Origin: an uncultured Bacteroidales bacterium | GTDB taxonomy: Bacteria; Bacteroidota; Bacteroidia; Bacteroidales; UBA932 | DNA: 64,000 nt | Assembly: GCA_944325505.1 (NCBI GenBank) | Contig: CALVAJ010000010.1 | Span: 1-64,000 of the forward strand | Direction: 5' to 3' | In this document: piece by piece, positions 1 to 64,000 of the stretch | How positions within the stretch are numbered: the stretch's first letter is position 1 | Layout of the letters: the number at the start of each line of letters is the position of its first letter | Notes under the pieces: generated by a model | The model's input: the letters and a program-made list of their open reading frames with translations, nothing else | The model's database searches: none | Told to the model about the DNA's origin: nothing | Made by a program: the position numbers and the translations under genes

Positions 1-530
1 GAGAGCATGGTCCAGAAATCCTTGCGGCTCACGGCATCGACCCCTGTAGTAGGCTCGTCCAGGAAAAGCACCGACGGTCTGTGGACAAGTGCGCAGCAGA
101 GCGCAAGTTTCTGCTTCATGCCACCGGAGAGCTTGCCTGCCCTGCGGTCTGCGAAAGGCTCTATCTGGGAGTATATTTCCTTGATATTCCCATAATTGTC
201 CTTGACCGTTGTTCCGAACAGAGTAGCGAAATAATCCAGATTTTCCTTAACGGTAAGGTCCTGATACAGAGAAAATCTCCCGGGCATATAGCCGATAATC
301 CGCCTCAGCCGGGAGCAGTCTTTCACAATGTCGAGACCGCATACCGTGCCTGTGCCGGAATCCGGAAGCATAAGGGTCGTCATTATCCGGAAAAGTGTCG
401 TCTTGCCGGCTCCGTCAGGACCTATCAGCCCGAAGATTTCACCTGCCCCGACATGCAGGGAAATGCCCTTGAGAGCATGCACGTCCCCGTAACTTTTGGA
501 TATGCCTTCTATGTCTATCGTATTGTTCAT
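1..530 (-). CDS. ABC transporter ATP-binding protein, 3' part beyond window
   Basis: Nucleotide-binding subunit of an ABC exporter; 176 residues are visible from the ATG at 530 and the rest runs off the window edge. Seen in the translation: Walker A GPDGAGKTT at about residues 37-45 (D where N is usual), the signature LSGGMKQK, and Walker B VLFLDEPTTGVD. It overlaps the adaptor gene by four bases (ATGA at 527-530), so the two are translationally coupled. With the HlyD-type adaptor and TolC-type channel upstream this resembles YbhFSR-like tripartite ABC efflux (family knowledge); the permease genes are expected beyond base 1. Substrate unknown. Confidence 0.93.
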   Translation of the reverse strand, partial: MNNTIDIEGISKSYGDVHALKGISLHVGAGEIFGLIGPDGAGKTTLFRIMTTLMLPDSGTGTVCGLDIVKDCSRLRRIIGYMPGRFSLYQDLTVKENLDYFATLFGTTVKDNYGNIKEIYSQIEPFADRRAGKLSGGMKQKLALCCALVHRPSVLFLDEPTTGVDAVSRKDFWTML

Positions 531-1429
531 ATCATGATATATGCGTACATTCCGAGACGGAGCCTCCCCTCATTGCGCACGGCGACTTTCACGGCATATA
601 CCAGGTCGGCCCTTTCGTCCCTGGTCTGGATATTTTTCGGAGTGAATTCAGCCTCATCGGAAATCCATGTCACAGTACCTTCGTAACTGTCAGGATCTTC
701 CGTACCGTTGTCAGGAATCACCCTGACTTTGTCGCCGACATGCAGAGAGGCCAGCTGCGATGAAGAAAAATATGCCCTGACATAGAGGTTGTCCATATCC
801 GCTATCTTGAACAGCTGCCTTCCTGCCGTCACGCTCTCCCCTTCTTCGGCATATTTCTCCAGGACTGTACCTGATACAGGGACCGTTATCCTGCATTTAC
901 GCAGTTTGTCCTCAGTCTGGGCGATCTGGACATCTATCGTGGCTATCTCGCATCCGACACTCTCGTTGTTCTGCCTGTAATTCTGTTCTGCCGCAGCAAT
1001 CTGCCCTTGAAGAATCCTGATTTCAGACTCCAGGTCATCTACCTGCTTCTGCGTTCCGGCATCTTTTTCCAGAAGAGACTGCGAGCGTCTGAGTTCGGCA
1101 CGCAGATTCTCCAGTCTGGCATACTGCGAGGCCATCTGGCATTCTATGTCGGTCAGCTTCGCCTTTGCGCTTTCTTTTCTGGTGACGAGTTCTTCCCTCT
1201 GCAGGAAAGTCTGGACGGAATCTATCTGTCCGGCCTTATCTCCCGCAGCAAGCCTGTCACCTTCCCTGATGCCGAAACTGATGATCCTCCCGCTGTTCTC
1301 GGCCGATACTGTCACTTCGGTCGCATTGACCTGCCCGCAGGCATCGAACTCCGGCTCTTTCATTCCGCATCCGGCTGCGGACATCAGAGCCGCTGCGGAC
1401 AGCAACATATTGATACTGGACCTTTTCAT
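527..1429 (-). CDS. HlyD-family periplasmic adaptor, lipoprotein
   Basis: Membrane fusion protein of a tripartite efflux pump, 300 residues, linking an inner-membrane ABC exporter to an outer-membrane channel. It starts with a lipoprotein signal (basic MKRS, hydrophobic core, lipobox SAAGC with Cys about residue 21). A biotinyl-lipoyl half motif follows (sense VSAENSGRI, GIREGDRLAAGD), then a long coiled-coil hairpin rich in E, Q, R and L (about 65-185), the second lipoyl half (VPVSGTVLEKYAEEGESV), and a beta-barrel region ending LRLGMYAYIMI. The stop overlaps the ATPase start; 86 bases separate it from the tolC-like gene upstream. Family assignment is firm, substrate is not. Confidence 0.92.
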   Translation of the reverse strand: MKRSSINMLLSAAALMSAAGCGMKEPEFDACGQVNATEVTVSAENSGRIISFGIREGDRLAAGDKAGQIDSVQTFLQREELVTRKESAKAKLTDIECQMASQYARLENLRAELRRSQSLLEKDAGTQKQVDDLESEIRILQGQIAAAEQNYRQNNESVGCEIATIDVQIAQTEDKLRKCRITVPVSGTVLEKYAEEGESVTAGRQLFKIADMDNLYVRAYFSSSQLASLHVGDKVRVIPDNGTEDPDSYEGTVTWISDEAEFTPKNIQTRDERADLVYAVKVAVRNEGRLRLGMYAYIMI

Positions 1430-1515
1430 TTCATCTGTTTTTTTAAATAACGTCAGTCCGACGGTTTCATTTGACTATATTATTCCGGGAAGTCGTTTCA
1501 AACAACTTCTGATAT

Positions 1516-2811
1516 TCAATACTCTGTCCTATCGGCAGGCATACCGTACCCGAGGCAGTTCTTCAAGTCATATACGGCCATCAGCAACTGTATTCTGTGG
1601 ATAGACTCCGCGACTTTCGCGTTATATTCATCATCGATCCTGGACATCAGGTCATTCATCGTAATGACTCCGTTGCGGTACTGTTCTTCGCCCGAAGCGC
1701 GGATCGACTCCCGCAGGGCTATTATTTTCCTGTCCTTCTCCAACAATGCCTTGGCCTTGTCTATCTCGCTTCTCATCTGTACCGCGTCAAGCCCGGTGTT
1801 GAACAGGAAAGTCTCCCTGTCGGACTCTATCTTTCTCATCTGCGCATCGAGTTTGCGTTTTTCATCCTTTCTGGTATAAAGCGCCCCTATATCCCACGAC
1901 ATCTTCACCCCTGCTGTCCAGTATGGCTGGAAAGTGTTTTCCAATATGTTCAGTCCCGGACGGCCGATACCGCCCTGAAGGGAAAGGCTGAATTTCGGGG
2001 ATATCTTCGCATTGAGCTGGCGTATCATCGCGTCCTGCTGCCGGATCTGGGCATCATAAAGCCCGATTTCAGGCCTGGATATTTCCTCCCCGGACAGCCA
2101 CCCGCAGTCCGCGTCAGGGATAACGAACTCTTCCCCTTCAAGACTGGCCCCGGTAAGCTTTTCAAGCATCTCCACATAAGTCTGTCTGTCCTGCATCAGT
2201 TCTTCGCGCTGCTGTTCACAGTTCAGGATATTGACCTGTATCATCTCGAGGTCCGACCTGTATGCCGTCCCGTTTTCAATGCACGCCTGCGCATGCCTGG
2301 CATTCCTCTGAAGGCTTTCCTCCAGTATGGAGTTCTGCTGCAGCTGGCCGTCATAGAGCAGTATCCCGAGAAATATTTTCTCGACCCTCTCATTTATTGC
2401 ATACAATGACACTTCGACCTGCTCTTTCTGCACCTGCGCACCGGTCCTGGTCACTTCTTTCTGGCGTCCGGACACCCCTCCGTCCCAAATCGTCTGGCTG
2501 ATTTCGCCGATAAGGGAATACTGGTCATGCGGCAGGTCGAACGAGAACCCGGGGATATCGAACGGCATCTCGACCACATCCGACTGGTATGCGGCCTTGC
2601 CTGAAATGCTCAGATGCGGCAGCCAGGACTTCGCTATGCTTGCGACCTCATAATGAGATGCCTCTTCGATAAGGTTCAGCTGCCGGATCTGCGGATAGTT
2701 CTCCCGTGCCATTTCCATGCACCGGTCAATGGTCACCTGCGCCTGTGCCGGCGCTGACAGTATCAGACCGGGCAGCAGTGCGGCTAAAATATGTGTCAGT
2801 CTCATTCTCAT
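1516..2811 (-). CDS. TolC-family outer membrane efflux protein
   Basis: Outer-membrane channel component of the efflux system, 431 residues. There is a cleavable signal peptide ending near APAQAQ, followed by two similar halves dominated by long amphipathic helices (alternating Q, L, E, R; for example the ARENYPQIRQLNLIEEASHYEV segment start and the later KALLEKDRKIIALRE stretch), which is how OEP-domain proteins look. The start ATG overlaps the tetR stop by four bases (ATGA at 2808-2811). The length fits the family (400-500 residues). Confidence 0.92.
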   Translation of the reverse strand: MRMRLTHILAALLPGLILSAPAQAQVTIDRCMEMARENYPQIRQLNLIEEASHYEVASIAKSWLPHLSISGKAAYQSDVVEMPFDIPGFSFDLPHDQYSLIGEISQTIWDGGVSGRQKEVTRTGAQVQKEQVEVSLYAINERVEKIFLGILLYDGQLQQNSILEESLQRNARHAQACIENGTAYRSDLEMIQVNILNCEQQREELMQDRQTYVEMLEKLTGASLEGEEFVIPDADCGWLSGEEISRPEIGLYDAQIRQQDAMIRQLNAKISPKFSLSLQGGIGRPGLNILENTFQPYWTAGVKMSWDIGALYTRKDEKRKLDAQMRKIESDRETFLFNTGLDAVQMRSEIDKAKALLEKDRKIIALRESIRASGEEQYRNGVITMNDLMSRIDDEYNAKVAESIHRIQLLMAVYDLKNCLGYGMPADRTEY

Positions 2812-3488
2812 TGTATTTTTCCGTAAAGTCTGTGTCTTATCAGCGCAATGATTTCCGCCTTCCTGTTTTCGAGAATTCCTTTCAGAGTGGTTTCATCCGG
2901 AACAGGGGCAGGATTCCCGGCATTCTGGAACATTCTTCCCGCCACAGGCAGAAGCAGGTATGTAGAGAGATTGAGGGTGACGATGTCGGCTATGAGCTGC
3001 ATCGGGTCCACTTCGTTTATCCTTCCGCTGTCCATTTCTTCACGTATCATCCCGATATGGAAATCGTATATCTTCTGCAGGACAGGAAAGATATTCTCTT
3101 TCAGGCGCACTACCAGTTCCGGGTTGTGCATTATGGTATCATAAAGGAAAGTGGCGAAGCGGGGATGTCCCGCAAAGAAATCGAAATGAGTGGAAATGCC
3201 TTTTTCAAGGGTTTCCCAGAACGGTTCCCCTTTTGACATTACCGGACGGAAAGACTGCATCAGTTCCCGCAAGATCTTTTCAAGCACTTTCATGAAAATG
3301 TGCTCCTTGGTCCGGAAGTAATAATGGAGCATCGCGTGCGTCACTCCGGCCTTTTTGGCAATCAGCGTAGTAGTCGCCAGATTGTACCCCTTTTCCAGGA
3401 ACACTTCTTCCGCCGCATCCATTATCGCCTGTTCCGTACTTTTCACAGAGGCGGTTCCGTTATCCTGCGTATCTTGAAACATATCCAT
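2808..3488 (-). CDS. TetR/AcrR-family transcriptional regulator of the efflux operon
   Basis: DNA-binding repressor of 226 residues, first gene of the tetR-tolC-hlyD-ABC operon. The N-terminal helix-turn-helix is clear: AIMDAAEEVFLEKGYNLATT, then LIAKKAGVTHAMLHYYFRTKEHIF at about residues 20-65, the standard TetR signature. The C-terminal ligand domain is helical and family-specific. It is the promoter-proximal gene, so autoregulation is likely; a perfect 16-bp palindrome sits just downstream of the predicted -7 box (see the operator entry). The inducing ligand is not predictable. Confidence 0.93.
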   Translation of the reverse strand: MDMFQDTQDNGTASVKSTEQAIMDAAEEVFLEKGYNLATTTLIAKKAGVTHAMLHYYFRTKEHIFMKVLEKILRELMQSFRPVMSKGEPFWETLEKGISTHFDFFAGHPRFATFLYDTIMHNPELVVRLKENIFPVLQKIYDFHIGMIREEMDSGRINEVDPMQLIADIVTLNLSTYLLLPVAGRMFQNAGNPAPVPDETTLKGILENRKAEIIALIRHRLYGKIQ

Positions 3489-3522
3489 AAAACCTGTTTA
3501 CAAATCTGTTTAACTGAATTAT

Positions 3523-3538
3523 TTAACAATATTGTTAA
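3523..3538. promoter_or_regulatory. Candidate TetR operator (perfect palindrome)
   Basis: TTAACAATATTGTTAA reads the same on both strands over all 16 bases. It lies between the predicted -7 box (3547-3554) and the tetR start (3488), covering the expected transcription start near 3540. Binding there would block initiation, the usual geometry for TetR autorepression. That the adjacent regulator binds it is inference. Confidence 0.6.
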
Positions 3539-3546
3539 TGACTTTG

Positions 3547-3554
3547 CAAATATA
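3547..3554 (-). promoter_or_regulatory. -7 box TATATTTG, efflux operon promoter
   Basis: On the minus strand TATATTTG matches the Bacteroidota -7 consensus TAnnTTTG. It is about 60 bases upstream of the tetR start and directly abuts the 16-bp palindrome. The -33 region has only a partial match (GTTG near 3575). Confidence 0.6.
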
Positions 3555-3640
3555 TGTCATTTTTAAATACATTATCAACAAGAATGTAACAAATGTGATA
3601 TTATGTGCATCTATACGGACGGCATTTAAAATTATAGCGA

Positions 3641-4009
3641 ATGAAAACGATCTGTATCAGAAAAATGTTGTCATTATTGTCCGTTTCCGGATTCCTGCTC
3701 CTGTCAGCAGCGGGTTGCGCCTCTTTATACCACACGAAATATACAAATGAAAAAATATCAATTGGTGAAACCAGAGAATCGGTTATAAGAAAATTCGGAC
3801 AACCTTACTCGGAAAGCATGCACTCGGAAAACGGAAAGACAATGGAGAAAATCCAGTACAAGGAAATACTGGCATACGGAAACGTGCTTAATACCTGGTT
3901 CTATTTTGAAAACGGCAAACTGATCAGAAAGACGCAGAAAGAAGAAAAACCTTCAGACTGTCATCATGAGCATCATCATAAAGACGACAACAACCGGCAA
4001 CAAAACTAA
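3641..4009 (+). CDS. Small BamE/SmpA-like lipoprotein with His-rich tail
   Basis: Predicted lipoprotein of 122 residues. The signal is MKTICIRKML followed by a hydrophobic run and lipobox SAAGC (Cys about 26). The middle carries IGETRESVIRKFGQPYSE, the pattern of the SmpA/BamE fold (a G-x-T-x-x-x-V-x-x-x-xG-x-P turn), then a strand-rich part ending WFYFENGKLIRK. The last 20 residues are unusual: HHEHHHKDDNNRQQN, a possible metal-binding tail. It stands divergent from tetR and 11 bases before the barrel gene at 4021, so the pair is probably co-transcribed. Function beyond an envelope role is unknown. Confidence 0.7.
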   Translation: MKTICIRKMLSLLSVSGFLLLSAAGCASLYHTKYTNEKISIGETRESVIRKFGQPYSESMHSENGKTMEKIQYKEILAYGNVLNTWFYFENGKLIRKTQKEEKPSDCHHEHHHKDDNNRQQN

Positions 4010-4020
4010 TAAATAATGGT

Positions 4021-4554
4021 ATGAAAAAAATTGTTCTGACTATGGCACTTTGCCTTGCAATGGCCGCCGCATGCAATATATCATCAGCAAAAAACAGGCT
4101 GGACAACGGCAGCCCCCTCTACAGGACAGCAGGTTATAAAGGCAGTGTGTCTTTTACGGACCAGCTCGGCGTCTGGGTAGGATTCGACACCTCACACGGC
4201 TATATGTTCAGTCCGCACCATTATCTGGGCGCCGGAGTAGGAATGTTCGCGGCACCTCTTGACGAGGTCCCGTCATTCTTCCACTTCTTCGCAGAGTATA
4301 AAGCATATTTTCTCGAAAAAAACAGCACTCCGACAGCAGGCATCAGGGCCGGTTACTGCTCGTCTTTACAGAATCTGGCAGGCAATACTTTCAGCAGCGC
4401 ATTTGAACTGGACCCCAATATAGGCTGGGACTGGGCATTCAACAGCAGGCTCGGCATGAACCTTACTTTAGGTGCAGCTGTCTTCATGTTCGGAGAAAAC
4501 GGCACGTCAAACGTCAAGGCCATGCCTAAAATCACTGTCGGAATCACGTTCTAA
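4021..4554 (+). CDS. Putative small outer-membrane beta-barrel protein
   Basis: Secreted protein of 177 residues: signal peptide MKKIVLTMALCLAMAAACNISSA, then alternating short polar/hydrophobic strands with aromatic girdle residues (GVWVGFDTSHGYMFSPHHYLGAGVG, FFAEYKAYFLEKN) and a terminal Phe (KITVGITF), the C-terminal signature of outer-membrane barrels. About eight strands would fit. A Cys in the signal region (AAAC) could make it a lipoprotein instead, but it is followed by an A-x-A-like site. I do not recognise a named family. Confidence 0.65.
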   Translation: MKKIVLTMALCLAMAAACNISSAKNRLDNGSPLYRTAGYKGSVSFTDQLGVWVGFDTSHGYMFSPHHYLGAGVGMFAAPLDEVPSFFHFFAEYKAYFLEKNSTPTAGIRAGYCSSLQNLAGNTFSSAFELDPNIGWDWAFNSRLGMNLTLGAAVFMFGENGTSNVKAMPKITVGITF

Positions 4555-4577
4555 AATAACACGGGTCCAATGAAATT

Positions 4578-4627
4578 CCGGTTTATATCACGGTTTAACT
4601 CTAAGCCATAGAACAGCCGTTAAACGG
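4578..4627 (+). repeat. 50-bp direct repeat, left copy, flanking dinD-like gene
   Basis: This 50-bp segment recurs at 5636-5685 in the same orientation with 44 of 50 bases identical by eye. Shared core words are ATCACGGTTTAACT and CAGCCGTTAAACGG. The two copies lie either side of the DinD/BRO-type gene with a period of 1058 bp. Within each copy CGGTTTAAC and GTTAAACGG form a near inverted pair. Confidence 0.8.
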
Positions 4628-4640
4628 GGGACAAACCAAC

Positions 4641-5483
4641 TTATTTGTCATCTATTTCTTTCGGTTTTTCAGGAGACTGGAGAGACATTGCATTACTTGA
4701 GGATATTATGCTCCGGCCCAGCTCTTTCTCCATTCTCTGCCGAGTCTCCTTTGCCACCAGTCCCCCGTCTTTCGCCACCTTCTTGTTCTGGTCAAGCCCT
4801 TTCGGGTTGCGCTTCCTGGAGAGTTCGGTTGTGAACACCTCGGCGAGAGTGTTGACCGCAGTTTCAAGGTTTGTCATATGGTCACGGAGGTTTTCCTTGT
4901 GCAGTCCCTTGAAATTCTTGTACTCCCTTGTAGTGAAGCCGGACCACTCCTTTGTGATGATGTCTGTAAGTGTGGCATACTGCTGGTCTTTGACGCCGCA
5001 TCGTTTCCATTCGTCTGTAAGGGCTTTTCTGGTCTGCTTGCCTTGCATCCTCTGCTCTATCCACTTCTCTCCATACCCTTTCCTGCGGTAGTATTCCATC
5101 GCCCGGTCTATGGCAAGTTCAGGATCCTGCATCTCATCCAGGCGCTCACTGGCTACTTGTGCCATCCAGATTTTGAACGGCTCGGCTTTAGGTGATGGGA
5201 TTGACTGGATGATACGGAACAATTGCTCCTGGTCTGCGACATCGGTAAGGCGCATCTTCCCGTCCGGTGCAAGCATTTTCAAACCGCTACAATTTGTAAC
5301 GGTTTCGTTGCCCTCCTTTTTCAACCTTGTTTTCAAGACCCTCCAGTATGTCGTTGGGTTCTCACTGTCAGTAAGTGCGCCGATAACATCCACCACCGAG
5401 AAGTACCACTTCTCCTCCTTGTCATCCCACGCCGTACGTATCTTGCGGTCATTGAATAATTGTATAGACTGTTTCTTTGTCAT
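4641..5483 (-). CDS. DinD / BRO-N (phage antirepressor-like) family protein
   Basis: Protein of 280 residues. The N-terminus (about 1-115) is a Bro-N domain: IQLFNDRKIRTAWDDKEEKWYFSVVDVIGALT, then a TYWRVLKTRLKKEGNE turn and a DVADQEQLFRIIQSIPSPKAEPFK segment, as in phage antirepressors. The C-terminal half (KNFKGLHKENLRDHMTNLE onward, with NPKGLDQNKKVAKDGG) matches the DinD-type extension common in Bacteroidota. DinD proteins are damage-inducible in E. coli (family knowledge); no LexA box was identified here. The gene sits alone between 50-bp direct repeats and near a tRNA remnant, consistent with horizontal transfer. The -7 box TAATTTTG is at 5569-5576. Confidence 0.88.
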   Translation of the reverse strand: MTKKQSIQLFNDRKIRTAWDDKEEKWYFSVVDVIGALTDSENPTTYWRVLKTRLKKEGNETVTNCSGLKMLAPDGKMRLTDVADQEQLFRIIQSIPSPKAEPFKIWMAQVASERLDEMQDPELAIDRAMEYYRRKGYGEKWIEQRMQGKQTRKALTDEWKRCGVKDQQYATLTDIITKEWSGFTTREYKNFKGLHKENLRDHMTNLETAVNTLAEVFTTELSRKRNPKGLDQNKKVAKDGGLVAKETRQRMEKELGRSIISSSNAMSLQSPEKPKEIDDK

Positions 5484-5568
5484 GTGATAGCTACCTTTTC
5501 GTTATGGATGAATCAGCCCGCTTTTGACTTTCGTTTCCATAATCCGTCACTTAATGTCCAATATGGAG

Positions 5569-5576
5569 CAAAATTA
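5569..5576 (-). promoter_or_regulatory. -7 box TAATTTTG for dinD-like gene
   Basis: Minus-strand TAATTTTG fits TAnnTTTG and is 86 bases upstream of the start at 5483. No clear -33 box is present. The leader between it and the gene holds only short AT-rich partial inverted repeats (AATCCG near 5541 with CGGATT near 5588). Confidence 0.45.
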
Positions 5577-5635
5577 GAAACAATATCGGATTTAATGAAA
5601 ATTAAACCGACATTTGGACGGGCTTAATACTATGT

Positions 5636-5685
5636 CCGGTTTACATCACGGTTTAACTTTGAGCCATCGGGCAGCCGTTAAACGG
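5636..5685 (+). repeat. 50-bp direct repeat, right copy
   Basis: Partner of the copy at 4578-4627; six mismatches in 50. Its right edge is 46 bases from the decayed tRNA-Phe copy at 5731. It may mark the boundary of a small transferred unit carrying the dinD-like gene. Confidence 0.8.
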
Positions 5686-5730
5686 TACCGGGCATAAACG
5701 AAAAAAGTAGTAAGATTTTAATCTGACTGC

Positions 5731-5789
5731 CTGATTTTCAGTGTAGTATTACTAGGAATCGAACCCGGGACACAAGGATTTTCAGTCCT
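5731..5789 (-). pseudogene. Decayed partial tRNA-Phe copy (possible attachment-site relic)
   Basis: These 59 bases match 5955-6013 at 53 of 59 positions, covering the anticodon arm (TTTTCAGTCC), T arm (GGAATCGAACC) and 3' acceptor strand of tRNA-Phe plus 13 bases beyond its 3' end. The 5' half is not recognisable and the acceptor strand no longer pairs, so it is not a functional tRNA. Integrases commonly recombine at tRNA 3' ends and regenerate such copies (established), so a relic att site is the favoured reading. The stretch from 5790 to 5954 holds nothing else I can recognise. Confidence 0.75.
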
Positions 5790-5967
5790 AAATATTGCAA
5801 CAGCCACTCTATTGATATTCATTACTTCATCTTTAGAATGCCATTACCGGTCAAAACTTTTTGGAAAACAGAGAGTGCTTTCTTGATTACACTTAAATAT
5901 CTTGTTTTGATTTTTTGCACAACAAAAAAAAGAGAGCCGCATTTCTGCAACTCTCTGATTTTCAGTG

Positions 5968-6040
5968 TGGTGTCACCGGGAATCGAACCAGGGACACAAG
6001 GATTTTCAGTCCTTTGCTCTACCAACTGAGCTATGACACC
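5968..6040 (-). tRNA. tRNA-Phe (GAA)
   Basis: 73-nt cloverleaf on the minus strand. The acceptor GGTGTCA (6034-6040) pairs with TGACACC (5969-5975), the D arm is GCTC..GAGC, the anticodon arm is GGACTGAAAATCC with anticodon GAA, and the T loop is GGTTCGATTCC. The CCA end is not encoded. A full promoter lies upstream: TATCTTTG at 6079-6086 and TTTG at 6106-6109. Confidence 0.97.
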
Positions 6041-6078
6041 ATTTCCGATAAGAACTCCCCTTGTTTTGTTTGGGATTG

Positions 6079-6109
6079 CAAAGATAGGCAAAATTCCTCA
6101 GACTCCAAA
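6079..6109 (-). promoter_or_regulatory. tRNA-Phe promoter, TTTG-N19-TATCTTTG
   Basis: On the minus strand the -33 box TTTG (6106-6109) is followed after exactly 19 bases by TATCTTTG (6079-6086). Both match the Bacteroidota primary sigma consensus. The tRNA 5' end is 39 bases downstream. Confidence 0.8.
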
Positions 6110-6139
6110 TTTTTTCGCAGTTTTTAAGAAAATTTGGTG

Positions 6140-6147
6140 TATTTTTG
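6140..6147 (+). promoter_or_regulatory. -7 box TATTTTTG upstream of priA
   Basis: TATTTTTG predicts transcription starting near 6154. This excludes the upstream in-frame start at 6145 for priA and leaves ATGs at 6172, 6175 and 6208. The -33 region is poor. Confidence 0.55.
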
Positions 6148-6207
6148 TTTCCGCACCATTCCGGAAATGGAATGATGCCGTATTGTAACCTGCATTTGTG
6201 TTTTGGT

Positions 6208-8613
6208 ATGGAGTCCGGAATCTCAGCGACATATTATATTTCCGTGATCCTTCCGCTCAGGCTTGAGTGGGAGCCATGGTACAGGGTGCGCGGCGCGTTA
6301 GAGGAAAGCCCTGAAAGGAAGGGGCCGGAGCCTGCAGGAATCGGTGACAGGGTCAGGGTGATGTTTGCCGGGAAAGAGTACACGGGAGTTGTGTCGGGGA
6401 CAAGCGCAAGCCCCGGGATAGATGAGGCAAGAATCAGGGATGCCTTAGCGATAGAGAGGTCCCTGGAGAAAATCGGGGCAAAGGAAATCACGCTTTGGAG
6501 GCAGGTAGCCGAGTATTATATGTGTACCGTAGGAGAAGTCTACAAGGCTGCCTATCCGTCGCATAAGGTTATATCTGAAGAAACTGTGGCTCGCAGGGCC
6601 GAAAGAATTGCCAGAAGAAAAGCGGCCGTCATCGATGCCGCTGTAAGAAAACTGCTGACGGTACGTACGAGACAGGAAAAGACAGTCATGTCTCTTGTCC
6701 GGAAGAAAGAGTCGCTGGATGCCAGGATAGAAAAAAAATCCCGGCTGCTTTCAAATGCCGGGAAAGAAACCGTACGGGAAAAGTATGACAGCGACATACG
6801 GAATCTGGAATCAGAAGCAGGCAAGATAGCCGAAGCATTGGCATCAGTGCAAGAAGAAATCAGGAAGACCGACAGGAAAATAGCCGACCTTCGGACGGGA
6901 AAGGCCGTTCCTGCCTCATCCGGCCAGGAGCCGCACTTTCCGGGACAGCCGGAAGATCAGGTCCGAAGCACAGGCCCGGGCTTTTCCTTGAGCAAGGAAC
7001 AGACTTGCGCCCTGAACTCGGTCAAAGAGTCTTTCCTCAACCATAAAACCGCCCTGCTTAAAGGCGTTACGGGCTCCGGGAAGACGGAAATATATATGAC
7101 TTTGGCGGCCGAGACTATGTCCGAGGGGAAGAACGTCCTGTATCTGGTACCGGAAATTGCACTCAGCAAGCAACTGGAAGGCAGGCTCGGCAATGTTTTC
7201 GGAGACAAGGTCATGCCGTTCCATTCGGGTGAGACTCCTGTCAGAAGAGCTGAAATATCCGCTGAAATACATTCCATAATAAAAAGGCAGGCACTTGGAA
7301 GCAGGGAAAGCTATCTGGTCGTAGGAACCAGGTCCGCGCTTTTCCTGCCCCATGAAAACCTTGGACTCATCATCGTAGACGAGGAACACGACTGTTCTTA
7401 CAAGCAGGACTCCCCCGCCCCGAGGTACAACGGAAGAGACACGGCGATAATGCTCGGAACAATCCACTCCTGCCCTGTGCTGCTGGGCTCAGCCACTCCG
7501 TCGCTCGAATCACTGTACAACTGCAAGAGCGGGAAGTACGGGCTCACAGAACTGGACCGTAAATACCATGGCGCACCGGATGCGGAAGTAGAAATCATCG
7601 ATACCCTGGCAGAAAGGAAAAAACACGGTATGCGCGGCAGTCTGTCGCTGAAACTTGTCTTCAGGATAGAAGATACCCTGGAAAAAGGAGAGCAGGCCGT
7701 CATTCTCAGGTCCAGAAGATCATATTCTCCTGTACTGCAATGCTCCGGCTGCGGATTCATCCCGAAATGTCCGCACTGCAACATCAGCCTGAGCTACCAC
7801 AAGGCCTCGGGAAAAGACGTCTGCCACTATTGCGGTTACAGCAGAATCCATACGGGCAGATGCCCGGAATGCGGAGGAGAACTCGCCGGTCTGGGAGCAG
7901 GCACACAGAAAATCGAGGAAGAACTGTCATCGGCCTTCCCTCATGCCAGAATAGCGAGACTGGACAGTGACTCGGCCAGGGACCGGAAATATGAAGACGA
8001 AGTAATCAGACGTTTCGGCAACGGTGAAACAGACATTCTCGTGGGCACACAGATGGTAACCAAGGGATTTGATTTCAGCGGACTGTCGCTTGTCGCTGTC
8101 ATTGGGGCGGACTCGCTGCTGGGCCAGCAGGATTTCAGGGCGGACGAAAAGGCGCTGCAGACCCTCGAACAGTTTCGCGGGCGATGCGGAAGGCGCGGGC
8201 GGAAAGGTACGTTCATAATCCAGACCAGCCAGCCGGACCATCCTGTCTATCGACAGCTTATACACAAAAATACGATCTCCGGGGATTCGCTTCTGGGAGA
8301 ACGCCGTGATTTCGGATATCCGCCATTCTGCAGAATAATCGACATCAGCGTCAAAGACACCTGTAAGGACCGTGCTGAAAGAATGTCCGGAATGCTGTGC
8401 GCGGAACTCGGCAGGAACGGCTTCAGTTTCGTGGGGCCCTACACCGGACCGTCAGACAGGGAAAACGGAAGGTATGCGCTCGACATCCGCATAAGTCTGG
8501 AAAAGGACAACAGACTGGCACAGAACAAGTCGCTGCTGAAAAAAGTAATATCGGACTTCGAAAAAGGGAAAGGCTATTCCGGACGCATCACCCTTGATGT
8601 CGATCCGGTGTAA
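6208..8613 (+). CDS. priA: Primosomal protein N' (replication restart helicase PriA)
   Basis: PriA reloads the replisome at stalled forks; about 801 residues from the ATG at 6208, which places YYISVILPLRLEWEPWYRV near the N-terminus as in other PriA proteins. ATGs at 6172 and 6175 would add about 12 residues. Seen: a 3'-DNA-binding N-domain, an unusually charged coiled stretch (KKSRLL.. to ..RKTDRKIADLR), Walker A GVTGSGKTEIY, DEEH box, the zinc region with paired CxxC motifs (CSGCGF, CPHCN, CHYCGY, CPECGG), and helicase motifs V and VI (GTQMVTKGFDF, QFRGRCGRRGR). The last 26 bases overlap the convergent lipid kinase gene. Confidence 0.96.
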   Translation: MESGISATYYISVILPLRLEWEPWYRVRGALEESPERKGPEPAGIGDRVRVMFAGKEYTGVVSGTSASPGIDEARIRDALAIERSLEKIGAKEITLWRQVAEYYMCTVGEVYKAAYPSHKVISEETVARRAERIARRKAAVIDAAVRKLLTVRTRQEKTVMSLVRKKESLDARIEKKSRLLSNAGKETVREKYDSDIRNLESEAGKIAEALASVQEEIRKTDRKIADLRTGKAVPASSGQEPHFPGQPEDQVRSTGPGFSLSKEQTCALNSVKESFLNHKTALLKGVTGSGKTEIYMTLAAETMSEGKNVLYLVPEIALSKQLEGRLGNVFGDKVMPFHSGETPVRRAEISAEIHSIIKRQALGSRESYLVVGTRSALFLPHENLGLIIVDEEHDCSYKQDSPAPRYNGRDTAIMLGTIHSCPVLLGSATPSLESLYNCKSGKYGLTELDRKYHGAPDAEVEIIDTLAERKKHGMRGSLSLKLVFRIEDTLEKGEQAVILRSRRSYSPVLQCSGCGFIPKCPHCNISLSYHKASGKDVCHYCGYSRIHTGRCPECGGELAGLGAGTQKIEEELSSAFPHARIARLDSDSARDRKYEDEVIRRFGNGETDILVGTQMVTKGFDFSGLSLVAVIGADSLLGQQDFRADEKALQTLEQFRGRCGRRGRKGTFIIQTSQPDHPVYRQLIHKNTISGDSLLGERRDFGYPPFCRIIDISVKDTCKDRAERMSGMLCAELGRNGFSFVGPYTGPSDRENGRYALDIRISLEKDNRLAQNKSLLKKVISDFEKGKGYSGRITLDVDPV

Positions 8614-9604
8614 ATGAATGAAGCACATTGATTTTCTGAGGCAGGGCATCGATTCTGACAGGCAGGTGCCCCAAAATTTCCCCGTCCACTTCCACCGGGA
8701 CCTCCGCATCCGAAAGCGGTTTCACCTCTACGGAACGGCATCGGCCGGATGTAAGTACGGGAGCCTTTGTAAATGTTCCATCAAACAGGCCGGGAGCATA
8801 CCTGAGTGCATCCATAAGGGATATTTTAGGGATTATCGTATAATCGAGCAGACCGTCATCCATTATTGCATCCGGAGTCTGTCTCAGGCCGCCTCCGGAA
8901 TACATGCCGATACCGAAGGCTATGGAAAGGCAGTCCCCTTCAAATACGGTTTCCCCGTCGCACTCCACCCTTACGGGAGAAGGCCTGTCATGAAGAAGAT
9001 TATAGACCAGTGAATTGATATAGATAAGACTGCTCCTTTTTCCCTGGCTTTTCTGGAAATTCACTCTTTCACAGACATGTGCATCGAGTCCCGCACCACC
9101 TATATTCAGCATATAGGTAAAAGGTCCCGGGAACGGACCGTCTGAAGCGGCTCCGCAACGCAAAGGCTCCAGCACGGTCACCTTCGCAATATCCTGCGGA
9201 ACGAACGAACCCTTATCTATCAGGTCGACTACAGTCTCCAGGCTCCGGCGGATACCGTGCGACTTTATCCAGTCATTCCCGGATCCTATGGGTATTACCG
9301 CCAGAAAAAAATCCGACAGACGGATATCTTCCCCGTTCCGTATGGCATCGCCGATGGCACTTGCCAGCCCGCCGAGGACCTCATGCACCGTGCCGTCGCC
9401 TCCGACCGCCATAAAGCGTCTAGCCCCTGCCAGTGCTGCAGTATATGCGATTTCCGTCGCATGCATCCTGCAGTCAGTCATCCTTATGGTATAGGATATT
9501 CCCCTGGAATCCAGCAGAGCTTCCGCCCTTCTCCATTCCTGTGCCGTATGTCCGCTTCCTGCGTGAGGATTCACCACCGCGAGCCATTCACCGACTTCTT
9601 TCAT
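8588..9604 (-). CDS. Diacylglycerol/sphingosine kinase-family lipid kinase (YegS/BmrU type)
   Basis: Soluble lipid kinase of 338 residues with the DAGK catalytic domain. Seen: the N-terminal strand WLAVVNPHAGSG, the nucleotide-binding loop GGDGTVHEVLGGL at about 68-80, PIGSGNDW, and the C-terminal half with LNIGGAGLDA and a GLLDYTIIP strand. Such enzymes phosphorylate lipids such as diacylglycerol or undecaprenol-like substrates at the inner leaflet; the exact substrate here is unknown. A -7 box TACTTTTG (9626-9633, minus) lies 22 bases upstream, divergent from parA. Confidence 0.92.
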   Translation of the reverse strand: MKEVGEWLAVVNPHAGSGHTAQEWRRAEALLDSRGISYTIRMTDCRMHATEIAYTAALAGARRFMAVGGDGTVHEVLGGLASAIGDAIRNGEDIRLSDFFLAVIPIGSGNDWIKSHGIRRSLETVVDLIDKGSFVPQDIAKVTVLEPLRCGAASDGPFPGPFTYMLNIGGAGLDAHVCERVNFQKSQGKRSSLIYINSLVYNLLHDRPSPVRVECDGETVFEGDCLSIAFGIGMYSGGGLRQTPDAIMDDGLLDYTIIPKISLMDALRYAPGLFDGTFTKAPVLTSGRCRSVEVKPLSDAEVPVEVDGEILGHLPVRIDALPQKINVLHSFTPDRHQG

Positions 9605-9625
9605 CCGTTAAAATTTATCCGGCCG

Positions 9626-9633
9626 CAAAAGTA
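9626..9633 (-). promoter_or_regulatory. -7 box TACTTTTG for lipid kinase
   Basis: The minus-strand match to TAnnTTTG predicts a start near 9619, giving a very short leader before the ATG at 9604. It is divergent from the parA promoter 24 bases away. Confidence 0.5.
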
Positions 9634-9656
9634 GCAATTTAAATGAAATTATTTTG

Positions 9657-9664
9657 TAAATTTG
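9657..9664 (+). promoter_or_regulatory. -7 box TAAATTTG for parAB
   Basis: TAAATTTG fits TAnnTTTG. Predicted initiation near 9671 supports the ATG at 9697 over a TTG at 9679 as the ParA start. Confidence 0.5.
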
Positions 9665-9696
9665 CCGAGATTTAGTCATTGAAGCGTCATACGATT

Positions 9697-10470
9697 ATGG
9701 GAAAGACAATAGCCATCGCGAACCAGAAAGGAGGTGTCGGCAAGACTACCACGGCAATCAACCTTGCGGCATCACTTGCCGTGCTTGAAAAGAAAGTCCT
9801 GATTATAGACGCCGACCCGCAGGCAAACACGACCTCCGGGCTGAATTTTTCCCCGGACAATGACCAGAAACGCACCCTGTACGAAGTGATGATAGGCAGG
9901 ATAGGCATTTCGGATGCCTTGATACAGACAGAGATAGCAAATCTCCAGATGATACCTTCACATATCAATCTGGTCGGGGCCGAAATAGAAATGCTCGAAG
10001 CGAAGGACAGGGAATCTGTCATGAAGAAGGCGCTTGCCCCCATACGCGACGACTATGATTTCATCATCATAGACTGCTCGCCTTCACTGGGTCTGATTAC
10101 AGTGAACTCCCTTACGGCAGCGGACTCCGTCATCATACCTGTCCAGCCGGAATTCTTCGCTCTCGAGGGGCTGGGAAAGCTCCTTCAGACCATAAGGCTC
10201 GTACAGAACGGAGTCAATCCGGATCTGACAATCGAAGGATTCGTCGTGACCATGTTCGACGGAAGGACAAAAGTCCACACACAGGTCGAAGCCGAGCTCA
10301 GGGAACACTTCAAGGACATGGTATTCAAGACCATAATCCAGCGCAACATCCGGCTCAGCGAAGCCCCGTCCCACGGAAAGCCGATAATACTGTATGATGT
10401 GATCTGCAACGGCACAGCCAACTATCTGAGCCTTGCCAAAGAACTGTTAGAGAAAAACCAGACGAAATGA
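9697..10470 (+). CDS. parA: Chromosome partitioning ATPase ParA/Soj
   Basis: ParA-type Walker ATPase of about 257 residues that drives segregation of ParB-bound origin DNA. The deviant Walker A KGGVGKTT sits at 11-18 after MGKTIAIANQ, which fixes the start; DADPQANTT (A') and DFIIIDCSPSLGL (Walker B) follow. The length is typical of chromosomal Soj. It overlaps parB by four bases (ATGA at 10467). No parS-like palindrome with a CACGTG core was noticed in the window. Confidence 0.96.
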   Translation: MGKTIAIANQKGGVGKTTTAINLAASLAVLEKKVLIIDADPQANTTSGLNFSPDNDQKRTLYEVMIGRIGISDALIQTEIANLQMIPSHINLVGAEIEMLEAKDRESVMKKALAPIRDDYDFIIIDCSPSLGLITVNSLTAADSVIIPVQPEFFALEGLGKLLQTIRLVQNGVNPDLTIEGFVVTMFDGRTKVHTQVEAELREHFKDMVFKTIIQRNIRLSEAPSHGKPIILYDVICNGTANYLSLAKELLEKNQTK

Positions 10471-11399
10471 GTAAGCAGCCGAGAGGGCTTGGCAAAGGTC
10501 TGGGAGCCCTGCTGGGCGACCAGGCGATCAGCCAGATAAGAAAGCCCGTAGAATATGTACATAAGACGGTCGTAACTTCGGATACTCCGGAGGATGAGAA
10601 GGCGATGGCGGATATAATGCTTATCCCTGCCGGATTCATCGAAGCCAACCCTTACCAGCCGAGAATGTCATTCGACACCGAGGCGCTGGAGGGGCTTGCC
10701 GAGTCGATCAGATCACTTGGTCTGATACAGCCTATCACGGTAAGGCGCAAATCCGCGGACAGATACCAGATAATAAGCGGAGAAAGAAGATTCAGGGCCT
10801 GCCGTCTGGCCGGGCTTGAGGAAATTCCGGCATACATACGCGACACGAACGACCAGGGTATGCTGGAAATGGCCATTGTAGAGAACATCCAGAGGGAAGA
10901 CCTGGACCCTATAGAAGTCGCCATGAGCTACCAGCGCCTCATAGAGGAATGCAGCCTCACCCAGGAGCAGATGGCTCTCAGGGTCGGCAAAAAAAGGGCT
11001 TCCGTCACAAACTATCTGCGTCTTCTGAAACTTCCGGCAAAGATACAGCACGATCTGAAGGTCGGGCTGCTGAGCGTAGGTCATGCAAAAGTACTGCTCG
11101 GTGTGGAAAACGCAGACCTGCAGGAACACCTCTGCGACCTCATCATAAAGGACGACCTGTCGGTAAGACAGCTTGAAGAAAAGATAAAAAGGCTTGAAGG
11201 AAGCGCTTCAAAACGGAAGGAAGCAGGTCAGGATCTGCCTGAGGAGTATTTCAAGATGCTGGAAATTGTCGGAAAATATTTCGAGAACAGCATCAGCCTG
11301 AAGCGGACGGCTGCCGGCAAAGGCACCATGACCGTCCATTTTTCCTCCGATGACGAGGTAAAGAAGTTTCTCAAAGCTCTTGAAGACTCCGGAATCTGA
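10467..11399 (+). CDS. parB: Chromosome partitioning protein ParB
   Basis: CTP-dependent DNA clamp that loads at parS; 310 residues. Seen: N-terminal basic segment (MSKQPRGLGKGLGALLG) that stimulates ParA, the nuclease-like domain with ANPYQPR and ISGERRFRACRLAGL (the GERRxR CTP motif), ENIQREDLDPIEVA, and the helix-turn-helix LTQEQMALRVGKKRASVTNYL. The C-terminal dimerisation domain is present (VHFSSDDEVKKFLKAL). Translationally coupled to parA. Confidence 0.97.
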   Translation: MSKQPRGLGKGLGALLGDQAISQIRKPVEYVHKTVVTSDTPEDEKAMADIMLIPAGFIEANPYQPRMSFDTEALEGLAESIRSLGLIQPITVRRKSADRYQIISGERRFRACRLAGLEEIPAYIRDTNDQGMLEMAIVENIQREDLDPIEVAMSYQRLIEECSLTQEQMALRVGKKRASVTNYLRLLKLPAKIQHDLKVGLLSVGHAKVLLGVENADLQEHLCDLIIKDDLSVRQLEEKIKRLEGSASKRKEAGQDLPEEYFKMLEIVGKYFENSISLKRTAAGKGTMTVHFSSDDEVKKFLKALEDSGI

Positions 11400-11414
11400 C
11401 CTTGAAAAAACAGG

Positions 11415-12440
11415 ATGTCCATTCTGAACCATCTGAAAATGAGAGATAAAAGATTCTTAGGATATATTCTTGCCATTATAGTCTGCATGATGGGATCTTC
11501 TTTCAGCGCCAGCGCGCAGTTCAAGGAGGAAGCCTTTACGCAGAACTACAACCCTGCCGATTCGACAGCCGCCACTGACTCTTCCGACAAGATGTTCTCT
11601 TTCAAGGAGCTGTTCAGGGGTGTGGCCCACAAACAGGACCTCAAGATAGGGACGATGTTTGCCGGATCGGTATTCATGCCCGGAATATCGCAGATTTACA
11701 ACAGGGACTACTGGAAACTGCCGATAATATACGGCGGCATAGGAGCATGCGCCGGACTTGGAGGATACTATCTCCATAAATACAATGTATCAAAAAAGAA
11801 TTACAACAGGATACTCGGCATGCTTCCTCCCGACGCCACGGACATACGCATAACGCCAGGTATAGACTATGCCGCAAAACGTACGGGAACGTGGCTTATG
11901 GTCGGAGCCGGACTCATATACTGGGGTTCGCTGATGGACGGGGTCGTAAGCTATAAGAAAGACGAGCACCCGCACCCTGGCAGGGCGACTTTGTATTCCG
12001 TCCTGCTGCCGGGACTCGGACAGGCCTATAACGGAGAATACTGGAAGATACCGATATATTACGGATGCCTTCTCGGGTCTGTGCATTACCTGTATACGAA
12101 CAACATCAACTACCAGCGCTTCAAAAGGATACATAATGAAGCCACCAATCCGGACATAGAATATACCGGCACCATTTCAGGGGAAACCGCGAAATGGTAC
12201 AGGGATGTCTACAGACGTTACAGGGACTATTCGATAGTAGCTACAGCACTGTTCTATCTTCTGCAGATAATAGACGCGAATGTCTTTGCGTACATGCATG
12301 ACTTCGAAGTCAACGATGAAATCACGATGAAGGTAGAGCCTGCCGTAATTGCGCCGGACAATGCATATGCCATGCAGCCGACAATGAATTTCGGTACGAC
12401 AGGAAGCGCAATAGGGCTAAGGCTCGGTATAAGATTCTGA
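11415..12440 (+). CDS. DUF5683 domain membrane/envelope protein
   Basis: Protein of 341 residues with a signal peptide (about 14-36, ending FSASAQ) and a mostly hydrophobic body with two similar segments, AGSVFMPGISQIYNRDYWKLPIIYGGIG and LYSVLLPGLGQAYNGEYWKIPIYYGCL (PGxxQxYNxxYWKxPIxYG). This duplicated motif is the DUF5683 hallmark in Bacteroidota. Lying between parB and a lytic transglycosylase, as it often does in this phylum, it is probably an envelope factor; no activity is known to me. Confidence 0.85.
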   Translation: MSILNHLKMRDKRFLGYILAIIVCMMGSSFSASAQFKEEAFTQNYNPADSTAATDSSDKMFSFKELFRGVAHKQDLKIGTMFAGSVFMPGISQIYNRDYWKLPIIYGGIGACAGLGGYYLHKYNVSKKNYNRILGMLPPDATDIRITPGIDYAAKRTGTWLMVGAGLIYWGSLMDGVVSYKKDEHPHPGRATLYSVLLPGLGQAYNGEYWKIPIYYGCLLGSVHYLYTNNINYQRFKRIHNEATNPDIEYTGTISGETAKWYRDVYRRYRDYSIVATALFYLLQIIDANVFAYMHDFEVNDEITMKVEPAVIAPDNAYAMQPTMNFGTTGSAIGLRLGIRF

Positions 12441-12457
12441 CAAAAACAAATCGGACA

Positions 12458-14143
12458 ATGGCAAACAGGACAATCAAAGGATATTTGGCTTCAGCAGTCT
12501 CGTTTTTATGTATTTCGGTAATCTGTAATGCCGTAGAGGCACCGGACTCTACCGGAATATTCAAGAGACTGAAAAACACACGTTCAAGAACGGCCCTGAT
12601 AAAAGAGAACATGGAACTGTCCAGGCTTGTAGACTCTCTGACAGCCGAAATAGACAGATTCCAGAGCGAACTGTCACAAAGAGACTCGATTACGGCGGAG
12701 ATTATCGGATTCTACGAGGAAGAGGACGAAGAAAAAAGCGGTACCGGACTTTCACCGGACGAATATACGCCGGAAGTGACAGACAGCCTGCTGAACCTGT
12801 GGTATCTCCATAAAAAAGCGAATTCCCGGGATTTCATTCCGCAATACGATATGGATTCGGTCCGGTTCGCCTCCAATGTCCCCGACTCCATATACATACA
12901 GAGGCTCAGGGATATGAATTCGTTCATCGATCTCCCGTACAACAGCATAGTGCGCAACTACATCATCCTCTACTCGGAGAAGATGTCATCGACAATGCCG
13001 GAACTGCTGGGCCTGTGCAGCTACTATATGCCCGTTTTTGAAGAAATATTCAATGAACATGACATGCCGGAAGAACTCAAGGCTCTGGCAATCATCGAAT
13101 CCGCGCTCAACCCTGTAGCCGTTTCAAGAGCAGAGGCAAAAGGAATGTGGCAGTTCATGTACTCTACAGCCAAGCTGTACGGACTGACCATCAATTCATT
13201 CGTAGACGAGAGGCTCGATCCTGTAAAATCGGCCCATGCAGTGGCGGAATATCTGGAAGACGCATATGACATATTCGGAGACTGGAATCTCGCTATCGCC
13301 TCATACAACTGCGGGGCCGGCAATGTAAACAAGGCCATAAGGCGCAGCGGCGGGAAACGGGCTTTCTGGGATATCTATCCTTATCTTCCAAGGGAGACCA
13401 GAGGATACGTACCGGCATTTGTAGGGGCCCTGTACACGATGACGTATTACAAGGAACACGGGATCGTACCCCAGCCGGTAGCCCTGCCTGCCGTGACCGA
13501 TACGTTCAAGATCCACAAAATGCTGCACTTCAAACAAATAAGCGACCTTGCAGGAATTCCGCTCCAGACCCTGAAGGATCTTAATCCCCAGTACAGGCAC
13601 CAAATCATTCCCGGCAACGAAAAGGAATATATACTCAGAATACCATACCAGTATTCTAATGCCTTTATCGACCATGAGGACTCCCTTTACTCATATAAGG
13701 CTGACGAATTGTTCAGTCCGGTAGTAATCAAAAAGATAAAAGACGGAGGAGACGAGGAACGGATTATCCACAGGGTAAAAAGCGGAGACGTACTGGGCAA
13801 GCTTGCCATACGTTACAGATGCAGTGTCAACCAGATCAAAAGATGGAACAACCTGCGCAGCGACAATATCCGTATAGGACAGCGGCTTGTCATATACCGT
13901 GGAGGAGCAGCCCCGGCATCTTCTGCGGGACAATCGGAGACACCGGCGAAAACTTCCGCAAAACAGTCGTCCAAGAAATTTCCTCCTGATACAGAATACA
14001 CGGTCTATACTGTCAAAAGCGGGGATTCTCTCTATCTGATAGCCAAGAACTATCCGGGGGTAAGCGCCCAGAACATCATGGATTTCAACGGCATAAGCAG
14101 CAAAATCAAACCCGGCATGAAAATCAGGATTCCCAAGCTATAG
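12458..14143 (+). CDS. Membrane-bound lytic transglycosylase with LysM repeats (MltD-like)
   Basis: Murein hydrolase of 561 residues. After a signal segment (8-27) and a coiled region (35-90, many E/R/S) comes an SLT domain: MPEELKALAIIESALNPVAVSRAEAKGMWQFM with catalytic Glu at about 214, then NLAIASYNCGAGNVNKAI. Two LysM domains bind glycan, about 437-480 (HRVKSGDVLGKLAIRYR) and 515-560 (YTVKSGDSLYLIAKNYPG). It cleaves the MurNAc-GlcNAc bond to give 1,6-anhydro ends (family knowledge). The stop region overlaps the convergent gene by six bases. Confidence 0.95.
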   Translation: MANRTIKGYLASAVSFLCISVICNAVEAPDSTGIFKRLKNTRSRTALIKENMELSRLVDSLTAEIDRFQSELSQRDSITAEIIGFYEEEDEEKSGTGLSPDEYTPEVTDSLLNLWYLHKKANSRDFIPQYDMDSVRFASNVPDSIYIQRLRDMNSFIDLPYNSIVRNYIILYSEKMSSTMPELLGLCSYYMPVFEEIFNEHDMPEELKALAIIESALNPVAVSRAEAKGMWQFMYSTAKLYGLTINSFVDERLDPVKSAHAVAEYLEDAYDIFGDWNLAIASYNCGAGNVNKAIRRSGGKRAFWDIYPYLPRETRGYVPAFVGALYTMTYYKEHGIVPQPVALPAVTDTFKIHKMLHFKQISDLAGIPLQTLKDLNPQYRHQIIPGNEKEYILRIPYQYSNAFIDHEDSLYSYKADELFSPVVIKKIKDGGDEERIIHRVKSGDVLGKLAIRYRCSVNQIKRWNNLRSDNIRIGQRLVIYRGGAAPASSAGQSETPAKTSAKQSSKKFPPDTEYTVYTVKSGDSLYLIAKNYPGVSAQNIMDFNGISSKIKPGMKIRIPKL

Positions 14144-16054
14144 GTTAAAGACCATCTGAATCTTAAGCTCGGCTTTGCCGGGCTTCTTCCTGTTCTGCAT
14201 AGGCGACAGCCACGGATATCCTGTATATAAGGCCCTGAAATATATTTTCCCCCACCTTGAGATTTTCAGCCCGGTAACGGCAGACACCAGGAATCCTCTT
14301 CCATAATACGCCGGAACCGAAAAATTTCCCGGTGCATCCCTTTCGTATGCATATATACGGTCGGCCCAGTTGTCAATCCTGAACAATCCGCCTCTCAGAT
14401 AGGCATAGACAGGTCCGTTTTTATACCCTGCTTCCGCGTAGGACAGCAGGCCGAGGCCTTTACAGCGCAGACCTTCAATACGGAATGAAGAAGACAGGGT
14501 GCCGCAGGAATACTTCACATCGCATCTGACATCAGTCCTGTTACGGTCACCGTATGTCCTCAGCCTTTCAGATATCTTCCACAGAAGACTCAGCGTACCG
14601 GAAATCTGCCATGCGTACGAAAATACGGCCTTGAACTGCGATGAAGGCGAATCAGTCCCGTATTTCGGTTCAGGAGAATGCGAAAGGTCAAGGCTGAAAC
14701 TGCCCTGATGCCTGATAACGGACGAGCCGAAACCTGACCTGCCGGCAAGAGCGACATATCTTCCTGATGAAAAGGAGCCGGAAACGGCTGTCCCGTACTC
14801 ATTGGAACATTTGCTCCCGCTCCTGAGAGCTCCGGAAAAGTCCGAATCGAATCCGGCAGGATAATACCTCAGACCGACTGCAAGACAGAGACCTCCGCAC
14901 GGACAGAATTTACATCCGGCCAAAGCGGCAAAAGTACTTTGCATGACATCCAGTGCAGATTCAGCGAACAGTTCCGTACCGCGCACAGAATACCGGACGT
15001 CAGCGGAAGCCATGCATCCGCTGACGAATTTGCCGCGGGGCATATCCTCATCTCCGGAGCCTGAGGATACCGCATTTAACGGCCGGCTTGATGCATAGCA
15101 TGTAACCGAAACCTGCCCGTTCATTCCGGACCAGGCGAGGTTCAGCCCGGGCAGCAGCGAAATTTCCGGTTTTCCTCCGCCGTCCGTCCAGGCTCTGGCA
15201 CCGACCAGCGAAGTAAAGGCGGACAAGACAAAATCTCCGGCAACAAAATCAGCCGCTATTCCCCTGTGGCTCCCGCTGCCGGAATATGACCTGTACGGCG
15301 ATATGCCGGAAGCACGTCTGGAAAATGCTCCTTGCGAAGGGATTCCCGACATGGTAAACCCGCTCCACATGGCAAGTCCCTGTCCGAACCTGGCATTAAA
15401 ATCCCCGAGGATTATCTTGCCCAGCTTGCCGGAACCGTAATATGCCACATAGAATGAAGTGGCTTCCGGACGGGAAACCGTCTCAGAATACGAACTTCTG
15501 CACGCCAGTCCGGCCTGAAACCTGTCGTTCATGGCAAACTCGTACTTCATCCCGTAATTATACTGCGGCGGTATCCTTCCGGATGTCTCCGTATCTTTCT
15601 CCTGCATCCTGACGGCAGACTTTACGGTAATGGAATTGTCCACATGCACAGGGCCGGAAGAAGAACGGCCGGGAGGAGCGGTCGAGTCAAAACTCAGGAA
15701 AGGGGCCAGAAGAACCGCATTCTCCCTGCCGAATCCGTCAACGGCTGCCAGTTCGGCGACAGACAGGATATCCCCGTAGAGACTGCGATAGTCGATGACG
15801 GCCGCCACCTGATAAGGAGAAAACAGACCTGACTCCATAAGACGGCTTTTAGAGGCGGAATTTACCTTCAGCGGGCGGGCTCTCAAAGCTTCCAGTCGTT
15901 CAACTTCATCCTCTGACATATCCTCCGCATAGATGACCCCTGCCGCCGCCATGACAGACCGGACATAATCCGTATTTCCGGGGCCCGGGCCGGAATACCC
16001 CGCTGCATGGAACATGAAAATAAAAATGACTCCCGCCACAATTGTCCTTACCAT
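14138..16054 (-). CDS. Helix-hairpin-helix protein with outer-membrane barrel-like body
   Basis: Secreted protein of 638 residues. Signal peptide at 3-22 and then a ComEA-like helix-hairpin-helix pair: LEALRARPLKVNSASKSRLM ESGLFSPYQVAAVIDYR and AELAAVDGFGRENAVLLAPFL (about 50-125). The long remainder is rich in S, G, Y and R with alternating hydrophobic strands and ends KIQMVFNL, like an outer-membrane beta barrel of about 20 strands. This arrangement occurs widely in Bacteroidota without a proven role. A link to DNA handling at the surface is only suggested by the HhH motif. Divergent from hpt. Confidence 0.8.
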   Translation of the reverse strand: MVRTIVAGVIFIFMFHAAGYSGPGPGNTDYVRSVMAAAGVIYAEDMSEDEVERLEALRARPLKVNSASKSRLMESGLFSPYQVAAVIDYRSLYGDILSVAELAAVDGFGRENAVLLAPFLSFDSTAPPGRSSSGPVHVDNSITVKSAVRMQEKDTETSGRIPPQYNYGMKYEFAMNDRFQAGLACRSSYSETVSRPEATSFYVAYYGSGKLGKIILGDFNARFGQGLAMWSGFTMSGIPSQGAFSRRASGISPYRSYSGSGSHRGIAADFVAGDFVLSAFTSLVGARAWTDGGGKPEISLLPGLNLAWSGMNGQVSVTCYASSRPLNAVSSGSGDEDMPRGKFVSGCMASADVRYSVRGTELFAESALDVMQSTFAALAGCKFCPCGGLCLAVGLRYYPAGFDSDFSGALRSGSKCSNEYGTAVSGSFSSGRYVALAGRSGFGSSVIRHQGSFSLDLSHSPEPKYGTDSPSSQFKAVFSYAWQISGTLSLLWKISERLRTYGDRNRTDVRCDVKYSCGTLSSSFRIEGLRCKGLGLLSYAEAGYKNGPVYAYLRGGLFRIDNWADRIYAYERDAPGNFSVPAYYGRGFLVSAVTGLKISRWGKIYFRALYTGYPWLSPMQNRKKPGKAELKIQMVFNL

Positions 16055-16186
16055 ATTTTATGTCTCCGAAAAATTTCATGACCGCAATTTACAGCATGCT
16101 GCTACGGCTGGGAACCGGCATCGGAGGGTTTTTCCTTTTTTTGATACAAGTTTTTTCCTTTTTTACATTTATATGTCTTTTTTGAC

Positions 16187-16194
16187 TATTTTTG
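16187..16194 (+). promoter_or_regulatory. -7 box TATTTTTG for hpt
   Basis: TATTTTTG predicts initiation near 16201, so the upstream in-frame TTG at 16192 cannot be used and the ATG at 16216 is the start. Confidence 0.6.
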
Positions 16195-16215
16195 CGCTCG
16201 TTAAACTGCTTTCAG

Positions 16216-16758
16216 ATGGAAAAAATCAGACTGTTCGACAAGACATTCAAGACTTTCATCCCTTATGAAAAGATAATGAAAGCCATTGACGATGTAGCCG
16301 AAAAACTCAACGGCGATTTCAAAGGCTGCGATGACATACCTGTACTGCTGTGCGTTTTGAACGGTTCGATAATGTTCACCGCCGAGCTTATGCAGAGACT
16401 GGAGTTCGACTGCGAACTGGTATCCACCAAGCTGACATCATACGAGGGCACGAACACATCCGGACGCGTCCGTCAGGCCATGGGACTCACCTCGGACATA
16501 AAAGGCAGACGTGTGATAATAGTAGAGGATATCGTAGATACCGGAAATACAATTGTCGAACTGAAGCGGATCCTGAAGGATGCCGGGGCATCGGAAAGCG
16601 TAGTATGCACCCTGCTTTTCAAGCCTGAGGCATATACAAAGGAGATTCCGCTGGAATATGTAGCCATGCAGATCCCGAACGACTTTATCGTAGGATTCGG
16701 TCTGGACTACAATGAAATAGGCAGGAACCTCAAAGACATATATATTCTGGACGAATAA
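16216..16758 (+). CDS. hpt: Hypoxanthine phosphoribosyltransferase
   Basis: Purine salvage enzyme converting hypoxanthine or guanine with PRPP to IMP or GMP, about 180 residues in the cytoplasm. Seen: VLCVLNGSIMFTAELMQRL (PPi loop), the PRPP-binding motif VIIVEDIVDTGNTI, and the C-terminal VGFGLDYNEIGRNL segment typical of HGPRT. It leads a run of co-directional genes hpt-adk-obg-pap2; adk follows after 25 bases. Confidence 0.95.
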   Translation: MEKIRLFDKTFKTFIPYEKIMKAIDDVAEKLNGDFKGCDDIPVLLCVLNGSIMFTAELMQRLEFDCELVSTKLTSYEGTNTSGRVRQAMGLTSDIKGRRVIIVEDIVDTGNTIVELKRILKDAGASESVVCTLLFKPEAYTKEIPLEYVAMQIPNDFIVGFGLDYNEIGRNLKDIYILDE

Positions 16759-16783
16759 GTTTTATCTATAAATTTTTATCTGA

Positions 16784-17356
16784 ATGAAATATTACATTCT
16801 TTTCGGGCCTCCGGGCGCCGGCAAAGGCACCCAGGCAGCTGCTATGGTAGAAAAATACAACCTCCACCACATTTCCACAGGTGAACTTCTCCGCAAGGAA
16901 ATCGCGGCAGGAAGCGAGCTCGGACTGAAGGCCAAGTCGCTTATCGATGCCGGCGCACTTGTTCCCGACGAGGTGGTAGAAGGCATGATCGAATCGGAAT
17001 TCAGGACTGTAAAAGGAGTCTCAGGCTTCCTTCTTGACGGGTTTCCACGCACAACAGCACAGGCGGAAGCCCTCGGAAAGATTCTCGGGAAAACCGGTGA
17101 ATCCGTAACATCGGTCGTCTCCATCATGATTCCTGATGACATGATCAGAGAAAGGATACGCCACAGGGCTTCCATCGAAGGCCGCGCCGACGATGCCAGG
17201 GAAGAGACCATCAACAACAGGATAAAGACATACCATGACAAGACCGAGCCTCTGGTAGAATTCTACAAGGCCGAGGGCAGATACAGGGAAGTCGACGGCA
17301 CGGGAACTATCGAACAGGTCAGACAGGCCATCTTCGACCTGATGGACCGGCTTTAA
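16784..17356 (+). CDS. adk: Adenylate kinase
   Basis: Interconverts ATP + AMP and two ADP, 190 residues. Seen: P-loop [11 protein letters not shown] at about 8-18, AMP-binding [28 protein letters not shown], and a short LID without the Zn-binding insertion ([14 protein letters not shown]), so this is the short variant. Only five bases separate it from obg, implying one transcript. Confidence 0.97.
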
Positions 17357-17361
17357 CCGAT

Positions 17362-18372
17362 ATGGCTGACAGCAATTTCATAGACTATGTGAAGATATTC
17401 TGCGCTTCCGGAAACGGAGGCGCAGGATCAATGCATCTACGCAGGGAAAAGTACGTACCAAAGGGAGGACCCGATGGCGGAGACGGAGGACGCGGGGGAC
17501 ACGTAATCCTCAGGGCCAATCCACAGTTCTGGACACTTATACACCTGAAATACCGAAAGCACATACGTGCCGAGCACGGAGGCGCCGGCAGCGGCCAGCT
17601 ATGCAAAGGGAAGAATGGGGCGGATATCATTCTGGATGTACCGCTGGGAACCGTAGCCAAAGATGCGGAAACGGGAGAAACGCTCTTCGAACTGGTCGAG
17701 GCCGGAGAAGAAAGGATTCTGGTAAAGGGTGGCCGCGGAGGCCTTGGAAACAACAACTTCAAGTCCGCCACCAACCAGACTCCCCGGTATGCCCAACCCG
17801 GTGAGCCGGGACGTGAAGGATGGTTCATCCTTGAATTGAAAATCCTCGCAGATGTCGGCCTGGTGGGCTTCCCGAATGCCGGAAAATCGACTCTTCTGGC
17901 AACTGTCTCGGCGGCAAAGCCCAAGATTGCCGACTACGCATTCACGACCCTGGAGCCGAATCTCGGGATAGTGAGCTACAGGGACGACAAGTCTTTCGTA
18001 ATGGCGGATATACCGGGAATCATAGAAGGGGCACATGAGGGGAAAGGCATCGGTCTGAGATTCCTCCGGCATATAGAAAGGAATTCCATCCTTCTGTTCA
18101 TGATTCCGGCCGATGCGGACGATATCAGGCAGGGATACGGAATACTGCTGAATGAACTCAAGGAATATAATCCCGAGCTTCTGGTCAAAGGCAGGGTGCT
18201 GGCTGTAACCAAGTCGGACATGCTTGATGAAACGATGAAGTCCGAAATAGAAATGTCGCTTCCTGAAGAAGTGCCTCACATTTTCATATCTTCAATCACC
18301 GGAGAAGGTATCCGGCAGCTGAAAGACATGCTGTGGAATGTCCTTAATGCAGATGATCATCGCGATGAATAG
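17362..18372 (+). CDS. obg: Ribosome-assembly GTPase Obg/CgtA
   Basis: 50S-associated GTPase of 336 residues. The N-terminal Obg fold is glycine-rich ([28 protein letters not shown]), followed by a GTPase domain: G1 GFPNAGKST at about 169-177, G3 [15 protein letters not shown]4 TKSD. It ends soon after the G domain, so the C-terminal OCT extension found in some lineages is absent. Its last eight bases overlap the next gene. Confidence 0.97.
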
Positions 18373-18973
18373 TTTCTGGCAGGAAATACATCAGTTTGAC
18401 CAGGAGGTCACTCTCGCCATAAACGGCTGGCATACAGGATTTACGGACGAAATAATGAAAGTCTTTTCAGATATCGAGGTCTGGATTCCCATGTATGTCA
18501 TAACCGTAGGTTTCCTTTTCTGGCGGCTGGGCTGGAAAAAGGCTCTGATCGTAACGGCTTCCGCGGCCCTTGCGTTCGGGATGTGCGACCAGTTCAGCAA
18601 CCTGATCAAAGATGCGGTAGGAAGGGTACGCCCATGCAGCGATGAATTCATGCTGCAGAACGGCATATGGCTGCTGGAAAATCCGAGCCGCAGTTTCGGC
18701 TTCTTTTCCGCTCACGCGGCCAATTCGTTCAGTTTTGCAGTAACTACATTCACCGGTTTCCGTAACGACAGACGTCTCAAGTACCGTGGATATGCCGCAT
18801 GGATATTCTTCTGGGCATTCATGGTAAGCGCCAGCCGCATTTTCGTAGGCAAACACTATTGTGGAGATGTTATAGTAGGAGCGATTGTCGGAGTCGCTTT
18901 CGGACTGTTCACCGCATGGCTTGCCAGGCTGGCAATCAGATTCATTGATAAAAAAGCGGCCGGGTCAAAGTAA
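18365..18973 (+). CDS. PAP2-family phosphatase, inner membrane
   Basis: Integral membrane lipid phosphatase of about 202 residues. The three PAP2 motifs are present: KDAVGRVRP (C1), [10 protein letters not shown] (C2; SAH in place of the usual SGH) and [16 protein letters not shown] (C3, with the catalytic His). Five to six hydrophobic spans surround them. Candidate substrates are undecaprenyl-PP or phosphatidate. I chose the ATG at 18365, which overlaps the obg stop (GATGAATAG); an ATG at 18338 would sit deep inside obg. Confidence 0.92.
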
Positions 18974-19029
18974 ACACCCGACAGTCAACCGTCCATGCTC
19001 TGTTGGACGCATTTGGGTTCCCACGAGAA

Positions 19030-19056
19030 AGGCCGGCTCAGATTTTGAGTCGGCCT
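19030..19056. terminator. Hairpin between pap2 and tRNA-Ala
   Basis: AGGCCGGCTCA and TTGAGTCGGCCT are near-perfect inverted arms around a GATT loop, one mismatch. Placed between convergent genes, it can end both transcripts. The short unassigned stretch before it (18974-19029) has a weaker CGTCCA/TGGACG hairpin at 18990-19009. Confidence 0.65.
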
Positions 19057-19068
19057 CCATAATTGAGG

Positions 19069-19142
19069 TGGAGATAGTCGGAGTCGAACCGACGACCCTC
19101 TGCTTGCAAAGCAGATGCTCTAGCCAACTGAGCTATACCCCC
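19069..19142 (-). tRNA. tRNA-Ala (TGC)
   Basis: 74-nt cloverleaf on the minus strand: acceptor GGGGGTA with two wobble pairs to TATCTCC, D arm AGCTC..GAGC, anticodon arm CTGCTTTGCAAGCAG with anticodon TGC, T loop GGTTCGACTCC. No encoded CCA. A structured element (19151-19259) lies directly upstream, and the nearest -7 box is beyond it at 19301. Confidence 0.96.
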
Positions 19143-19150
19143 CTTTTTTC

Positions 19151-19259
19151 GTTTATTTTTGATGATTACTGCGTCAGACTTCGTATCGTCAGTCAGTCAT
19201 TTACAGGAGTAAACTCCTTACCTCCTCACTCGTCTTCCTTGTACTAATCAAAAATAAAC
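19151..19259 (-). ncRNA. Nested-palindrome element, copy D (candidate structured RNA)
   Basis: One of four related elements in this window. The outer arms GTTTATTTTTGAT and ATCAAAAATAAAC (19151-19163 and 19247-19259) pair perfectly. Read on the minus strand, the inside contains CAAGG near the 5' arm and GTCTGACG near the 3' arm, an inner GAC/GTC pairing, and the apical hairpin GGAGT-TT-ACTCC. It lies in the leader of tRNA-Ala if the promoter at 19301 is used. A structured RNA or mobile palindrome; function unknown. Confidence 0.6.
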
Positions 19260-19300
19260 TTCAAAAAACTATGTTTCCAGACCTTGGTCTGAAGTGTCGG

Positions 19301-19308
19301 CAAAGGTA
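19301..19308 (-). promoter_or_regulatory. -7 box TACCTTTG, probable tRNA-Ala promoter
   Basis: Minus-strand TACCTTTG with ATTG at the -33 position after 19 bases. If this is the tRNA-Ala promoter, the precursor has a leader of about 150 nt containing element D. Confidence 0.5.
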
Positions 19309-19341
19309 GGAATTTTATTTTAATTTGCAATATTTTATAGT

Positions 19342-19349
19342 TACTTTTG
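19342..19349 (+). promoter_or_regulatory. -7 box TACTTTTG for dut-murF
   Basis: TACTTTTG with a TTTA-like -33. It overlaps the in-frame TTG at 19347, which rules out that extended start of dut and supports the ATG at 19404. Confidence 0.55.
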
Positions 19350-19403
19350 TCAGTTTTCAAAATATTGGCCCGGACATCCGGAATTAAAACAGTTCAAACA
19401 GTT

Positions 19404-19835
19404 ATGAAAATCAGGATTGTAAATAAATCAGCCTTCAACGTACCCGAATATGCGACTGAACTTTCAGCCGGCATGGATTTGAAGGCAAACATAAATGAGC
19501 CTGTCTCTCTGGCTCCGCTGCAGAGAGTGCTGGTTCCTACAGGTCTTTACATGGCATTGCCGGAAGGTACCGAGGCTCAGATAAGGCCGCGCAGCGGTCT
19601 TGCAGCAAAACATGGAGTGACCGTACTCAATTCACCTGGAACGGTCGACGCCGACTACCGGGGTGAAATCAAGGTAATTCTCGTAAACCTTTCCGATACT
19701 CCTTTTGTCATCAATCCTGGTGAAAGAATAGCCCAGATGGTGATAGCGCGTCATGAAAAGGCGGAATGGGAAGAAACGGAGTCCCTCGATACGACATCAA
19801 GGGGCGAAGGAGGATTCGGTAGCACCGGCAGATAA
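19404..19835 (+). CDS. dut: dUTP diphosphatase
   Basis: Trimeric dUTPase of about 143 residues that hydrolyses dUTP to dUMP, keeping uracil out of DNA. The five motifs are visible: AGMDLKA (I), [11 protein letters not shown] (II), [15 protein letters not shown] (III), GERIAQMVI (IV) and [11 protein letters not shown] (V, the C-terminal arm). It is followed 10 bases later by murF and probably shares its transcript, a pairing that is not functionally obvious. Confidence 0.97.
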
Positions 19836-19845
19836 TCAGGTCAGC

Positions 19846-21216
19846 ATGATTGGATATTCGGATAAAATGAAAGACGGAGCGAATCGTCTGTATGACATCT
19901 TTCTGGAAAGCTCCGGTGTAAATACCGACACCAGAACCATCAGGGAGGGAGAAATGTTCTTTGCCCTGAAAGGAGAGAATTTCGACGGGAATGAATATGC
20001 ACTGAAGGCTCTGGAAGCAGGGGCATCGTGTGCCGTAGTCTCGTCGGGTTCCGATGCAGCCGCACTGGCCGGTAAAGACCGGCGGATCATTCCCGTCGAA
20101 AACACGCTCAACGCCCTCAAGGACCTCGCCCGCACTCACAGATGCGCCATGTCACCCGGAGGGAAACGGCTTCCGGTAATAGGGCTTACCGGAACCAACG
20201 GCAAAACGACGACAAAAGAACTGATAAAGTCAGTACTTGAAAGGAAATACAATGTAACCGCGACACAAGGCAACCTCAACAATGAAATCGGTGTTCCTCT
20301 GTCCATTCTGAAAATCACGCCGGAAACCCAGATTGCCGTAATTGAAATGGGGGCGAGCCATCCAGGAGACATCAGAAGCCTCGTGTCCGTATCAATGCCT
20401 GACTTCGGACTTATAACAAATGTCGGCAAAGGGCATCTTCTCGGATTCGGAAGCTATGAAGGAGTAAAGAAAACCAAAGGGGAACTCTACGACTATATCA
20501 GGGAACACGGAGGAAAGATTTTCCTTAATGAAGATCTGCCGTATCTCCATGAAATGGCCTCAGCCCGTGGAATAGAGGATATAATCCCATATGGAGTTGA
20601 ATACGACGGTGCCGGGATACTGCCTCTCCGCCCGGAAAAACCGTTCCTGAGAATGGAAATCCCGGTCTCCTGTACGCAGACATACACTCTGGAAACCAGG
20701 CTTGCAGGAAAATACAATGCCGGCAACGTAATGGCTGCCCTTGCAGTAGGAAAGTACTTCGGCGTTCCGGTCACCGACGCCCTCGAAGCAGTCAGGGACT
20801 ATACCCCGTCCAACAACCGGTCGCAGCTGACCGATACAGGGAAGAATATCCTCATCGTGGACGCATACAATGCAAATCCGGTAAGCATGGAAGCCGCACT
20901 TGACAATCTTGAGGCAATCCCTTCTGGCAACAAGATCGCCATGCTCGGAGACATGCTGGAACTCGGGAAAGACTCTGCCGCCGAACACGACAAAGTACTT
21001 GAACGCGTTGCCGCAATGGAGCTCAAGGCAGCATATTTCGTAGGGTCGGAATTCGAAGCTGCATTTTCACGCTGCACGATGCCTGAGAACTGCAGGCATT
21101 TCAGCACATCATCGCAGCTCTCCGGATACCTTGGCAAGGAAACTCCGTCAGGATGTACCATACTCATAAAAGGCTCCCGGGGCACACATATGGAGAACGT
21201 GATACCGGCGCTGTAA
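19846..21216 (+). CDS. murF: UDP-MurNAc-tripeptide--D-Ala-D-Ala ligase
   Basis: ATP-dependent Mur ligase that completes the cytoplasmic peptidoglycan precursor; about 456 residues. Seen: substrate domain with VNTDTRTIREGEMFFALKGENFDGN, P-loop GLTGTNGKTTTKE at about 113-125, GNLNNEIGVPLS, and the C-terminal VDAYNANPVSMEAAL with a DxYNAxP motif typical of MurF. Start at 19846 avoids the long overlap with dut that a further upstream ATG would create. It ends six bases from a convergent gene. Confidence 0.96.
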   Translation: MIGYSDKMKDGANRLYDIFLESSGVNTDTRTIREGEMFFALKGENFDGNEYALKALEAGASCAVVSSGSDAAALAGKDRRIIPVENTLNALKDLARTHRCAMSPGGKRLPVIGLTGTNGKTTTKELIKSVLERKYNVTATQGNLNNEIGVPLSILKITPETQIAVIEMGASHPGDIRSLVSVSMPDFGLITNVGKGHLLGFGSYEGVKKTKGELYDYIREHGGKIFLNEDLPYLHEMASARGIEDIIPYGVEYDGAGILPLRPEKPFLRMEIPVSCTQTYTLETRLAGKYNAGNVMAALAVGKYFGVPVTDALEAVRDYTPSNNRSQLTDTGKNILIVDAYNANPVSMEAALDNLEAIPSGNKIAMLGDMLELGKDSAAEHDKVLERVAAMELKAAYFVGSEFEAAFSRCTMPENCRHFSTSSQLSGYLGKETPSGCTILIKGSRGTHMENVIPAL

Positions 21217-21222
21217 GACCTG

Positions 21223-23061
21223 CTAATATCTTACAGCAGCGCAGTACAGGTCCACTGAACTGCCGGTCTCCACTTTTCTCCATGCTTTTCCGTTGTCCGA
21301 GAACATGAGAAGACCACCATCGCCCGGCATCAGGAAACAGCCCTTGCTGTAGAAGATGCCGGAATATCCTTTTGCACCCGTCTCTGTCCTCGTCCACCCA
21401 ATCCCCCCGACCGAATATACCGCCCTTCCGAAAATATCAGGTCCTGCATATATTCCTTCCCCATAGGCAAGGTAATAGACAAGTCTGAAACCTGTATCTT
21501 CCGTATTCTGCCAGGATATCCCGTCAGGAGAATAGGCGAGGTAGCCGTCTGATATTGCGACAAAACCGTCCTTGCCATATACGAGGCACGGAAAATCGGA
21601 CTGGAAACCCTTGCATACCCTCCAGGACTCTCCGTCTGACGAAGCAAAGAAATGCCCTGAAGTAATTCCTCCTGCGGCGGTCATATAATATCCTGTAGCG
21701 GCAAATGTCCCCTTGCCGTAAGCCACATCTTCCATGCAATAGCCTTTCTTTTCCGTCACCTGCCATGAAATGCCGTCTGTTGAAACTGCAGCATATCCGT
21801 TTACCTTCCTCGGATATGCCCTTCCGCTTAACGCCGACATCCTGTACCCTACCGCGACATATCTGCCGTTCCCGTAAGCCAGAGCCTGCCAGTGTGCCGT
21901 CCCGGCCTCTGTCACCTGCCATGTTTCCCCGTCCGGCGAATATGCGAGACGGCCGTCATCTCCGGCCATGACATATTTCCCCGATGCATATATGATATCC
22001 CTCCAGGCTACATCCCCTACTCTGATTTCTATAATCTCGCCCTGTGAATCCGTATAAAAAACATTTCCTGATTCCCCGGCAGCCACGAATCTGATTCCGG
22101 GGACATTGGCTCCGCTCCGGACTTCCCATATATAGTCCCTCGGACCGTTACCGGTCAGACGCAATGTAACAAGGGAATACGTATCCCTCACGATATTGCA
22201 GTCCGATACGGCGTCGGCTCCAAGGCACAAACTGTATACACGGCCGGAATCGGCGCTGCCATCATCCCCGGCAACAGTAATTTCCAGACAGGTACATCCG
22301 GACTGTTTTCCGGCAGGAAGATTGTCGGGAGTCTTGTCCCGGGAATCTTCATTGTCCGGGAAAAGTACGCCCTGGCAGTTCTCCAGGACGGAAACATATA
22401 TGATCCTCCCTTCGCGGACATATTCGATTTCATCCTGCGAAGCAGAATATGCTCCAAGTACCGTCTTCGCCTTATAACCGTCGGAAAAAGGACTGTAATC
22501 CTCTGCAGGATTGACTATCCGGACAGACTCCAGGCGGAAATTCCCTGAAGAGGGGACTTCTACTTTCAATCCGATTTTTGCCGCTACGGGAGACAGTGAA
22601 AGGGAAACACTGCAATGTGCGCCTGAAACAATGGCGGACGAAACGGCAGACATCGGGAGGCCCTCCGCCCCGAGTTCAGAAAGCTCACGGATACTGTATC
22701 TGCTGTTTTTCAGTGACCGTTCATCCAACGGAGGATACAGCTGTCCCTTATTGGCCAGCGCATAGAACCTGTATTCCCGGCCTGATTCAAGGTACATACC
22801 GGCCTTCGTTATATCTTCTGTATATACGTAATCTTCGAGGCTTCCGTTCCTGTACACATAGATATTCACATCTTTTATCCCTGCCTCGCCTTCCTGCCAG
22901 ACTGTCCCTGCATTCACGACTCCGATATTGAAACTTACCGATGTCCTGTGCGTCAGGTCTTCCGATCCTCTCTCCCACGTCATCCGTCTGCAGCCGGAAA
23001 AGGCACAGACAATGAACAGCCATATTACAGCATCCCTGACATTTAACATGATTCTACCCAT
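21223..23061 (-). CDS. Fimbrillin-like lipoprotein with seven-bladed propeller
   Basis: Surface lipoprotein of 612 residues (608 from the ATG at 23049). Lipobox FSGC follows a short hydrophobic signal. Residues about 35-310 resemble fimbrillin/DUF4906-type proteins: GIKDVNIYVYRNG, a YLESGREYRFYALANKG strand pair, PVAAKIGLKVEVPSSG. From about 315 to the end there are six repeats with the pattern YGxGxYVAxG ... YSxDGxSWQxTE (DGETWQ, DGISWQ, DGESWR, DGISWQ, GGIGWT, NGKAWR); the final strand DLYCAAVRY completes the first IRFVAAGESGNVFY blade, giving a closed seven-blade ring. Possibly a tip adhesin or scaffold. No partner pilin genes are adjacent. Confidence 0.7.
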   Translation of the reverse strand: MGRIMLNVRDAVIWLFIVCAFSGCRRMTWERGSEDLTHRTSVSFNIGVVNAGTVWQEGEAGIKDVNIYVYRNGSLEDYVYTEDITKAGMYLESGREYRFYALANKGQLYPPLDERSLKNSRYSIRELSELGAEGLPMSAVSSAIVSGAHCSVSLSLSPVAAKIGLKVEVPSSGNFRLESVRIVNPAEDYSPFSDGYKAKTVLGAYSASQDEIEYVREGRIIYVSVLENCQGVLFPDNEDSRDKTPDNLPAGKQSGCTCLEITVAGDDGSADSGRVYSLCLGADAVSDCNIVRDTYSLVTLRLTGNGPRDYIWEVRSGANVPGIRFVAAGESGNVFYTDSQGEIIEIRVGDVAWRDIIYASGKYVMAGDDGRLAYSPDGETWQVTEAGTAHWQALAYGNGRYVAVGYRMSALSGRAYPRKVNGYAAVSTDGISWQVTEKKGYCMEDVAYGKGTFAATGYYMTAAGGITSGHFFASSDGESWRVCKGFQSDFPCLVYGKDGFVAISDGYLAYSPDGISWQNTEDTGFRLVYYLAYGEGIYAGPDIFGRAVYSVGGIGWTRTETGAKGYSGIFYSKGCFLMPGDGGLLMFSDNGKAWRKVETGSSVDLYCAAVRY

Positions 23062-23191
23062 AACCTGATTTTTCAGGGCGCTAATATATTGCTTGTAATC
23101 CTGGGACGGAACGGCCGTAGTGCAGATTTTTCTCTTTTTTTAAGTTTTTTCTTTTTTTATATCCGGTATCCCCTGCCCTGCAATACAAACC

Positions 23192-23222
23192 AGAGCCGGC
23201 CCGAAAATTCCGGGCCGGCTCT
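23192..23222. terminator. GC-rich hairpin downstream of acidic small protein gene
   Basis: AGAGCCGGCCCG and CGGGCCGGCTCT are perfect arms around a short AT loop. There is no strong T tract on either side. It lies after the stop of the minus-strand gene at 23246. The rest of 23062-23191 holds only T-rich runs (23130-23160). Confidence 0.6.
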
Positions 23223-23245
23223 GCCTGTATCATATTTTCATTTAT

Positions 23246-23611
23246 TTACTCTGAATCGGAAGAATCATCATCACCTGTCGCATACTGGGAGATATTGTCA
23301 TCAGGAAGGTCCTCACCGTCTCCGCTGTCTCCTGCTCCCTCCTCATCATCGTCATCTCCGTCAAGCCATCTCTCGATATCATCCGCATCATCCGTCTTCA
23401 CCTTTATCTTAACGAGATATACGGCATCGGGAATCTCAAGGGTAACTGCATAGAAGCTCGTTCCGTCAGGCTTGTCATACTTCTGCAGATCTGTGAAATA
23501 GTCGCTGAATCCTTTAGGATATTTCTCGGCAAACGCAGCAGCCAGCTCTTCCGACATGTTCTCGAAGCTTACGACCGCCCTTTTCTTCTGATTTATCGGC
23601 TTGTTATCCAT
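23246..23611 (-). CDS. Conserved-looking small protein with highly acidic C-terminus
   Basis: About 121 residues from MDNKPINQKKRAVVSFENMS; an upstream in-frame start at 23668 overlaps the likely -7 region (TATACTTG, 23666-23673) and is rejected. The N-terminal 80 residues form an alpha/beta unit (LAAAFAEKYPKGFSDYF, SFYAVTLEIPDAVYLVKIKVK); the tail is almost all D, E, G and S (DDADDIERWLDGDDDDEE). No signal peptide, so probably cytoplasmic. I recall similar uncharacterised Bacteroidota proteins but no function. Separate from argS by about 107 bases. Confidence 0.7.
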   Translation of the reverse strand: MDNKPINQKKRAVVSFENMSEELAAAFAEKYPKGFSDYFTDLQKYDKPDGTSFYAVTLEIPDAVYLVKIKVKTDDADDIERWLDGDDDDEEGAGDSGDGEDLPDDNISQYATGDDDSSDSE

Positions 23612-23718
23612 GTTCTTGATATTCTTTCTGTGTACCTGAAAACTGTTTCTTTTTAAATTCGGGTGCAAGTATAGAACATTTTTCTGAATCCGGTATGCAT
23701 TTTCAAAAAAAAATTAGC

Positions 23719-25518
23719 CTACATCCTTTCCGGAAGCTCGATTCCGAGAACAGACATTGCCTTGACAAGCACCTGGGCCACTTTCCCGATCAGCACAAGA
23801 CGGTATTTAAGCAGTCTGGAATCCTCTTCCTTCAGGATAGGAGTATCATGGTAGTACTGGTTGAACTCTTTGGCCAGATCGTAGGAATAATTGGCTATAA
23901 CGGCCGGAGAATATGCCGCCCCTGCTTCCGAAATCTTTCCAGGGAACTGGTCAAGCATCTTTATTATACGGATCTCTTTCGCCGAAAGGGGAATATCCGC
24001 TGCAATGTCACCGGCACCGGCCACCACTCCGGATGAAGCGGCCTTCCTCAGAATGGACTTGATCCTGGCATGGGTATACTGGATGAAAGGTCCGGTATTG
24101 CCGTTGAAGTCAATGGATTCCTTGGGATCGAAAAGCATTGTCTTCTTTGGATCCACCTTGATGATGAAATACTTCAGTGCGCCGAGACCTATCATATGGA
24201 AAAGCCTCTCCTGCTCATCCTGGTCCATATCGCTGAGTTTTCCCAGCTCCAGTGAAGTCTCCCTGGCCGTAGAGTACATTTTCTCTATCAGGTCATCCGC
24301 ATCCACGACAGTCCCTTCTCTGGACTTCATCTTTCCTTCAGGGAGTTCCACCATACCGTATGAAAGATGGTAGATATTGTCCGCCCACGCAAAGCCCAGT
24401 TTCTTGAGTATCAGTTTCAATACCTGGAAATGATAGTTCTGCTCATTGCCGACCACATATACATGCTCGTCGAGACTGTATTCGGAGAACCTCTGCTCTG
24501 CAGTACCGAGATCCTGGGTCATATAGACTGACGTCCCGTCTCCGCGAAGCAGCAGTTTCCTGTCGAGTCCGTCAGCAGTAAGGTCGCACCATACCGACCC
24601 GTCGGCCTCCTTCTCGAATATCCCCATATCCAGACCTTTCTGCACAAGTGCCTTGCCGAACAGATAAGTCTGTGATTCATAATATGTCCTGTCAAAGGAA
24701 ATACCGAGATCCCTGTAAGTTTTGTCGAATCCGGCATATACCCATCCGTTCATCTTCTTCCAGAGTTCCACCGTCTGCGGGTCTCCCTGTTCCCACTTGC
24801 GGAGCATTTCCTGGGCCTCTTTCAATGAAGGGGCCTCCTTCTCCGCATCTTCCTTCGGCATTCCTCCCGCCACGAGACGGTCTACCTCGTCCTTATAGAT
24901 ATTGTTGAATGCGACATAATAATCCCCTACCAGATGGTCGCCTTTCTTTCCCGAAGACTCCGGAGTCTCTCCGTTGCCCGTCTTGAGCCATGCGAGCATG
25001 GACTTGCAGATATGGATTCCACGGTCATTTACCAGATTCACTTTCAAAACCTTATGGCCGTTAGCCTCCAGAAGTCTCGATACCGACCAGCCAAGAAGGT
25101 TGTTCCTGATATGCCCAAGGTGCAGAGGCTTGTTGGTATTGGGCGAAGAGAATTCCACCATTACGGTCCTGCCGGTAGGCGCATGCTGTCCGAAATCATC
25201 GGCCGAGGCTATACCGGCGAAAAGTTCATTCCAATATACGGTCGAAAAGGATATATTAAGAAACCCTTTCACGACATTATAGGACGCTATCTCGGAGAAA
25301 TGTCCTTTAAGATACTCTCCTATTGCATTTCCTGTAGCTTCCGGATTCGACCTCGATACTTTCAGCAAGGGAAAGACAACCAGTGTATAGTCGCCTTCAA
25401 ACTCTTTCCGGGTCACCTGAACCTGAAACAGGCCCTCATCCATCTGCGCACCGTACAGGGATTTCACAGCTTCCGCTGCCTTTTCTGCAATAAATTTTTC
25501 AGGATTGATATTCATCAT
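23719..25518 (-). CDS. argS: Arginyl-tRNA synthetase
   Basis: Class I aminoacyl-tRNA synthetase, 599 residues. Seen: the N-terminal Add-1 domain, the HIGH motif as HLGH (SPNTNKPLHLGHIRNN, about 125-140), LVNDRGIHICKS, the KMSKS region as GKMKSREGTVV, and a helical anticodon-binding C-terminus ending LGIELPERM. Two adjacent ATGs exist (25518, 25515). Length is normal for the family. Confidence 0.97.
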   Translation of the reverse strand: MMNINPEKFIAEKAAEAVKSLYGAQMDEGLFQVQVTRKEFEGDYTLVVFPLLKVSRSNPEATGNAIGEYLKGHFSEIASYNVVKGFLNISFSTVYWNELFAGIASADDFGQHAPTGRTVMVEFSSPNTNKPLHLGHIRNNLLGWSVSRLLEANGHKVLKVNLVNDRGIHICKSMLAWLKTGNGETPESSGKKGDHLVGDYYVAFNNIYKDEVDRLVAGGMPKEDAEKEAPSLKEAQEMLRKWEQGDPQTVELWKKMNGWVYAGFDKTYRDLGISFDRTYYESQTYLFGKALVQKGLDMGIFEKEADGSVWCDLTADGLDRKLLLRGDGTSVYMTQDLGTAEQRFSEYSLDEHVYVVGNEQNYHFQVLKLILKKLGFAWADNIYHLSYGMVELPEGKMKSREGTVVDADDLIEKMYSTARETSLELGKLSDMDQDEQERLFHMIGLGALKYFIIKVDPKKTMLFDPKESIDFNGNTGPFIQYTHARIKSILRKAASSGVVAGAGDIAADIPLSAKEIRIIKMLDQFPGKISEAGAAYSPAVIANYSYDLAKEFNQYYHDTPILKEEDSRLLKYRLVLIGKVAQVLVKAMSVLGIELPERM

Positions 25519-25552
25519 ACTCTATTCTGGGTGATATTCATTGAAAACAATA

Positions 25553-25633
25553 AAGGAAGTGACTCAAAAGCAGGGTTTCCTTTGCGGTATCCCGGATGAT
25601 TCCGGAACTTCCCTGTTTTCGGGTCACTTTCTT
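25553..25633 (-). terminator. Long hairpin between rpoD and argS
   Basis: Imperfect arms of about 24 nt: GTGACTCAAAAGCAGGG at 25559 pairs with CCCTGTTTTCGGGTCAC ending 25627, extended by AAGGA/TCTT-type pairs outside. An inner TCC-GGA hairpin fills the loop. On the minus strand it is followed by a T-rich run (CTTCCTTTATTGTTTTC), so it probably terminates rpoD. Its ends look like those of the element at 57103, but the AAGG/TRACG core is missing. Confidence 0.5.
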
Positions 25634-25642
25634 CAGGACATA

Positions 25643-26503
25643 TTATCCGAGGTAGCTTTTGAGCAGCTTGCTTCTTGAATTGCTCCTGAGCTTGCGGATC
25701 GCCTTTTCCTTGATCTGACGGACTCTTTCCCTTGTCAGGCCGAACCTTTCCCCGATTTCCTCCAGTGTCATTTCCTGGCATCCGATGCCGAAGAAAGATT
25801 TCACTATCTCGCGTTCCCTTGTGGCAAGTGTGGAGAGCGCCCTTTCTATCTCCCTGTTAAGGGACTCGTTTACAAGTCCTTTATCGGCATTTGGAGAGTC
25901 ATTGTTCACCAACACGTCCAGCAGGCTGTTGTCTTCGCCCTCGACGAACGGTGCATCTACCGAAACATGCCTTCCCGAAACCCTGAGAGTATCGGCGATC
26001 TTGTCCTTCGGGACATCTATCATCTCGGAAAGCTCCTCCGTAGACGGCATCCTCTCATGCTCCTGCTCAAACCTCTGGAGAGCCTTGTTGATCTTGTTCA
26101 GGGAACCTACCTGGTTCAGGGGAAGCCTTACAATCCTCGACTGCTCCGCAAGAGCCTGAAGAATCGACTGACGGATCCACCACACCGCATAAGAGATGAA
26201 TTTGAATCCCCTGGTCTCATCGAACTTCTCTGCAGCCTTTATCAGACCCAGGTTTCCCTCATTGATAAGGTCCGGAAGGCTCAGCCCCTGGTTCTGGTAC
26301 TGCTTTGCCACGGATACCACGAACCTCAGGTTTGCTCTTGTAAGTTTTTCAAGTGCGGCCTGGTCACCCTTGCGGATGCGCTGCGCGAGCTCGACCTCCT
26401 CTTCAACTGTGATCAGTTCCTCCCTGCCGATCTCCTGCAGATATTTGTCCAGTGAAGCACTTTCACGGTTAGTAATCGACTTTGTAATCTTTAGCTGTCT
26501 CAT
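25643..26503 (-). CDS. rpoD: Primary RNA polymerase sigma factor RpoD/SigA
   Basis: Housekeeping sigma factor of 286 residues, the compact Bacteroidota form without region 1.1. Seen: region 1.2 ([27 protein letters not shown] start), region 2 ([45 protein letters not shown]), region 3, and region 4 helix-turn-helix ([29 protein letters not shown]). It is the protein expected to read the TTTG/TAnnTTTG promoters of this window. Only 15 bases separate it from the htrA stop upstream, so read-through or an internal promoter drives it. Confidence 0.97.
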
Positions 26504-26518
26504 AAATAAATCTGTCTT

Positions 26519-27946
26519 CTATATTCCGAAGCCGAAATACGAAGGTTTGCCATACGAGGTGACGCCCTCGATAAACACAGACCTCTTCTGCTTCTTCACA
26601 ATATCCAGTACATCCTGAGGCTTGCTTACCGGCTGGTCATTCACATAAAGTATGATGAATCCGTCTGAAACGCCTGCATCCATGATCTTTCCCGGACCGA
26701 CGGAGACGATCTCGACGCCATGTCTTATTCCGAGTCTCTCAAGATCCTCTTCAGGGGCCTCCTTGATACGTGCACCGTAGAATGCGACTCCGCCATCTTC
26801 ATCAACAGAGCCGTTTTCGGCGGCAGTACCCTTGAAAGTAACCTCGACCGTCTTCTCCTTACCGTCCCTGATGAGGGTCATCTCGGCCTTGTCACCCGGG
26901 TGGAAATTGTTGACGGCTTCCTGCACGGCAGCACCGTTGACCACTTTTGCCGAATCGATGGCGACAAGTACGTCTCCTACCTTGATACCGGCCTCGTCAG
27001 CGGCGCTTCCCTTCAAAACCTCAGTAATATATACGCCTTCCGCAGAAGAAAGTTTCAATTCTTTTGCAATTTTATCATTTACAGGTGTCATAGTTACACC
27101 GAGCAAAGCCCTTCTTACGCTTCCGTATTCTATCAGATCGGAAGTAATCTTCCTGACAATGTTTGAAGGGATCGCGAATGAATAGCCGGTATAAGAACCG
27201 GTCTGTGAAATTATGGCCGTGTTGACACCCACCAGGTTACCGGCCTTGTCCACCAATGCTCCGCCGCTGTTTCCGGGATTGACCGCGGCATCCGTCTGGA
27301 TAAAGGATTCTATCTTGAATTCTCCGTCATAGTTCGGCATGGAACGGCCTTTTGCGCTCACTATGCCGGCCGTAATCGTTGATCTCAAATCATACGGACT
27401 GCCGATGGCCAGCACCCACTCTCCGAGACGAAGATCATCGGAATCACCGAACGGAATAACCGGAAGTCCCTGTGCGTCAATCTTTATAAGAGCCACATCC
27501 GTTGCGGGGTCCGTACCTACGAGAGTAGCCTCGAATGTCTTGTTATTGTTAAGGGTGACTTCTATTTTGGAAGCGCCTTCAACTACATGATTGTTAGTCA
27601 CTATATATCCGTCAGGACTAATGATGACGCCGGAACCGCTTCCGACCCGTTCACGCTTCTCCGGAGTTCCTTCGTATCCGAAGAAAAAGTCGAAGATCGA
27701 ACTCGGTGCGGACCTTCTTACATCGACAGCGGTGACCTTCACATAGACTACGGCATCTACCGCCGATTCCGCTGCATATGTAAAATCCGGATAGTCAGTC
27801 TGTGCCAGATTGACAGTCCTGTATGCCGCCCCGTCAGGAGAGACCACTACCTGCTGCATGCCAGAGTCTGATGCCCTGACAACTCCATATGCGGTTACAC
27901 CGCCGACCAGTGCTGATACAAGCACGATAACAATACCTTTTTTCAT
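26519..27946 (-). CDS. DegP/HtrA-family periplasmic serine protease
   Basis: Envelope quality-control protease, about 475 residues from MKKGIVIVLVSALVGG, which gives an uncleaved or cleaved N-terminal signal anchor; the longer ORF start at 28090 would enter the divergent promoter region. Catalytic triad: His120 (IVTNNHVVEG), Asp150 (DPATDVALIKI), Ser227 (NPGNSGGAL). Two PDZ domains follow (KLSSAEGVYITEVLKGSAADEA and LERLGIRHGVEIVSVGPG). Divergent from dnaN. Confidence 0.95.
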   Translation of the reverse strand: MKKGIVIVLVSALVGGVTAYGVVRASDSGMQQVVVSPDGAAYRTVNLAQTDYPDFTYAAESAVDAVVYVKVTAVDVRRSAPSSIFDFFFGYEGTPEKRERVGSGSGVIISPDGYIVTNNHVVEGASKIEVTLNNNKTFEATLVGTDPATDVALIKIDAQGLPVIPFGDSDDLRLGEWVLAIGSPYDLRSTITAGIVSAKGRSMPNYDGEFKIESFIQTDAAVNPGNSGGALVDKAGNLVGVNTAIISQTGSYTGYSFAIPSNIVRKITSDLIEYGSVRRALLGVTMTPVNDKIAKELKLSSAEGVYITEVLKGSAADEAGIKVGDVLVAIDSAKVVNGAAVQEAVNNFHPGDKAEMTLIRDGKEKTVEVTFKGTAAENGSVDEDGGVAFYGARIKEAPEEDLERLGIRHGVEIVSVGPGKIMDAGVSDGFIILYVNDQPVSKPQDVLDIVKKQKRSVFIEGVTSYGKPSYFGFGI

Positions 27947-28046
27947 ATCTGTCAGTTTGTAATTTCCAATAATATACACCATCCGGCATGTCCGGACCGG
28001 GGCTGAAAAAGTCAAATAATATGCCAAACATCTCGAAAAACTTTTA

Positions 28047-28054
28047 TACATTTG
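28047..28054 (+). promoter_or_regulatory. -7 box TACATTTG for dnaN
   Basis: TACATTTG fits TAnnTTTG and lies 44 bases before the dnaN start. No matching -33 was found at 18-20 bases. Confidence 0.5.
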
Positions 28055-28097
28055 TGATTGGAACTTTTGATTTGAAAAGAAAGAAAACATACATTAT

Positions 28098-29219
28098 ATG
28101 AAATTCATAGTCTCAAGCGCAGAATTGCTCAAAGGTATTCTCGCAGTCTCAAAGGCCATTCCGGCCAAATCGTCACAGCCGATACTCGAAAACTATCTGT
28201 TCGTCCTGGACGGCAGCAGGCTGGAAATCACGGCATCCGACACAGAACTGACCCTGAGGACACAGATCGAGGTGGAAAGTTCGGAGGAAAACGGGCAGAT
28301 CGCAGTGCCGGCAAGGCACATCACGGATCTTCTCAAGGAGCTTCCCGACCAGCCTCTGTCAATAGTCACTACGGGGGAAAGTTCGTTCGAGTGCAGATGG
28401 TCAAGCGGAACATCGACGCTGCCGTACTTTCCGGCAGCCGACTATCCTTCGATAACGACTACCGATGATACTGCAGTCACTCTCGAATTCCCTGCGCAGA
28501 GTCTGGTAGAAGGGATTGCCGGAACCATCTACGCGACCGCAGACGATGAGATAAGGCCGGCCATGAACGGAATCCTTTTCGACATAGACACCGATTCCAC
28601 CACTCTGGTGGCATCGGATTCCCACAAGCTCATATGCTATACCACAAAGGACGTGAAAGCTTCCGAGAAAGCATCCTTTATCCTTCACAAGAAGCCGGCA
28701 GCCGTCCTCAGATCCATAATCGGGAAAGACGTCGAGAATGTAGAGATTTCATTCGACAGCAAGAACGCCGTATTCAAGTTCGACAGGACCATGGTCGTCT
28801 GCAGGCTCGTTGTAGGCAAATACCCGAAATACAGGGACGTAATTCCTCAGAACAATTCGAACATCCTCCGTATCGACAGGGTCCAGTTCCTCAACACCGT
28901 CCGCCGCGTGTCGGTCTGCACCAACAAGGCATCGAACCTGATCAAGTTCGAGATGAGCGGCGACTCGCTCGAGCTCTCGGCACAGGACCTCGGTTTTTCC
29001 ATCGCGGCATACGAAAAGGTACCTTGCCGGTATGAAGGGGAAGACCTTACCATAGGTTTCAAGTCCACATTCGTGACTGAAATCCTGAGCAACATGACCT
29101 GCAATGAAATCGTCATGAAATTCGCGGACAGCAGAAGGGCCGCACTGGTGGTGCCGTCAGAGGAAGAGGCGGAGAGCGAGAAGATTTGCGGCATCCTCAT
29201 GCCTATCATGATATCTTAG
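28098..29219 (+). CDS. dnaN: DNA polymerase III sliding clamp (beta subunit)
   Basis: Processivity clamp, 373 residues, three repeated domains. Recognisable: MKFIVSSAELLKGILAVSKAIPAKSSQPILENYL at the start, the EITASDTELTLRT strand, FPAADYPSI, GTIYATADDEIRPAMNGILFDI, and the C-terminal residues MPIMIS that correspond to the conserved MPMRL end. dnaA is not adjacent; instead a DnaQ-like exonuclease follows 22 bases later. Confidence 0.97.
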   Translation: MKFIVSSAELLKGILAVSKAIPAKSSQPILENYLFVLDGSRLEITASDTELTLRTQIEVESSEENGQIAVPARHITDLLKELPDQPLSIVTTGESSFECRWSSGTSTLPYFPAADYPSITTTDDTAVTLEFPAQSLVEGIAGTIYATADDEIRPAMNGILFDIDTDSTTLVASDSHKLICYTTKDVKASEKASFILHKKPAAVLRSIIGKDVENVEISFDSKNAVFKFDRTMVVCRLVVGKYPKYRDVIPQNNSNILRIDRVQFLNTVRRVSVCTNKASNLIKFEMSGDSLELSAQDLGFSIAAYEKVPCRYEGEDLTIGFKSTFVTEILSNMTCNEIVMKFADSRRAALVVPSEEEAESEKICGILMPIMIS

Positions 29220-29241
29220 AATCAAATAAAACGGAAAATAA

Positions 29242-30153
29242 ATGGAATTGAATCTTCAGAGGCCGATACTTTTCTTCGACATTGAAAGTACCGGTCTTAA
29301 TATAGCGTCCGATGCCATAATCGAGCTGAGTTTCGTAAAGGTGCTGCCCGGCCCGGAGGAGAGGATAAAGACATGGAGGGTAAAACCCTGGGACTATGCC
29401 GGAGGCTGCCAGAAGAAGATCACCCCGAGCGCACAGGCTGTCCATGGAATCAGCGATGATGATCTGAAAGACTGTCCGAGATTTTCGGATATAGCGGATG
29501 AAGTCATCAGCTGGCTTGAGGACAGCGACCTGGCCGGTTTCAACTCCGCCAAGTTCGACCTGCCGATGCTGGCGGAAGAACTGGAACGCGTCAGACGGTA
29601 CATGGGAAAGGACATACATATCAACCTGCATGAAAAGAAGATGGTGGACGTGCAGAATATCTATCATGTCCTGGAGCCCCGGAACCTGAAGGCCGCATAC
29701 AGGTTTTATTGCGGCAAGGAACTTGAAAACGCTCATGCGGCAGAAGCAGACACCCTTGCGACCTATGAAGTGCTCAAATCCCAGCTCGACAGATATCCTG
29801 AAACCCTCAGGAACAGCATCGATTTCCTTTCGAATTTTTCGGAAAGACAGAAAATCGTAGACTACGCCGGAAGGCTTACCTACAATGAAAACAAAGAACC
29901 GGTAATCAATTTCGGCAAGCATAAAGGCAAGACCGCCAGGGAAGTATATCTCACGGAACCTTCGTATTTCAGCTGGATAGACAACGGGGAATTCACTTTG
30001 GATACCAAACGGCAGTTCGCCCTGCTCAAACAGCAGTTCGAGCAAGAGAAACGGGAAGCGGCCATAGCCGCCAGGAAAGAGCCGCTGACAGGGGAAAAGT
30101 TCGATGCTTCCGTCAGCCAGCTCAAGGAAAAGTTTACAGGACGGCTGTTCTAA
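29242..30153 (+). CDS. DnaQ-like 3'-5' exonuclease
   Basis: DEDDh exonuclease of 303 residues. Exo I FFDIESTGLN gives Asp13 and Glu15; Exo II GFNSAKFDLPML gives Asp106; Exo III HAAEADTL gives His165 and Asp170. After the nuclease (1-185) comes INFGKHKGKTAREVYLTEPSYFSWI, a small DUF3820-like module seen on such enzymes. Placed directly after the clamp gene, it may act in proofreading or repair; whether it is the replicative epsilon subunit cannot be decided. Confidence 0.9.
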   Translation: MELNLQRPILFFDIESTGLNIASDAIIELSFVKVLPGPEERIKTWRVKPWDYAGGCQKKITPSAQAVHGISDDDLKDCPRFSDIADEVISWLEDSDLAGFNSAKFDLPMLAEELERVRRYMGKDIHINLHEKKMVDVQNIYHVLEPRNLKAAYRFYCGKELENAHAAEADTLATYEVLKSQLDRYPETLRNSIDFLSNFSERQKIVDYAGRLTYNENKEPVINFGKHKGKTAREVYLTEPSYFSWIDNGEFTLDTKRQFALLKQQFEQEKREAAIAARKEPLTGEKFDASVSQLKEKFTGRLF

Positions 30154-30191
30154 GCACAGGAAGCGGCATCTTCCGAAAACATGCACTGCAT

Positions 30192-30773
30192 ATGAATATC
30201 ATAGTCAAGAGCACCGGAGGCAGGTATTATTGCCGTCCGGACACCACATGGGAGAGAGAGGACAAGGATCTTTTCTCTCCCGATTCCGTAAACGGATACC
30301 TGTACACGCCCGTGCTTTTTGCCCGTATATGCAAAGCCGGGAAATGCATCGGAGTAAAATTCGCCGAAAGATACTATGATTCAGTCAGTTATGGCATACT
30401 CCTATATGACCGCGGACTATTCGACGGATCTGAAATGGCATATGCGTCGGCATCTTGCCTCGACCACACATCCGTTCTTCCTTTCCCCATGTCCGACAGG
30501 CATGTACTGCAGGAAGAAGGGAGCATGTTCATACTGAGAAAGGACGGAGAAGAAATCTACCGTACGGATGAAGGCAGCACCGGGACAGTGGAAAAGGCAA
30601 TATCGGAAGCCTCTGCGGGCGTATCGCTGCGCATAGGCGATATTGTAGCCATAGAACTTGCATCCCCGTCACTGCTTGCCTCCAGACCGGAAAACAGGAA
30701 TGGAAATACCGGAAATGAAATAAGAGGTACATTCCACGGGAATGACCTCTTCAATTTCAGGATAATATTTTAA
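30192..30773 (+). CDS. Uncharacterised protein, beta-rich, FAH-like at most
   Basis: 193 residues, start MNIIVKSTGGRYYCRPDTTW, no signal peptide or membrane span. The order of segments (VNGYLYTPVLFARICKAGKCIG, KFAERYYDSVSYGILLYDRGLFD, then a C-terminal LRIGDIVAIEL) faintly recalls the fumarylacetoacetate hydrolase fold, but the usual metal-binding Glu/Asp set is not clear. It follows the exonuclease by 38 bases and could share its transcript. Function unknown. Confidence 0.6.
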   Translation: MNIIVKSTGGRYYCRPDTTWEREDKDLFSPDSVNGYLYTPVLFARICKAGKCIGVKFAERYYDSVSYGILLYDRGLFDGSEMAYASASCLDHTSVLPFPMSDRHVLQEEGSMFILRKDGEEIYRTDEGSTGTVEKAISEASAGVSLRIGDIVAIELASPSLLASRPENRNGNTGNEIRGTFHGNDLFNFRIIF

Positions 30774-30779
30774 GAACCG

Positions 30780-30852
30780 AGCCACTCATGGGATTCGAAC
30801 CCACGACCTACGCGTTACGAATGCGTTGCTCTACCGACTGAGCTAAAGTGGC
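30780..30852 (-). tRNA. tRNA-Thr (CGT)
   Basis: 73-nt cloverleaf on the minus strand: acceptor GCCACTT (30846-30852) with GAGTGGC (30781-30787), anticodon arm ACGCATTCGTAACGCGT with anticodon CGT, T loop GGTTCGAATCC. CCA not encoded. A -7 box TAAATTTG lies at 30892-30899. Confidence 0.96.
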
Positions 30853-30891
30853 TTGCAATCGCCTTACGGAGTATTTTTCCGAAAGGGACTG

Positions 30892-30899
30892 CAAATTTA
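30892..30899 (-). promoter_or_regulatory. -7 box TAAATTTG for tRNA-Thr
   Basis: Minus-strand TAAATTTG, 40 bases upstream of the tRNA 5' end; no clear -33 partner. Confidence 0.5.
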
Positions 30900-30924
30900 G
30901 TAAAAATTTTTAATTCTGCTACAG

Positions 30925-32298
30925 ATGGATGACATAATAATTATAGGTGGAGGAGCGGCAGGCATGGCAGCAGCGGTCGGAGCCGCCGCTTTTTTCAGAC
31001 AGAACGGTATGAAAAAGCAGGTTACCGTGCTTGAAAAGATGCCGAGGCCGGGAAGGAAAATAATGATAACCGGCAAAGGGAGATGCAACTTCACCAATAT
31101 GAAAGACTGGAATGATTTTTCCGGGCATATCCATCCCAAAAGCACTCTGCTCAAGCCGGCTTACTTTACATTGCCACCCGCAAAGACAGTGGAATGGCTT
31201 GAAGAAGCCGGGCTCGATAGCATAGTCGAACGGGGTGACAGGGTTTTCCCCGCATCATACAGGTCATCTGATGTAGTAGACACGCTGCAGCGCACCCTAA
31301 AGCAGGCCGGAGCCTGTCTTCTTACAGGTTATGAAGCCGACCGGATATCCATGCGCAACGATGAAGAGGAAGGGGACTATTATATGGTACACTGCTCGTC
31401 CGGGGCCATATTTACGGGACGGAGGCTCATCATCGCCACAGGAGGACTCTCCTACCCTTCCACGGGCTCTACAGGAGACGGCTACAGATGGGCATCCGAA
31501 ACAGGACATAAGATAAACCGGTGCTTTCCTTCGCTGACCGCAATAGTGCCGAAAAGCTACAAATCGGTTCCGCAGGGCGCATTGACAGGTGAAACGGATG
31601 ACATGCTGCCAGGACATATAGACAGAAGCGTACCATTGTCGGAAACCGGCTCGCTCCTCAACGGCAACTCGCTTGAAAACGTATCCCTGACCCTGTGGAT
31701 TGACGGGAATCCCGTTCAGGAAGAGTTCGGCGACATGGATTTTACCGACGGTGGGATTGAAGGTCCGACAGGATTCAGGATCAGCCGCAGATGTGTCAAT
31801 GCCATCATCAACGGCTCCAAAGTCCAGGTCACACTGGACCTGAAACCTGCAGTAGAGAAAGTTTCCCTGGAAACAAGGATAAGCAGGCTATGGAAAGAAA
31901 TAGCAGAAGACAGGCACAGCATGAACAGGCAGTACCGGGACCGTTTCCGCATTCTGCTCGGAAAGCTCATGCCAGCGGGACTGATTCCCGGATTTCTGAA
32001 ATGCAACCAGTCAGTCGATCACAAGACCCTGGCAAAAGTCCTTAAATGCTGGAAGTTCGATATAGCAGGATATGTCGGCTATGAAAGATGCGTAATCACG
32101 GCTGGAGGGGTATCTTCCGACAGCGTCACCGCCAAGACACTGGAGTCAAAGCACTGCAAAGGGCTCTATTTCGCCGGGGAAATACTTGACCTGGACGGGG
32201 ACACAGGAGGATTCAACCTTCAGATAGCCTTCTCCACCGGCATGCTTGCCGGACAAAGCGCAGCAAAATCCCTGATACGACAGACAGAATCCGACTAA
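30925..32298 (+). CDS. HI0933/BaiN-family FAD-dependent oxidoreductase
   Basis: Flavoprotein of 457 residues. The N-terminal FAD-binding loop IIIIGGGAAGMAAAVGAA is followed by PGRKIMITGKGRCNFTNM, the diagnostic motif of the HI0933 family, and the C-terminus has the second signature TAGGVSSDSV ... GLYFAGEILDLDGDTGGFNLQ. The family includes BaiN (bile-acid dehydroxylation side reactions) but most members have no known substrate. Convergent with mnmA across a hairpin at 32299. Confidence 0.92.
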   Translation: MDDIIIIGGGAAGMAAAVGAAAFFRQNGMKKQVTVLEKMPRPGRKIMITGKGRCNFTNMKDWNDFSGHIHPKSTLLKPAYFTLPPAKTVEWLEEAGLDSIVERGDRVFPASYRSSDVVDTLQRTLKQAGACLLTGYEADRISMRNDEEEGDYYMVHCSSGAIFTGRRLIIATGGLSYPSTGSTGDGYRWASETGHKINRCFPSLTAIVPKSYKSVPQGALTGETDDMLPGHIDRSVPLSETGSLLNGNSLENVSLTLWIDGNPVQEEFGDMDFTDGGIEGPTGFRISRRCVNAIINGSKVQVTLDLKPAVEKVSLETRISRLWKEIAEDRHSMNRQYRDRFRILLGKLMPAGLIPGFLKCNQSVDHKTLAKVLKCWKFDIAGYVGYERCVITAGGVSSDSVTAKTLESKHCKGLYFAGEILDLDGDTGGFNLQIAFSTGMLAGQSAAKSLIRQTESD

Positions 32299-32342
32299 TC
32301 CAACGGGAAGCCGTTGCCGACGGGCTTTACCTTCCGGTTGGA
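32299..32342. terminator. Bidirectional terminator-like hairpin
   Basis: TCCAACGGGAAG and CTTCCGGTTGGA pair over 11 of 12 positions, with a smaller GCCGT/ACGGGC-type stem inside. It fills the gap between the convergent baiN-like gene and mnmA. Confidence 0.6.
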
Positions 32343-32362
32343 ATATCTGCCGCAGAAAAACA

Positions 32363-33802
32363 TCAGCCGATAACTCCGGAACCGACCATTTCATCACGGT
32401 CGTACCATACCGCGAACTGGCCGGGCGTGATTCCTCGCTGCGGGGTATCGAAAAGGATGTAAAGCCCGTTGGAACGCATTATGAGTGTTGCATCCTGGAG
32501 CGGCTGACGGTAGCGAATCCGCACCCTATAGCGCCTGATCTCCCCTACTGTCATAGGTATATCCTCCCTTATCCAGTGGATATCCTCCGGAGCTATCCGC
32601 AGACAGCTGCGCGACAGCCCTTTATGCGTATGTCCCTCTCCCACATAGATAATATTTGAAGGTATGTCCGTCTCTATGACAAAGACAGAATCCTTGTGCC
32701 CGCCTATATTCAGACCTTTCCGCTGGCCTATGGTATAGAACTGCGCCCCGTCATGACGCCCGACAATCTTCCCGTACGGATTTTCCTTGTATCTGGTCTT
32801 CTTGATATGCTTCTTACCGCTGCGGTAAGTCTCGGTTTCGAATCTTATATCATACCTTATCGGCGAAGCCAGTTTCATGAAGTCATCATCCGACAGGGCC
32901 CTCATCTTTTCCTCTGAAAACGGAGACAAGGCAGAGCAGCCTCCTTCATTTGCCGGATCACCTTCTATGGAATGTTCATGCACAGGATCATTGACCTTGA
33001 GGGATCTGGTTTCCGATACATAGTCGGTTATCATCTGCACATCGCCTGACAAAGGGTCATTTTTCAGTGAAAGCAGGGTGTCATGAATGAAACGGTACTG
33101 TTCATTATCCTGGAAATAAGCGTCATACACTTCCACCACATCACCCTCCACAGGAAGCAGTTTCTGCTGGAGGAAAGTCGGAAGATCCACCTTCCCGACA
33201 AAGCATATTCCCTGGGAATCCTTCTTGTCCGCAGACGGCAGGTCGGCTTCATGTGCAATGCGGCGGACTTCCGGCTTCGCCAGGTCCCCGATTGGAAACA
33301 TGGCCCTGGAAAGCTGTGCCTGGGTGAGCTGGCAGAGAAAATAGCTCTGGTCCTTGTTGGGATCCGAACCGGCAAAAATACGGTATACCGGCTTGCCGTC
33401 CGGCCCGGTAATTTCATCCTTGCGGCAATAGTGCCCTGTGGCCACATAGTCCGCACCGAGCCTCTGTGCGCATTTGAGGAAAGCGTCGAACTTTATTTCC
33501 CTGTTGCACAGCACGTCCGGATTCGGAGTCCGTCCTTTCGAGTATTCGTCGAACATATAGTCCACCACCCTCTCCCTGTACTCTTTGCTCAGGTCCACGA
33601 AATAGAACGGGATGCCGATCTTGCGTGCGACCATTTCCGCCACAAAACGGTCCTCCTCCCACTCGCAGTCCCCGTGGAGCGTTCCCGTAGTATCATGCCA
33701 GTTCTGCATGAAAAGCGCAAAGACATCATAACCGGCCTTTTTCAGAAGGTAAGCCGCAACGCTGGAATCCACTCCGCCAGAGAGCCCGACACATATTTTC
33801 AT
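32363..33802 (-). CDS. mnmA: tRNA-specific 2-thiouridylase MnmA with large insertion
   Basis: Thiolates U34 of tRNA-Lys/Glu/Gln. 479 residues against about 360-370 usual. PP-loop GLSGGVDSSV (6-15), MQNWHDT, NPDVLCN with Cys99, ATGHY, DQSYFL, and SQGICFVG with Cys200 are intact, as is the later GAQFYTIGQRKGLNIGG. Between about 225 and 342, where most MnmA have a short linker, there is an extra acidic segment of about 115 residues (VYDAYFQDNEQYRF ... RSGKKHIKKTRYKENP). The C-terminal barrel is present. Divergent from cdd; -7 box TATCTTTG at 33848-33855. Confidence 0.93.
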   Translation of the reverse strand: MKICVGLSGGVDSSVAAYLLKKAGYDVFALFMQNWHDTTGTLHGDCEWEEDRFVAEMVARKIGIPFYFVDLSKEYRERVVDYMFDEYSKGRTPNPDVLCNREIKFDAFLKCAQRLGADYVATGHYCRKDEITGPDGKPVYRIFAGSDPNKDQSYFLCQLTQAQLSRAMFPIGDLAKPEVRRIAHEADLPSADKKDSQGICFVGKVDLPTFLQQKLLPVEGDVVEVYDAYFQDNEQYRFIHDTLLSLKNDPLSGDVQMITDYVSETRSLKVNDPVHEHSIEGDPANEGGCSALSPFSEEKMRALSDDDFMKLASPIRYDIRFETETYRSGKKHIKKTRYKENPYGKIVGRHDGAQFYTIGQRKGLNIGGHKDSVFVIETDIPSNIIYVGEGHTHKGLSRSCLRIAPEDIHWIREDIPMTVGEIRRYRVRIRYRQPLQDATLIMRSNGLYILFDTPQRGITPGQFAVWYDRDEMVGSGVIG

Positions 33803-33812
33803 AAAAATTCCT

Positions 33813-33820
33813 TATATTTG
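33813..33820 (+). promoter_or_regulatory. -7 box TATATTTG for cdd
   Basis: TATATTTG, 60 bases before the cdd start. It interleaves with the divergent mnmA promoter. Confidence 0.5.
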
Positions 33821-33847
33821 GCCGTGACACGGCCTGTTTTGCCGATG

Positions 33848-33855
33848 CAAAGATA
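33848..33855 (-). promoter_or_regulatory. -7 box TATCTTTG for mnmA
   Basis: Minus-strand TATCTTTG, 46 bases upstream of the mnmA start; no -33 at standard spacing. Confidence 0.5.
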
Positions 33856-33879
33856 ATCATAATCAAATACCGACCGCAT

Positions 33880-34356
33880 ATGAAGACCAGGGAAATAAAT
33901 ATCAGTTACACTGAATACGAAAGCATGGACCAGCTGTCCTGCGCTGACCGTGAACTGGCCGAGGCCGCCATAAAGGCAATGTCGGGAGCCTACACTCCCT
34001 ACTCGCATTTCAATGTCGGGGCTGCTGTCAGACTTTCTACCGGAGAAATAGTAACAGGGGCAAACCAGGAAAACATCGCGTTTCCTTCCGGACTGTGTGC
34101 CGAAAGGACCGCAATGTTCCATGCCAGCGCCACGCATCCTGATGCCGCAATGGTGGAAATCGCCATCACCGCCAGTCAGGACGGCAAGATATGTGCTTCA
34201 CCTGCAACACCTTGCGGAGCCTGCCGTCAGGTCATGGCCGAGTATCAGGGAAAATCCGGCAGGCCGATGTCAATCCTGCTTGTCGGCGGAGAAAAGATCT
34301 GGAAATTCTCCAGAGTGGACGACATCCTGCCGCTGATATTCGATTCGCTCAAATAA
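33880..34356 (+). CDS. cdd: Cytidine deaminase
   Basis: Zinc enzyme of pyrimidine salvage, deaminating cytidine and deoxycytidine; 158 residues, the small tetrameric form. Seen: YSHFNVGAAV, GANQENIAFPSGLCAERTA with zinc-ligand Cys73 and catalytic Glu75, and PCGACRQ with ligands Cys112 and Cys115. The N-terminus is about 20 residues longer than the minimal enzyme. Element C begins seven bases after the stop. Confidence 0.95.
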   Translation: MKTREINISYTEYESMDQLSCADRELAEAAIKAMSGAYTPYSHFNVGAAVRLSTGEIVTGANQENIAFPSGLCAERTAMFHASATHPDAAMVEIAITASQDGKICASPATPCGACRQVMAEYQGKSGRPMSILLVGGEKIWKFSRVDDILPLIFDSLK

Positions 34357-34362
34357 CCACGG

Positions 34363-34484
34363 TAAAAGCATTTGAATCGAGGGATTTCAAGGAACACAAA
34401 AGTCCGAACACCGGAGTTACCTTCCGGTAATGAGGATGTAAGGAATGAAGTGTGACGACGAAAGCAGCGATTTAAATGCTTTTA
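34363..34484 (+). ncRNA. Nested-palindrome element, copy C (candidate structured RNA)
   Basis: Outer arms TAAAAGCATTTGAATCG (34363-34379) and CGATTTAAATGCTTTTA (34468-34484) pair at 17 of 17 positions counting one G-U. Inside are ATTTCAAGG next to the 5' arm, TGACGACGAAAG next to the 3' arm, an inner ACAC/GTGT pairing, and the apical hairpin ACCGGA-loop-TCCGGT. It fills the convergent gap between cdd and the SRP RNA. Shares its plan with copies at 19151, 49022 and 57103. Confidence 0.65.
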
Positions 34485-34493
34485 AAGAAAAAT

Positions 34494-34590
34494 GGGTAAG
34501 CTTAATACATCGCACCGCTACAACCTCCTACCCTTGCTGCCTTCCGGCCCTGGGGGAATTCAGAGGGAGCTGGTCGTGTATGACTTACCC
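34494..34590 (-). ncRNA. ffs: Signal recognition particle RNA (4.5S type)
   Basis: 97-nt RNA on the minus strand. The universally conserved SRP domain IV is plain: GGCCGGAAGGCAGCAAGGG around 34531-34550. The ends GGGTAAG and CTTACCC pair to close the hairpin. Promoter TTTG-N18-TACCTTTG lies immediately upstream and predicts initiation within a few bases of 34590. It partners Ffh in membrane targeting of nascent proteins. Confidence 0.95.
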
Positions 34591-34594
34591 GTTG

Positions 34595-34624
34595 CAAAGG
34601 TAATCATTTTTTCGTGATTGCAAA
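34595..34624 (-). promoter_or_regulatory. SRP RNA promoter, TTTG-N18-TACCTTTG
   Basis: Minus-strand -7 TACCTTTG (34595-34602) and -33 TTTG (34621-34624). The -33 box lies within the last codons of the upstream flavoprotein gene, so promoter and coding sequence overlap. Confidence 0.75.
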
Positions 34625-36178
34625 AAAAATCCTTTCAGCGCAGTTGATTCCGTCCAGAGCCGATGACACTATCCCGCCTGAATAGCCGGCACCTTCGCCG
34701 CAAGGATACAGGCCTCCGATCCGGATGTGCTCAAAGGTTTCAGGGTCCCTGGGTATCCGCACCGGGGATGAAGTCCTGGATTCCACTCCGAGAAGAAGCG
34801 CCTCGTTGGTATAATACCCGCGCATCTTCCTGTTGCCGATTTCAGGAAAGGCATATTTGAGCCTGAGGGCGACATGCCGCGGCAGAAGCTCATGCAAAGG
34901 GGCCGACACTGCACCGGGATGATAAGACGTGGCGGGCAGGCCGGAAGATACCGCACCTCTGCAGAAATCCATCATCCTCTGGGCCGGCGCCTTCAAAGAA
35001 CCGGAAAAGCGGAACATCGACTGTTCCACATCCCGCTGGAAATGAAGCAAGGACAAAGCTCCGAAATGCGAATACTCCGGCATGTCTTCCGGCTCGATGG
35101 AAACGACGACGCCGGAGTTGGCCCAGCGGGAATTCCTGGCGGAGTTGGACATGCCGTTCAGCACCACTTCACCGGAAGCGGTCGCGGACGGCACAAGTAT
35201 GCCTCCTGGGCACATGCAGAAAGAAAACACTCCCCTTCCCTCTATCTGCGTCACGAACGAATATTCCGCCGCCGGCATGAAAGGCTGGTATTTGCCGTGA
35301 TACTGTATCCTGTTGATAAGGGTCTGAGGATGTTCCACACGGACACCGAGGGCAAAGCCCTTGGCCTGGATCTCCCATCCTTTCCTGTCGAACATCTCAT
35401 ATATGTCCCTCGCCGAATGCCCTGCAGCGAGAATGACATTGCCTGCGGAAAATTCAGACACGGAAACCGTACCTTCTTCGGAACGGTGCTCGGCAACAAC
35501 AGAAAAACTTCCGTCCGCACGCTTTTCTATATCGGTAACCCTGGTACTGAAATGATATTCCCCGCCATGGCCGACAATGCACTTGCGGATATTCTCCACT
35601 ATTGCCGGCAGCCTGTCGCTCCCGATATGGGGATGCGCATCTATAAGGATAGAAGGATCTGCACCGAACGAGACCAGCTGGTGCAGGACCTCCCGGATAT
35701 CGCCGCGTTTGGAAGACCTGGTGAACAGCTTGCCGTCGGAAAATGTCCCCGCCCCGCCTTCGCCGAAGCAGTAGTTCGAATCCGGATTTACCGCCCCTTC
35801 CCGGGAAAGCTTCGCCATATCGAACTTCCGTTTATGCACATCCTTGCCTCTCTCCAGGATAACCGGTTTCAACCCCCGCATAAGAAGGTGCAGGGAGGCG
35901 AACATGCCGGCAGGACCGGCACCTATGACAATGACAGGCCTGGCATCAGACACATCCTTATATTCCGGCACACGGTATTCCGCACACTCCTCTCCTGTCC
36001 TGAAAGCCTCTATCCTGTACCTGTACAATATATCTCCCCTTGCATCTATGGATCTGCGCACGATCCTGTAGCGGGCCACAGCCTTCACAGGAACGCCCAA
36101 CACTCTCGCGGCTGCCGAGACAATCTGTTCCGGGGCCGGCTCCTTCCCGATCGGACAGGAAATTTCGATTTCTTTCAT
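34604..36178 (-). CDS. COG2509-type FAD-dependent dehydrogenase
   Basis: Flavoprotein of 524 residues. A small N-terminal domain (1-75, EIEISCPIGKEPAPEQIVSAA to RYRIEAFRTGE) precedes the FAD Rossmann loop VIVIGAGPAGMFASLHLL. Further landmarks: SNYCFGEGGAGTFSDGKL, VILAAGHSARDIYEMF, FSFCMCPGGILVPSAT and the closing GLYPCGEGAGYSGGIVSSALDG. These are typical of COG2509 proteins, whose substrate is not known. Its 3' end carries the SRP RNA promoter. Confidence 0.93.
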   Translation of the reverse strand: MKEIEISCPIGKEPAPEQIVSAAARVLGVPVKAVARYRIVRRSIDARGDILYRYRIEAFRTGEECAEYRVPEYKDVSDARPVIVIGAGPAGMFASLHLLMRGLKPVILERGKDVHKRKFDMAKLSREGAVNPDSNYCFGEGGAGTFSDGKLFTRSSKRGDIREVLHQLVSFGADPSILIDAHPHIGSDRLPAIVENIRKCIVGHGGEYHFSTRVTDIEKRADGSFSVVAEHRSEEGTVSVSEFSAGNVILAAGHSARDIYEMFDRKGWEIQAKGFALGVRVEHPQTLINRIQYHGKYQPFMPAAEYSFVTQIEGRGVFSFCMCPGGILVPSATASGEVVLNGMSNSARNSRWANSGVVVSIEPEDMPEYSHFGALSLLHFQRDVEQSMFRFSGSLKAPAQRMMDFCRGAVSSGLPATSYHPGAVSAPLHELLPRHVALRLKYAFPEIGNRKMRGYYTNEALLLGVESRTSSPVRIPRDPETFEHIRIGGLYPCGEGAGYSGGIVSSALDGINCAERIFFAITKK

Positions 36179-36254
36179 TTTACTGATTCATTTTTATAAG
36201 GTACCTTCCGGCTTCCGGCCAGGCCTTCCGCAAGAAGCTGCATGCCGGAGCGTC

Positions 36255-37283
36255 CTATCCTCTATGGAAATCGGCGATACGGGATACGGGTGCCACATCG
36301 AGCCCGGTCCTTTCTCCGTGCAGGTAATGGAAATATCCGGCTATTGCGATCATCGCCGCATTGTCTGTCGTAAACTTGAACTCCGGGAGATATGTCGTCC
36401 AGCCTCTTTTCCTGCCTTCTTCGGTGACAGCACTGCGCAGTCCGCTGTTTGCAGAGACTCCTCCACCGATGGTAATCTGCCTGATGCCAGTCTGTTTTGC
36501 AGCCTTGACAAGCTTGTCCATCAGAATCTCGATAAGGGTCCTCTGGAAAGAGGCGCATATGTCTTCCTTGTTCTTCTCCATAAAATCAGGGTCGAGTGCC
36601 AGCTGGTCACGGACAAAATAAAGCAGTGAGGTCTTCACGCCGCTGAAGCTGTAGTCCAGCCCCGGGACATGCGGCTTCGAGAAATGGAACCTTCCCGGGT
36701 CGCCGAGCTTTGCAAGCCTGTCAACGACAGGCCCTCCCGGGTATCCGAGCCCCATCATCTTGGAGCATTTGTCAAAGGCTTCCCCCACGGCGTCATCGAT
36801 AGTCTGTCCGAGGATCTCGAAATCGAGAGGACTGTTGACTTTGACTATCTGCGAGTTGCCTCCGGATACCAAAAGACACAGATACGGGAATTCCGGCACC
36901 GGAGTATCCTTGTCATACTGCTTTATGAAATTTGCAAGGACATGCCCTTGAAGATGGTTCACCTCTATGAGAGGGCGGTCAAGGGCGATGGAAAGGCCTT
37001 TGGCGAATGAAGTCCCCACGAGCAGGGAACCCAGCAGTCCCGGACCGCGGGTAAAGGCAATGGCAGTAATGTCCGAAGCCCTGATTCCCGCCCTTTCTAT
37101 GGCCTGGCTTACAACAGGTACGATATTCAGCTGGTGGGCCCTGGAGGCAAGCTCCGGGATGACGCCCCCGTAAGCTTTATGGACATCCTGGCTCGCAAGT
37201 ACATTCGACAGCAGGTATCCGTCCCTGATAACGGCGGCCGACGTATCGTCGCATGAGGATTCTATACCTAAAATAATATCCAT
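36255..37283 (-). CDS. tsaD: tRNA N6-threonylcarbamoyladenosine synthase subunit TsaD
   Basis: Transfers the threonylcarbamoyl group to A37 of ANN-decoding tRNAs; 342 residues, ASKHA fold. Start MDIILGIESSCDDTSAAV, metal ligands His110 and His114 in NHLQGHVLANF, PYLCLLVSGGNSQIV, DYSFSGVKTSL, and the C-terminal GGGVSANSGLR with a late Asp in FTTDNAAMIAIAG. -7 box TATTTTTG at 37309-37316. Confidence 0.97.
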   Translation of the reverse strand: MDIILGIESSCDDTSAAVIRDGYLLSNVLASQDVHKAYGGVIPELASRAHQLNIVPVVSQAIERAGIRASDITAIAFTRGPGLLGSLLVGTSFAKGLSIALDRPLIEVNHLQGHVLANFIKQYDKDTPVPEFPYLCLLVSGGNSQIVKVNSPLDFEILGQTIDDAVGEAFDKCSKMMGLGYPGGPVVDRLAKLGDPGRFHFSKPHVPGLDYSFSGVKTSLLYFVRDQLALDPDFMEKNKEDICASFQRTLIEILMDKLVKAAKQTGIRQITIGGGVSANSGLRSAVTEEGRKRGWTTYLPEFKFTTDNAAMIAIAGYFHYLHGERTGLDVAPVSRIADFHRG

Positions 37284-37308
37284 GGCTTTGTTTTATTGTT
37301 CCAACGGG

Positions 37309-37316
37309 CAAAAATA
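37309..37316 (-). promoter_or_regulatory. -7 box TATTTTTG for tsaD
   Basis: Minus-strand TATTTTTG, 26 bases from the tsaD start, giving a leader of about 20 nt. Confidence 0.5.
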
Positions 37317-37369
37317 CGAAAATATGCGCAATAGCATAAACCGCAACACCAAATCTCGGAGATAATTTG

Positions 37370-37377
37370 TATTTTTG
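37370..37377 (+). promoter_or_regulatory. -7 box TATTTTTG for tamB
   Basis: TATTTTTG predicts initiation near 37385. Between there and the first hydrophobic codons of tamB there is no ATG in any frame. Confidence 0.5.
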
Positions 37378-37425
37378 TAGATTTCAACCAAAATCGGAAC
37401 AGGTATCAAAAGGGCACTGAAAATA

Positions 37426-40400
37426 TTGTGGCTGACTGTAGTCGCCGTGACTTCCTTGATCATTGCGGGAGTGCTGGCTGTCCAGACCCCGCAAGTGCAG
37501 ACATACATTTCAAGGAAAGTCATCGACAGGTTAACCGCAGGCTCCGAAGTGGGGATAAACTTCGGGAAAATACATTTCCGGCCATTCAACACCATCATTG
37601 TCAAGGACATCGAGATAATCGACAGGGCCCCGTGCGACTCCTCGGCCCTTGACACGCTGTTCCGGGCCGAATACGTGATCGCAAGGTTCTCCCTCAGGGG
37701 CCTTAGGGACAGAGAGGGAATCCACATCGGCAGGGCATATGTCAGGGATGCCGAAATGAATCTGACAATCGAGGAACACTGCACGAACCTCGAAAGGATG
37801 TTCGGAATCAGGAAAGACAGGATAAAGAAGGAAAACCAGGGCAATGTATTCGACATCAGAAGGGCGGTCATAGACGGAATGAGGTTCCGCCTCAGGAATT
37901 TCAGGCACGACGCCCCGCGGATGGCAGAAGGCGGAATCGACTGGAACGACCTGGACATATCCGGAATAGAGGCAGAAGCCCGGAACCTGAAGCTCGCGGA
38001 CAAGACAATGTGGGGAACCCTCGACGCACTGTCCTTCCGTGAAAAAAGCGGATATGCATGCAGTTCCGTTTCGGGCAGCACGAAAGTCGGGCACGGCCTT
38101 GCCTCCATAACCGGACTGAACATATCCGACGGATGGTCGGACATAAACATCCCGGAATTCAGCATGGGATACACCTCGGCCAGGGATTTCAAGGATTTCA
38201 TCGAAAAGATACGGCTGAAGGCCGTCCTGAAGTCCAGCAGGCTCGACACGAGGACCCTCTCATACTTCATACCCGGACTCGATACTCCCCCTTTCACGAT
38301 AGAAATACCGCAGAGCGCATTGACCGGAACGGTCGATGACATGACAGTATCCTCATTCGATGCAGGCATTCCGGATTACGGGGTGCATCTGGCATTCAGC
38401 GGAAGCGTCAGGGGGCTTCCGGAACCGGAAAAGATTTCAGCGGCAGTCGGAATCGGCCGGTTCAGTTTCACAACTGAATCCATACGGGAAATGCTCGCAG
38501 CCCTCACCGGAAAGGACATTCCTGAAATATCGCGCTATGCGGCCGGAGAAGAATTCACTTTCAGCGGCAGTATCAGCGGAAAGCCAGACGACCTCGATGT
38601 CAGGGGTTCCGTAACTTCCGGGATAGGCTCGGTAACGCCCGAGCTGAAAATCACGGGACTGTCCGACAGCAACGGCAGTACGGTAATAAAAGGCAGGCTC
38701 TCCGCAGAGAACTTCGATATAGGCAAGGCTGTCGGCTCGGACCAGGTCCGGGAATGCGACATGAGTTCAAGGTTCACGGCATCATTGGGAAAGGAAGGGC
38801 CGATGCTTGAAATAGACTCCCTGACAGTCGGAAGACTGCACCTGAACGGATACGACTACAGCGGGATAGCTGCAAAAGGGACGCTCGCCAGCAAGACATT
38901 CAACGGAAAGATAATCTGCAGCGACCCGAACCTGAACTTCCTTTTCCAGGGGCTGTTCACGTTTTCAAGCAAGACCAGGAACGCGCTTTACAACTTCTAC
39001 GCGAACATCGGCTACGCCGACCTCAATGCCCTGAACATAGACAAGCGCGGAATGTCGAGAGTCAGTCTGCAGACAAGCGCCGACTTTACAAGGATAAAAG
39101 GGAATGACCTGCTCGGGAAAATAAGGGTAGGAAACATCAGTCTTGAAAACGAGCACGGGAAATACGATATCGGGGACATCTCCGTCACGTCGCATTCGAG
39201 CGACACGCTGTTCAGGGCGAAAATACAGTCCGAATTCGCCGAAGGCTCATTCTTCGGCAACGCCCCGTTCTCTTCCTTTATCAGGGATGCCAAGGATCTG
39301 GTACTGAGGAGGCAGCTTCCGGCCATATATAAGGATACGTCGTATGTATGGAACGGAAACAGGTATGACCTGTCTTTCAACCTGTATGACACCATGGACC
39401 TGCTGGCGTACCTCGTTCCGGGACTTTATATCGCCGAAAACACTTCACTCTGGATGCATGTCGGAGGGGCAGGGACAATGGAAGGGAACATAAAGTCCCA
39501 GAGGCTGGCCTTCGGGGAGAATTTCATGAAAGACCTCACCCTCGATTTCAGGAATGACAGCACAGGGTTTACGGGCGAACTCCTGAGCGAAACCATCAAT
39601 GCCGCCACCCTGTCTCTGATGAACAACAGTTTCAGGATATACGCAAGCGACAACCACATCGGGGCGGGATACACATACGACAACCAGGGGGAACTTGTCA
39701 ACCGCGGGGAATTCTACGTTCTCGGAGACCTGTTCAGGGACGGGAACGATGATCTCCGGTACAGAATCTCGCTGCTTCCCTCAAGCATATACCTCAACGC
39801 CCGGGAATGGAGCATATTGCCGTCCGAAATGACAGTCAGCGGGAAGAATATCGATGTAAGCAACATCGAATTCACCAGCGGGGAACAGTCCGTCAGGATT
39901 CACGGCGGAATATCCGACACAAAAGAAGACACCCTGACGCTGGACATGGAGAGATTCGACATATCGATAATAAATCCGCTGCTCGGGGAGGGGGCCGCCT
40001 TTGCCGGGGCCGCCACAGGAAAGGCAAGGCTCTTTTCATACGGAAAGGCCAAAAGCCTGGAGGCGGATTTCCTCTGCGGTTCCACAAGCATTTCCGGGGC
40101 ACGGATGGGGACAGTGCACTTCAACGGGAACTGGGACAGCGACGCACGCCGGATAGACATCGGCATGAAAAACTCGCTTGCAGGGAAAAGCAGCTTCGAC
40201 ATAAAGGGAAGCTACATGCTTGAAGACCGCTACCTCGATGCCTCGGCTGCGCTTGAAGGCCTCGACATTGCATGCCTGTCCCCATACCTGAGCAGCGTAT
40301 TCAGCGAAACATCCGGATCCCTTTCCGGAACCTTCGGGGCCAGAGGCAGACTGGGTTCTCTGTCGGTCGAGAGCACCGGCGCCAGACTGGACAACGCGAC

Positions 40401-41934
40401 CATGCGCATCGCCTATACGAATGTACCGTACACGGTAAACGGAGGCTTCCACATCGACAGCCGCGGCGTGTATTTCGACTCCATCACCCTCACCGACAGG
40501 TTCGGGAACGGCGGCAGCGTGACAGGAGAGATTTCATACGACAACTTCAGGGACTTCCGTTTCGACACAAGGATCAATGCAGACAGGATCGAGTGCATAA
40601 ACCTCGACGAAAAGATGAACGAGACATTCTACGGGAACATATTCGCCACTGCCGGCATATCCATTACCGGACCTTTGCACTCGATGAAAATGTCGGTTGA
40701 AGCCACTACCACAGGACAGGGCCAGCTCCATGTCCCGATATCCTCATCGGCCAGTTCGAGTTCAAGCGACCTGCTGACCTTCAAGGAAATCAAGAAGGAA
40801 GTGGTCCAGGACCCTTACGAGACCATGATATCAAGGATACAGAAACGGGAAAAGCTTAAGAACAATTTTGAAATCAACCTGATGGTGGCGGCCACTCCGG
40901 GGGTAGAGGCATTCGTAGAAATCGACAAGGCAACCGGAAACGTCCTGTCAGGATACGGAAGCGGCACCATAGACCTTGACATAAACCCCAACAGGGACAT
41001 TTTCAACATCAGCGGCGACTACACCCTTTCCGGAGGAAACTACCGGTTCGTCGCCATCGGCCTGGCCAAGGATTTCGCCATAAACGAAGGTAGTTCGGTC
41101 AAGTTCAACGGTGACATCATGGAAAGCACCCTGAATATCGATGCCACCTACACGACCAAGACTTCGCTCGGCACCCTCATTGCCGACACATCATCCGTAA
41201 GCACCCGAAGGACAGTGGAATGCGGTATTCACATCACTGACCGGATAAAGAATCCGAGACTGCAGTTCAGCATCGATGTCCCGGATATAGACCCTACCGT
41301 CAAGGCCAGGGTGGAGAGTGCGCTGAGCACTGAAGACAAGATCCAGAAACAGTTCCTTTCACTGCTGATGTCCAACAGCTTCCTTCCGGATGAACAGTCT
41401 GGAATCGTAAACAACACATCGTTCCTCGCATCCAGCGTATCCGAAATAATGTCCAACCAGCTGAACAATATTTTCCAGAAACTGGACATACCTCTGGACC
41501 TCGGACTAAGCTACCAGACGAATGAAAAGGGCAACGACATATTCGATGTGGCGGTTTCGACCCAGCTGTTCAACAACAGGGTGGTCATAAACGGCAATAT
41601 CGGGAACAGGCAGTACACATCGGGAAGCACAAACGACGACGTAGCAGGTGACCTGGACATAGAAATAAAGATAGACAGGCCGGGGGCGTTCAGGCTGAAC
41701 CTGTTCTCCCATTCCGCCGACCAGTACACCAACTACCTGGACAACTCCCAGAGGAACGGCATCGGTCTCACATACCAGCAGGAATTCAACAGTTTCCGGG
41801 AATTCTTCCGGAACCTGTTCTCCGGCAGGAAAAAGAAGGATGCGATACAGAGACAGGAGGAAAAGGCATTGCTCAATGAAGAAAAAGTGACTATAAGAAT
41901 AAAGGATGACAATGGAAAAAGACCGACAGAATAA
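37426..41934 (+). CDS. tamB: TamB/AsmA-like translocation and assembly protein
   Basis: Very long envelope protein (about 1502 residues) anchored by an N-terminal membrane helix (LWLTVVAVTSLIIAGVLAV) and otherwise a repetitive beta-strand groove crossing the periplasm; the C-terminal TamB (DUF490) domain shows YRFVAIGLAKDFAINEGSSV and a LGLSYQTNEKGNDIFDVAV-like barrel end. Thought to move phospholipids or help outer-membrane assembly. The start is unclear: I list TTG at 37426, but in-frame sequence continues upstream to a TAG at 37378 and the homologous KRALKIL start follows an ATC at 37405. It overlaps the next gene by 29 bases. Confidence 0.9.
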   Translation: MWLTVVAVTSLIIAGVLAVQTPQVQTYISRKVIDRLTAGSEVGINFGKIHFRPFNTIIVKDIEIIDRAPCDSSALDTLFRAEYVIARFSLRGLRDREGIHIGRAYVRDAEMNLTIEEHCTNLERMFGIRKDRIKKENQGNVFDIRRAVIDGMRFRLRNFRHDAPRMAEGGIDWNDLDISGIEAEARNLKLADKTMWGTLDALSFREKSGYACSSVSGSTKVGHGLASITGLNISDGWSDINIPEFSMGYTSARDFKDFIEKIRLKAVLKSSRLDTRTLSYFIPGLDTPPFTIEIPQSALTGTVDDMTVSSFDAGIPDYGVHLAFSGSVRGLPEPEKISAAVGIGRFSFTTESIREMLAALTGKDIPEISRYAAGEEFTFSGSISGKPDDLDVRGSVTSGIGSVTPELKITGLSDSNGSTVIKGRLSAENFDIGKAVGSDQVRECDMSSRFTASLGKEGPMLEIDSLTVGRLHLNGYDYSGIAAKGTLASKTFNGKIICSDPNLNFLFQGLFTFSSKTRNALYNFYANIGYADLNALNIDKRGMSRVSLQTSADFTRIKGNDLLGKIRVGNISLENEHGKYDIGDISVTSHSSDTLFRAKIQSEFAEGSFFGNAPFSSFIRDAKDLVLRRQLPAIYKDTSYVWNGNRYDLSFNLYDTMDLLAYLVPGLYIAENTSLWMHVGGAGTMEGNIKSQRLAFGENFMKDLTLDFRNDSTGFTGELLSETINAATLSLMNNSFRIYASDNHIGAGYTYDNQGELVNRGEFYVLGDLFRDGNDDLRYRISLLPSSIYLNAREWSILPSEMTVSGKNIDVSNIEFTSGEQSVRIHGGISDTKEDTLTLDMERFDISIINPLLGEGAAFAGAATGKARLFSYGKAKSLEADFLCGSTSISGARMGTVHFNGNWDSDARRIDIGMKNSLAGKSSFDIKGSYMLEDRYLDASAALEGLDIACLSPYLSSVFSETSGSLSGTFGARGRLGSLSVESTGARLDNATMRIAYTNVPYTVNGGFHIDSRGVYFDSITLTDRFGNGGSVTGEISYDNFRDFRFDTRINADRIECINLDEKMNETFYGNIFATAGISITGPLHSMKMSVEATTTGQGQLHVPISSSASSSSSDLLTFKEIKKEVVQDPYETMISRIQKREKLKNNFEINLMVAATPGVEAFVEIDKATGNVLSGYGSGTIDLDINPNRDIFNISGDYTLSGGNYRFVAIGLAKDFAINEGSSVKFNGDIMESTLNIDATYTTKTSLGTLIADTSSVSTRRTVECGIHITDRIKNPRLQFSIDVPDIDPTVKARVESALSTEDKIQKQFLSLLMSNSFLPDEQSGIVNNTSFLASSVSEIMSNQLNNIFQKLDIPLDLGLSYQTNEKGNDIFDVAVSTQLFNNRVVINGNIGNRQYTSGSTNDDVAGDLDIEIKIDRPGAFRLNLFSHSADQYTNYLDNSQRNGIGLTYQQEFNSFREFFRNLFSGRKKKDAIQRQEEKALLNEEKVTIRIKDDNGKRPTE

Positions 41935-42634
41935 AGGCAGGCTGCTGCTCATCCCTTCCCCTATCGGAGACAACGACCCGGCCGGGGTAATCCCCGGGCC
42001 TGTACTCGAAACGCTCCGGGGGATACGTGTATTTGTCGTCGAAGAAGTCAGGACGGCACGCAGATACCTTTCCAGGGCGGGACTGAAAGGGCATATCGAC
42101 TCCCTTGAATTCCACGAACTCAATGAACATACCAGACCTGGAGAAATAGAAGGGTACATCCGCCTTTTCGACGGAGGGACGGATGTGGGTCTGATCTCCG
42201 AGGCGGGTCTTCCTGCCGTCGCCGACCCCGGTGCGCAGCTCGTCGGGCTGGCCCACAGGCACGGGATAGAGGTCGTCCCCTATGTCGGGCCGTCCTCCCT
42301 TATGCTGGCCCTGATGGCTTCAGGACTCAACGGGCAGTCATTCGCTTTCTGCGGATACCTGCCGGCGAAATCCGATGAAAGGAAATCGAAGCTGAAGTCA
42401 CTGGAGAAACTGTCGGTATCCACCGGACAGACGCAGATCTTCATTGAGACGCCGTACAGGAACGACTCCATGCTTAACGACATCCTGTCCTGCTGCCGGG
42501 ACAGCACCAGGATATGCATCGCAGCCGATATTACCATGCCTGAGGCATTCATCAGGACAATGACTGTAGGCCAGTGGAGAAAATCAGGAACGGTCATCGG
42601 CAAGCGGCCTGCAGTATTCCTCATGCTCGGATAG
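41906..42634 (+). CDS. RsmI-like SAM-dependent (tetrapyrrole-type) methyltransferase
   Basis: 242 residues with the tetrapyrrole methylase fold. Seen: LLLIPSPIGDNDPAGVIP in place of the RsmI glycine-rich start LYVVATPIGNLxD, DVGLISEAGLPAVADPGAQLV, VVPYVGPSSLMLALMASGLNGQSFAFCGYLP. RsmI 2'-O-methylates C1402 of 16S rRNA (E. coli knowledge); this divergent form may be the Bacteroidota equivalent or a paralogue. An alternative ATG is at 41912. Translationally coupled to tamB; followed by folB. Confidence 0.88.
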   Translation: MTMEKDRQNKGRLLLIPSPIGDNDPAGVIPGPVLETLRGIRVFVVEEVRTARRYLSRAGLKGHIDSLEFHELNEHTRPGEIEGYIRLFDGGTDVGLISEAGLPAVADPGAQLVGLAHRHGIEVVPYVGPSSLMLALMASGLNGQSFAFCGYLPAKSDERKSKLKSLEKLSVSTGQTQIFIETPYRNDSMLNDILSCCRDSTRICIAADITMPEAFIRTMTVGQWRKSGTVIGKRPAVFLMLG

Positions 42635-42639
42635 ACATT

Positions 42640-43026
42640 ATGAGAGGGAAAGATATGGGAATACTTGAACTCGAAGGAATGGAATTCCACGCCTGCCACG
42701 GATGCCTGGAACACGAGAAGGTTTCGGAAAACCTCTTTGTAGTGGATTTCAGGGCGGAAACCGACATGAGGGCGGCCGCGCTGAGCGACTCTCTGGAGGA
42801 TGCCGTGGACTACGGAAAAATATATGATACGATAGCAGACGTGATGAACGGGGGGCATGCCGACCTTCTGGAGTATCTGGCAGGGAAAATAGTCAAGGAG
42901 ATTGCATCGGGATTCCCGCAGCTCCTTAGCTTTTCCGTAAGGGTATCCAAACGCAGGCCTCCGGTCAACGGTACGGCGGCCTGGTCAAGGGTAACCCTGA
43001 CGTATCCCGACACCGTTTCTGCATAA
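42640..43026 (+). CDS. folB: Dihydroneopterin aldolase
   Basis: Folate biosynthesis enzyme cleaving dihydroneopterin to 6-hydroxymethyl-dihydropterin; about 128 residues from MRGKDMGILELEGMEF, or 123 from the second ATG at 42655. Seen: ELEGMEFHACHGCLEHEK (the GMxFxAxHG motif), DAVDYGKIYD with substrate-binding DYxxIY, and the terminal VSKRRPPV that corresponds to the KPxAP region. The 42574 in-frame ATG lies inside the preceding gene and is rejected. Confidence 0.93.
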   Translation: MRGKDMGILELEGMEFHACHGCLEHEKVSENLFVVDFRAETDMRAAALSDSLEDAVDYGKIYDTIADVMNGGHADLLEYLAGKIVKEIASGFPQLLSFSVRVSKRRPPVNGTAAWSRVTLTYPDTVSA

Positions 43027-43040
43027 ACAGCCGGAAAGCA

Positions 43041-44303
43041 ATGATGAAAAAGAAGATAGCATTTGTAACTCTCGGATGCAAACTCAACTATGCCGAGACC
43101 TCGACATACGAGCGGGGATTCCTTGAATCGGGCCTGCTGGAGGCAGTCCCATGGAATGACCGCGCAGACCTGTACCTGGTGAATACCTGCACTGTGACCG
43201 AACACTCGGACAAGAAGTGCCGCAACATCATCCGGAAACTCCACCGGATATCACCCGAAGCGGAAATCATTGTGACAGGATGCTATGCGCAGATGAAAAA
43301 ATCCGAAATCGAAAAGATCGATGGGGTCAGGTTCGTTTTCGGAGCCGATGAAAAAGCGGAAGTCGTCCCTGCCGTCCTCCGTCACATTGAAGGAGACGAT
43401 GGATCGTGCGGAGCCGCCCCTTCATCTTTTCTTCCGGCCTATTCCAGCGGGGAAAGGACCAGGTCCTTCCTTAAGGTCCAGGACGGATGCGACTATTTCT
43501 GCGCATATTGTACGGTGCCTTTCGCAAGGGGAAGGAGCAGGAACATCCCGATAAGGGATATTGTGGCGCAGGCACATGAGATTGCAGGAAAAGGGATAAA
43601 GGAAATTGTCCTGACAGGGGTCAATACTGGCGATTTCGGCAAGACCACAGGAGAGACGTTCCTCGACCTTATCAAGGCGCTGAATGAAGTGGAAGGCATC
43701 GAAAGATACAGGATTTCATCCATCGAGCCTAACCTTCTCACAGAAGAGATCATAGACTGGATAGCCTCCGGCACCAAGTTCCTCCCGCATTTCCACATCC
43801 CTCTCCAGGCCGGCAGCGACACTGTGCTGAAAGAGATGGGACGCCGGTATGACACAGCCGCTTTCGAGCACAAAATCAGTTATATACGCCGGAAAATGGA
43901 AAAGGACGGAGGGCCCGGGGTATTCTTCGGAATCGATGTGATCGTCGGATTCCCCGGGGAAAGCGATGATCTGTTCATGGAAACCTACAATTTCCTGAAA
44001 GACAGGATACGTCCCGCCTTCATCCATATTTTCCCATACTCCAGACGCAAGGGAACCCGGGCGGACGCCATGGGAAACCAGGTACAGGACTCCGTCAAGA
44101 CAGACAGGGTCAGGATGCTGGAAGAGCTTTGCGAAAAGCTGCATTCCGGGTTTATCGCAAGCAACCGTGGAGTACATGAAAAAGTGCTTTTCGAGAGCTC
44201 GGACAAGAACGGGAAAATGTTCGGCTACACCGGAAACTACATAAGGGTGGAAAGGCCGTTCGATGCAGACCTTGTAGGAAAAATAGTCGATATAACAATA
44301 TAA
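43041..44303 (+). CDS. mtaB: tRNA methylthiotransferase MtaB (t6A37 C2)
   Basis: Radical SAM enzyme adding a methylthio group to t6A37, so it acts after TsaD encoded 6 kb away. 420 residues. N-terminal MTTase cluster cysteines Cys13, Cys50 and Cys81 (TLGCKLN, VNTCTVT, TGCYAQ), radical SAM CxxxCxxC at Cys150, Cys154 and Cys157 (DGCDYFCAYC), then a TRAM-like C-terminus. ETSTYERGF and the order match MtaB rather than MiaB or RimO. Confidence 0.95.
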   Translation: MMKKKIAFVTLGCKLNYAETSTYERGFLESGLLEAVPWNDRADLYLVNTCTVTEHSDKKCRNIIRKLHRISPEAEIIVTGCYAQMKKSEIEKIDGVRFVFGADEKAEVVPAVLRHIEGDDGSCGAAPSSFLPAYSSGERTRSFLKVQDGCDYFCAYCTVPFARGRSRNIPIRDIVAQAHEIAGKGIKEIVLTGVNTGDFGKTTGETFLDLIKALNEVEGIERYRISSIEPNLLTEEIIDWIASGTKFLPHFHIPLQAGSDTVLKEMGRRYDTAAFEHKISYIRRKMEKDGGPGVFFGIDVIVGFPGESDDLFMETYNFLKDRIRPAFIHIFPYSRRKGTRADAMGNQVQDSVKTDRVRMLEELCEKLHSGFIASNRGVHEKVLFESSDKNGKMFGYTGNYIRVERPFDADLVGKIVDITI

Positions 44304-44325
44304 CCGGATTCGAAGACACAACGTT

Positions 44326-45228
44326 ATGACCACCAGACTGACATTCTTGGGGACAGGCACGTCGCAGGGAGTGCCCATGATAGGATGCGACTGCAGCGTA
44401 TGCACATCCGCCGACGGGAAAGACAAGAGGCTGAGGTCCTCTGCCTTTGTCGAGTACGGTGGACTGAAAATCCTTGTGGACGCCGGGCCCGACTTCAGGA
44501 CACAGATGCTCAGGGCGGGAATCAGGCACATCGATGCAATACTCCTGACACACAACCACAAGGACCACACCGGAGGACTGGATGACGTCAGGGCGTTCAA
44601 CTACATCGAAAAGGCCCCGATCAGGATATATTGCGAAAAATACGTGGAGGATTCGCTCCGTCAGGAATATTCCTACGCATTCTCTGAACACAGGTATCCC
44701 GGGGTTCCGGAATGGCAGATCACGAATATAGACGAGCGTCCCTTCACTGTCATGGAAAACATTCCCAGCCGGAAACTTGTATGGGTAGAAGGCAAAGGCT
44801 ATGAAAAGACCCCCGTATCGGCTGAAGAATGGGCGAGGGAGCACCACCCGGACGAAGCGGGAGCGGGACCGTATTGTCCCCGGAAGGCGGAAATCATTCC
44901 CATCCGGGGAAAGCACTTCATGCTGCCTGTGCTCGGATACAGGTTCGGAGGCATAGCCTATCTTACGGACATGAACTTCATCCCGGAGTCTGAATTTCCG
45001 AAACTGGAAGGACTCGACCACTTCATCATCAACTGCGTCCGCAGAGGAAAGCATATCTCGCATTTCTCACTGGAGGAAGCGGTCGCCGTAGCGCAGAGGG
45101 TAGGAGCCAGGCATTCGTGGCTGACCCATCTGTCGCACCAGCTGCCACGGTATGAGGAACTCTGCAGGGAGCTTCCTGACAATATCCGGCCGGCATACGA
45201 CACTCTGACGATAGAATCCGGACGGTAA
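44326..45228 (+). CDS. PhnP-like metallo-beta-lactamase-fold hydrolase
   Basis: 300 residues. Start LTFLGTGTSQGVPMIGCDC, with CxCxxC (Cys21, Cys23, Cys26) as in PhnP, then the metal motif THNHKDHTGG (His76, His78, Asp80, His81). Late landmarks GGIAYLTDMNFIPES and HFSLEEAVAVAQRVGARHSWLTHLSH supply remaining ligands. PhnP hydrolyses cyclic phosphodiesters (family knowledge); this clade's substrate is unknown. Confidence 0.92.
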   Translation: MTTRLTFLGTGTSQGVPMIGCDCSVCTSADGKDKRLRSSAFVEYGGLKILVDAGPDFRTQMLRAGIRHIDAILLTHNHKDHTGGLDDVRAFNYIEKAPIRIYCEKYVEDSLRQEYSYAFSEHRYPGVPEWQITNIDERPFTVMENIPSRKLVWVEGKGYEKTPVSAEEWAREHHPDEAGAGPYCPRKAEIIPIRGKHFMLPVLGYRFGGIAYLTDMNFIPESEFPKLEGLDHFIINCVRRGKHISHFSLEEAVAVAQRVGARHSWLTHLSHQLPRYEELCRELPDNIRPAYDTLTIESGR

Positions 45229-45269
45229 GGCCTCCAGGCGAAGCCCGTGCCGGTCCCGGCAGGAATTTT

Positions 45270-47189
45270 CTACCGCTGCCTGTATGGAGGCACCTCTCCC
45301 CTGTCTATCATGTCCCGCAATTCCCCGATATAGTCCCCTCCGTCTTCAGAGGCCGGGGAACCGAACCTTACGGAAATGTCCGTCAGGGTATAGTCGCCGT
45401 TTTTCTCGCCGAGGATATAGCCCGAAAGGGCTTTCCTCGTGCCGCCGGCACTGGACGAAGATGCCCGGCATATATCGCAGCATCCGCAGTCTTCAGACTC
45501 TGCCTGCCCGAAATATTCCAGCAGGTAACGGCTCCGGCAGGTATCCTCTTCCTTTATATATGATATCATCTTCTCCGTCCTCGCCTGCGAGTCGCTGCGC
45601 AGCTGATCGTACATGGCCGTGCTCAGCTTCACGTCTTTAGGATGCAGCCTGTTCTCTCTCAGACAGATGACGGTCGTATGGTCGCAAGGAATATATTTTA
45701 TGACATGCTCCACGGAAAGCAGGTACAGCAGCCTTCTGAGCTGCGGGACGGACACTCCCGAAACCGATGCCAGATAATCCTCGTCGACAGATACGGGATA
45801 CGAAAAGACTCCGGTATATTTCCGCATAAGCATCTCTATCACCGTCTCCATGGCAGGCTCCGGCAGATCTATGTCATACAGTTCCTGACGGTCTGCGATG
45901 AACTGTACCCTGGTAGGGATGTCCGCATCCTCCAGTACGGTCCAGTGATCCTCCCTTTCGATATACCTTATCGCATAATAGGCCATTGAGCGGTTCAGGG
46001 AAAAATGCCTGCAGAAGGCATCCAGGTCGAACTTAAGCTGCATCCCGATCCCAGCCTCATACGGGATACGGTAGAAAGAATGGACCTTGTGGTAGATATC
46101 CTCTATGTATTCTACCGGCGGGTAGGAAAGCTTCTCTATCTGGCGCAGGCGCCTGACATCATTTCCGTTCCACAGCAGTACGGCATAAGAACGTTTGCCG
46201 TCCCTTCCGGCCCTTCCGGCTTCCTGAAAATACGCCTCCGGAGAATCCGGCACATCGAAATGTACCACATAACGGACGTCCGGCTTATCAATACCCATGC
46301 CGAACGCGTTGGTACATACCATTATCCGGATTTTGTCCGATTTCCAGTCATTCTGCCTTGCAGAGCGCGTGGCGGCACCGAGTCCGGCATGATAAAACGA
46401 GCATGAAAGGCCCTGTGAATTAAGGAAATATGACAGCTCCTCGCACTTCTTCCTGTTCCGGACATATACTATTCCGGTCCCGGGAACAGACCTGCAGATA
46501 TTCACCAGCTGCCCCATCTTGTCCTCGCAGCGGCGGACTATGTATGAAAGATTCGGACGCTCGAAGCCGCTTTTGAGCATAAGCTTTTCCCGGAAGCGGA
46601 GCTTCTCCATTATATCCTCGGCTACCTGTGGCGTAGCGGTAGCCGTAAGGGCTATCACCGGAGCGTCTGTTTCTTCCCTCAATCTGCCGATTTCCAGATA
46701 GTCCGGGCGGAAATCATACCCCCACTGGGAAATGCAATGAGCCTCATCGACTACTATATAGCTGATATTCATGGCTCTTGCATATCTTTTGAAAAGCTCC
46801 GTAGAAAGCCTCTCAGGGGAAAGGTACAGGAACTTGAAATCACCGTAGGCGGCATTGTTCAGGTTCAGTTCCACTTCATGCCGCGTCATTCCGGTATATA
46901 CGGCAAGGGCTTTCACGCCCCTGTCCGACAGGTTCTGCACCTGGTCTTTCATCAGTGCAATCAGAGGCGTCACCACCAGAGCCACCCCCTCTTTCATCAG
47001 GGCAGGGACCTGGAAGCACACGGACTTGCCTCCGCCTGTGGGAAGAACGGCCAGGACATCGCGCCCATCCACGGCGGCAGACACGATCTCCTCCTGCATG
47101 GGCCGGAAAGAATCATATCCCCAGTACTCCTTCAGCACACCGGCCGGCGCAAGTCCTTCTCCGGCCGTTTTTTTCTGACAGTCCCCCAT
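45270..47189 (-). CDS. recQ: ATP-dependent DNA helicase RecQ, no HRDC domain
   Basis: 3'-5' helicase of 639 residues. Walker [45 protein letters not shown], the [13 protein letters not shown] motif VI, and a zinc-binding RQC part with [24 protein letters not shown]. After it only about 60 residues remain ([10 protein letters not shown]-like segment to PPYRQR), too short for an HRDC domain. A TACTTTTG box (47302-47309, minus) may be its promoter, making a long leader that includes two hairpins. Confidence 0.95.
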
Positions 47190-47223
47190 AATTCCGCTTT
47201 CAAATCAAAAATTATTTATTTCG

Positions 47224-47294
47224 TTCGAAAATCACACATCTTTCGAACCGAAATCCGAAAGTTGGCACATTTTGTGCAGTGAATTTTCGGATTT
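47224..47294. promoter_or_regulatory. Two hairpins between recQ and pckA
   Basis: Hairpin 1: TTCGAAA (47224-47230) with TTTCGAA (47241-47247). Hairpin 2: AAATCCGAAA (47251-47260) with TTTCGGATTT (47285-47294) and an inner GCACA/TGTGC stem. They lie upstream of the pckA -33 box and in the possible leader of recQ. Role unknown; operator or attenuator are both possible. Confidence 0.45.
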
Positions 47295-47330
47295 GCTCGG
47301 ACAAAAGTAATAAAATATTCACACCAAAAG

Positions 47331-47361
47331 TTTGCCCAATCATAAAAATAAACTATTTTTG
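47331..47361 (+). promoter_or_regulatory. pckA promoter, TTTG-N19-TATTTTTG
   Basis: TTTG (47331-47334) and TATTTTTG (47354-47361) separated by exactly 19 bases, a perfect Bacteroidota promoter. The predicted leader to the ATG at 47416 is about 47 nt and AT-rich just before the start. Confidence 0.85.
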
Positions 47362-47415
47362 CAGCGGCCGACAGATATTTGAAAGTTATAAACCTTTTAA
47401 TATAAATTTCGTATT

Positions 47416-49023
47416 ATGAGTAAAATTGATTTGACCAAGTACGGCATCACAGACGTGAAGGAAATTCTCCACAACCCGTCTTACGAAGTGCTCTTCGCAG
47501 AAGAGACAAAAGACACTCTCGAGGGTTATGAGAAAGGCCAGGTTACCGAGCTCGGTGCTGTCAACGTAATGACAGGTATCTACACCGGACGTTCTCCTAA
47601 AGACAAATTCTTCGTTTACAACGAGGCCAGCAAAGACACCGTATGGTGGACTTCTGACGCATACAAGAATGACAACAAACCATGCTCTGAAGAGGCTTGG
47701 GCCGACCTTAAGGCAAAGGCTGTAAAGCAGCTCTCAGGCAAGAGGCTTTTCGTAATGGATACTTTCTGCGGAGCAAACCCTGCTACCCGTCTTAAAGTAC
47801 GTTTCATCATGGAAGTCGCATGGCAGGCTCACTTCGTAAAGAACATGTTCATCCGTCCTACAGAGGAGGAACTTGCAAACTACGGCGAGCCTGATTTCGT
47901 ATCATTCAACGCTGCAAAGGCAAAGGTAGAGAACTACAAGGAGCTCGGCCTCAACTCAGAGACAGCTACAGTGTTCAACCTCAAGACCAACGAGCAGGTT
48001 ATCCTGAACACATGGTACGGCGGTGAGATGAAGAAAGGTATCTTCTCCATCATGAACTACCTCAACCCGCTCCGCGGAATCGCCTCAATGCACTGCTCAG
48101 CAAACACCGACAAGGAAGGAAAGAGCACAGCTATCTTCTTCGGCCTTTCAGGAACAGGAAAGACCACCCTTTCAACCGACCCTAAGAGACTCCTCATCGG
48201 TGATGACGAGCACGGCTGGGACGATGAAGGCGTATTCAACTATGAAGGCGGCTGCTACGCAAAGGTCATCAACCTTGACAAGGAAAGCGAGCCGGATATC
48301 TACAACGCCATCAGAAGGGATGCCCTCCTTGAGAACGTTACAGTAGACGCCGCAGGCAAGATCGACTTCGCTGACAAGAGCGTTACAGAGAACACCCGCG
48401 TATCATACCCTATCGACCACATCGAGAACATCGTAAAACCGGTTTCAAAGGGTCCTCACGCAAAACAGGTTATCTTCCTTTCTGCTGACGCATTCGGAGT
48501 ACTTCCTCCGGTTTCCATCCTCACTCCTGAGCAGACCCAGTACTACTTCCTTTCAGGATTCACCGCAAAGCTCGCAGGTACAGAGCGCGGTATCACTGAG
48601 CCTACTCCTACCTTCTCAGCATGCTTCGGTGCAGCATTCCTGTCACTCCACCCTACAAAATACGGTGAGGAGCTCGTAAAGAGAATGAACGCAGTAGGTG
48701 CAAAGGCTTACCTCGTAAATACAGGATGGAACGGAACAGGAAAACGTATCTCAATCCGTGATACCCGCGGTATCATCGACGCTATCCTTGACGGTTCTAT
48801 CGAGAAGGCTCCTACAAAGAAGATCCCTTACTTCGACTTCGAGGTTCCTACAGAGCTTCCAGGCGTAGATCCTGCTATCCTTGACCCTCGCGACACATAC
48901 GCTGACGCAAGCGCTTGGGATGCAAAGGCAAAAGACCTCGCAGGACGTTTCATCAAGAACTTCGACAAGTTCACAGGGAATGAGTTGGGTAAGTCACTCG
49001 TTGCAGCAGGTCCGAAGCTCTAA
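47416..49023 (+). CDS. pckA: Phosphoenolpyruvate carboxykinase (ATP)
   Basis: Interconverts oxaloacetate and PEP with ATP/ADP; in anaerobic Bacteroidota it runs towards CO2 fixation into oxaloacetate and fumarate respiration. 535 residues. Seen: [13 protein letters not shown], the [12 protein letters not shown]-loop at 243-253, [40 protein letters not shown]. Codon choice is visibly more restricted than in its neighbours, as expected for a highly expressed gene, and the promoter is a perfect consensus. Followed by element B and a strong terminator. Confidence 0.98.
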
Positions 49024-49132
49024 AAATTAATTTAAAGGTAATTTCGACGTTAGACTTCACTTCTCAAATCCTCACAACCATTCGGTTTTCGAAGTTCGTC
49101 AGCCTTGAAATTCCTCTTTAAATTGAATTTTT
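49022..49132 (-). ncRNA. Nested-palindrome element, copy B (candidate structured RNA)
   Basis: Begins at the pckA stop. Outer arms are AT-rich (AATTTAAAG near 49029 with CTTTAAATT near 49116, extended by AAAAATT/AATTTTT at the ends). Read on the minus strand the core has ATTTCAAGGCTGACGAA, GAAAACC around the apical AACC-GAAT-GGTT hairpin, and GAAGTCTAACGTCGAAAT, closely matching copy A. Orientation is opposite to pckA. Confidence 0.6.
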
Positions 49133-49172
49133 ACATGGTGAAGTAAAAAGTCAATTTCACTATATTATTATG

Positions 49173-49203
49173 GACAGGTTCCGGATTCCGGGACCTGTCT
49201 TTC
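49173..49203 (+). terminator. Rho-independent-type terminator after pckA
   Basis: GACAGGTTCCGG and CCGGGACCTGTC pair around ATT, followed by TTTCT. It lies 150 bases after the pckA stop, beyond element B, so the pckA message carries the element in its 3' region (antisense orientation). Confidence 0.85.
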
Positions 49204-49222
49204 TATTATATTAATGAGTATA

Positions 49223-49303
49223 CAATCCATGAAATCATGACCGTTGCGTCCGCACGGGGAGGGTCACACGGAGCGGAAAGGGTTTCATGTAGCTCATGGA
49301 TTG
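49223..49303. repeat. 81-bp inverted-repeat structure upstream of M16 protease
   Basis: Perfect 10-bp arms CAATCCATGA (49223-49232) and TCATGGATTG (49294-49303), with a second CATGA/TCATG pair just inside and GC-rich partial stems in the centre. The AAGG/TRACG core of elements A-D is not evident. It ends ten bases before the G9 tract. Confidence 0.6.
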
Positions 49304-49312
49304 CAAAATTTC

Positions 49313-49321
49313 GGGGGGGGG
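49313..49321 (+). repeat. Homopolymer G9 tract at promoter -33 position
   Basis: Nine consecutive G bases. The -7 box TATATTTG of the downstream gene is at 49344, so the tract ends where the -33 box would begin. Such tracts are prone to slipped-strand length change. Confidence 0.85.
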
Positions 49322-49343
49322 TAACAATTCAAAAGAAAAAAAC

Positions 49344-49351
49344 TATATTTG
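49344..49351 (+). promoter_or_regulatory. -7 box TATATTTG for M16 protease
   Basis: TATATTTG, 65 bases before the ATG at 49416. No TTTG -33; the position 19 bases upstream is the end of the G9 tract. Confidence 0.6.
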
Positions 49352-49415
49352 CATTCGGCAACGTCAGAAATTCACTAATAATGAAAAACTTGACCTTATT
49401 TACATTTTACAATAT

Positions 49416-52316
49416 ATGAAACGAATCATGTTTTTCGTAGCTGCAGTCACAGTGATTGCAGCCACGGCCTGCTCGCAGTACAAGTACGAGACTGTGGCAG
49501 GAGACCCCCTCGGGACGAAAATGTACACTCTGGACAATGGTCTGAAAGTGTACATGAGTGTCAACAAAGAGACACCGCGTATCCAGACCTACATCGCAGT
49601 CAGAGTCGGAGGAAAGAACGACCCGTCTGAGACCACCGGTCTCGCCCACTATTTCGAGCACCTGATGTTCAAGGGCACACCTAATTACGGAACATCGGAC
49701 TATGCCGCAGAAAAGCCTATGCTTGACGAAATCGAAAACCTGTTCGAGGTTTACCGCCAGACAGAAGGCGAAGCTGAAAGGGCGGCCATTTACCATCAGA
49801 TAGACTCCATAAGCTACGAAGCATCCAAACTGGCCATTCCTAACGAATACGACAAACTTATGTCAATCATCGGAGCCCAGGGCACCAATGCCTTCACCTC
49901 GCAGGACATGACAGTATATGTGGAAGATATCCCTTCCAACGAAATCGACAACTGGGCAAGAATCGAAGCTGACAGGTTCAAGAATCCGGTAATCAGAGGA
50001 TTCCACACCGAGCTCGAAACCATCTACGAGGAAAAGAACATGTCCCTGACCAGCGACAGCAGGAAGGTTTCCGAAGCGATGGACGCCGCCCTGTTCCCTC
50101 ACCACCCTTACGGGACACAGACCGTACTCGGCACACAGGAGCACCTGAAGAACCCTTCCATCACCAACGTCAAGAACTATCACAAGACATACTATGTCCC
50201 TAACAATATGGCCATCTGTCTCTCCGGGGACTTCGACCCTGACGAAATGGTAGGAATCATCGAGAAGTATTTCGGCGACATGCAGCCGAACCCGCAGCTT
50301 CCGCAGCTGCAGTTCGAGAAAGAGCAGCCGATCACATCTCCTGTCGTAAAAAAGGTGTACGGGCTTGAAGCCGAGAATATTACACTCGGATGGAGACTGC
50401 CCGAGGCTACAGACCAGTCCAATGACGTGGCGAACATCGTAAGCTCTATCCTCTACAACGGACAGGCCGGCCTTATAGACCTGGACCTTATCCAGCAGCA
50501 GAAAGTCCTTTCCGCTTACGCATATAACAGCAACCAGCCGGACTACGGTTCCTTCATTGTATCTGCCCGCCCTAAAGACGGCCAGACACTCGACCAGGTA
50601 AAGGAACTGCTGCTCGCCGAAGTGGCCAGACTCCGCAGCGGGGACTTTGATGAAGGCCTCATTGAAGCCACTGTCAACAACTACAAGATGTACATGATGC
50701 AGAACTACGAGGACAACGAGAACCGCGCGATGCTCTACGTCATGTCGTTCATCAACGGCTCCGACTGGGCCGACGAGGTGCAGATGCTTGACCGCATGGC
50801 GAAGATAACAAAGCAGGATGTCATCGACTGGGCCAACAAGTACCTCGGAGCCGAAAGCTACGCCGCAGTGTACAAGCTCCAGGGAGAAGACAAGACCGTA
50901 CAGAAAATCGCCGCTCCGAAGATCACCCCTATCGTGACCAACAGGGATCAGCAGAGCGCGTTCCTCGCCGAAATCCAGAACACTCCGGTAAAGCCTATAG
51001 AACCGGCATTCGTAGACTACTCAAAAGATATGTCAAAATTCGAGGAACGTCCTGGAGTGGAAGTCCTGTACAAGCAGAACGAGATGAACGACCTGTTCAC
51101 CCTGGTGTATAATTTCTACACAGGCTCAGAGAACGACCCTGCGCTCAGTCTTGCAACCAATTATGTCTCCTACCTGGGAACAGAGTCAATGAGCGCAGAA
51201 GAAATCGGCTCCAGGATGTATGCACTGGCATGCTCTTTCGGCATTTACACAGGCTCCACACAGACGACAGTCAGAATAAGCGGACTGAGTGAAAACATGG
51301 AAGAAGCGATAGATATCGTAGAAAGCCTGATCACAGGGGCAAAACCTGACGAGGCCATCCTCGCTAACCTGAAGGCCGACCTGCTCAGGAGCAGGGCCAA
51401 CGCCAAACTCAGCCAGGGAAGCTGCTTCGGTGCACTGCAGAGATATATGGTCTACGGACCGGAGTACATCAGCAAGATTACTCTCAGAAACGATGCGCTC
51501 GAGGGTCTCACTTCTGAAGAACTCCTTGCAAAGATCCGCGGACTTATGGGGTATGGGCATGAAATCCTCTACTACGGTCCTAAGACCGGAAAGGAACTTA
51601 CAGCTTCGCTGGGTGCCCGCCACAAGACTGCAGCCGAGCTCAAGCCTCTGGAAAAGAAATATCCGAAGACCCTGGAAGTGGAGGAAAACAATGTTGTCCT
51701 CGCACAGTATGACGCCAAGCAGCTGTACTTCCTGCAGTATTCCGACCGCGGAGAGAAATTCGCTAAGGATGACGAACCGGGCATAGCCCTGTACAATGAA
51801 TACTTCGGAGGAGGGATGAACTCAATCGTATTCCAGGAAATGAGAGAGGCCAGAGGTCTCGCCTATACGGCACAGGCCTTCCTTGCATCACCGTATTTCC
51901 TTGAGGGGGACTATTACTACCTCGCTTTCATCGCCACACAGAATGACAAGATGGCCCAGGCCATAGATGCATTCGACGAAATCATCAACGACATGCCTCA
52001 GTCACAGGCCGCATTCGACATCGCCAAAGAGGCCATGATCAACCGGCTCAGGACCAAGCGCACGGTGCGCGACCAGGTACTGCAGAGCTATCTGAATGAC
52101 CGGGATCTGGGACTGGACGAATCCCTCGACAGGCAGATTTTCGAGGCTGTCCAGAACATGACGCTAGAAGATGTAAAGGCCGTACAGGAAAAGTGGGTCA
52201 AAGACCGCACCTACACATACGGAATCCTCGGTGACATCAAGGATCTCGACATGAAGTATCTGAAAGGCCTCGGTCCTGTAAAGACAGTCACACTTGAAGA
52301 AATCTTCGGATATTAG
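49416..52316 (+). CDS. M16-family zinc metalloprotease, lipoprotein
   Basis: Insulinase-type protease of about 966 residues with four M16 subdomains. Start MKRIMFFVAAVTVIAATACS supplies a lipobox (ATAC, Cys19), so it is probably anchored in the envelope; the longer in-frame start at 49296 precedes the predicted promoter and is rejected. The inverted zinc motif HYFEH is at 78-82 with a downstream Glu in ELETIYEEKNMS; the second half (from about FEERPGVEVLYKQN) is the inactive M16 copy. It ends in front of a bidirectional terminator shared with rpmE2. Confidence 0.94.
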   Translation: MKRIMFFVAAVTVIAATACSQYKYETVAGDPLGTKMYTLDNGLKVYMSVNKETPRIQTYIAVRVGGKNDPSETTGLAHYFEHLMFKGTPNYGTSDYAAEKPMLDEIENLFEVYRQTEGEAERAAIYHQIDSISYEASKLAIPNEYDKLMSIIGAQGTNAFTSQDMTVYVEDIPSNEIDNWARIEADRFKNPVIRGFHTELETIYEEKNMSLTSDSRKVSEAMDAALFPHHPYGTQTVLGTQEHLKNPSITNVKNYHKTYYVPNNMAICLSGDFDPDEMVGIIEKYFGDMQPNPQLPQLQFEKEQPITSPVVKKVYGLEAENITLGWRLPEATDQSNDVANIVSSILYNGQAGLIDLDLIQQQKVLSAYAYNSNQPDYGSFIVSARPKDGQTLDQVKELLLAEVARLRSGDFDEGLIEATVNNYKMYMMQNYEDNENRAMLYVMSFINGSDWADEVQMLDRMAKITKQDVIDWANKYLGAESYAAVYKLQGEDKTVQKIAAPKITPIVTNRDQQSAFLAEIQNTPVKPIEPAFVDYSKDMSKFEERPGVEVLYKQNEMNDLFTLVYNFYTGSENDPALSLATNYVSYLGTESMSAEEIGSRMYALACSFGIYTGSTQTTVRISGLSENMEEAIDIVESLITGAKPDEAILANLKADLLRSRANAKLSQGSCFGALQRYMVYGPEYISKITLRNDALEGLTSEELLAKIRGLMGYGHEILYYGPKTGKELTASLGARHKTAAELKPLEKKYPKTLEVEENNVVLAQYDAKQLYFLQYSDRGEKFAKDDEPGIALYNEYFGGGMNSIVFQEMREARGLAYTAQAFLASPYFLEGDYYYLAFIATQNDKMAQAIDAFDEIINDMPQSQAAFDIAKEAMINRLRTKRTVRDQVLQSYLNDRDLGLDESLDRQIFEAVQNMTLEDVKAVQEKWVKDRTYTYGILGDIKDLDMKYLKGLGPVKTVTLEEIFGY

Positions 52317-52320
52317 CCAT

Positions 52321-52356
52321 AAGGAAAGAGCAGCGCGGTTGCGCTGCTCTTTCCTT
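52321..52356. terminator. Strong bidirectional terminator
   Basis: Sixteen-base perfect arms AAGGAAAGAGCAGCGC and GCGCTGCTCTTTCCTT around GGTT, between the convergent M16 protease and rpmE2 genes. Confidence 0.9.
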
Positions 52357-52381
52357 ATAATAATTTTCCATACGGAAAATA

Positions 52382-52627
52382 CTATTTCTTCTTGTATCTC
52401 TGGTAGAATTTGTCCACGCGACCTGCGGTGTCCACGAGTTTCATCTTTCCTGTGTAGAACGGATGGGACGTGTTTGAAATCTCGACCTTTACCACCGGGT
52501 ATTCAACGCCGTCGACCTCGATGGTCTCCTTTGTGTTCGCGCATGAGCGGGTGATGAACACCACGTCATTCGACATATCCTTGAAAGCTACAAGACGGTA
52601 GTTTTCGGGATGAATTCCTTTTTTCAT
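52382..52627 (-). CDS. rpmE2: 50S ribosomal protein L31 type B
   Basis: 81 residues, large-subunit protein of the 5S bridge region. [21 protein letters not shown] and [25 protein letters not shown] identify L31; the zinc CxxC pairs of type A are absent, so this is the zinc-independent type B form. A perfect promoter (TTTG-N19-TACCTTTG) is at 52665-52695. Confidence 0.97.
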
Positions 52628-52664
52628 TTCCTTTAAAATTTTAGTTAACTATAATTTCAGGGTG

Positions 52665-52695
52665 CAAAGGTAAGACAATATTCTTAACTGTCAAA
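52665..52695 (-). promoter_or_regulatory. rpmE2 promoter, TTTG-N19-TACCTTTG
   Basis: Minus-strand -7 TACCTTTG (52665-52672) and -33 TTTG (52692-52695), 19 bases apart. The leader before the ATG is about 30 nt. Confidence 0.85.
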
Positions 52696-52704
52696 GATTT
52701 TCGC

Positions 52705-54162
52705 CTATTTTTCAGGTATATTTTCCAGGGTCGCGATGACGAACTTCCACCATTTCTCCACTGTAGCGATGTTTGCACGCTCGTCAGGAGAATGAGGGCT
52801 GAGGATTGTCGGACCGCAGGAAACCATATCCCAGTGAGGATATGCGCCTCCGAGAATGCCGCATTCGAGCCCTGCATGGATAGCCATCACGGCAGGCTCT
52901 TTTCCGTAGAGTCCCTTATAAACCTCTTTCATGGTATGAAGTATAGGGGAAGAACTGTCCGGAGCCCATCCCGGATATCCGCCGGAGAACACGACCTTGA
53001 ATCCGGCCAGCTCGAACACTGCCCTCGCCTGCTCCGCCATGGCATCTTTGGCGGTATCTACAGAGCTTCTCATGAGCGTCTTGACATAGATTTTTCCGTT
53101 TTCGGACTTCACGATTGCCGTATTGTTGGATGTCTCGACAAGTCCAGGTACAGCATCGCTCATCCTCCACACTCCGTCAGGGCATCCGCTCACGGCACGT
53201 ACTGCGGCAAGTGCGGATGAATCTTCAATATACTCTGCCGGAGCGGTGTCCAGCGCTTCCACGAACATGGCGGCATCCGGATCCGTCACGGAATATTCTG
53301 CCCTGACCGCCGAAGCGGCAGACTCTGTCAGTTCCCTGACCTGCGGCACCTTGTCTTCAGGAACCAGAATCTGGGCAAAGGCTTCACGCGGTATGGCATT
53401 CCTCAGACTGCCGCCGTCTACCGATACCAGTTTCACGCCCAGATCGCGGAGCAGTGGAAGAAGGACACGGGCCATCACTTTGTTGGCATTTGCCCTGTAC
53501 AGGACGATGTCCATTCCGGAGTGCCCTCCCTTCAGGCCCTTGACAGTAAGAAGGAAAGGTTTGTATCCGGACGGTGCCGGCGCGGTACCATACGGCAGCT
53601 CCGCCGTGATGTCCAGCCCTCCTGCACAGCCGACATACAGTTCGCCTTCGGTTTCCGAATCCAGATTTATAAGGATATCGCCTTTCAGAATACCGGGTTT
53701 CAGCGCACGCGCCCCGGTCATTCCGGTCTCCTCATCGACAGTCACCAGAACCTCGACAGGCCCGTGTTTCAAGTCTTTGGACTCAAGCACCGACATGGCG
53801 ACAGCCACTCCAAGACCGTTGTCGGCCCCGAGGGTCGTTCCTTTCGCCCTTACCCACTCACCGTCGACCCAGGCCTCAATAGGGTCTTTTTCGAAATCAT
53901 GCACCTTGTCTGCATTCTTCTGGGGCACCATGTCTATATGGCCCTGGAGGATCACTCCCTTACGGTTTTCCATCCCGGGAGTCGCCGGCTTCCTTATTAT
54001 AATATTGCCAACCTCATCCTTAATGGTTTCAAGGCCGAGGGATTTTCCGAAATCATAAAGGAATTCCGCTGCCTTGCCTTCCTTTTTGGACGGACGCGGT
54101 ATCTGAGTAAGCGAATAAAAGTTCTTCCAGACGAGCTGGGGATTCAAATCTTTAAGTTCCAT
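52705..54162 (-). CDS. pepD: Cytosolic aminoacyl-histidine dipeptidase (PepD, M20)
   Basis: Broad dipeptidase of 485 residues, M20 metallopeptidase family. Seen: LQGHIDMVPQK (metal His and Asp), TTLGADNGLGVAVAMSVLE, TVDEETGMTGARAL with catalytic Glu pair, LLNLDSE-type segment ILINLDSETEGELYVGCAGG, and the dimer/lid domain. No signal peptide. It fits peptide use together with the POT importer 1.2 kb downstream. Confidence 0.96.
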   Translation of the reverse strand: MELKDLNPQLVWKNFYSLTQIPRPSKKEGKAAEFLYDFGKSLGLETIKDEVGNIIIRKPATPGMENRKGVILQGHIDMVPQKNADKVHDFEKDPIEAWVDGEWVRAKGTTLGADNGLGVAVAMSVLESKDLKHGPVEVLVTVDEETGMTGARALKPGILKGDILINLDSETEGELYVGCAGGLDITAELPYGTAPAPSGYKPFLLTVKGLKGGHSGMDIVLYRANANKVMARVLLPLLRDLGVKLVSVDGGSLRNAIPREAFAQILVPEDKVPQVRELTESAASAVRAEYSVTDPDAAMFVEALDTAPAEYIEDSSALAAVRAVSGCPDGVWRMSDAVPGLVETSNNTAIVKSENGKIYVKTLMRSSVDTAKDAMAEQARAVFELAGFKVVFSGGYPGWAPDSSSPILHTMKEVYKGLYGKEPAVMAIHAGLECGILGGAYPHWDMVSCGPTILSPHSPDERANIATVEKWWKFVIATLENIPEK

Positions 54163-54191
54163 CGGATTGTATTGTAATTAATTGGTTATTG

Positions 54192-55262
54192 TCATCTGAT
54201 TTCCACATTTACGGGGAGCGTACTCTCCGTTCCGAGCTGGTACACCGGCACGCGGCTCTGGAAAAGCACATTCATGCCATCCAGAAGCCGAACTGTACAT
54301 ATGGCAGGAATCCTGTATGTAACAAAACCGTTCTCCTTGCTCTTTTTGGATATTTTCTGCTCCTGGGACACTGACGGAGCCACCGGCTGCGGCACGATTT
54401 CGAGAATTAGAGGCTTGCCGGAAAGGTTGTCCGGAGGCAGAAGGCCTGCGGAATCGGAAATCCTGAAAGCCACATACAACTGGTTCTCCCTGTCGCTCTG
54501 AGGCACCACCTCAAAGGTCATTTTCTGGGTCCTGTATTCAGAGTATCCGGTAAACATCGACATATATTCCTTCTCCAGCCTCGTAAGCTCGGCCACCGCC
54601 GCCCCCATGGCCTCGCCGCTGTAAGTGGCATCGGTATCGCCGGTGACTATCTGGTAACGCTTCTCCCTGATATCGAAAATCATGGCAGCGGTCTCGGCAG
54701 CCTTTTTCTCCTCGGACTTCTCTACTATCACCTCCTGCCTGATGGCCACGCGGCTGTATGCAGACTCATGTTTCACATTCTGATAAAGGGTCGCGGATTC
54801 CGATGCGAGATTTGACGTCAGTCCGATTCCCGAAAAGTCTCCGGAAGCCGGAGCCGGGAATCTCCATGCCTGCGCATCCCCGAAGCTGCCGTCAGAGCCG
54901 GCGACAAGCCCCATGGATGTAAGCTTGAGGAACGCGGCCTCAAGCTTCCCGTCTCCCACATCAAGAATGAAACGGCGGCTGTGATCGGCCTCCGCATACG
55001 GAGTCATGCTTACCTTCGAAACCGTATAGGACTGGGAATCTTTCTGTCTTGCATCGATGCCGAGATACTTGGATGCATATTTTGCATAAGGTCCGGCGTA
55101 GAAATTCTCCTGGACAGCCTCCACTTCCAATACAAGCGACGTAGCCGGAAGGCTATAGGACAACACCCCCTGAGGGTCAGGCTGCGACTTGGTTTTCTGG
55201 GCATTCAATGCGATGCCGCAAAGCAACAACCCTGCACAAAGCACAGCTTTTCTGGTTTTCAT
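54192..55262 (-). CDS. DUF4831-family secreted protein
   Basis: 356 residues with a signal peptide ending ALNAQ. LSYSLPATSLVLEVEAVQENFYAGPYAKYASKYLG is the DUF4831 N-terminal signature; the rest is beta-rich with conserved RREVIVEK-like and YAFRI-type strands (VAFRISDSAGLLPPDNLSG). Found throughout Bacteroidales; function unknown. -7 box TATATTTG at 55315-55322, divergent from the POT gene. Confidence 0.88.
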   Translation of the reverse strand: MKTRKAVLCAGLLLCGIALNAQKTKSQPDPQGVLSYSLPATSLVLEVEAVQENFYAGPYAKYASKYLGIDARQKDSQSYTVSKVSMTPYAEADHSRRFILDVGDGKLEAAFLKLTSMGLVAGSDGSFGDAQAWRFPAPASGDFSGIGLTSNLASESATLYQNVKHESAYSRVAIRQEVIVEKSEEKKAAETAAMIFDIREKRYQIVTGDTDATYSGEAMGAAVAELTRLEKEYMSMFTGYSEYRTQKMTFEVVPQSDRENQLYVAFRISDSAGLLPPDNLSGKPLILEIVPQPVAPSVSQEQKISKKSKENGFVTYRIPAICTVRLLDGMNVLFQSRVPVYQLGTESTLPVNVEIR

Positions 55263-55314
55263 ACTGTCTGATTTAAATGGTTAATACTTGTTCTGCCATT
55301 CAGGCACAACTTAG

Positions 55315-55322
55315 CAAATATA
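55315..55322 (-). promoter_or_regulatory. -7 box TATATTTG for DUF4831 gene
   Basis: Minus-strand match 53 bases upstream of the start; the divergent POT box is 32 bases further on. Confidence 0.5.
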
Positions 55323-55354
55323 GAAAATTTTTACGATTTCTAACCATATTTTAT

Positions 55355-55362
55355 TACCTTTG
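55355..55362 (+). promoter_or_regulatory. -7 box TACCTTTG for POT transporter
   Basis: TACCTTTG overlaps the upstream in-frame TTG at 55360, so the real start is the ATG at 55414. Confidence 0.55.
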
Positions 55363-55413
55363 TCAGGCTTCAAACGCCACGGCACCGACAATAATTCAAA
55401 ACCCGATAAACTT

Positions 55414-57078
55414 ATGTTCAAAGGTCAACCAAAAGGGCTGTTCGCCCTCGCTCTCGCCAACACCGGTGAAAGGTTCGGATACTACACCATGCTGGCGATT
55501 TTCGTCCTGTTCATACAGGCAAAATTCGGATTTACGGCAGCAGAGTCCACGCAGATTTACGGCGGATTCCTGGCAGCCGTATATTTCATGCCTCTGATAG
55601 GAGGCTTCCTTGCCGACAGGATAGGTTTCGGCAAGTGCGTCACCATAGGATTTGCCGTCATGTTCCTCGGCTATCTGTGCCTTGCAATACCTACGGAAGC
55701 GAATACGATGGGAAAGGTCGCCATGTTCGGGGCTCTTGCGCTCATCGCTGCCGGAACGGGACTGTTTAAAGGCAACCTTCAGGTAATGGTCGGCAACCTG
55801 TACGACAGTCCGGAATACGCCTCCAAGAGGGACGCGGCATTCAGCCTTTTCTACATGGCCATCAATATCGGCGCAATGTTCGCCCCGACGGCAGCCAAGG
55901 CAGTGACCAACTTCTTTTTAGGAAAGTCAGGACTTGCATACAATGCCAATGTACCGGCTCTCGCCCACCAGTTCATCGACGGGACGATAACCCCCGAGAA
56001 CACCGAAAAGCTCACAAGCCTGATGGCTTCCATGCCGGGAGCATCCGGAATGGACCTTGCCGCATTCAGCCAGACTTACATAGAGAAGCTCTCGACCTCC
56101 TACAGCTACGGGTTCGGGGTAGCCTGCGTCTCCCTGATAGTCTCAGTACTCATATACTTTGCATGCCGCAGCTGGTTCAAACATGCGGATGTCAATGCCA
56201 AGCAGGCCAAGGCAGCCCATGTCAATGAGCCTGAGCTTACTCCGGCACAGACCAGAAGCCGTATCATCGCACTCATGCTCGTGTTTGCGGTAGTGATCTT
56301 CTTCTGGATGGCATTCCACCAGAACGGAGGCACGATGACCATCTTCGCCCGCGACTACACTGAAAATGTCGCGACAGGCTTCACCAGAATCGGTTTCAAC
56401 ATCGGATGTCTGGCTCTTATAGCGATTTCGATATACACACTGTTCGGTGCTTTCCAGTCAGAGACACGCAACGGCAAATTCTCATCAGGAATCGCTACAG
56501 CAGTACTCTGGGGAGCAGCATACTGGATCTACTCCGGAATGCCGGAGTCAGTATCCATCCAGCCATCTGATTTCCAGCAGTTCAACCCGTTCTACGTAGT
56601 TGCCCTCACGCCGGTGTCAATCGCCATATTCAGTGCGCTGGCAAAGAAAGGCAAAGAACCGTCCGCTCCGAGAAAAATCGGAATGGGAATGTTCGTGGCG
56701 GCACTCGGATTCCTTATCCTTGCAGTCGGCTCCATCGGACTTCAGTCTCCTAAGGAACTCGGCGGTACCGTCAGCCCGGACCTCGTCTCTCCGACATGGC
56801 TCATGAGCACATATCTCGTGCTGACTTTTGCCGAACTGCTGCTCTCTCCTATGGGTATATCTTTCGTATCCAAGGTAGCCCCTCCTAAATACAAAGGTGC
56901 GATGATGGGATGCTGGTTCGCCGCAACTGCTGTCGGCAACTACCTTACCTCTGTGCCGGGACTGCTCTGGAACAAGCTTCCTCTGTGGGGAGTATGGGCA
57001 ATACTTATCGCCCTGTGCCTCATCTCTTTCGTAGTCATTTTCTCCATCATGAAGAAAATCGAAAGCGCAACGGAATAG
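55414..57078 (+). CDS. POT-family proton-dependent oligopeptide transporter
   Basis: Inner-membrane MFS symporter of about 554 residues importing di/tripeptides. Start MFKGQPKGLFALALANTGERFGYYTMLAIF contains the POT helix 1 motif, but the first Glu of ExxERFxYY is Asn here (NTGERFGYY). Further on: YGGFLAAVYFMPLIGGFLADR and AALALIAAGTGLFKGN-like helix, FYMAINIGAMFAP (the FYxxINxG motif), and ELLLSPMGISFVSKVAP. About 14 hydrophobic spans. Element A follows the stop. Confidence 0.94.
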   Translation: MFKGQPKGLFALALANTGERFGYYTMLAIFVLFIQAKFGFTAAESTQIYGGFLAAVYFMPLIGGFLADRIGFGKCVTIGFAVMFLGYLCLAIPTEANTMGKVAMFGALALIAAGTGLFKGNLQVMVGNLYDSPEYASKRDAAFSLFYMAINIGAMFAPTAAKAVTNFFLGKSGLAYNANVPALAHQFIDGTITPENTEKLTSLMASMPGASGMDLAAFSQTYIEKLSTSYSYGFGVACVSLIVSVLIYFACRSWFKHADVNAKQAKAAHVNEPELTPAQTRSRIIALMLVFAVVIFFWMAFHQNGGTMTIFARDYTENVATGFTRIGFNIGCLALIAISIYTLFGAFQSETRNGKFSSGIATAVLWGAAYWIYSGMPESVSIQPSDFQQFNPFYVVALTPVSIAIFSALAKKGKEPSAPRKIGMGMFVAALGFLILAVGSIGLQSPKELGGTVSPDLVSPTWLMSTYLVLTFAELLLSPMGISFVSKVAPPKYKGAMMGCWFAATAVGNYLTSVPGLLWNKLPLWGVWAILIALCLISFVVIFSIMKKIESATE

Positions 57079-57102
57079 ACATTTTCCGCCCCGTACGGGG
57101 CT

Positions 57103-57225
57103 AAAGAAGGTGACTGAAAAGTGGTATTTCAAGGCTTGCGAAGAAAAGAAAACCGCAGTGTACTATCGTACATAAGGATTTTCGAATCAAGCGTAACGAA
57201 ACAACACTTTCAGTCACCTTTCTTT
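57103..57225 (+). ncRNA. Nested-palindrome element, copy A (candidate structured RNA / terminator)
   Basis: Arms of 21 nt (57103-57123 and 57205-57225) starting AAAGAAGGTGACTG and ending CAGTCACCTTTCTTT pair with one or two bulges. The core has GTATTTCAAGGCTTGCGAAG on the left and GAATCAAGCGTAACGAAAC on the right (GCTTG/CAAGC inner stem) and the apical TGTAC-TATC-GTACA hairpin. The 3' arm runs into TTTTATTCC, so it may also terminate the POT message. A separate 14-bp palindrome GCCCCGTACGGGGC precedes it (57088-57101). Confidence 0.65.
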
Positions 57226-57274
57226 TATTCCGGATTTTCTTGCTTTAGCCCTTCTCCGACTTCCGGGCGGTTTT

Positions 57275-57904
57275 CTACAGATACTTTCCGTGCCGCTTCC
57301 AATAGAAATAACCGTAGACCGCGACAGCAGTATAGACGGCATACAGCACCGTCATGAAATAAAGCCCCTGAGACAGGCACATCACCATGGTAAGGACATC
57401 CGCGGCTATCCAGAGAAGCCACTGCTGCAGATAGGACCGCCCCAGCCACCAGGTAGCGATGGCACTCAGCACCGCCACCGAAGCGTCCATGACCGACATG
57501 GAATCCTCCAGCAGGTCCATCAGCAGGACTAAAAGGACCGTTCCGATGACCAGGACCGCCAGGCTCCACCATACCGTTTTTACCGGGAGCCGGGTCAGAT
57601 GTACCGTCGCCGGACCTGCCTTGTCCTGTTCAGTATCCTCCTGATTCTTCTGAAAAGCGACCTTTGCCGCATCTTTCCTCCACTGATACAGGCCCCAGAA
57701 CGCTATAGCGAAATAGTAGACATTCAGCACGGACGAAGCATACAGTCCCTGGCTGAAAAACACATACACCGTCGCCGCGCTCGTCAGCATCCCCAGAATC
57801 CACATGACATTCTTCTGCCTCACCTCCAGCAGAACATATGCAATCCCTGTCACAAGGGAAAAAATCTCCCAGAGATTATCCGCGATATAATTCCATATTT
57901 CCAT
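57275..57904 (-). CDS. pnuC: PnuC-family nicotinamide riboside/mononucleotide transporter
   Basis: Inner-membrane facilitator of about 209 residues with seven hydrophobic spans. Seen: YVLLEVRQKNVMWILGMLTSAATVYVFF, YYFAIAFWGLYQWRK, and a C-terminal VLYAVYTAVAVYGYFYWKRHGK. It feeds NAD synthesis. The ATG at 57904 is chosen; the longer frame to 57976 runs into the 138-bp repeat. The NUDIX gene on the other side of the transposase also touches NAD metabolism, so the two were probably neighbours before the insertion. Confidence 0.93.
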   Translation of the reverse strand: MEIWNYIADNLWEIFSLVTGIAYVLLEVRQKNVMWILGMLTSAATVYVFFSQGLYASSVLNVYYFAIAFWGLYQWRKDAAKVAFQKNQEDTEQDKAGPATVHLTRLPVKTVWWSLAVLVIGTVLLVLLMDLLEDSMSVMDASVAVLSAIATWWLGRSYLQQWLLWIAADVLTMVMCLSQGLYFMTVLYAVYTAVAVYGYFYWKRHGKYL

Positions 57905-57936
57905 AACCCGAATTCTTCTCAACTTAAAAAATCGGT

Positions 57937-58074
57937 AAATATACGCAGAAGCCGAGAGGAATGGAAATGAATTCATTCAATTTCCATTTCCGAGGCGTGA
58001 ACCGTATAAATGGCCGGCAGGCCAAATATCGTAGAAGCCGGGAGCAGAACAAATGTATTTGCTATGCCGAGGCG
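57937..58074 (+). repeat. 138-bp direct repeat, left copy (REP-like palindromic units)
   Basis: Matches 59217-59354 at about 132 of 138 positions. It contains a long AT palindrome (GAATGGAAATGAATTCATT with AATTTCCATTTC), the word GTGAACCGTATAAATGGC and a small GGCC hairpin, then a second degenerate unit. It begins 33 bases upstream of pnuC and so forms its upstream region; the edge base pattern reads TATATTTA on the minus strand, one off the -7 consensus. Confidence 0.85.
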
Positions 58075-58082
58075 CAACCGGA

Positions 58083-58265
58083 ACCTTAGTATCGCGCCAT
58101 TTAAGATAATCCATTGATATACAAATATTTAACACGAAAACAAATTCTACTAAGGTATATTTAAACAGACCTTAGTTGACAGTCAGTTTTACGAATATCG
58201 GCAATATTATATTGACAATCAAATAATTGCCCGAAGTAGCAGAAAAATTCCGCATCTACTAAGGT
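58083..58265. repeat. Four inverted/direct ACTAAGGT words
   Basis: ACTAAGGT occurs at 58149 and 58258 and its complement ACCTTAGT at 58083 and 58169. The middle pair (58149-58176) can form an 8-bp perfect hairpin. The rest of 58075-58284 is AT-rich with no gene. These lie between the left 138-bp repeat and the transposase stop. Confidence 0.6.
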
Positions 58266-58284
58266 ACCGGAATTACCATAGATC

Positions 58285-59157
58285 TCAGATTCCCAACGCC
58301 CGCAGCATAGCTGCCTCAATCCCTGTCACCCTTGCCACCTGCAACACGGATGCCCCGTACCGTCTGCGGACTTCTTTGGCCAGCCTGAAACGGTCTTCAA
58401 TCCTGAGCATCGAATAACTGCGTACTGAAAACATTTCACTGCTCAGCGCATCCAGGGAAGCAGACAGCTCACTGTCCCTGTACCTGGTCTTCGAGATAGT
58501 TCCCGTGCCGATTTCGTACTCCATATCACTGTTCTTCGAAAGGTAGTACAGCAGCCTTTTGGGCGAGCGGTACATTTTTTCCACCTCGGCATATTCGACA
58601 TAGCTTCCGGGAAATATCATCCCGTCTTCCTGCAGCAGATAGTCATCCGGATATTTCAGCCTGGACCCCGGCAGCATTTTCTTTTCCCTGCTCCCGATAT
58701 CTGAAAACTTCCGCATTTTCTGCCTGAATACCTTACTGCCGAAATACAGCGATGCCGAACTCCATGGATATTCTCCCGGCATTACGGTAATTCCTGCCGC
58801 TACAGGATTCCGCATCACATACGCCATTACCGAGACCAGATATTCTGCATCTTCAACCGCTTTAATGCCGATCTCCGCCCCGTCCAGGCTGACGGAATGC
58901 CCTGCACGGCGGCCGAAACGGCGGCTCCGAAGGCGCTTGAACTGTCTTATGAAAGAAACGCACGAGCCTGCACTGCCTTTGAGAATAAAATGTACATGAT
59001 TGTCCATCAGGCAGAAACAATATACCTTCACTCCCGCAGACAACGAACAGGCAGGTATATCATTCATTCCGGCAATGAAATCCTCATCATCGGCAAACAT
59101 CAGGCTTTTGCTTAACCCGGCAGTAAATACATGATAAAAAATATCAGACCCTTCCAT
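58285..59157 (-). CDS. REP-associated tyrosine transposase (IS200/Y1-like, RAYT)
   Basis: HUH-type single-strand transposase of about 290 residues. The HUH motif is MDNHVHFIL (His54, His56), preceded by a YCFCL strand; the candidate catalytic Tyr is Tyr113 in MAYVMRNPVAAG, and EYPWSSASLYFG is the typical RAYT continuation. The C-terminal tail RRRYGASVLQVARVTGIEAA resembles a DNA-binding helix-turn-helix. Start MEGSDIFYHVFTAG at 59157; the ORF extends into the repeat at 59217 but that part is non-conserved. Flanked on both sides by 138-bp palindromic repeats and apparently intact. Confidence 0.9.
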   Translation of the reverse strand: MEGSDIFYHVFTAGLSKSLMFADDEDFIAGMNDIPACSLSAGVKVYCFCLMDNHVHFILKGSAGSCVSFIRQFKRLRSRRFGRRAGHSVSLDGAEIGIKAVEDAEYLVSVMAYVMRNPVAAGITVMPGEYPWSSASLYFGSKVFRQKMRKFSDIGSREKKMLPGSRLKYPDDYLLQEDGMIFPGSYVEYAEVEKMYRSPKRLLYYLSKNSDMEYEIGTGTISKTRYRDSELSASLDALSSEMFSVRSYSMLRIEDRFRLAKEVRRRYGASVLQVARVTGIEAAMLRALGI

Positions 59158-59216
59158 TCTCGCTCCCGCATTAAAATAAGCCGCAAGAAAGCGGCAACAA
59201 ACAATTTCCGAATGGC

Positions 59217-59354
59217 AAATATACGCAGAAGCCGAGAGAAATGGAAATGAATTCATTCAATTTCCATTTCCGAGGCGTGAACCGTATAAATGGCCGCCAG
59301 GCCAAATATCGTAGAAGCCGAGAGCAGAGCAAATTTATTTGCTATGCCAAGGCG
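59217..59354 (+). repeat. 138-bp direct repeat, right copy (REP-like palindromic units)
   Basis: Second copy of the repeat at 57937, offset 1280 bp, six mismatches by eye. It carries the perfect -7 box TATATTTG on the minus strand at 59216-59223, 59 bases upstream of the transposase start, so the repeat may supply the promoter. Confidence 0.85.
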
Positions 59355-59371
59355 TGAACCGTATAAATGGC
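59350..59371 (+). repeat. Third copy of the GTGAACCGTATAAATGGC unit
   Basis: Exactly repeats the word at 59273 after 77 bp, showing that the flank is a tandem of about 77-bp units with variable palindromes between. A GCGCTTTAGCG hairpin follows. The remaining bases to the NUDIX start (59372-59462) show nothing else. Confidence 0.75.
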
Positions 59372-59462
59372 GCTTTAGCGTCAAATATATGCAAAATATC
59401 CATATATTTGTCCGGCCCGGCCTATTCAGAAGCAGGGCAATGACAGAAAAAAACGGACCGAC

Positions 59463-60020
59463 ATGGAAAATGCAATTACAGAAGAAGGTAAATGGGAAGT
59501 GCTCGACAGTGAATATCTTTTCCGCCGGCCATGGCTGACTGTACGCCACGACAAGGTCAGACTCCCCGACGGACGTATCAATCCCGAATACTACATTCTC
59601 GAATACCCGGACTGGATAAACATCCTGGCCATAACGGAAAACGGTAAATTCGTATTCGAACGCCAGTACCGCCACGGGCTTGGGAAAACATGCTATGAAA
59701 TCCCGGCCGGAGTCATCGAAAAAGGAGAGACCCCGATTGAAGCCGCCCGCAGGGAACTTCTTGAAGAAACCGGGTACGGAGAAGGCGAATGGTCATCGCT
59801 CATGACCATCTCAGGCAATCCGAGTACGACCAGCAATCTCACACACTGCTTCCTGGCCAGGGGCGTAAAAAAAATCTCCGGCCAGCATCTCGATGCGACC
59901 GAAGACATAACCGTATGCCTGCTGGATGAATCCCAGGTAAAGGACCTGCTGGCGGGCGACCAGATCAGACAGGCGCTGATGGCGGCTCCGCTATGGAAAT
60001 ACTTCGCCGGCAAGCTGTAG
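59463..60020 (+). CDS. NUDIX hydrolase, ADP-ribose pyrophosphatase type
   Basis: 185 residues. The Nudix box is complete: G83 VIEKG E89 ... R97 E98 LL E101 E102 TG (AGVIEKGETPIEAARRELLE). The preceding YILEYPDWINILAITENG and the following SGNPSTTSNLTHCFLARG are typical of ADP-ribose pyrophosphatases, which recycle ADP-ribose released from NAD. Cytoplasmic. Convergent with fkp. Confidence 0.92.
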   Translation: MENAITEEGKWEVLDSEYLFRRPWLTVRHDKVRLPDGRINPEYYILEYPDWINILAITENGKFVFERQYRHGLGKTCYEIPAGVIEKGETPIEAARRELLEETGYGEGEWSSLMTISGNPSTTSNLTHCFLARGVKKISGQHLDATEDITVCLLDESQVKDLLAGDQIRQALMAAPLWKYFAGKL

Positions 60021-60090
60021 GTATTCAAACCGGGCCGCCGGAGAAATCCTCCCGTCCATATCACCGTAAAGTCCCGGACACGGACACCGC

Positions 60091-60696
60091 TTAAAGCACC
60101 TCTATCAGTTCGACAGTGAATATCAGGGCGCTGTACGGAGGGATGGATCCCGGAGCGCCATGCTCCCCATAGCCGAGGCCGTAAGGAATATAAAGTTCCC
60201 ACTTGGAGCCCTCCGGCATAAGCTGCAGAGCCTCTGTCCATCCGGCAATCACCTGATTGACACCGAAAACGGCAGCCTCTCCCCTGTCGTATGAACTGTC
60301 GAACTTGGTCCCGTCCACAAAAGTCCCGCAGTAGTGGCACCTTACCTTGTCCCTGAGACCCGGCTTGCGGCCTGTCCCTTCTGCCAGGACCTTATACTGC
60401 AGGCCGCTCGGCAGAGTGACCACGCCTTCCTTCTTTGCATTAGCCGCAAGGAATTCCTCCCCTTCTTTCTTCATGGCAGCCCCCATCGCGGCGGCCTCTG
60501 ACTTCTGCTTCTTCTCAAGCTCCGCGAAATACTTGTCCAGAAGGCCCGCAGCCTCCTCGAAAGACACTGCCGGCGTCCCGCCTGTCAGCACGGCCTTGAG
60601 CCCTGCAATGAAATCGTCGAATGCGACTTCCTTAATTCCGGATGAAACCATATTGTGGGCAATGCTCATGCCCAGAGCATAACTGTTCTTGTCCAT
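60091..60696 (-). CDS. FKBP-type peptidyl-prolyl isomerase
   Basis: 201 residues, no signal peptide (start MDKNSYALGMSIAHNMV), so cytoplasmic, FklB-like. Helical dimerisation part (1-95) ends KKQKSEAAAMGAAMKKEGEEFL; the FKBP domain (about 105-201) shows LPSGLQYKVLAEGTGRKP, VRCHYCGTFVDGTKFDSSYDRGE, VIAGWTEALQLMPEGSKWELYIP, YGEHGAPGSIPPYSALIFTVEL. -7 box TAATTTTG at 60718-60725. Confidence 0.95.
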   Translation of the reverse strand: MDKNSYALGMSIAHNMVSSGIKEVAFDDFIAGLKAVLTGGTPAVSFEEAAGLLDKYFAELEKKQKSEAAAMGAAMKKEGEEFLAANAKKEGVVTLPSGLQYKVLAEGTGRKPGLRDKVRCHYCGTFVDGTKFDSSYDRGEAAVFGVNQVIAGWTEALQLMPEGSKWELYIPYGLGYGEHGAPGSIPPYSALIFTVELIEVL

Positions 60697-60717
60697 AATT
60701 CATTAATTTAAACCGCG

Positions 60718-60725
60718 CAAAATTA
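60718..60725 (-). promoter_or_regulatory. -7 box TAATTTTG for FKBP gene
   Basis: Minus-strand match 22 bases upstream of the start, divergent from the Gfo/Idh promoter. Confidence 0.5.
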
Positions 60726-60822
60726 AGAAAATTTCCGTGATATACCGACATAAGGACAATCCGGACATAAACCCCATAACTTTTTTTTCATGTTTTCCGA
60801 ACAATTTTAAATTGATTTTTCC

Positions 60823-60830
60823 TATATTTG
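60823..60830 (+). promoter_or_regulatory. -7 box TATATTTG for Gfo/Idh-tatA cluster
   Basis: TATATTTG followed by a 40-nt A-rich leader to the ATG at 60879. It overlaps the in-frame start at 60828, which is therefore rejected. Confidence 0.6.
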
Positions 60831-60878
60831 TATGATTGTAATAAAAACAAGGAAAATAAATTTACATTACAAACGGAT

Positions 60879-61988
60879 ATGGAGAAAAGAATCAAAGCGG
60901 GGATAATAGGCTTCGGGAGGATGGGGGAATTCTATCTCAACGAAATGGAACGGAGCGGGGAATGGGAAGTAGCATACATATGTGACACATCGGAAGCATC
61001 CAGGAATTATGCATCAGAGACATACCCCGGCCATCGGGTGACAGGCGACTGCGATGAGATTTTCGCAGACAGCAGCATTGAAGCCGTCGTACTCACCACA
61101 CTGGCAGACGCCCGCATGGAACTCATCCGGAAAGCCATTGCAGCGGGAAAGCACATAATCGCCGAGAAACCATTGGCGGCATCTGTAGAAGACGAATGGA
61201 AAGTGGTGGAGATGGCTGAAAAATCCGATGTACTTACTACCGTAAACCTCTATCTCAGAAACTCCTGGTACCACAGCACTATCAAATCTTTCATAAAATC
61301 GGGAGAAATCGGAGAGCTTGCCATAATAAGAATATGCCACATGACACCGGGGCTGGCTCCGGGGGAAGGACACGAATACGAAGGCCCGGCATTCCATGAC
61401 TGCGGAATGCATTACGTGGACATTGCCAGATGGTACGCGGAATCGGAATTCAGGACCTGGCATGCACAGGGCATAAGAATGTGGGACTACAAGGATCCGT
61501 GGTGGATTCAGTGCCACGGGACGTTCGGAAACGGAATCGTCTACGACATCACCCAGGGATTCGTCTACGGGCAGCTGTCCAAGGATCAGACTCACAACTC
61601 ATACATCGACATCATCGGGACCAAAGGCATCGCACGCATGACGCATGACTTCAAGACGGCTACAGTCGAGTTGCGCGGAGTCACCCGGACGGAAACGATA
61701 AGCAAGTCCTTCGGAGGGAAAAACATAGATGTCCTTTGCCGGAAATTCGCAGCCGCCATCAGGGCTTCGAAGCCCGAGATGGACCTGCCGGGTTTCAGAG
61801 ACTCCGCCATAGCATCGGAATACGCATGGAAATTCATCGAAGACTCGCGCACCCATGACCTGCCCTCGATCGGGGACAGCGCCACACTCGAGCAGATCCG
61901 CGAGCGGAGAAGAAACATGAAAAACGGCTACGGACTCCTGACCAGGCACTCGGAACGCATCGATGATGCCGGAACGAACAGAAGATGA
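60879..61988 (+). CDS. Gfo/Idh/MocA-family oxidoreductase, cytoplasmic
   Basis: NAD(P)-dependent sugar-type dehydrogenase of about 369 residues. Rossmann start IKAGIIGFGRMGEFYLNEM, the EKP motif IIAEKPLAASVEDE, GEIGELAIIRI, and DCGMHYVDIARWY with the conserved His. No export signal. The substrate is unpredictable; it heads a cluster with tatA, a Tat-exported relative and a lipoprotein, a set often linked to glycoside breakdown in Bacteroidota. Confidence 0.93.
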   Translation: MEKRIKAGIIGFGRMGEFYLNEMERSGEWEVAYICDTSEASRNYASETYPGHRVTGDCDEIFADSSIEAVVLTTLADARMELIRKAIAAGKHIIAEKPLAASVEDEWKVVEMAEKSDVLTTVNLYLRNSWYHSTIKSFIKSGEIGELAIIRICHMTPGLAPGEGHEYEGPAFHDCGMHYVDIARWYAESEFRTWHAQGIRMWDYKDPWWIQCHGTFGNGIVYDITQGFVYGQLSKDQTHNSYIDIIGTKGIARMTHDFKTATVELRGVTRTETISKSFGGKNIDVLCRKFAAAIRASKPEMDLPGFRDSAIASEYAWKFIEDSRTHDLPSIGDSATLEQIRERRRNMKNGYGLLTRHSERIDDAGTNRR

Positions 61989-62052
61989 AACAAATCCGAT
62001 CAAATCAAACAAATAAACCGATCATAATTAATATTATAAAATAACTGACAAT

Positions 62053-62241
62053 ATGAACAATCTGCTTTTCTTAGGGAACCTTGGTGCCGGTGAAATCATA
62101 CTGATAGCACTGGTAATCATACTGCTTTTCGGCGCCAAAAAGATTCCCGAGCTTATGAAAGGCCTCGGGAAAGGAGTGCGGAGCTTCAAGGAAGGGATAA
62201 ACGATATCGAGAAGGATATCAACAAGGAAATTGAAAAATAA
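62053..62241 (+). CDS. tatA: Twin-arginine translocase subunit TatA/TatE
   Basis: 62 residues: one membrane helix (GEIILIALVIILLF), hinge with FGAKKIPELMKGLGKGVRSFKEG amphipathic helix start, then an acidic/basic tail. This is the pore-forming TatA family. No tatC is in the window. It sits 40 bases before a gene whose product has a twin-arginine signal, so coupling to that substrate is likely. Confidence 0.95.
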   Translation: MNNLLFLGNLGAGEIILIALVIILLFGAKKIPELMKGLGKGVRSFKEGINDIEKDINKEIEK

Positions 62242-62280
62242 GCAATTTTGCTTAACATAACCACTAAAACATCTTACAAT

Positions 62281-63759
62281 ATGGCAAATGAAATGTCCAG
62301 AAGGTCGTTCCTGAAAAAAGGTGCGGCTGCGGCAATCGGAATGTCGGTTGCCCCAAATGTAATCCTGGGTAAAGAGTTCGGAGCTGCCCCGGCCCCGTCC
62401 ACAGACAAGCTGAAAATCCTGGGAGTAGGTATCGGAGGCCGCGGAGCATCAGTGCTCAGAGGTCTTGAAAGCGAAAACATCATCGGTCTTTGCGATGTCG
62501 ACTGGAACTACGCTGACCATGTGTTCAAACGCTATCCGAACGCAAAGAAATACAACGACTACCGCAGGATGTTCGACGACATGCTCGACGAGGCGGACGC
62601 AGTAGTAGTTGCAACAGCTGACCACACCCATGCAGTAATCGCGGCACAGGCTATCGCAGCCGGAAAACACGTATATGTAGAGAAACCTCTTACACATACC
62701 GTATATGAATCCAGGCTTCTGACCAAACTCGCCGCAAAATATAACGTAGCCACCCAGATGGGTAACCAGGGTGCTTCAGGAGAAGGCGTAAGGAAGATCT
62801 GCGAATGGATCTGGAACGGAGAAATCGGAGAAGTAAGAAAGGTAGAGGCATTCACCGACAGACCTATCTGGCCGCAGGGTCTCGCCCGTCCTGAAAAAGA
62901 GGACAGAATCCCTAAGACACTCAACTGGGAATCATTCATAGGCCCGGCTCCTATGAGACCGTACAACGCCATCTATACACCTTGGAACTTCCGCGGATGG
63001 TGGGACTTCGGAACAGGTGCCCTCGGAGACATGGCCTGCCATATCCTCCACCCTGTATTCAAGGGTCTGAAACTCGGATACCCTACAAAGGTCCAGGGAA
63101 GCTCAACACTGCTTCTCAACGAGTCAGCTCCTAACGCACAGATGATCAAGTTCGTATTCCCTGCAAGGGACAACATGCCTAAGGTCGCCATGCCTGAAGT
63201 TGAAGTAACATGGTACGACGGCGGACTCAAGCCTAACCGTCCGGAAGGACTTCCTGCAGGAGTCGACCTCAACGACCAGGGAGGCGGAGTAATCTTCTAC
63301 GGAACCAAGGATACGCTTATCTGCGGATGCTACGGAGTGAACCCGTACCTGCTGTCAGGACGTAACCCTGAAGTTCCTCATGTTCTCCGTGAAATCACCC
63401 TTTCACACCAGATGGACTGGGTTCGTGCCTGCAAGGAAGATCCTAAGTACAGGGTTCCGAGCGCATCTGACTTCAGCGAAGCGGGTCCGTTCAACGAAAT
63501 GGTCGTAATGGGTGTACTTGCAGTAAGACTCCAGAGCCTGAACCAGGAACTCGAGTGGGACGGTCCTAACATGAGGTTCACCAACATCCCTGAAGGCGCC
63601 ACTATCAGGACTGTCATCAAGGACGGTTTCCAGATTCACGACGGACACCCTACCTTCGACAAGACATGGACAGAGCCTGTCGATGCCAACCAGTTCGCAC
63701 AGGAACTCATCAAACACGAGTACCAGAACGGCTACTCACTTCCTGACATGCCACTTTAA
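62281..63759 (+). CDS. Gfo/Idh/MocA oxidoreductase with Tat signal
   Basis: About 492 residues. The N-terminus MANEMSRRSFLKKGAAAAIG has a Tat motif (SRRSFLK) and hydrophobic stretch to NVILG, so the folded, cofactor-loaded enzyme is exported. Then LKILGVGIGGRGASVLRGL (Rossmann), YVEKPLTHTVYES, NQGASGEGVRKICEWIWNGEIGEVRKVEAFTDRPIWPQG, and GALGDMACHILHPVF. ATG at 62281 is preferred over 62248. Codon use is as biased as in pckA, suggesting strong expression. Confidence 0.95.
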   Translation: MANEMSRRSFLKKGAAAAIGMSVAPNVILGKEFGAAPAPSTDKLKILGVGIGGRGASVLRGLESENIIGLCDVDWNYADHVFKRYPNAKKYNDYRRMFDDMLDEADAVVVATADHTHAVIAAQAIAAGKHVYVEKPLTHTVYESRLLTKLAAKYNVATQMGNQGASGEGVRKICEWIWNGEIGEVRKVEAFTDRPIWPQGLARPEKEDRIPKTLNWESFIGPAPMRPYNAIYTPWNFRGWWDFGTGALGDMACHILHPVFKGLKLGYPTKVQGSSTLLLNESAPNAQMIKFVFPARDNMPKVAMPEVEVTWYDGGLKPNRPEGLPAGVDLNDQGGGVIFYGTKDTLICGCYGVNPYLLSGRNPEVPHVLREITLSHQMDWVRACKEDPKYRVPSASDFSEAGPFNEMVVMGVLAVRLQSLNQELEWDGPNMRFTNIPEGATIRTVIKDGFQIHDGHPTFDKTWTEPVDANQFAQELIKHEYQNGYSLPDMPL

Positions 63760-63792
63760 TTAAAAGTCAAAATCATTAAAACACAATAATTT

Positions 63793-64000
63793 ATGAAACG
63801 CGTATTTTTATTTGCCGCAAGCCTTGCCATGATCGTTTCCATGGCTTCATGCGGCAACCAGAACAACAAGAAGGCTGCCAAGAATGCCGATGCAGCCGCT
63901 GAGACCAAGGCCGCTCCGGAGTACAAGCTTCTGGACAAGCCTCAGGTAGACCTTTCCGAATTCCCTGTCGACAAAGACGGATACTATGTCATCTTCGACG
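63793..64000 (+). CDS. Lipoprotein, 5' part only, probably DUF1080 family
   Basis: 69 codons are visible. MKRVFLFAASLAMIVSMASC is a lipoprotein signal with Cys20, followed by an Asn/Lys/Ala linker and VDLSEFPVDKDGYYVIFD. That last phrase is how DUF1080 (3-keto-disaccharide hydrolase) domains start, and such genes commonly sit beside Gfo/Idh oxidoreductases. The call rests on few residues; the window ends here. Confidence 0.6.
   Translation, partial: MKRVFLFAASLAMIVSMASCGNQNNKKAAKNADAAAETKAAPEYKLLDKPQVDLSEFPVDKDGYYVIFD

Follow-up and report, generated by a model that had tools for sequence, protein, structure and literature searches.

Four palindromic elements and their neighbors

The window, i.e. 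the whole 64-kb stretch of Bacteroidales DNA that was analyzed, contains four palindromic elements of 109–123 bp, whose coordinates and strands were confirmed by re-inspection of the sequence. Element 1 (19151–19259, minus strand, core match 19162–19251) is of the tRNA-leader type: a tRNA-Ala(tgc) gene (19067–19142, minus strand), identified by an Rfam tRNA match, is located directly downstream in the same orientation. Element 2 (34363–34484, plus strand, core 34378–34467) is flanked on one side by the stop of the ORF 33880–34356 (plus strand) and on the other side by the 3' end of the Bacteroidales small SRP RNA (34490–34597, minus strand; RF04183, 114.2 bits). Element 3 (49022–49132, minus strand, core 49038–49117) is antisense to the ORF 47416–49023 (plus strand), the stop codon of which is overlapped by the right arm of the element. 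The apical hairpin of this copy is shortened, and 40 bp past the element lies an intrinsic-terminator-like hairpin (49172–49200, plus strand) that was identified by pattern match only. Element 4 (57103–57225, plus strand, core 57120–57208) belongs to subfamily A and is flanked by the convergent ORFs 55360–57078 (plus strand) and 57275–57976 (minus strand).

The core comprises about 75 nt with the order AAGGC, helix 2, GNA, helix 3, GGAG, a TTTAC/GTAAA hairpin, TGA, helix 3', helix 2' and AACGNAGAAA. It is conserved, whereas the outer arms, which are inverted repeats, vary by lineage and copy; as initially described, their sequences differ among the four copies. CAAGG at the 5' side and TRACG at the 3' side are found in all four elements. 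A following GnAA had also been claimed for all four; copy 4 (TAACGAAACAACA) matches it only loosely. The initial annotation recognized no named Rfam family, and an Rfam scan of the window likewise gave nothing at the gathering score on the four elements. Eight element loci compared with Rfam at E ≤ 10 gave, with the exception of one tRNA, only matches far below the gathering scores.

Folding and covariation of the elements

Folded as RNA, the strand with the CAAGG motif forms one long nested hairpin in each of the four elements. Compared with 200 dinucleotide shuffles the z-scores of copies 1 to 4 were −5.4, −7.1, −2.4 and −6.5; 1 of 200 shuffles folded as well as the native sequence in the case of copy 3 and 0 of 200 for the other three copies. 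The opposite strand also folds (z-scores of −3.7, −5.8, −3.2 and −6.8 for copies 1 to 4), and in copy 4 it is more stable than the CAAGG strand. Covariation was strong in an alignment of 66 rows, which was itself fitted to the structure; two-sided changes occurred in 16 of 18 pairs, the number of two-sided cells was 189 versus 46 ± 6 in shuffles (0 of 500 shuffles reached 189), and the covariation score was 0.472 versus 0.058–0.084 in slid controls. Both analyses bear out the proposed nested hairpins, in which the stems vary and covary while the internal loops stay fixed.

Covariation of the arms could also result from templated repair between them (quasi-palindrome correction) instead of selection. 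The cores of subfamily A are near-identical, yet the outer arms differ and mostly pair, and the right arm of element 3 holds an inverted copy of a flank that is present at the empty site (by eye), as expected from such a repair. However, internal mismatched loops are kept uncorrected and the core helices covary as well, and we regard this origin of the arm covariation as possible but somewhat doubtful.

Copies in other genomes and probable relationship to ERIC

Further copies, as predicted, were detected: the model R1, trained on 6 copies, matched the 2.36-Mb draft genome to which the window belongs 36 times at E ≤ 3.1e-7, and 64 of 247 genomes of the order, this one included, had matches at E ≤ 1e-4. 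Within the genus the distribution is patchy (12 of 41 genomes, own genome included). Beyond the order the family occurs in other Bacteroidota, in Pseudomonas and in Halomonas. In 16 of 16 genomes, picked because they already held a match, 1–139 matches were found at E ≤ 0.01, for example 38 in Pseudomonas guguanensis, 63 in Marinilabilia rubra and 139 in a Saprospiraceae MAG. A blastn search of plasmids and phages with one type-1 element found nothing, and the core pattern did not occur exactly in any of the viral contigs searched.

Across Bacteroidota and Gammaproteobacteria the core resembles the ERIC element of E. coli in sequence and structure, with which AAGGC..GGAG-hairpin-TGA..AACGCAG aligns end to end. 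The covariance model R2 was built from the 66 Bacteroidales copies only, and at E-values up to 10 it returned exactly the four elements from the window, all of which are among its training rows. The Gammaproteobacteria-only model R3, based on 20 elements pre-selected by a pattern that includes the hairpin, placed three of the four elements on top (E-values of 8e-8, 2e-7 and 7e-6; next matches 0.12 and 0.24) and missed copy 3 with its shortened apical hairpin. A scan with R2 of 250 kb from E. coli K-12, consisting of five stretches of which two were picked because they contain ERIC, gave 8 matches at E ≤ 10. The three ERICs found by BLAST ranked 1, 3 and 4 with E-values of 1e-5, 0.045 and 0.065, the last two being weak, and were aligned over model positions 1–90. 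The best R3 match in K-12 was an ERIC as well (E = 6.5e-6); two other ERICs were weak (0.23 and 0.52), and the 0.52 match covers the hairpin only. Rank 2 in both K-12 scans was another E. coli repeat, for which BLAST gives no link to ERIC.

ERIC (IRU, RU-1) has been described from 1990–91 as an enterobacterial repeat, and vibrios were added later. Like the Bacteroidales elements it is an intergenic imperfect palindrome (about 127 bp) with many copies and a single long stem-loop. The E. coli ERIC ends with a TATACTC-like sequence and, according to sections of PMC2759123 and PMC2229807, has TA target duplications. Both features are absent from the Bacteroidales copies, and the homology is therefore confined to the core. 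The Bacteroidales elements differ from ERIC also in the occurrence of tRNA-leader copies and tandem arrays, and they belong to a different phylum than the Enterobacteriaceae and Vibrionaceae given as hosts in the excerpted literature. On the basis of the sequence comparisons the elements are most readily interpreted as distant relatives of ERIC, representing the Bacteroidota in a common superfamily.

Ends, target duplications and variation of sites

Among 16 copies taken from a single genome both ends could be placed in 15, and 14 of these 15 carry identical 6-bp TANNTA repeats. Terminal inverted repeats in combination with target duplications, the criterion for MITEs, are present in these 14 copies, which therefore argues for MITE-like movement. 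For repeats that are not palindromic, e.g. TACTTA and TAACTA, palindromy alone was rejected as the source of the apparent duplication. A solo end pair without core (L113) also bears the TANNTA duplication by eye. The ends are lineage-specific: GTGYC with TANNTA, GGGTTCTAAAAA, AGGAACGAATC or terminator-like stems, and GTGTCAGCAAGAAAAC is an example from element-rich Bacteroidota. Inspection by eye additionally indicated type-2 duplications of about 5 bp (e.g. L090, L092 and L093, uncounted), GGG-type ends with duplications of about 5 bp, and ends flanked by CTAG or TTAG in Pseudomonas copies, reminiscent of IS5-like elements.

If a Y1 (IS200/IS605-like) transposase moved the elements in single-stranded form, as in the REPIN/RAYT system, this would account for palindromic, intergenic elements with high copy number and for the strand bias in the Bacteroidales arms. 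However, direct 6-bp target duplications do not fit Y1 transposition as far as it is known, and the core matches ERIC, which makes this origin highly improbable. The dispersed intergenic palindromes resemble REP/REPIN with RAYT, but with about 110 bp, an ERIC-type core and target duplications in one genome they differ from REPs, for which parts of PMC3733652 give 20–40 bp and a GTAG or CGTC tag.

Element sites vary between related species by presence, absence and rearrangement, and several sites in close relatives are empty or occupied by other hairpins. The relative G299 has the site of element 3 without the element, and the relative G300 shows a plain terminator-like hairpin at the site of element 4. 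In the own genus empty or altered sites were seen and no clean target duplication, and some arms resemble terminator stems (L256). By eye, plain hairpins are located in relatives at the sites of element 4, L013, L005 and L010. The idea that the core merely enters loops of pre-existing terminators was dropped, as the empty site of element 3 in G299 has no hairpin (by eye).

A transposase with matching ends was not found. In the search for an autonomous parent in the genome G105, the contigs L096 and L102 were found to carry the end and, next to it, different sequence before they break off. An all-against-all BLAST of 586 ORFs from loci up to L073 gave no clear candidate for a recurrent neighbor gene as mobilizer: among the 25 clusters listed, the multi-locus ones reflected overlapping or orthologous loci, ORFs through the element, or one shared ORF family, which is common to the own tRNA-array locus (L022/L028/L031) and L056.

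Placement relative to genes and strand bias

Ten of 33 copies in the own genome are located upstream of tRNAs and 23 elsewhere. In 12 of these 23 only a convergent gene stop lies within 60 bp of the right end; the others have stops on both sides (2), on the left only (3), a gene start (2) or nothing (4). Thus, the non-tRNA copies mostly adjoin the 3' end of a gene, and at protein genes the antisense orientation is commoner than sense. The ERIC at K-12 ybhI is likewise antisense and begins 24 bp after the stop codon, a placement shared with many copies in Bacteroidales, whereas the other two K-12 ERICs checked differ. In Yersinia, ERIC is located at 3' ends of genes and affects mRNA via an RNase E site in an orientation-dependent manner, as stated in portions of PMC10969869 and PMC2229807.

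The 3'-end placement, the plain hairpins at four element sites in relatives and the terminator-like, core-less copies with A/T tracts (L256), the latter two judged by eye, would also be explained if the elements were mobile or exchangeable transcription terminators, with the arms as terminator stems and the core as a mere large loop. Element 3, however, has its separate terminator-like hairpin, several arms lack a T tract (by eye, uncounted), and conservation of the core across phyla as well as copies before tRNAs would be left unexplained. We consider the terminator model improbable.

Mismatches in the arms of 122 elements were of the G.U type in 115 and of the A.C type in 41 cases. Elements across the order showed a G.U excess in 26 and an A.C excess in 2 cases, a count that rests partly on related elements; gammaproteobacterial arms had no such bias (19 versus 17). 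At the base of the hairpin a G.U pair is present in 61 of 65 rows with letters, and in A6 it was fixed by the search pattern. For Bacteroidales, the excess of G.U over A.C mismatches in the arms indicates the CAAGG strand. A selected cis-acting RNA family, acting in processing or stability, not primarily mobile but spread by duplication and kept for its function, would be in line with this excess and with the hairpin-base pair, with the covariation in the 66 rows and with the tRNA leaders that are orthologous in four genomes, where the element was kept while arms and hairpin changed in a paired fashion. The patchy distribution in the genus, empty sites, target-site duplications, the prevalence of antisense copies at protein genes and the unbiased gammaproteobacterial arms speak against it, and such an RNA family seems unlikely. 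The core may have a role at the RNA level.

Probable origin and possible function of the elements

The initial annotation had offered a selected RNA family and a mobile palindrome as alternatives, which are not mutually exclusive. A mobile palindrome of the ERIC kind and a conserved fold were supported; RNA function is one possible cause of the conservation. The four elements are probably non-autonomous, MITE-like mobile palindromes of a superfamily that includes enterobacterial ERIC. A resident DNA transposase of the DDE type would act on the ends and move the elements in trans, and copies would persist just beyond stop codons because they are scarcely harmful there. Subsequently the arms would drift, and their pairing would be preserved through selection for the hairpin, through templated repair of one arm from the other, or through both. 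Transcribed copies may fold and influence RNA processing or stability, comparable to ERIC in Yersinia, and in this clade the tRNA-leader copies may by now be inherited as part of the tRNA transcripts. More tentatively, the ERIC-type core might be an ancient functional folded module across phyla, which was repeatedly joined to unrelated transposon ends and domesticated in this Bacteroidales clade as a leader of tRNA, perhaps also rRNA-spacer, transcripts.

These results suggest a greater age and a wider distribution of the ERIC-type repeat family than its name would lead one to expect. With a common core in Bacteroidota and several Gammaproteobacteria, constant loops and changing stems and ends, ERIC becomes a comparative problem, which raises the questions which transposases move the core, what keeps the unpaired loops constant and for what reason copies are placed antisense at stops or before tRNAs. 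A structural model is now given for a family that Rfam 15 does not match (two E. coli ERIC loci, no match at the gathering score), and the findings bear on ERIC-PCR, the premise of which is where these repeats occur. By description the elements can also be likened to the YPAL and RU-2/RU-3 elements of enterobacteria, small mobile stem-loops near genes (passages of PMC2759123), and to BrickBuilt of Porphyromonas gingivalis, a MITE of Bacteroidota (PMC4596501; named in a passage of PMC10969869).

Palindromic elements in the window and in its own genome

The four nested palindromes reported in the initial annotation, element 1 (19151-19259, minus strand), element 2 (34363-34484, plus strand), element 3 (49022-49132, minus strand) and element 4 (57103-57225, plus strand), were all present as described. 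The proposed folding into nested hairpins was borne out for all four on the strand that carries CAAGG on its 5' side (CAAGG strand); the opposite strand folds too, less regularly. The claim that these elements form a family also held in a search with the covariance model R1, trained on the four window copies and two found by pattern. Across the 2.36-Mb draft assembly holding the window R1 produced 49 matches at E<=10. Of these, 36 reached E<=3.1e-7, and several of the weaker ones were short forms of subfamily A. This subfamily comprises eleven scattered copies whose cores are nearly identical (L004-L008, L010-L014 and L016), among them element 4. Subfamily B, with element 1, consists of tRNA-gene leaders, some in tandem arrays, and elements 2 and 3 belong to the copies with unique arms (outer inverted repeats). 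Read by eye, subfamily A shows a deletion series of full, ~73 bp, ~59 bp and plain hairpin forms, which fits slippage at hairpins.

The subfamily A copy L004 lies within, or has taken the place of, the right half of an older element; in the relative G315 (L177) that older element is intact. At L021 (1408-1802) two element matches are located between tRNA-Ile and tRNA-Ala, where the contig ends; this gene order is usual for rRNA operon spacers and points to an operon context.

Covariation and strand bias

The stem covariation suspected from four copies was supported by 66 copies in an alignment fitted to the structure, which scored 0.472 compared with 0.125 after shuffling and at most 0.084 after sliding; 91.7% of the pair cells were standard pairs and 16 of 18 pairs showed two-sided changes. 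A second alignment, with an apical hairpin dictated by the search pattern, comprised 31 copies, of which 24 came from hosts other than Bacteroidota; it scored 0.370 versus 0.109 after shuffling. In this set neither pairs with two-sided changes (10 versus 9.0 shuffled) nor further pair types (22 versus 21.2 shuffled) were in excess.

Neutral alignment of the arms of 122 non-redundant elements revealed 115 G.U-type and 41 A.C-type mismatches. With poorly pairing arms left out, the G.U:A.C counts were 10:5 in the own genome (26 of 33 elements used), 43:25 in the genus (60 of 71), 19:17 in Gammaproteobacteria and others (19 of 24), 7:3 in other Bacteroidota (7 of 7) and 4:0 in E. coli K-12 (3 of 3). 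The order-wide set gave 60:13 (34 of 36), counts that are not independent because type-1 elements have common ancestry. Counted by element, the G.U excess was clear order-wide (26 versus 2), moderate in the genus (25 versus 11) and without significance in the other sets. We therefore lean towards the CAAGG strand as the folded strand in Bacteroidales.

Distribution across genomes

The match of the window to RF04183 (Bacteroidales small SRP RNA), together with the titles of related genomes, indicates Bacteroidales as the order. All counts here include the own genome. In the nearest set, R1 had matches in 8 of 31 genomes; order-wide the figure was 64 of 247 genomes, spread over 51 of 165 genera, where copy numbers are lower bounds owing to stricter filters and a limit of 17 scored candidates. 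R2, a model trained on 66 order copies, matched 12 of 41 genomes of the genus, so presence within the genus is patchy. The core pattern occurred in at least 118 stretches of GTDB contigs. Among the 80 matches listed, 50 were from Bacteroidota, 28 from Gammaproteobacteria and one each from Bdellovibrio and Arcobacter, as classified from record titles and in a few cases from general taxonomy. Binning errors are possible among these hosts since several are MAGs; isolates were also found, for example Pseudomonas guguanensis and Halomonas socia (complete chromosome). Viral contigs contained no exact match to the core pattern. Sixteen genomes chosen from the matches held 1-139 matches apiece at E<=0.01, G105 recurring among them.

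Probable kinship with ERIC

The element core resembles the enterobacterial palindrome ERIC, as judged from the ERIC primers, and this resemblance was put to the test. A 44-mer built from these primers was present in 5,373 of 5,426 E. coli genomes. R2, built from order copies only, matched two ERIC sequences at model positions 1-90 (E 8e-5 and 4.5e-4 in 2.5 kb). Over 250 kb of K-12, sampled as five stretches of which two were picked for known ERIC content, R2 gave 8 matches and ranked the three ERICs detected by BLAST 1, 3 and 4; the first-ranked came from a stretch picked without knowledge of its ERIC content. Conversely R3, trained on 20 gammaproteobacterial elements, recovered elements 1, 2 and 4 of the window (E 8e-8 to 7e-6, otherwise none below 0.1) and missed element 3. 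In K-12 it ranked the ERICs 1, 4 and 5, two of the three being weakly detected. The two models are independent in sequences and not in alignment, because the rows of R3 were pre-selected by pattern and aligned with R2. The best explanation, which we hold with good confidence, is that the elements are MITE-like mobile palindromes of a superfamily that includes ERIC. PMC2267715 names E. coli, Y. pestis and V. cholerae as hosts of ERIC; among the open-access PMC papers listed in our searches we found no report from Bacteroidota or Pseudomonas, and earlier notice elsewhere is possible.

A second intergenic repeat of E. coli K-12, GGAGAAACCGGAGCGTACA..GTACGTGAGGATTTCGAG (L393:7714-7793 and L394:43697-43741), was detected by R3 (E 3.8e-5 and 0.0043) and R2 (E 0.0043 and 0.13) and gave no match in BLAST with ERIC. 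It is possibly another branch of this superfamily.

Target duplications and orthologous sites

In G105 (sharing its coordinates with G384, the source of L262, titled Bacteroidetes bacterium GWF2_35_48) both ends could be placed in 15 of 16 sampled copies, one via a looser pattern, and 14 of these 15 were flanked by identical 6-bp TANNTA repeats. Inspection by eye of L113 (G105:C27:31500-31800) identified a solo end pair without core, flanked by TAAATA repeats. Genomes other than G105 have other element ends.

Element 3 is absent from the relative G299. The flanks of ten own subfamily A copies were searched in five relatives, and eight sites were aligned and read by eye. The sites of L005 and L013 lack the element in both G315 and G300, that of L008 lacks it in G315 and retains a left-arm remnant in G300, and that of element 4 lacks it in G300. 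Plain hairpins occupy the place of L010 in G315 and G300. Core-deleted forms were found for L007 and L011 in G300; the L011 site in G315 is also without core, but its flanks have diverged. At the site of L016 G315 has a remnant and G300 an inverted copy (L235), and these opposite orientations suggest inversion between the arms. The flanks of L006 are ~5.5 kb apart in both relatives (G315:C16, G300:C14), thus the own genome may carry an element-bounded deletion. For L012 the flank search in the five relatives gave no pair. The site differences include deletions of ancestral copies and, likely, insertions.

Placement beside genes

Placement was scored with ORFs of at least 80 aa and a 60-bp limit, a tRNA at most 420 bp downstream taking precedence. 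Six classes were counted: leaders of tRNAs, a convergent stop at the right end alone, stops at both ends, a stop at the left end alone, a gene start, and none of these. In this sequence the counts were 10, 12, 2, 3, 2 and 4 in the own genome (set A5, n=33), 1, 16, 1, 4, 1 and 13 order-wide (n=36), 0, 12, 4, 3, 6 and 6 in Gammaproteobacteria and others (A6, n=31), and 20, 21, 5, 9, 2 and 14 in genus relatives (n=71), which are partly orthologous to own copies. Without the genus relatives, right-only exceeded left-only placement by 40 to 10. One of the three K-12 ERICs (ybhI) has the right-end convergent-stop arrangement. By eye the abutting ORFs appeared full-length, and we read them as putative SerS, GyrB-like, NDK, PurD, RadA and NuoE.

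The mechanism with the best support is that of MITE-like elements with a conserved core: DNA transposases would recognise the element ends and mobilise the elements in trans, and insertions at 3' ends of genes would be tolerated. For Yersinia ERIC, PMC10969869 and PMC2229807 describe a reported orientation-dependent, RNase E-mediated effect on mRNA, with which the orientation bias of the elements is compatible.

One ORF family is common to the own tRNA-array locus (L022/L028/L031) and the unrelated element locus L056.
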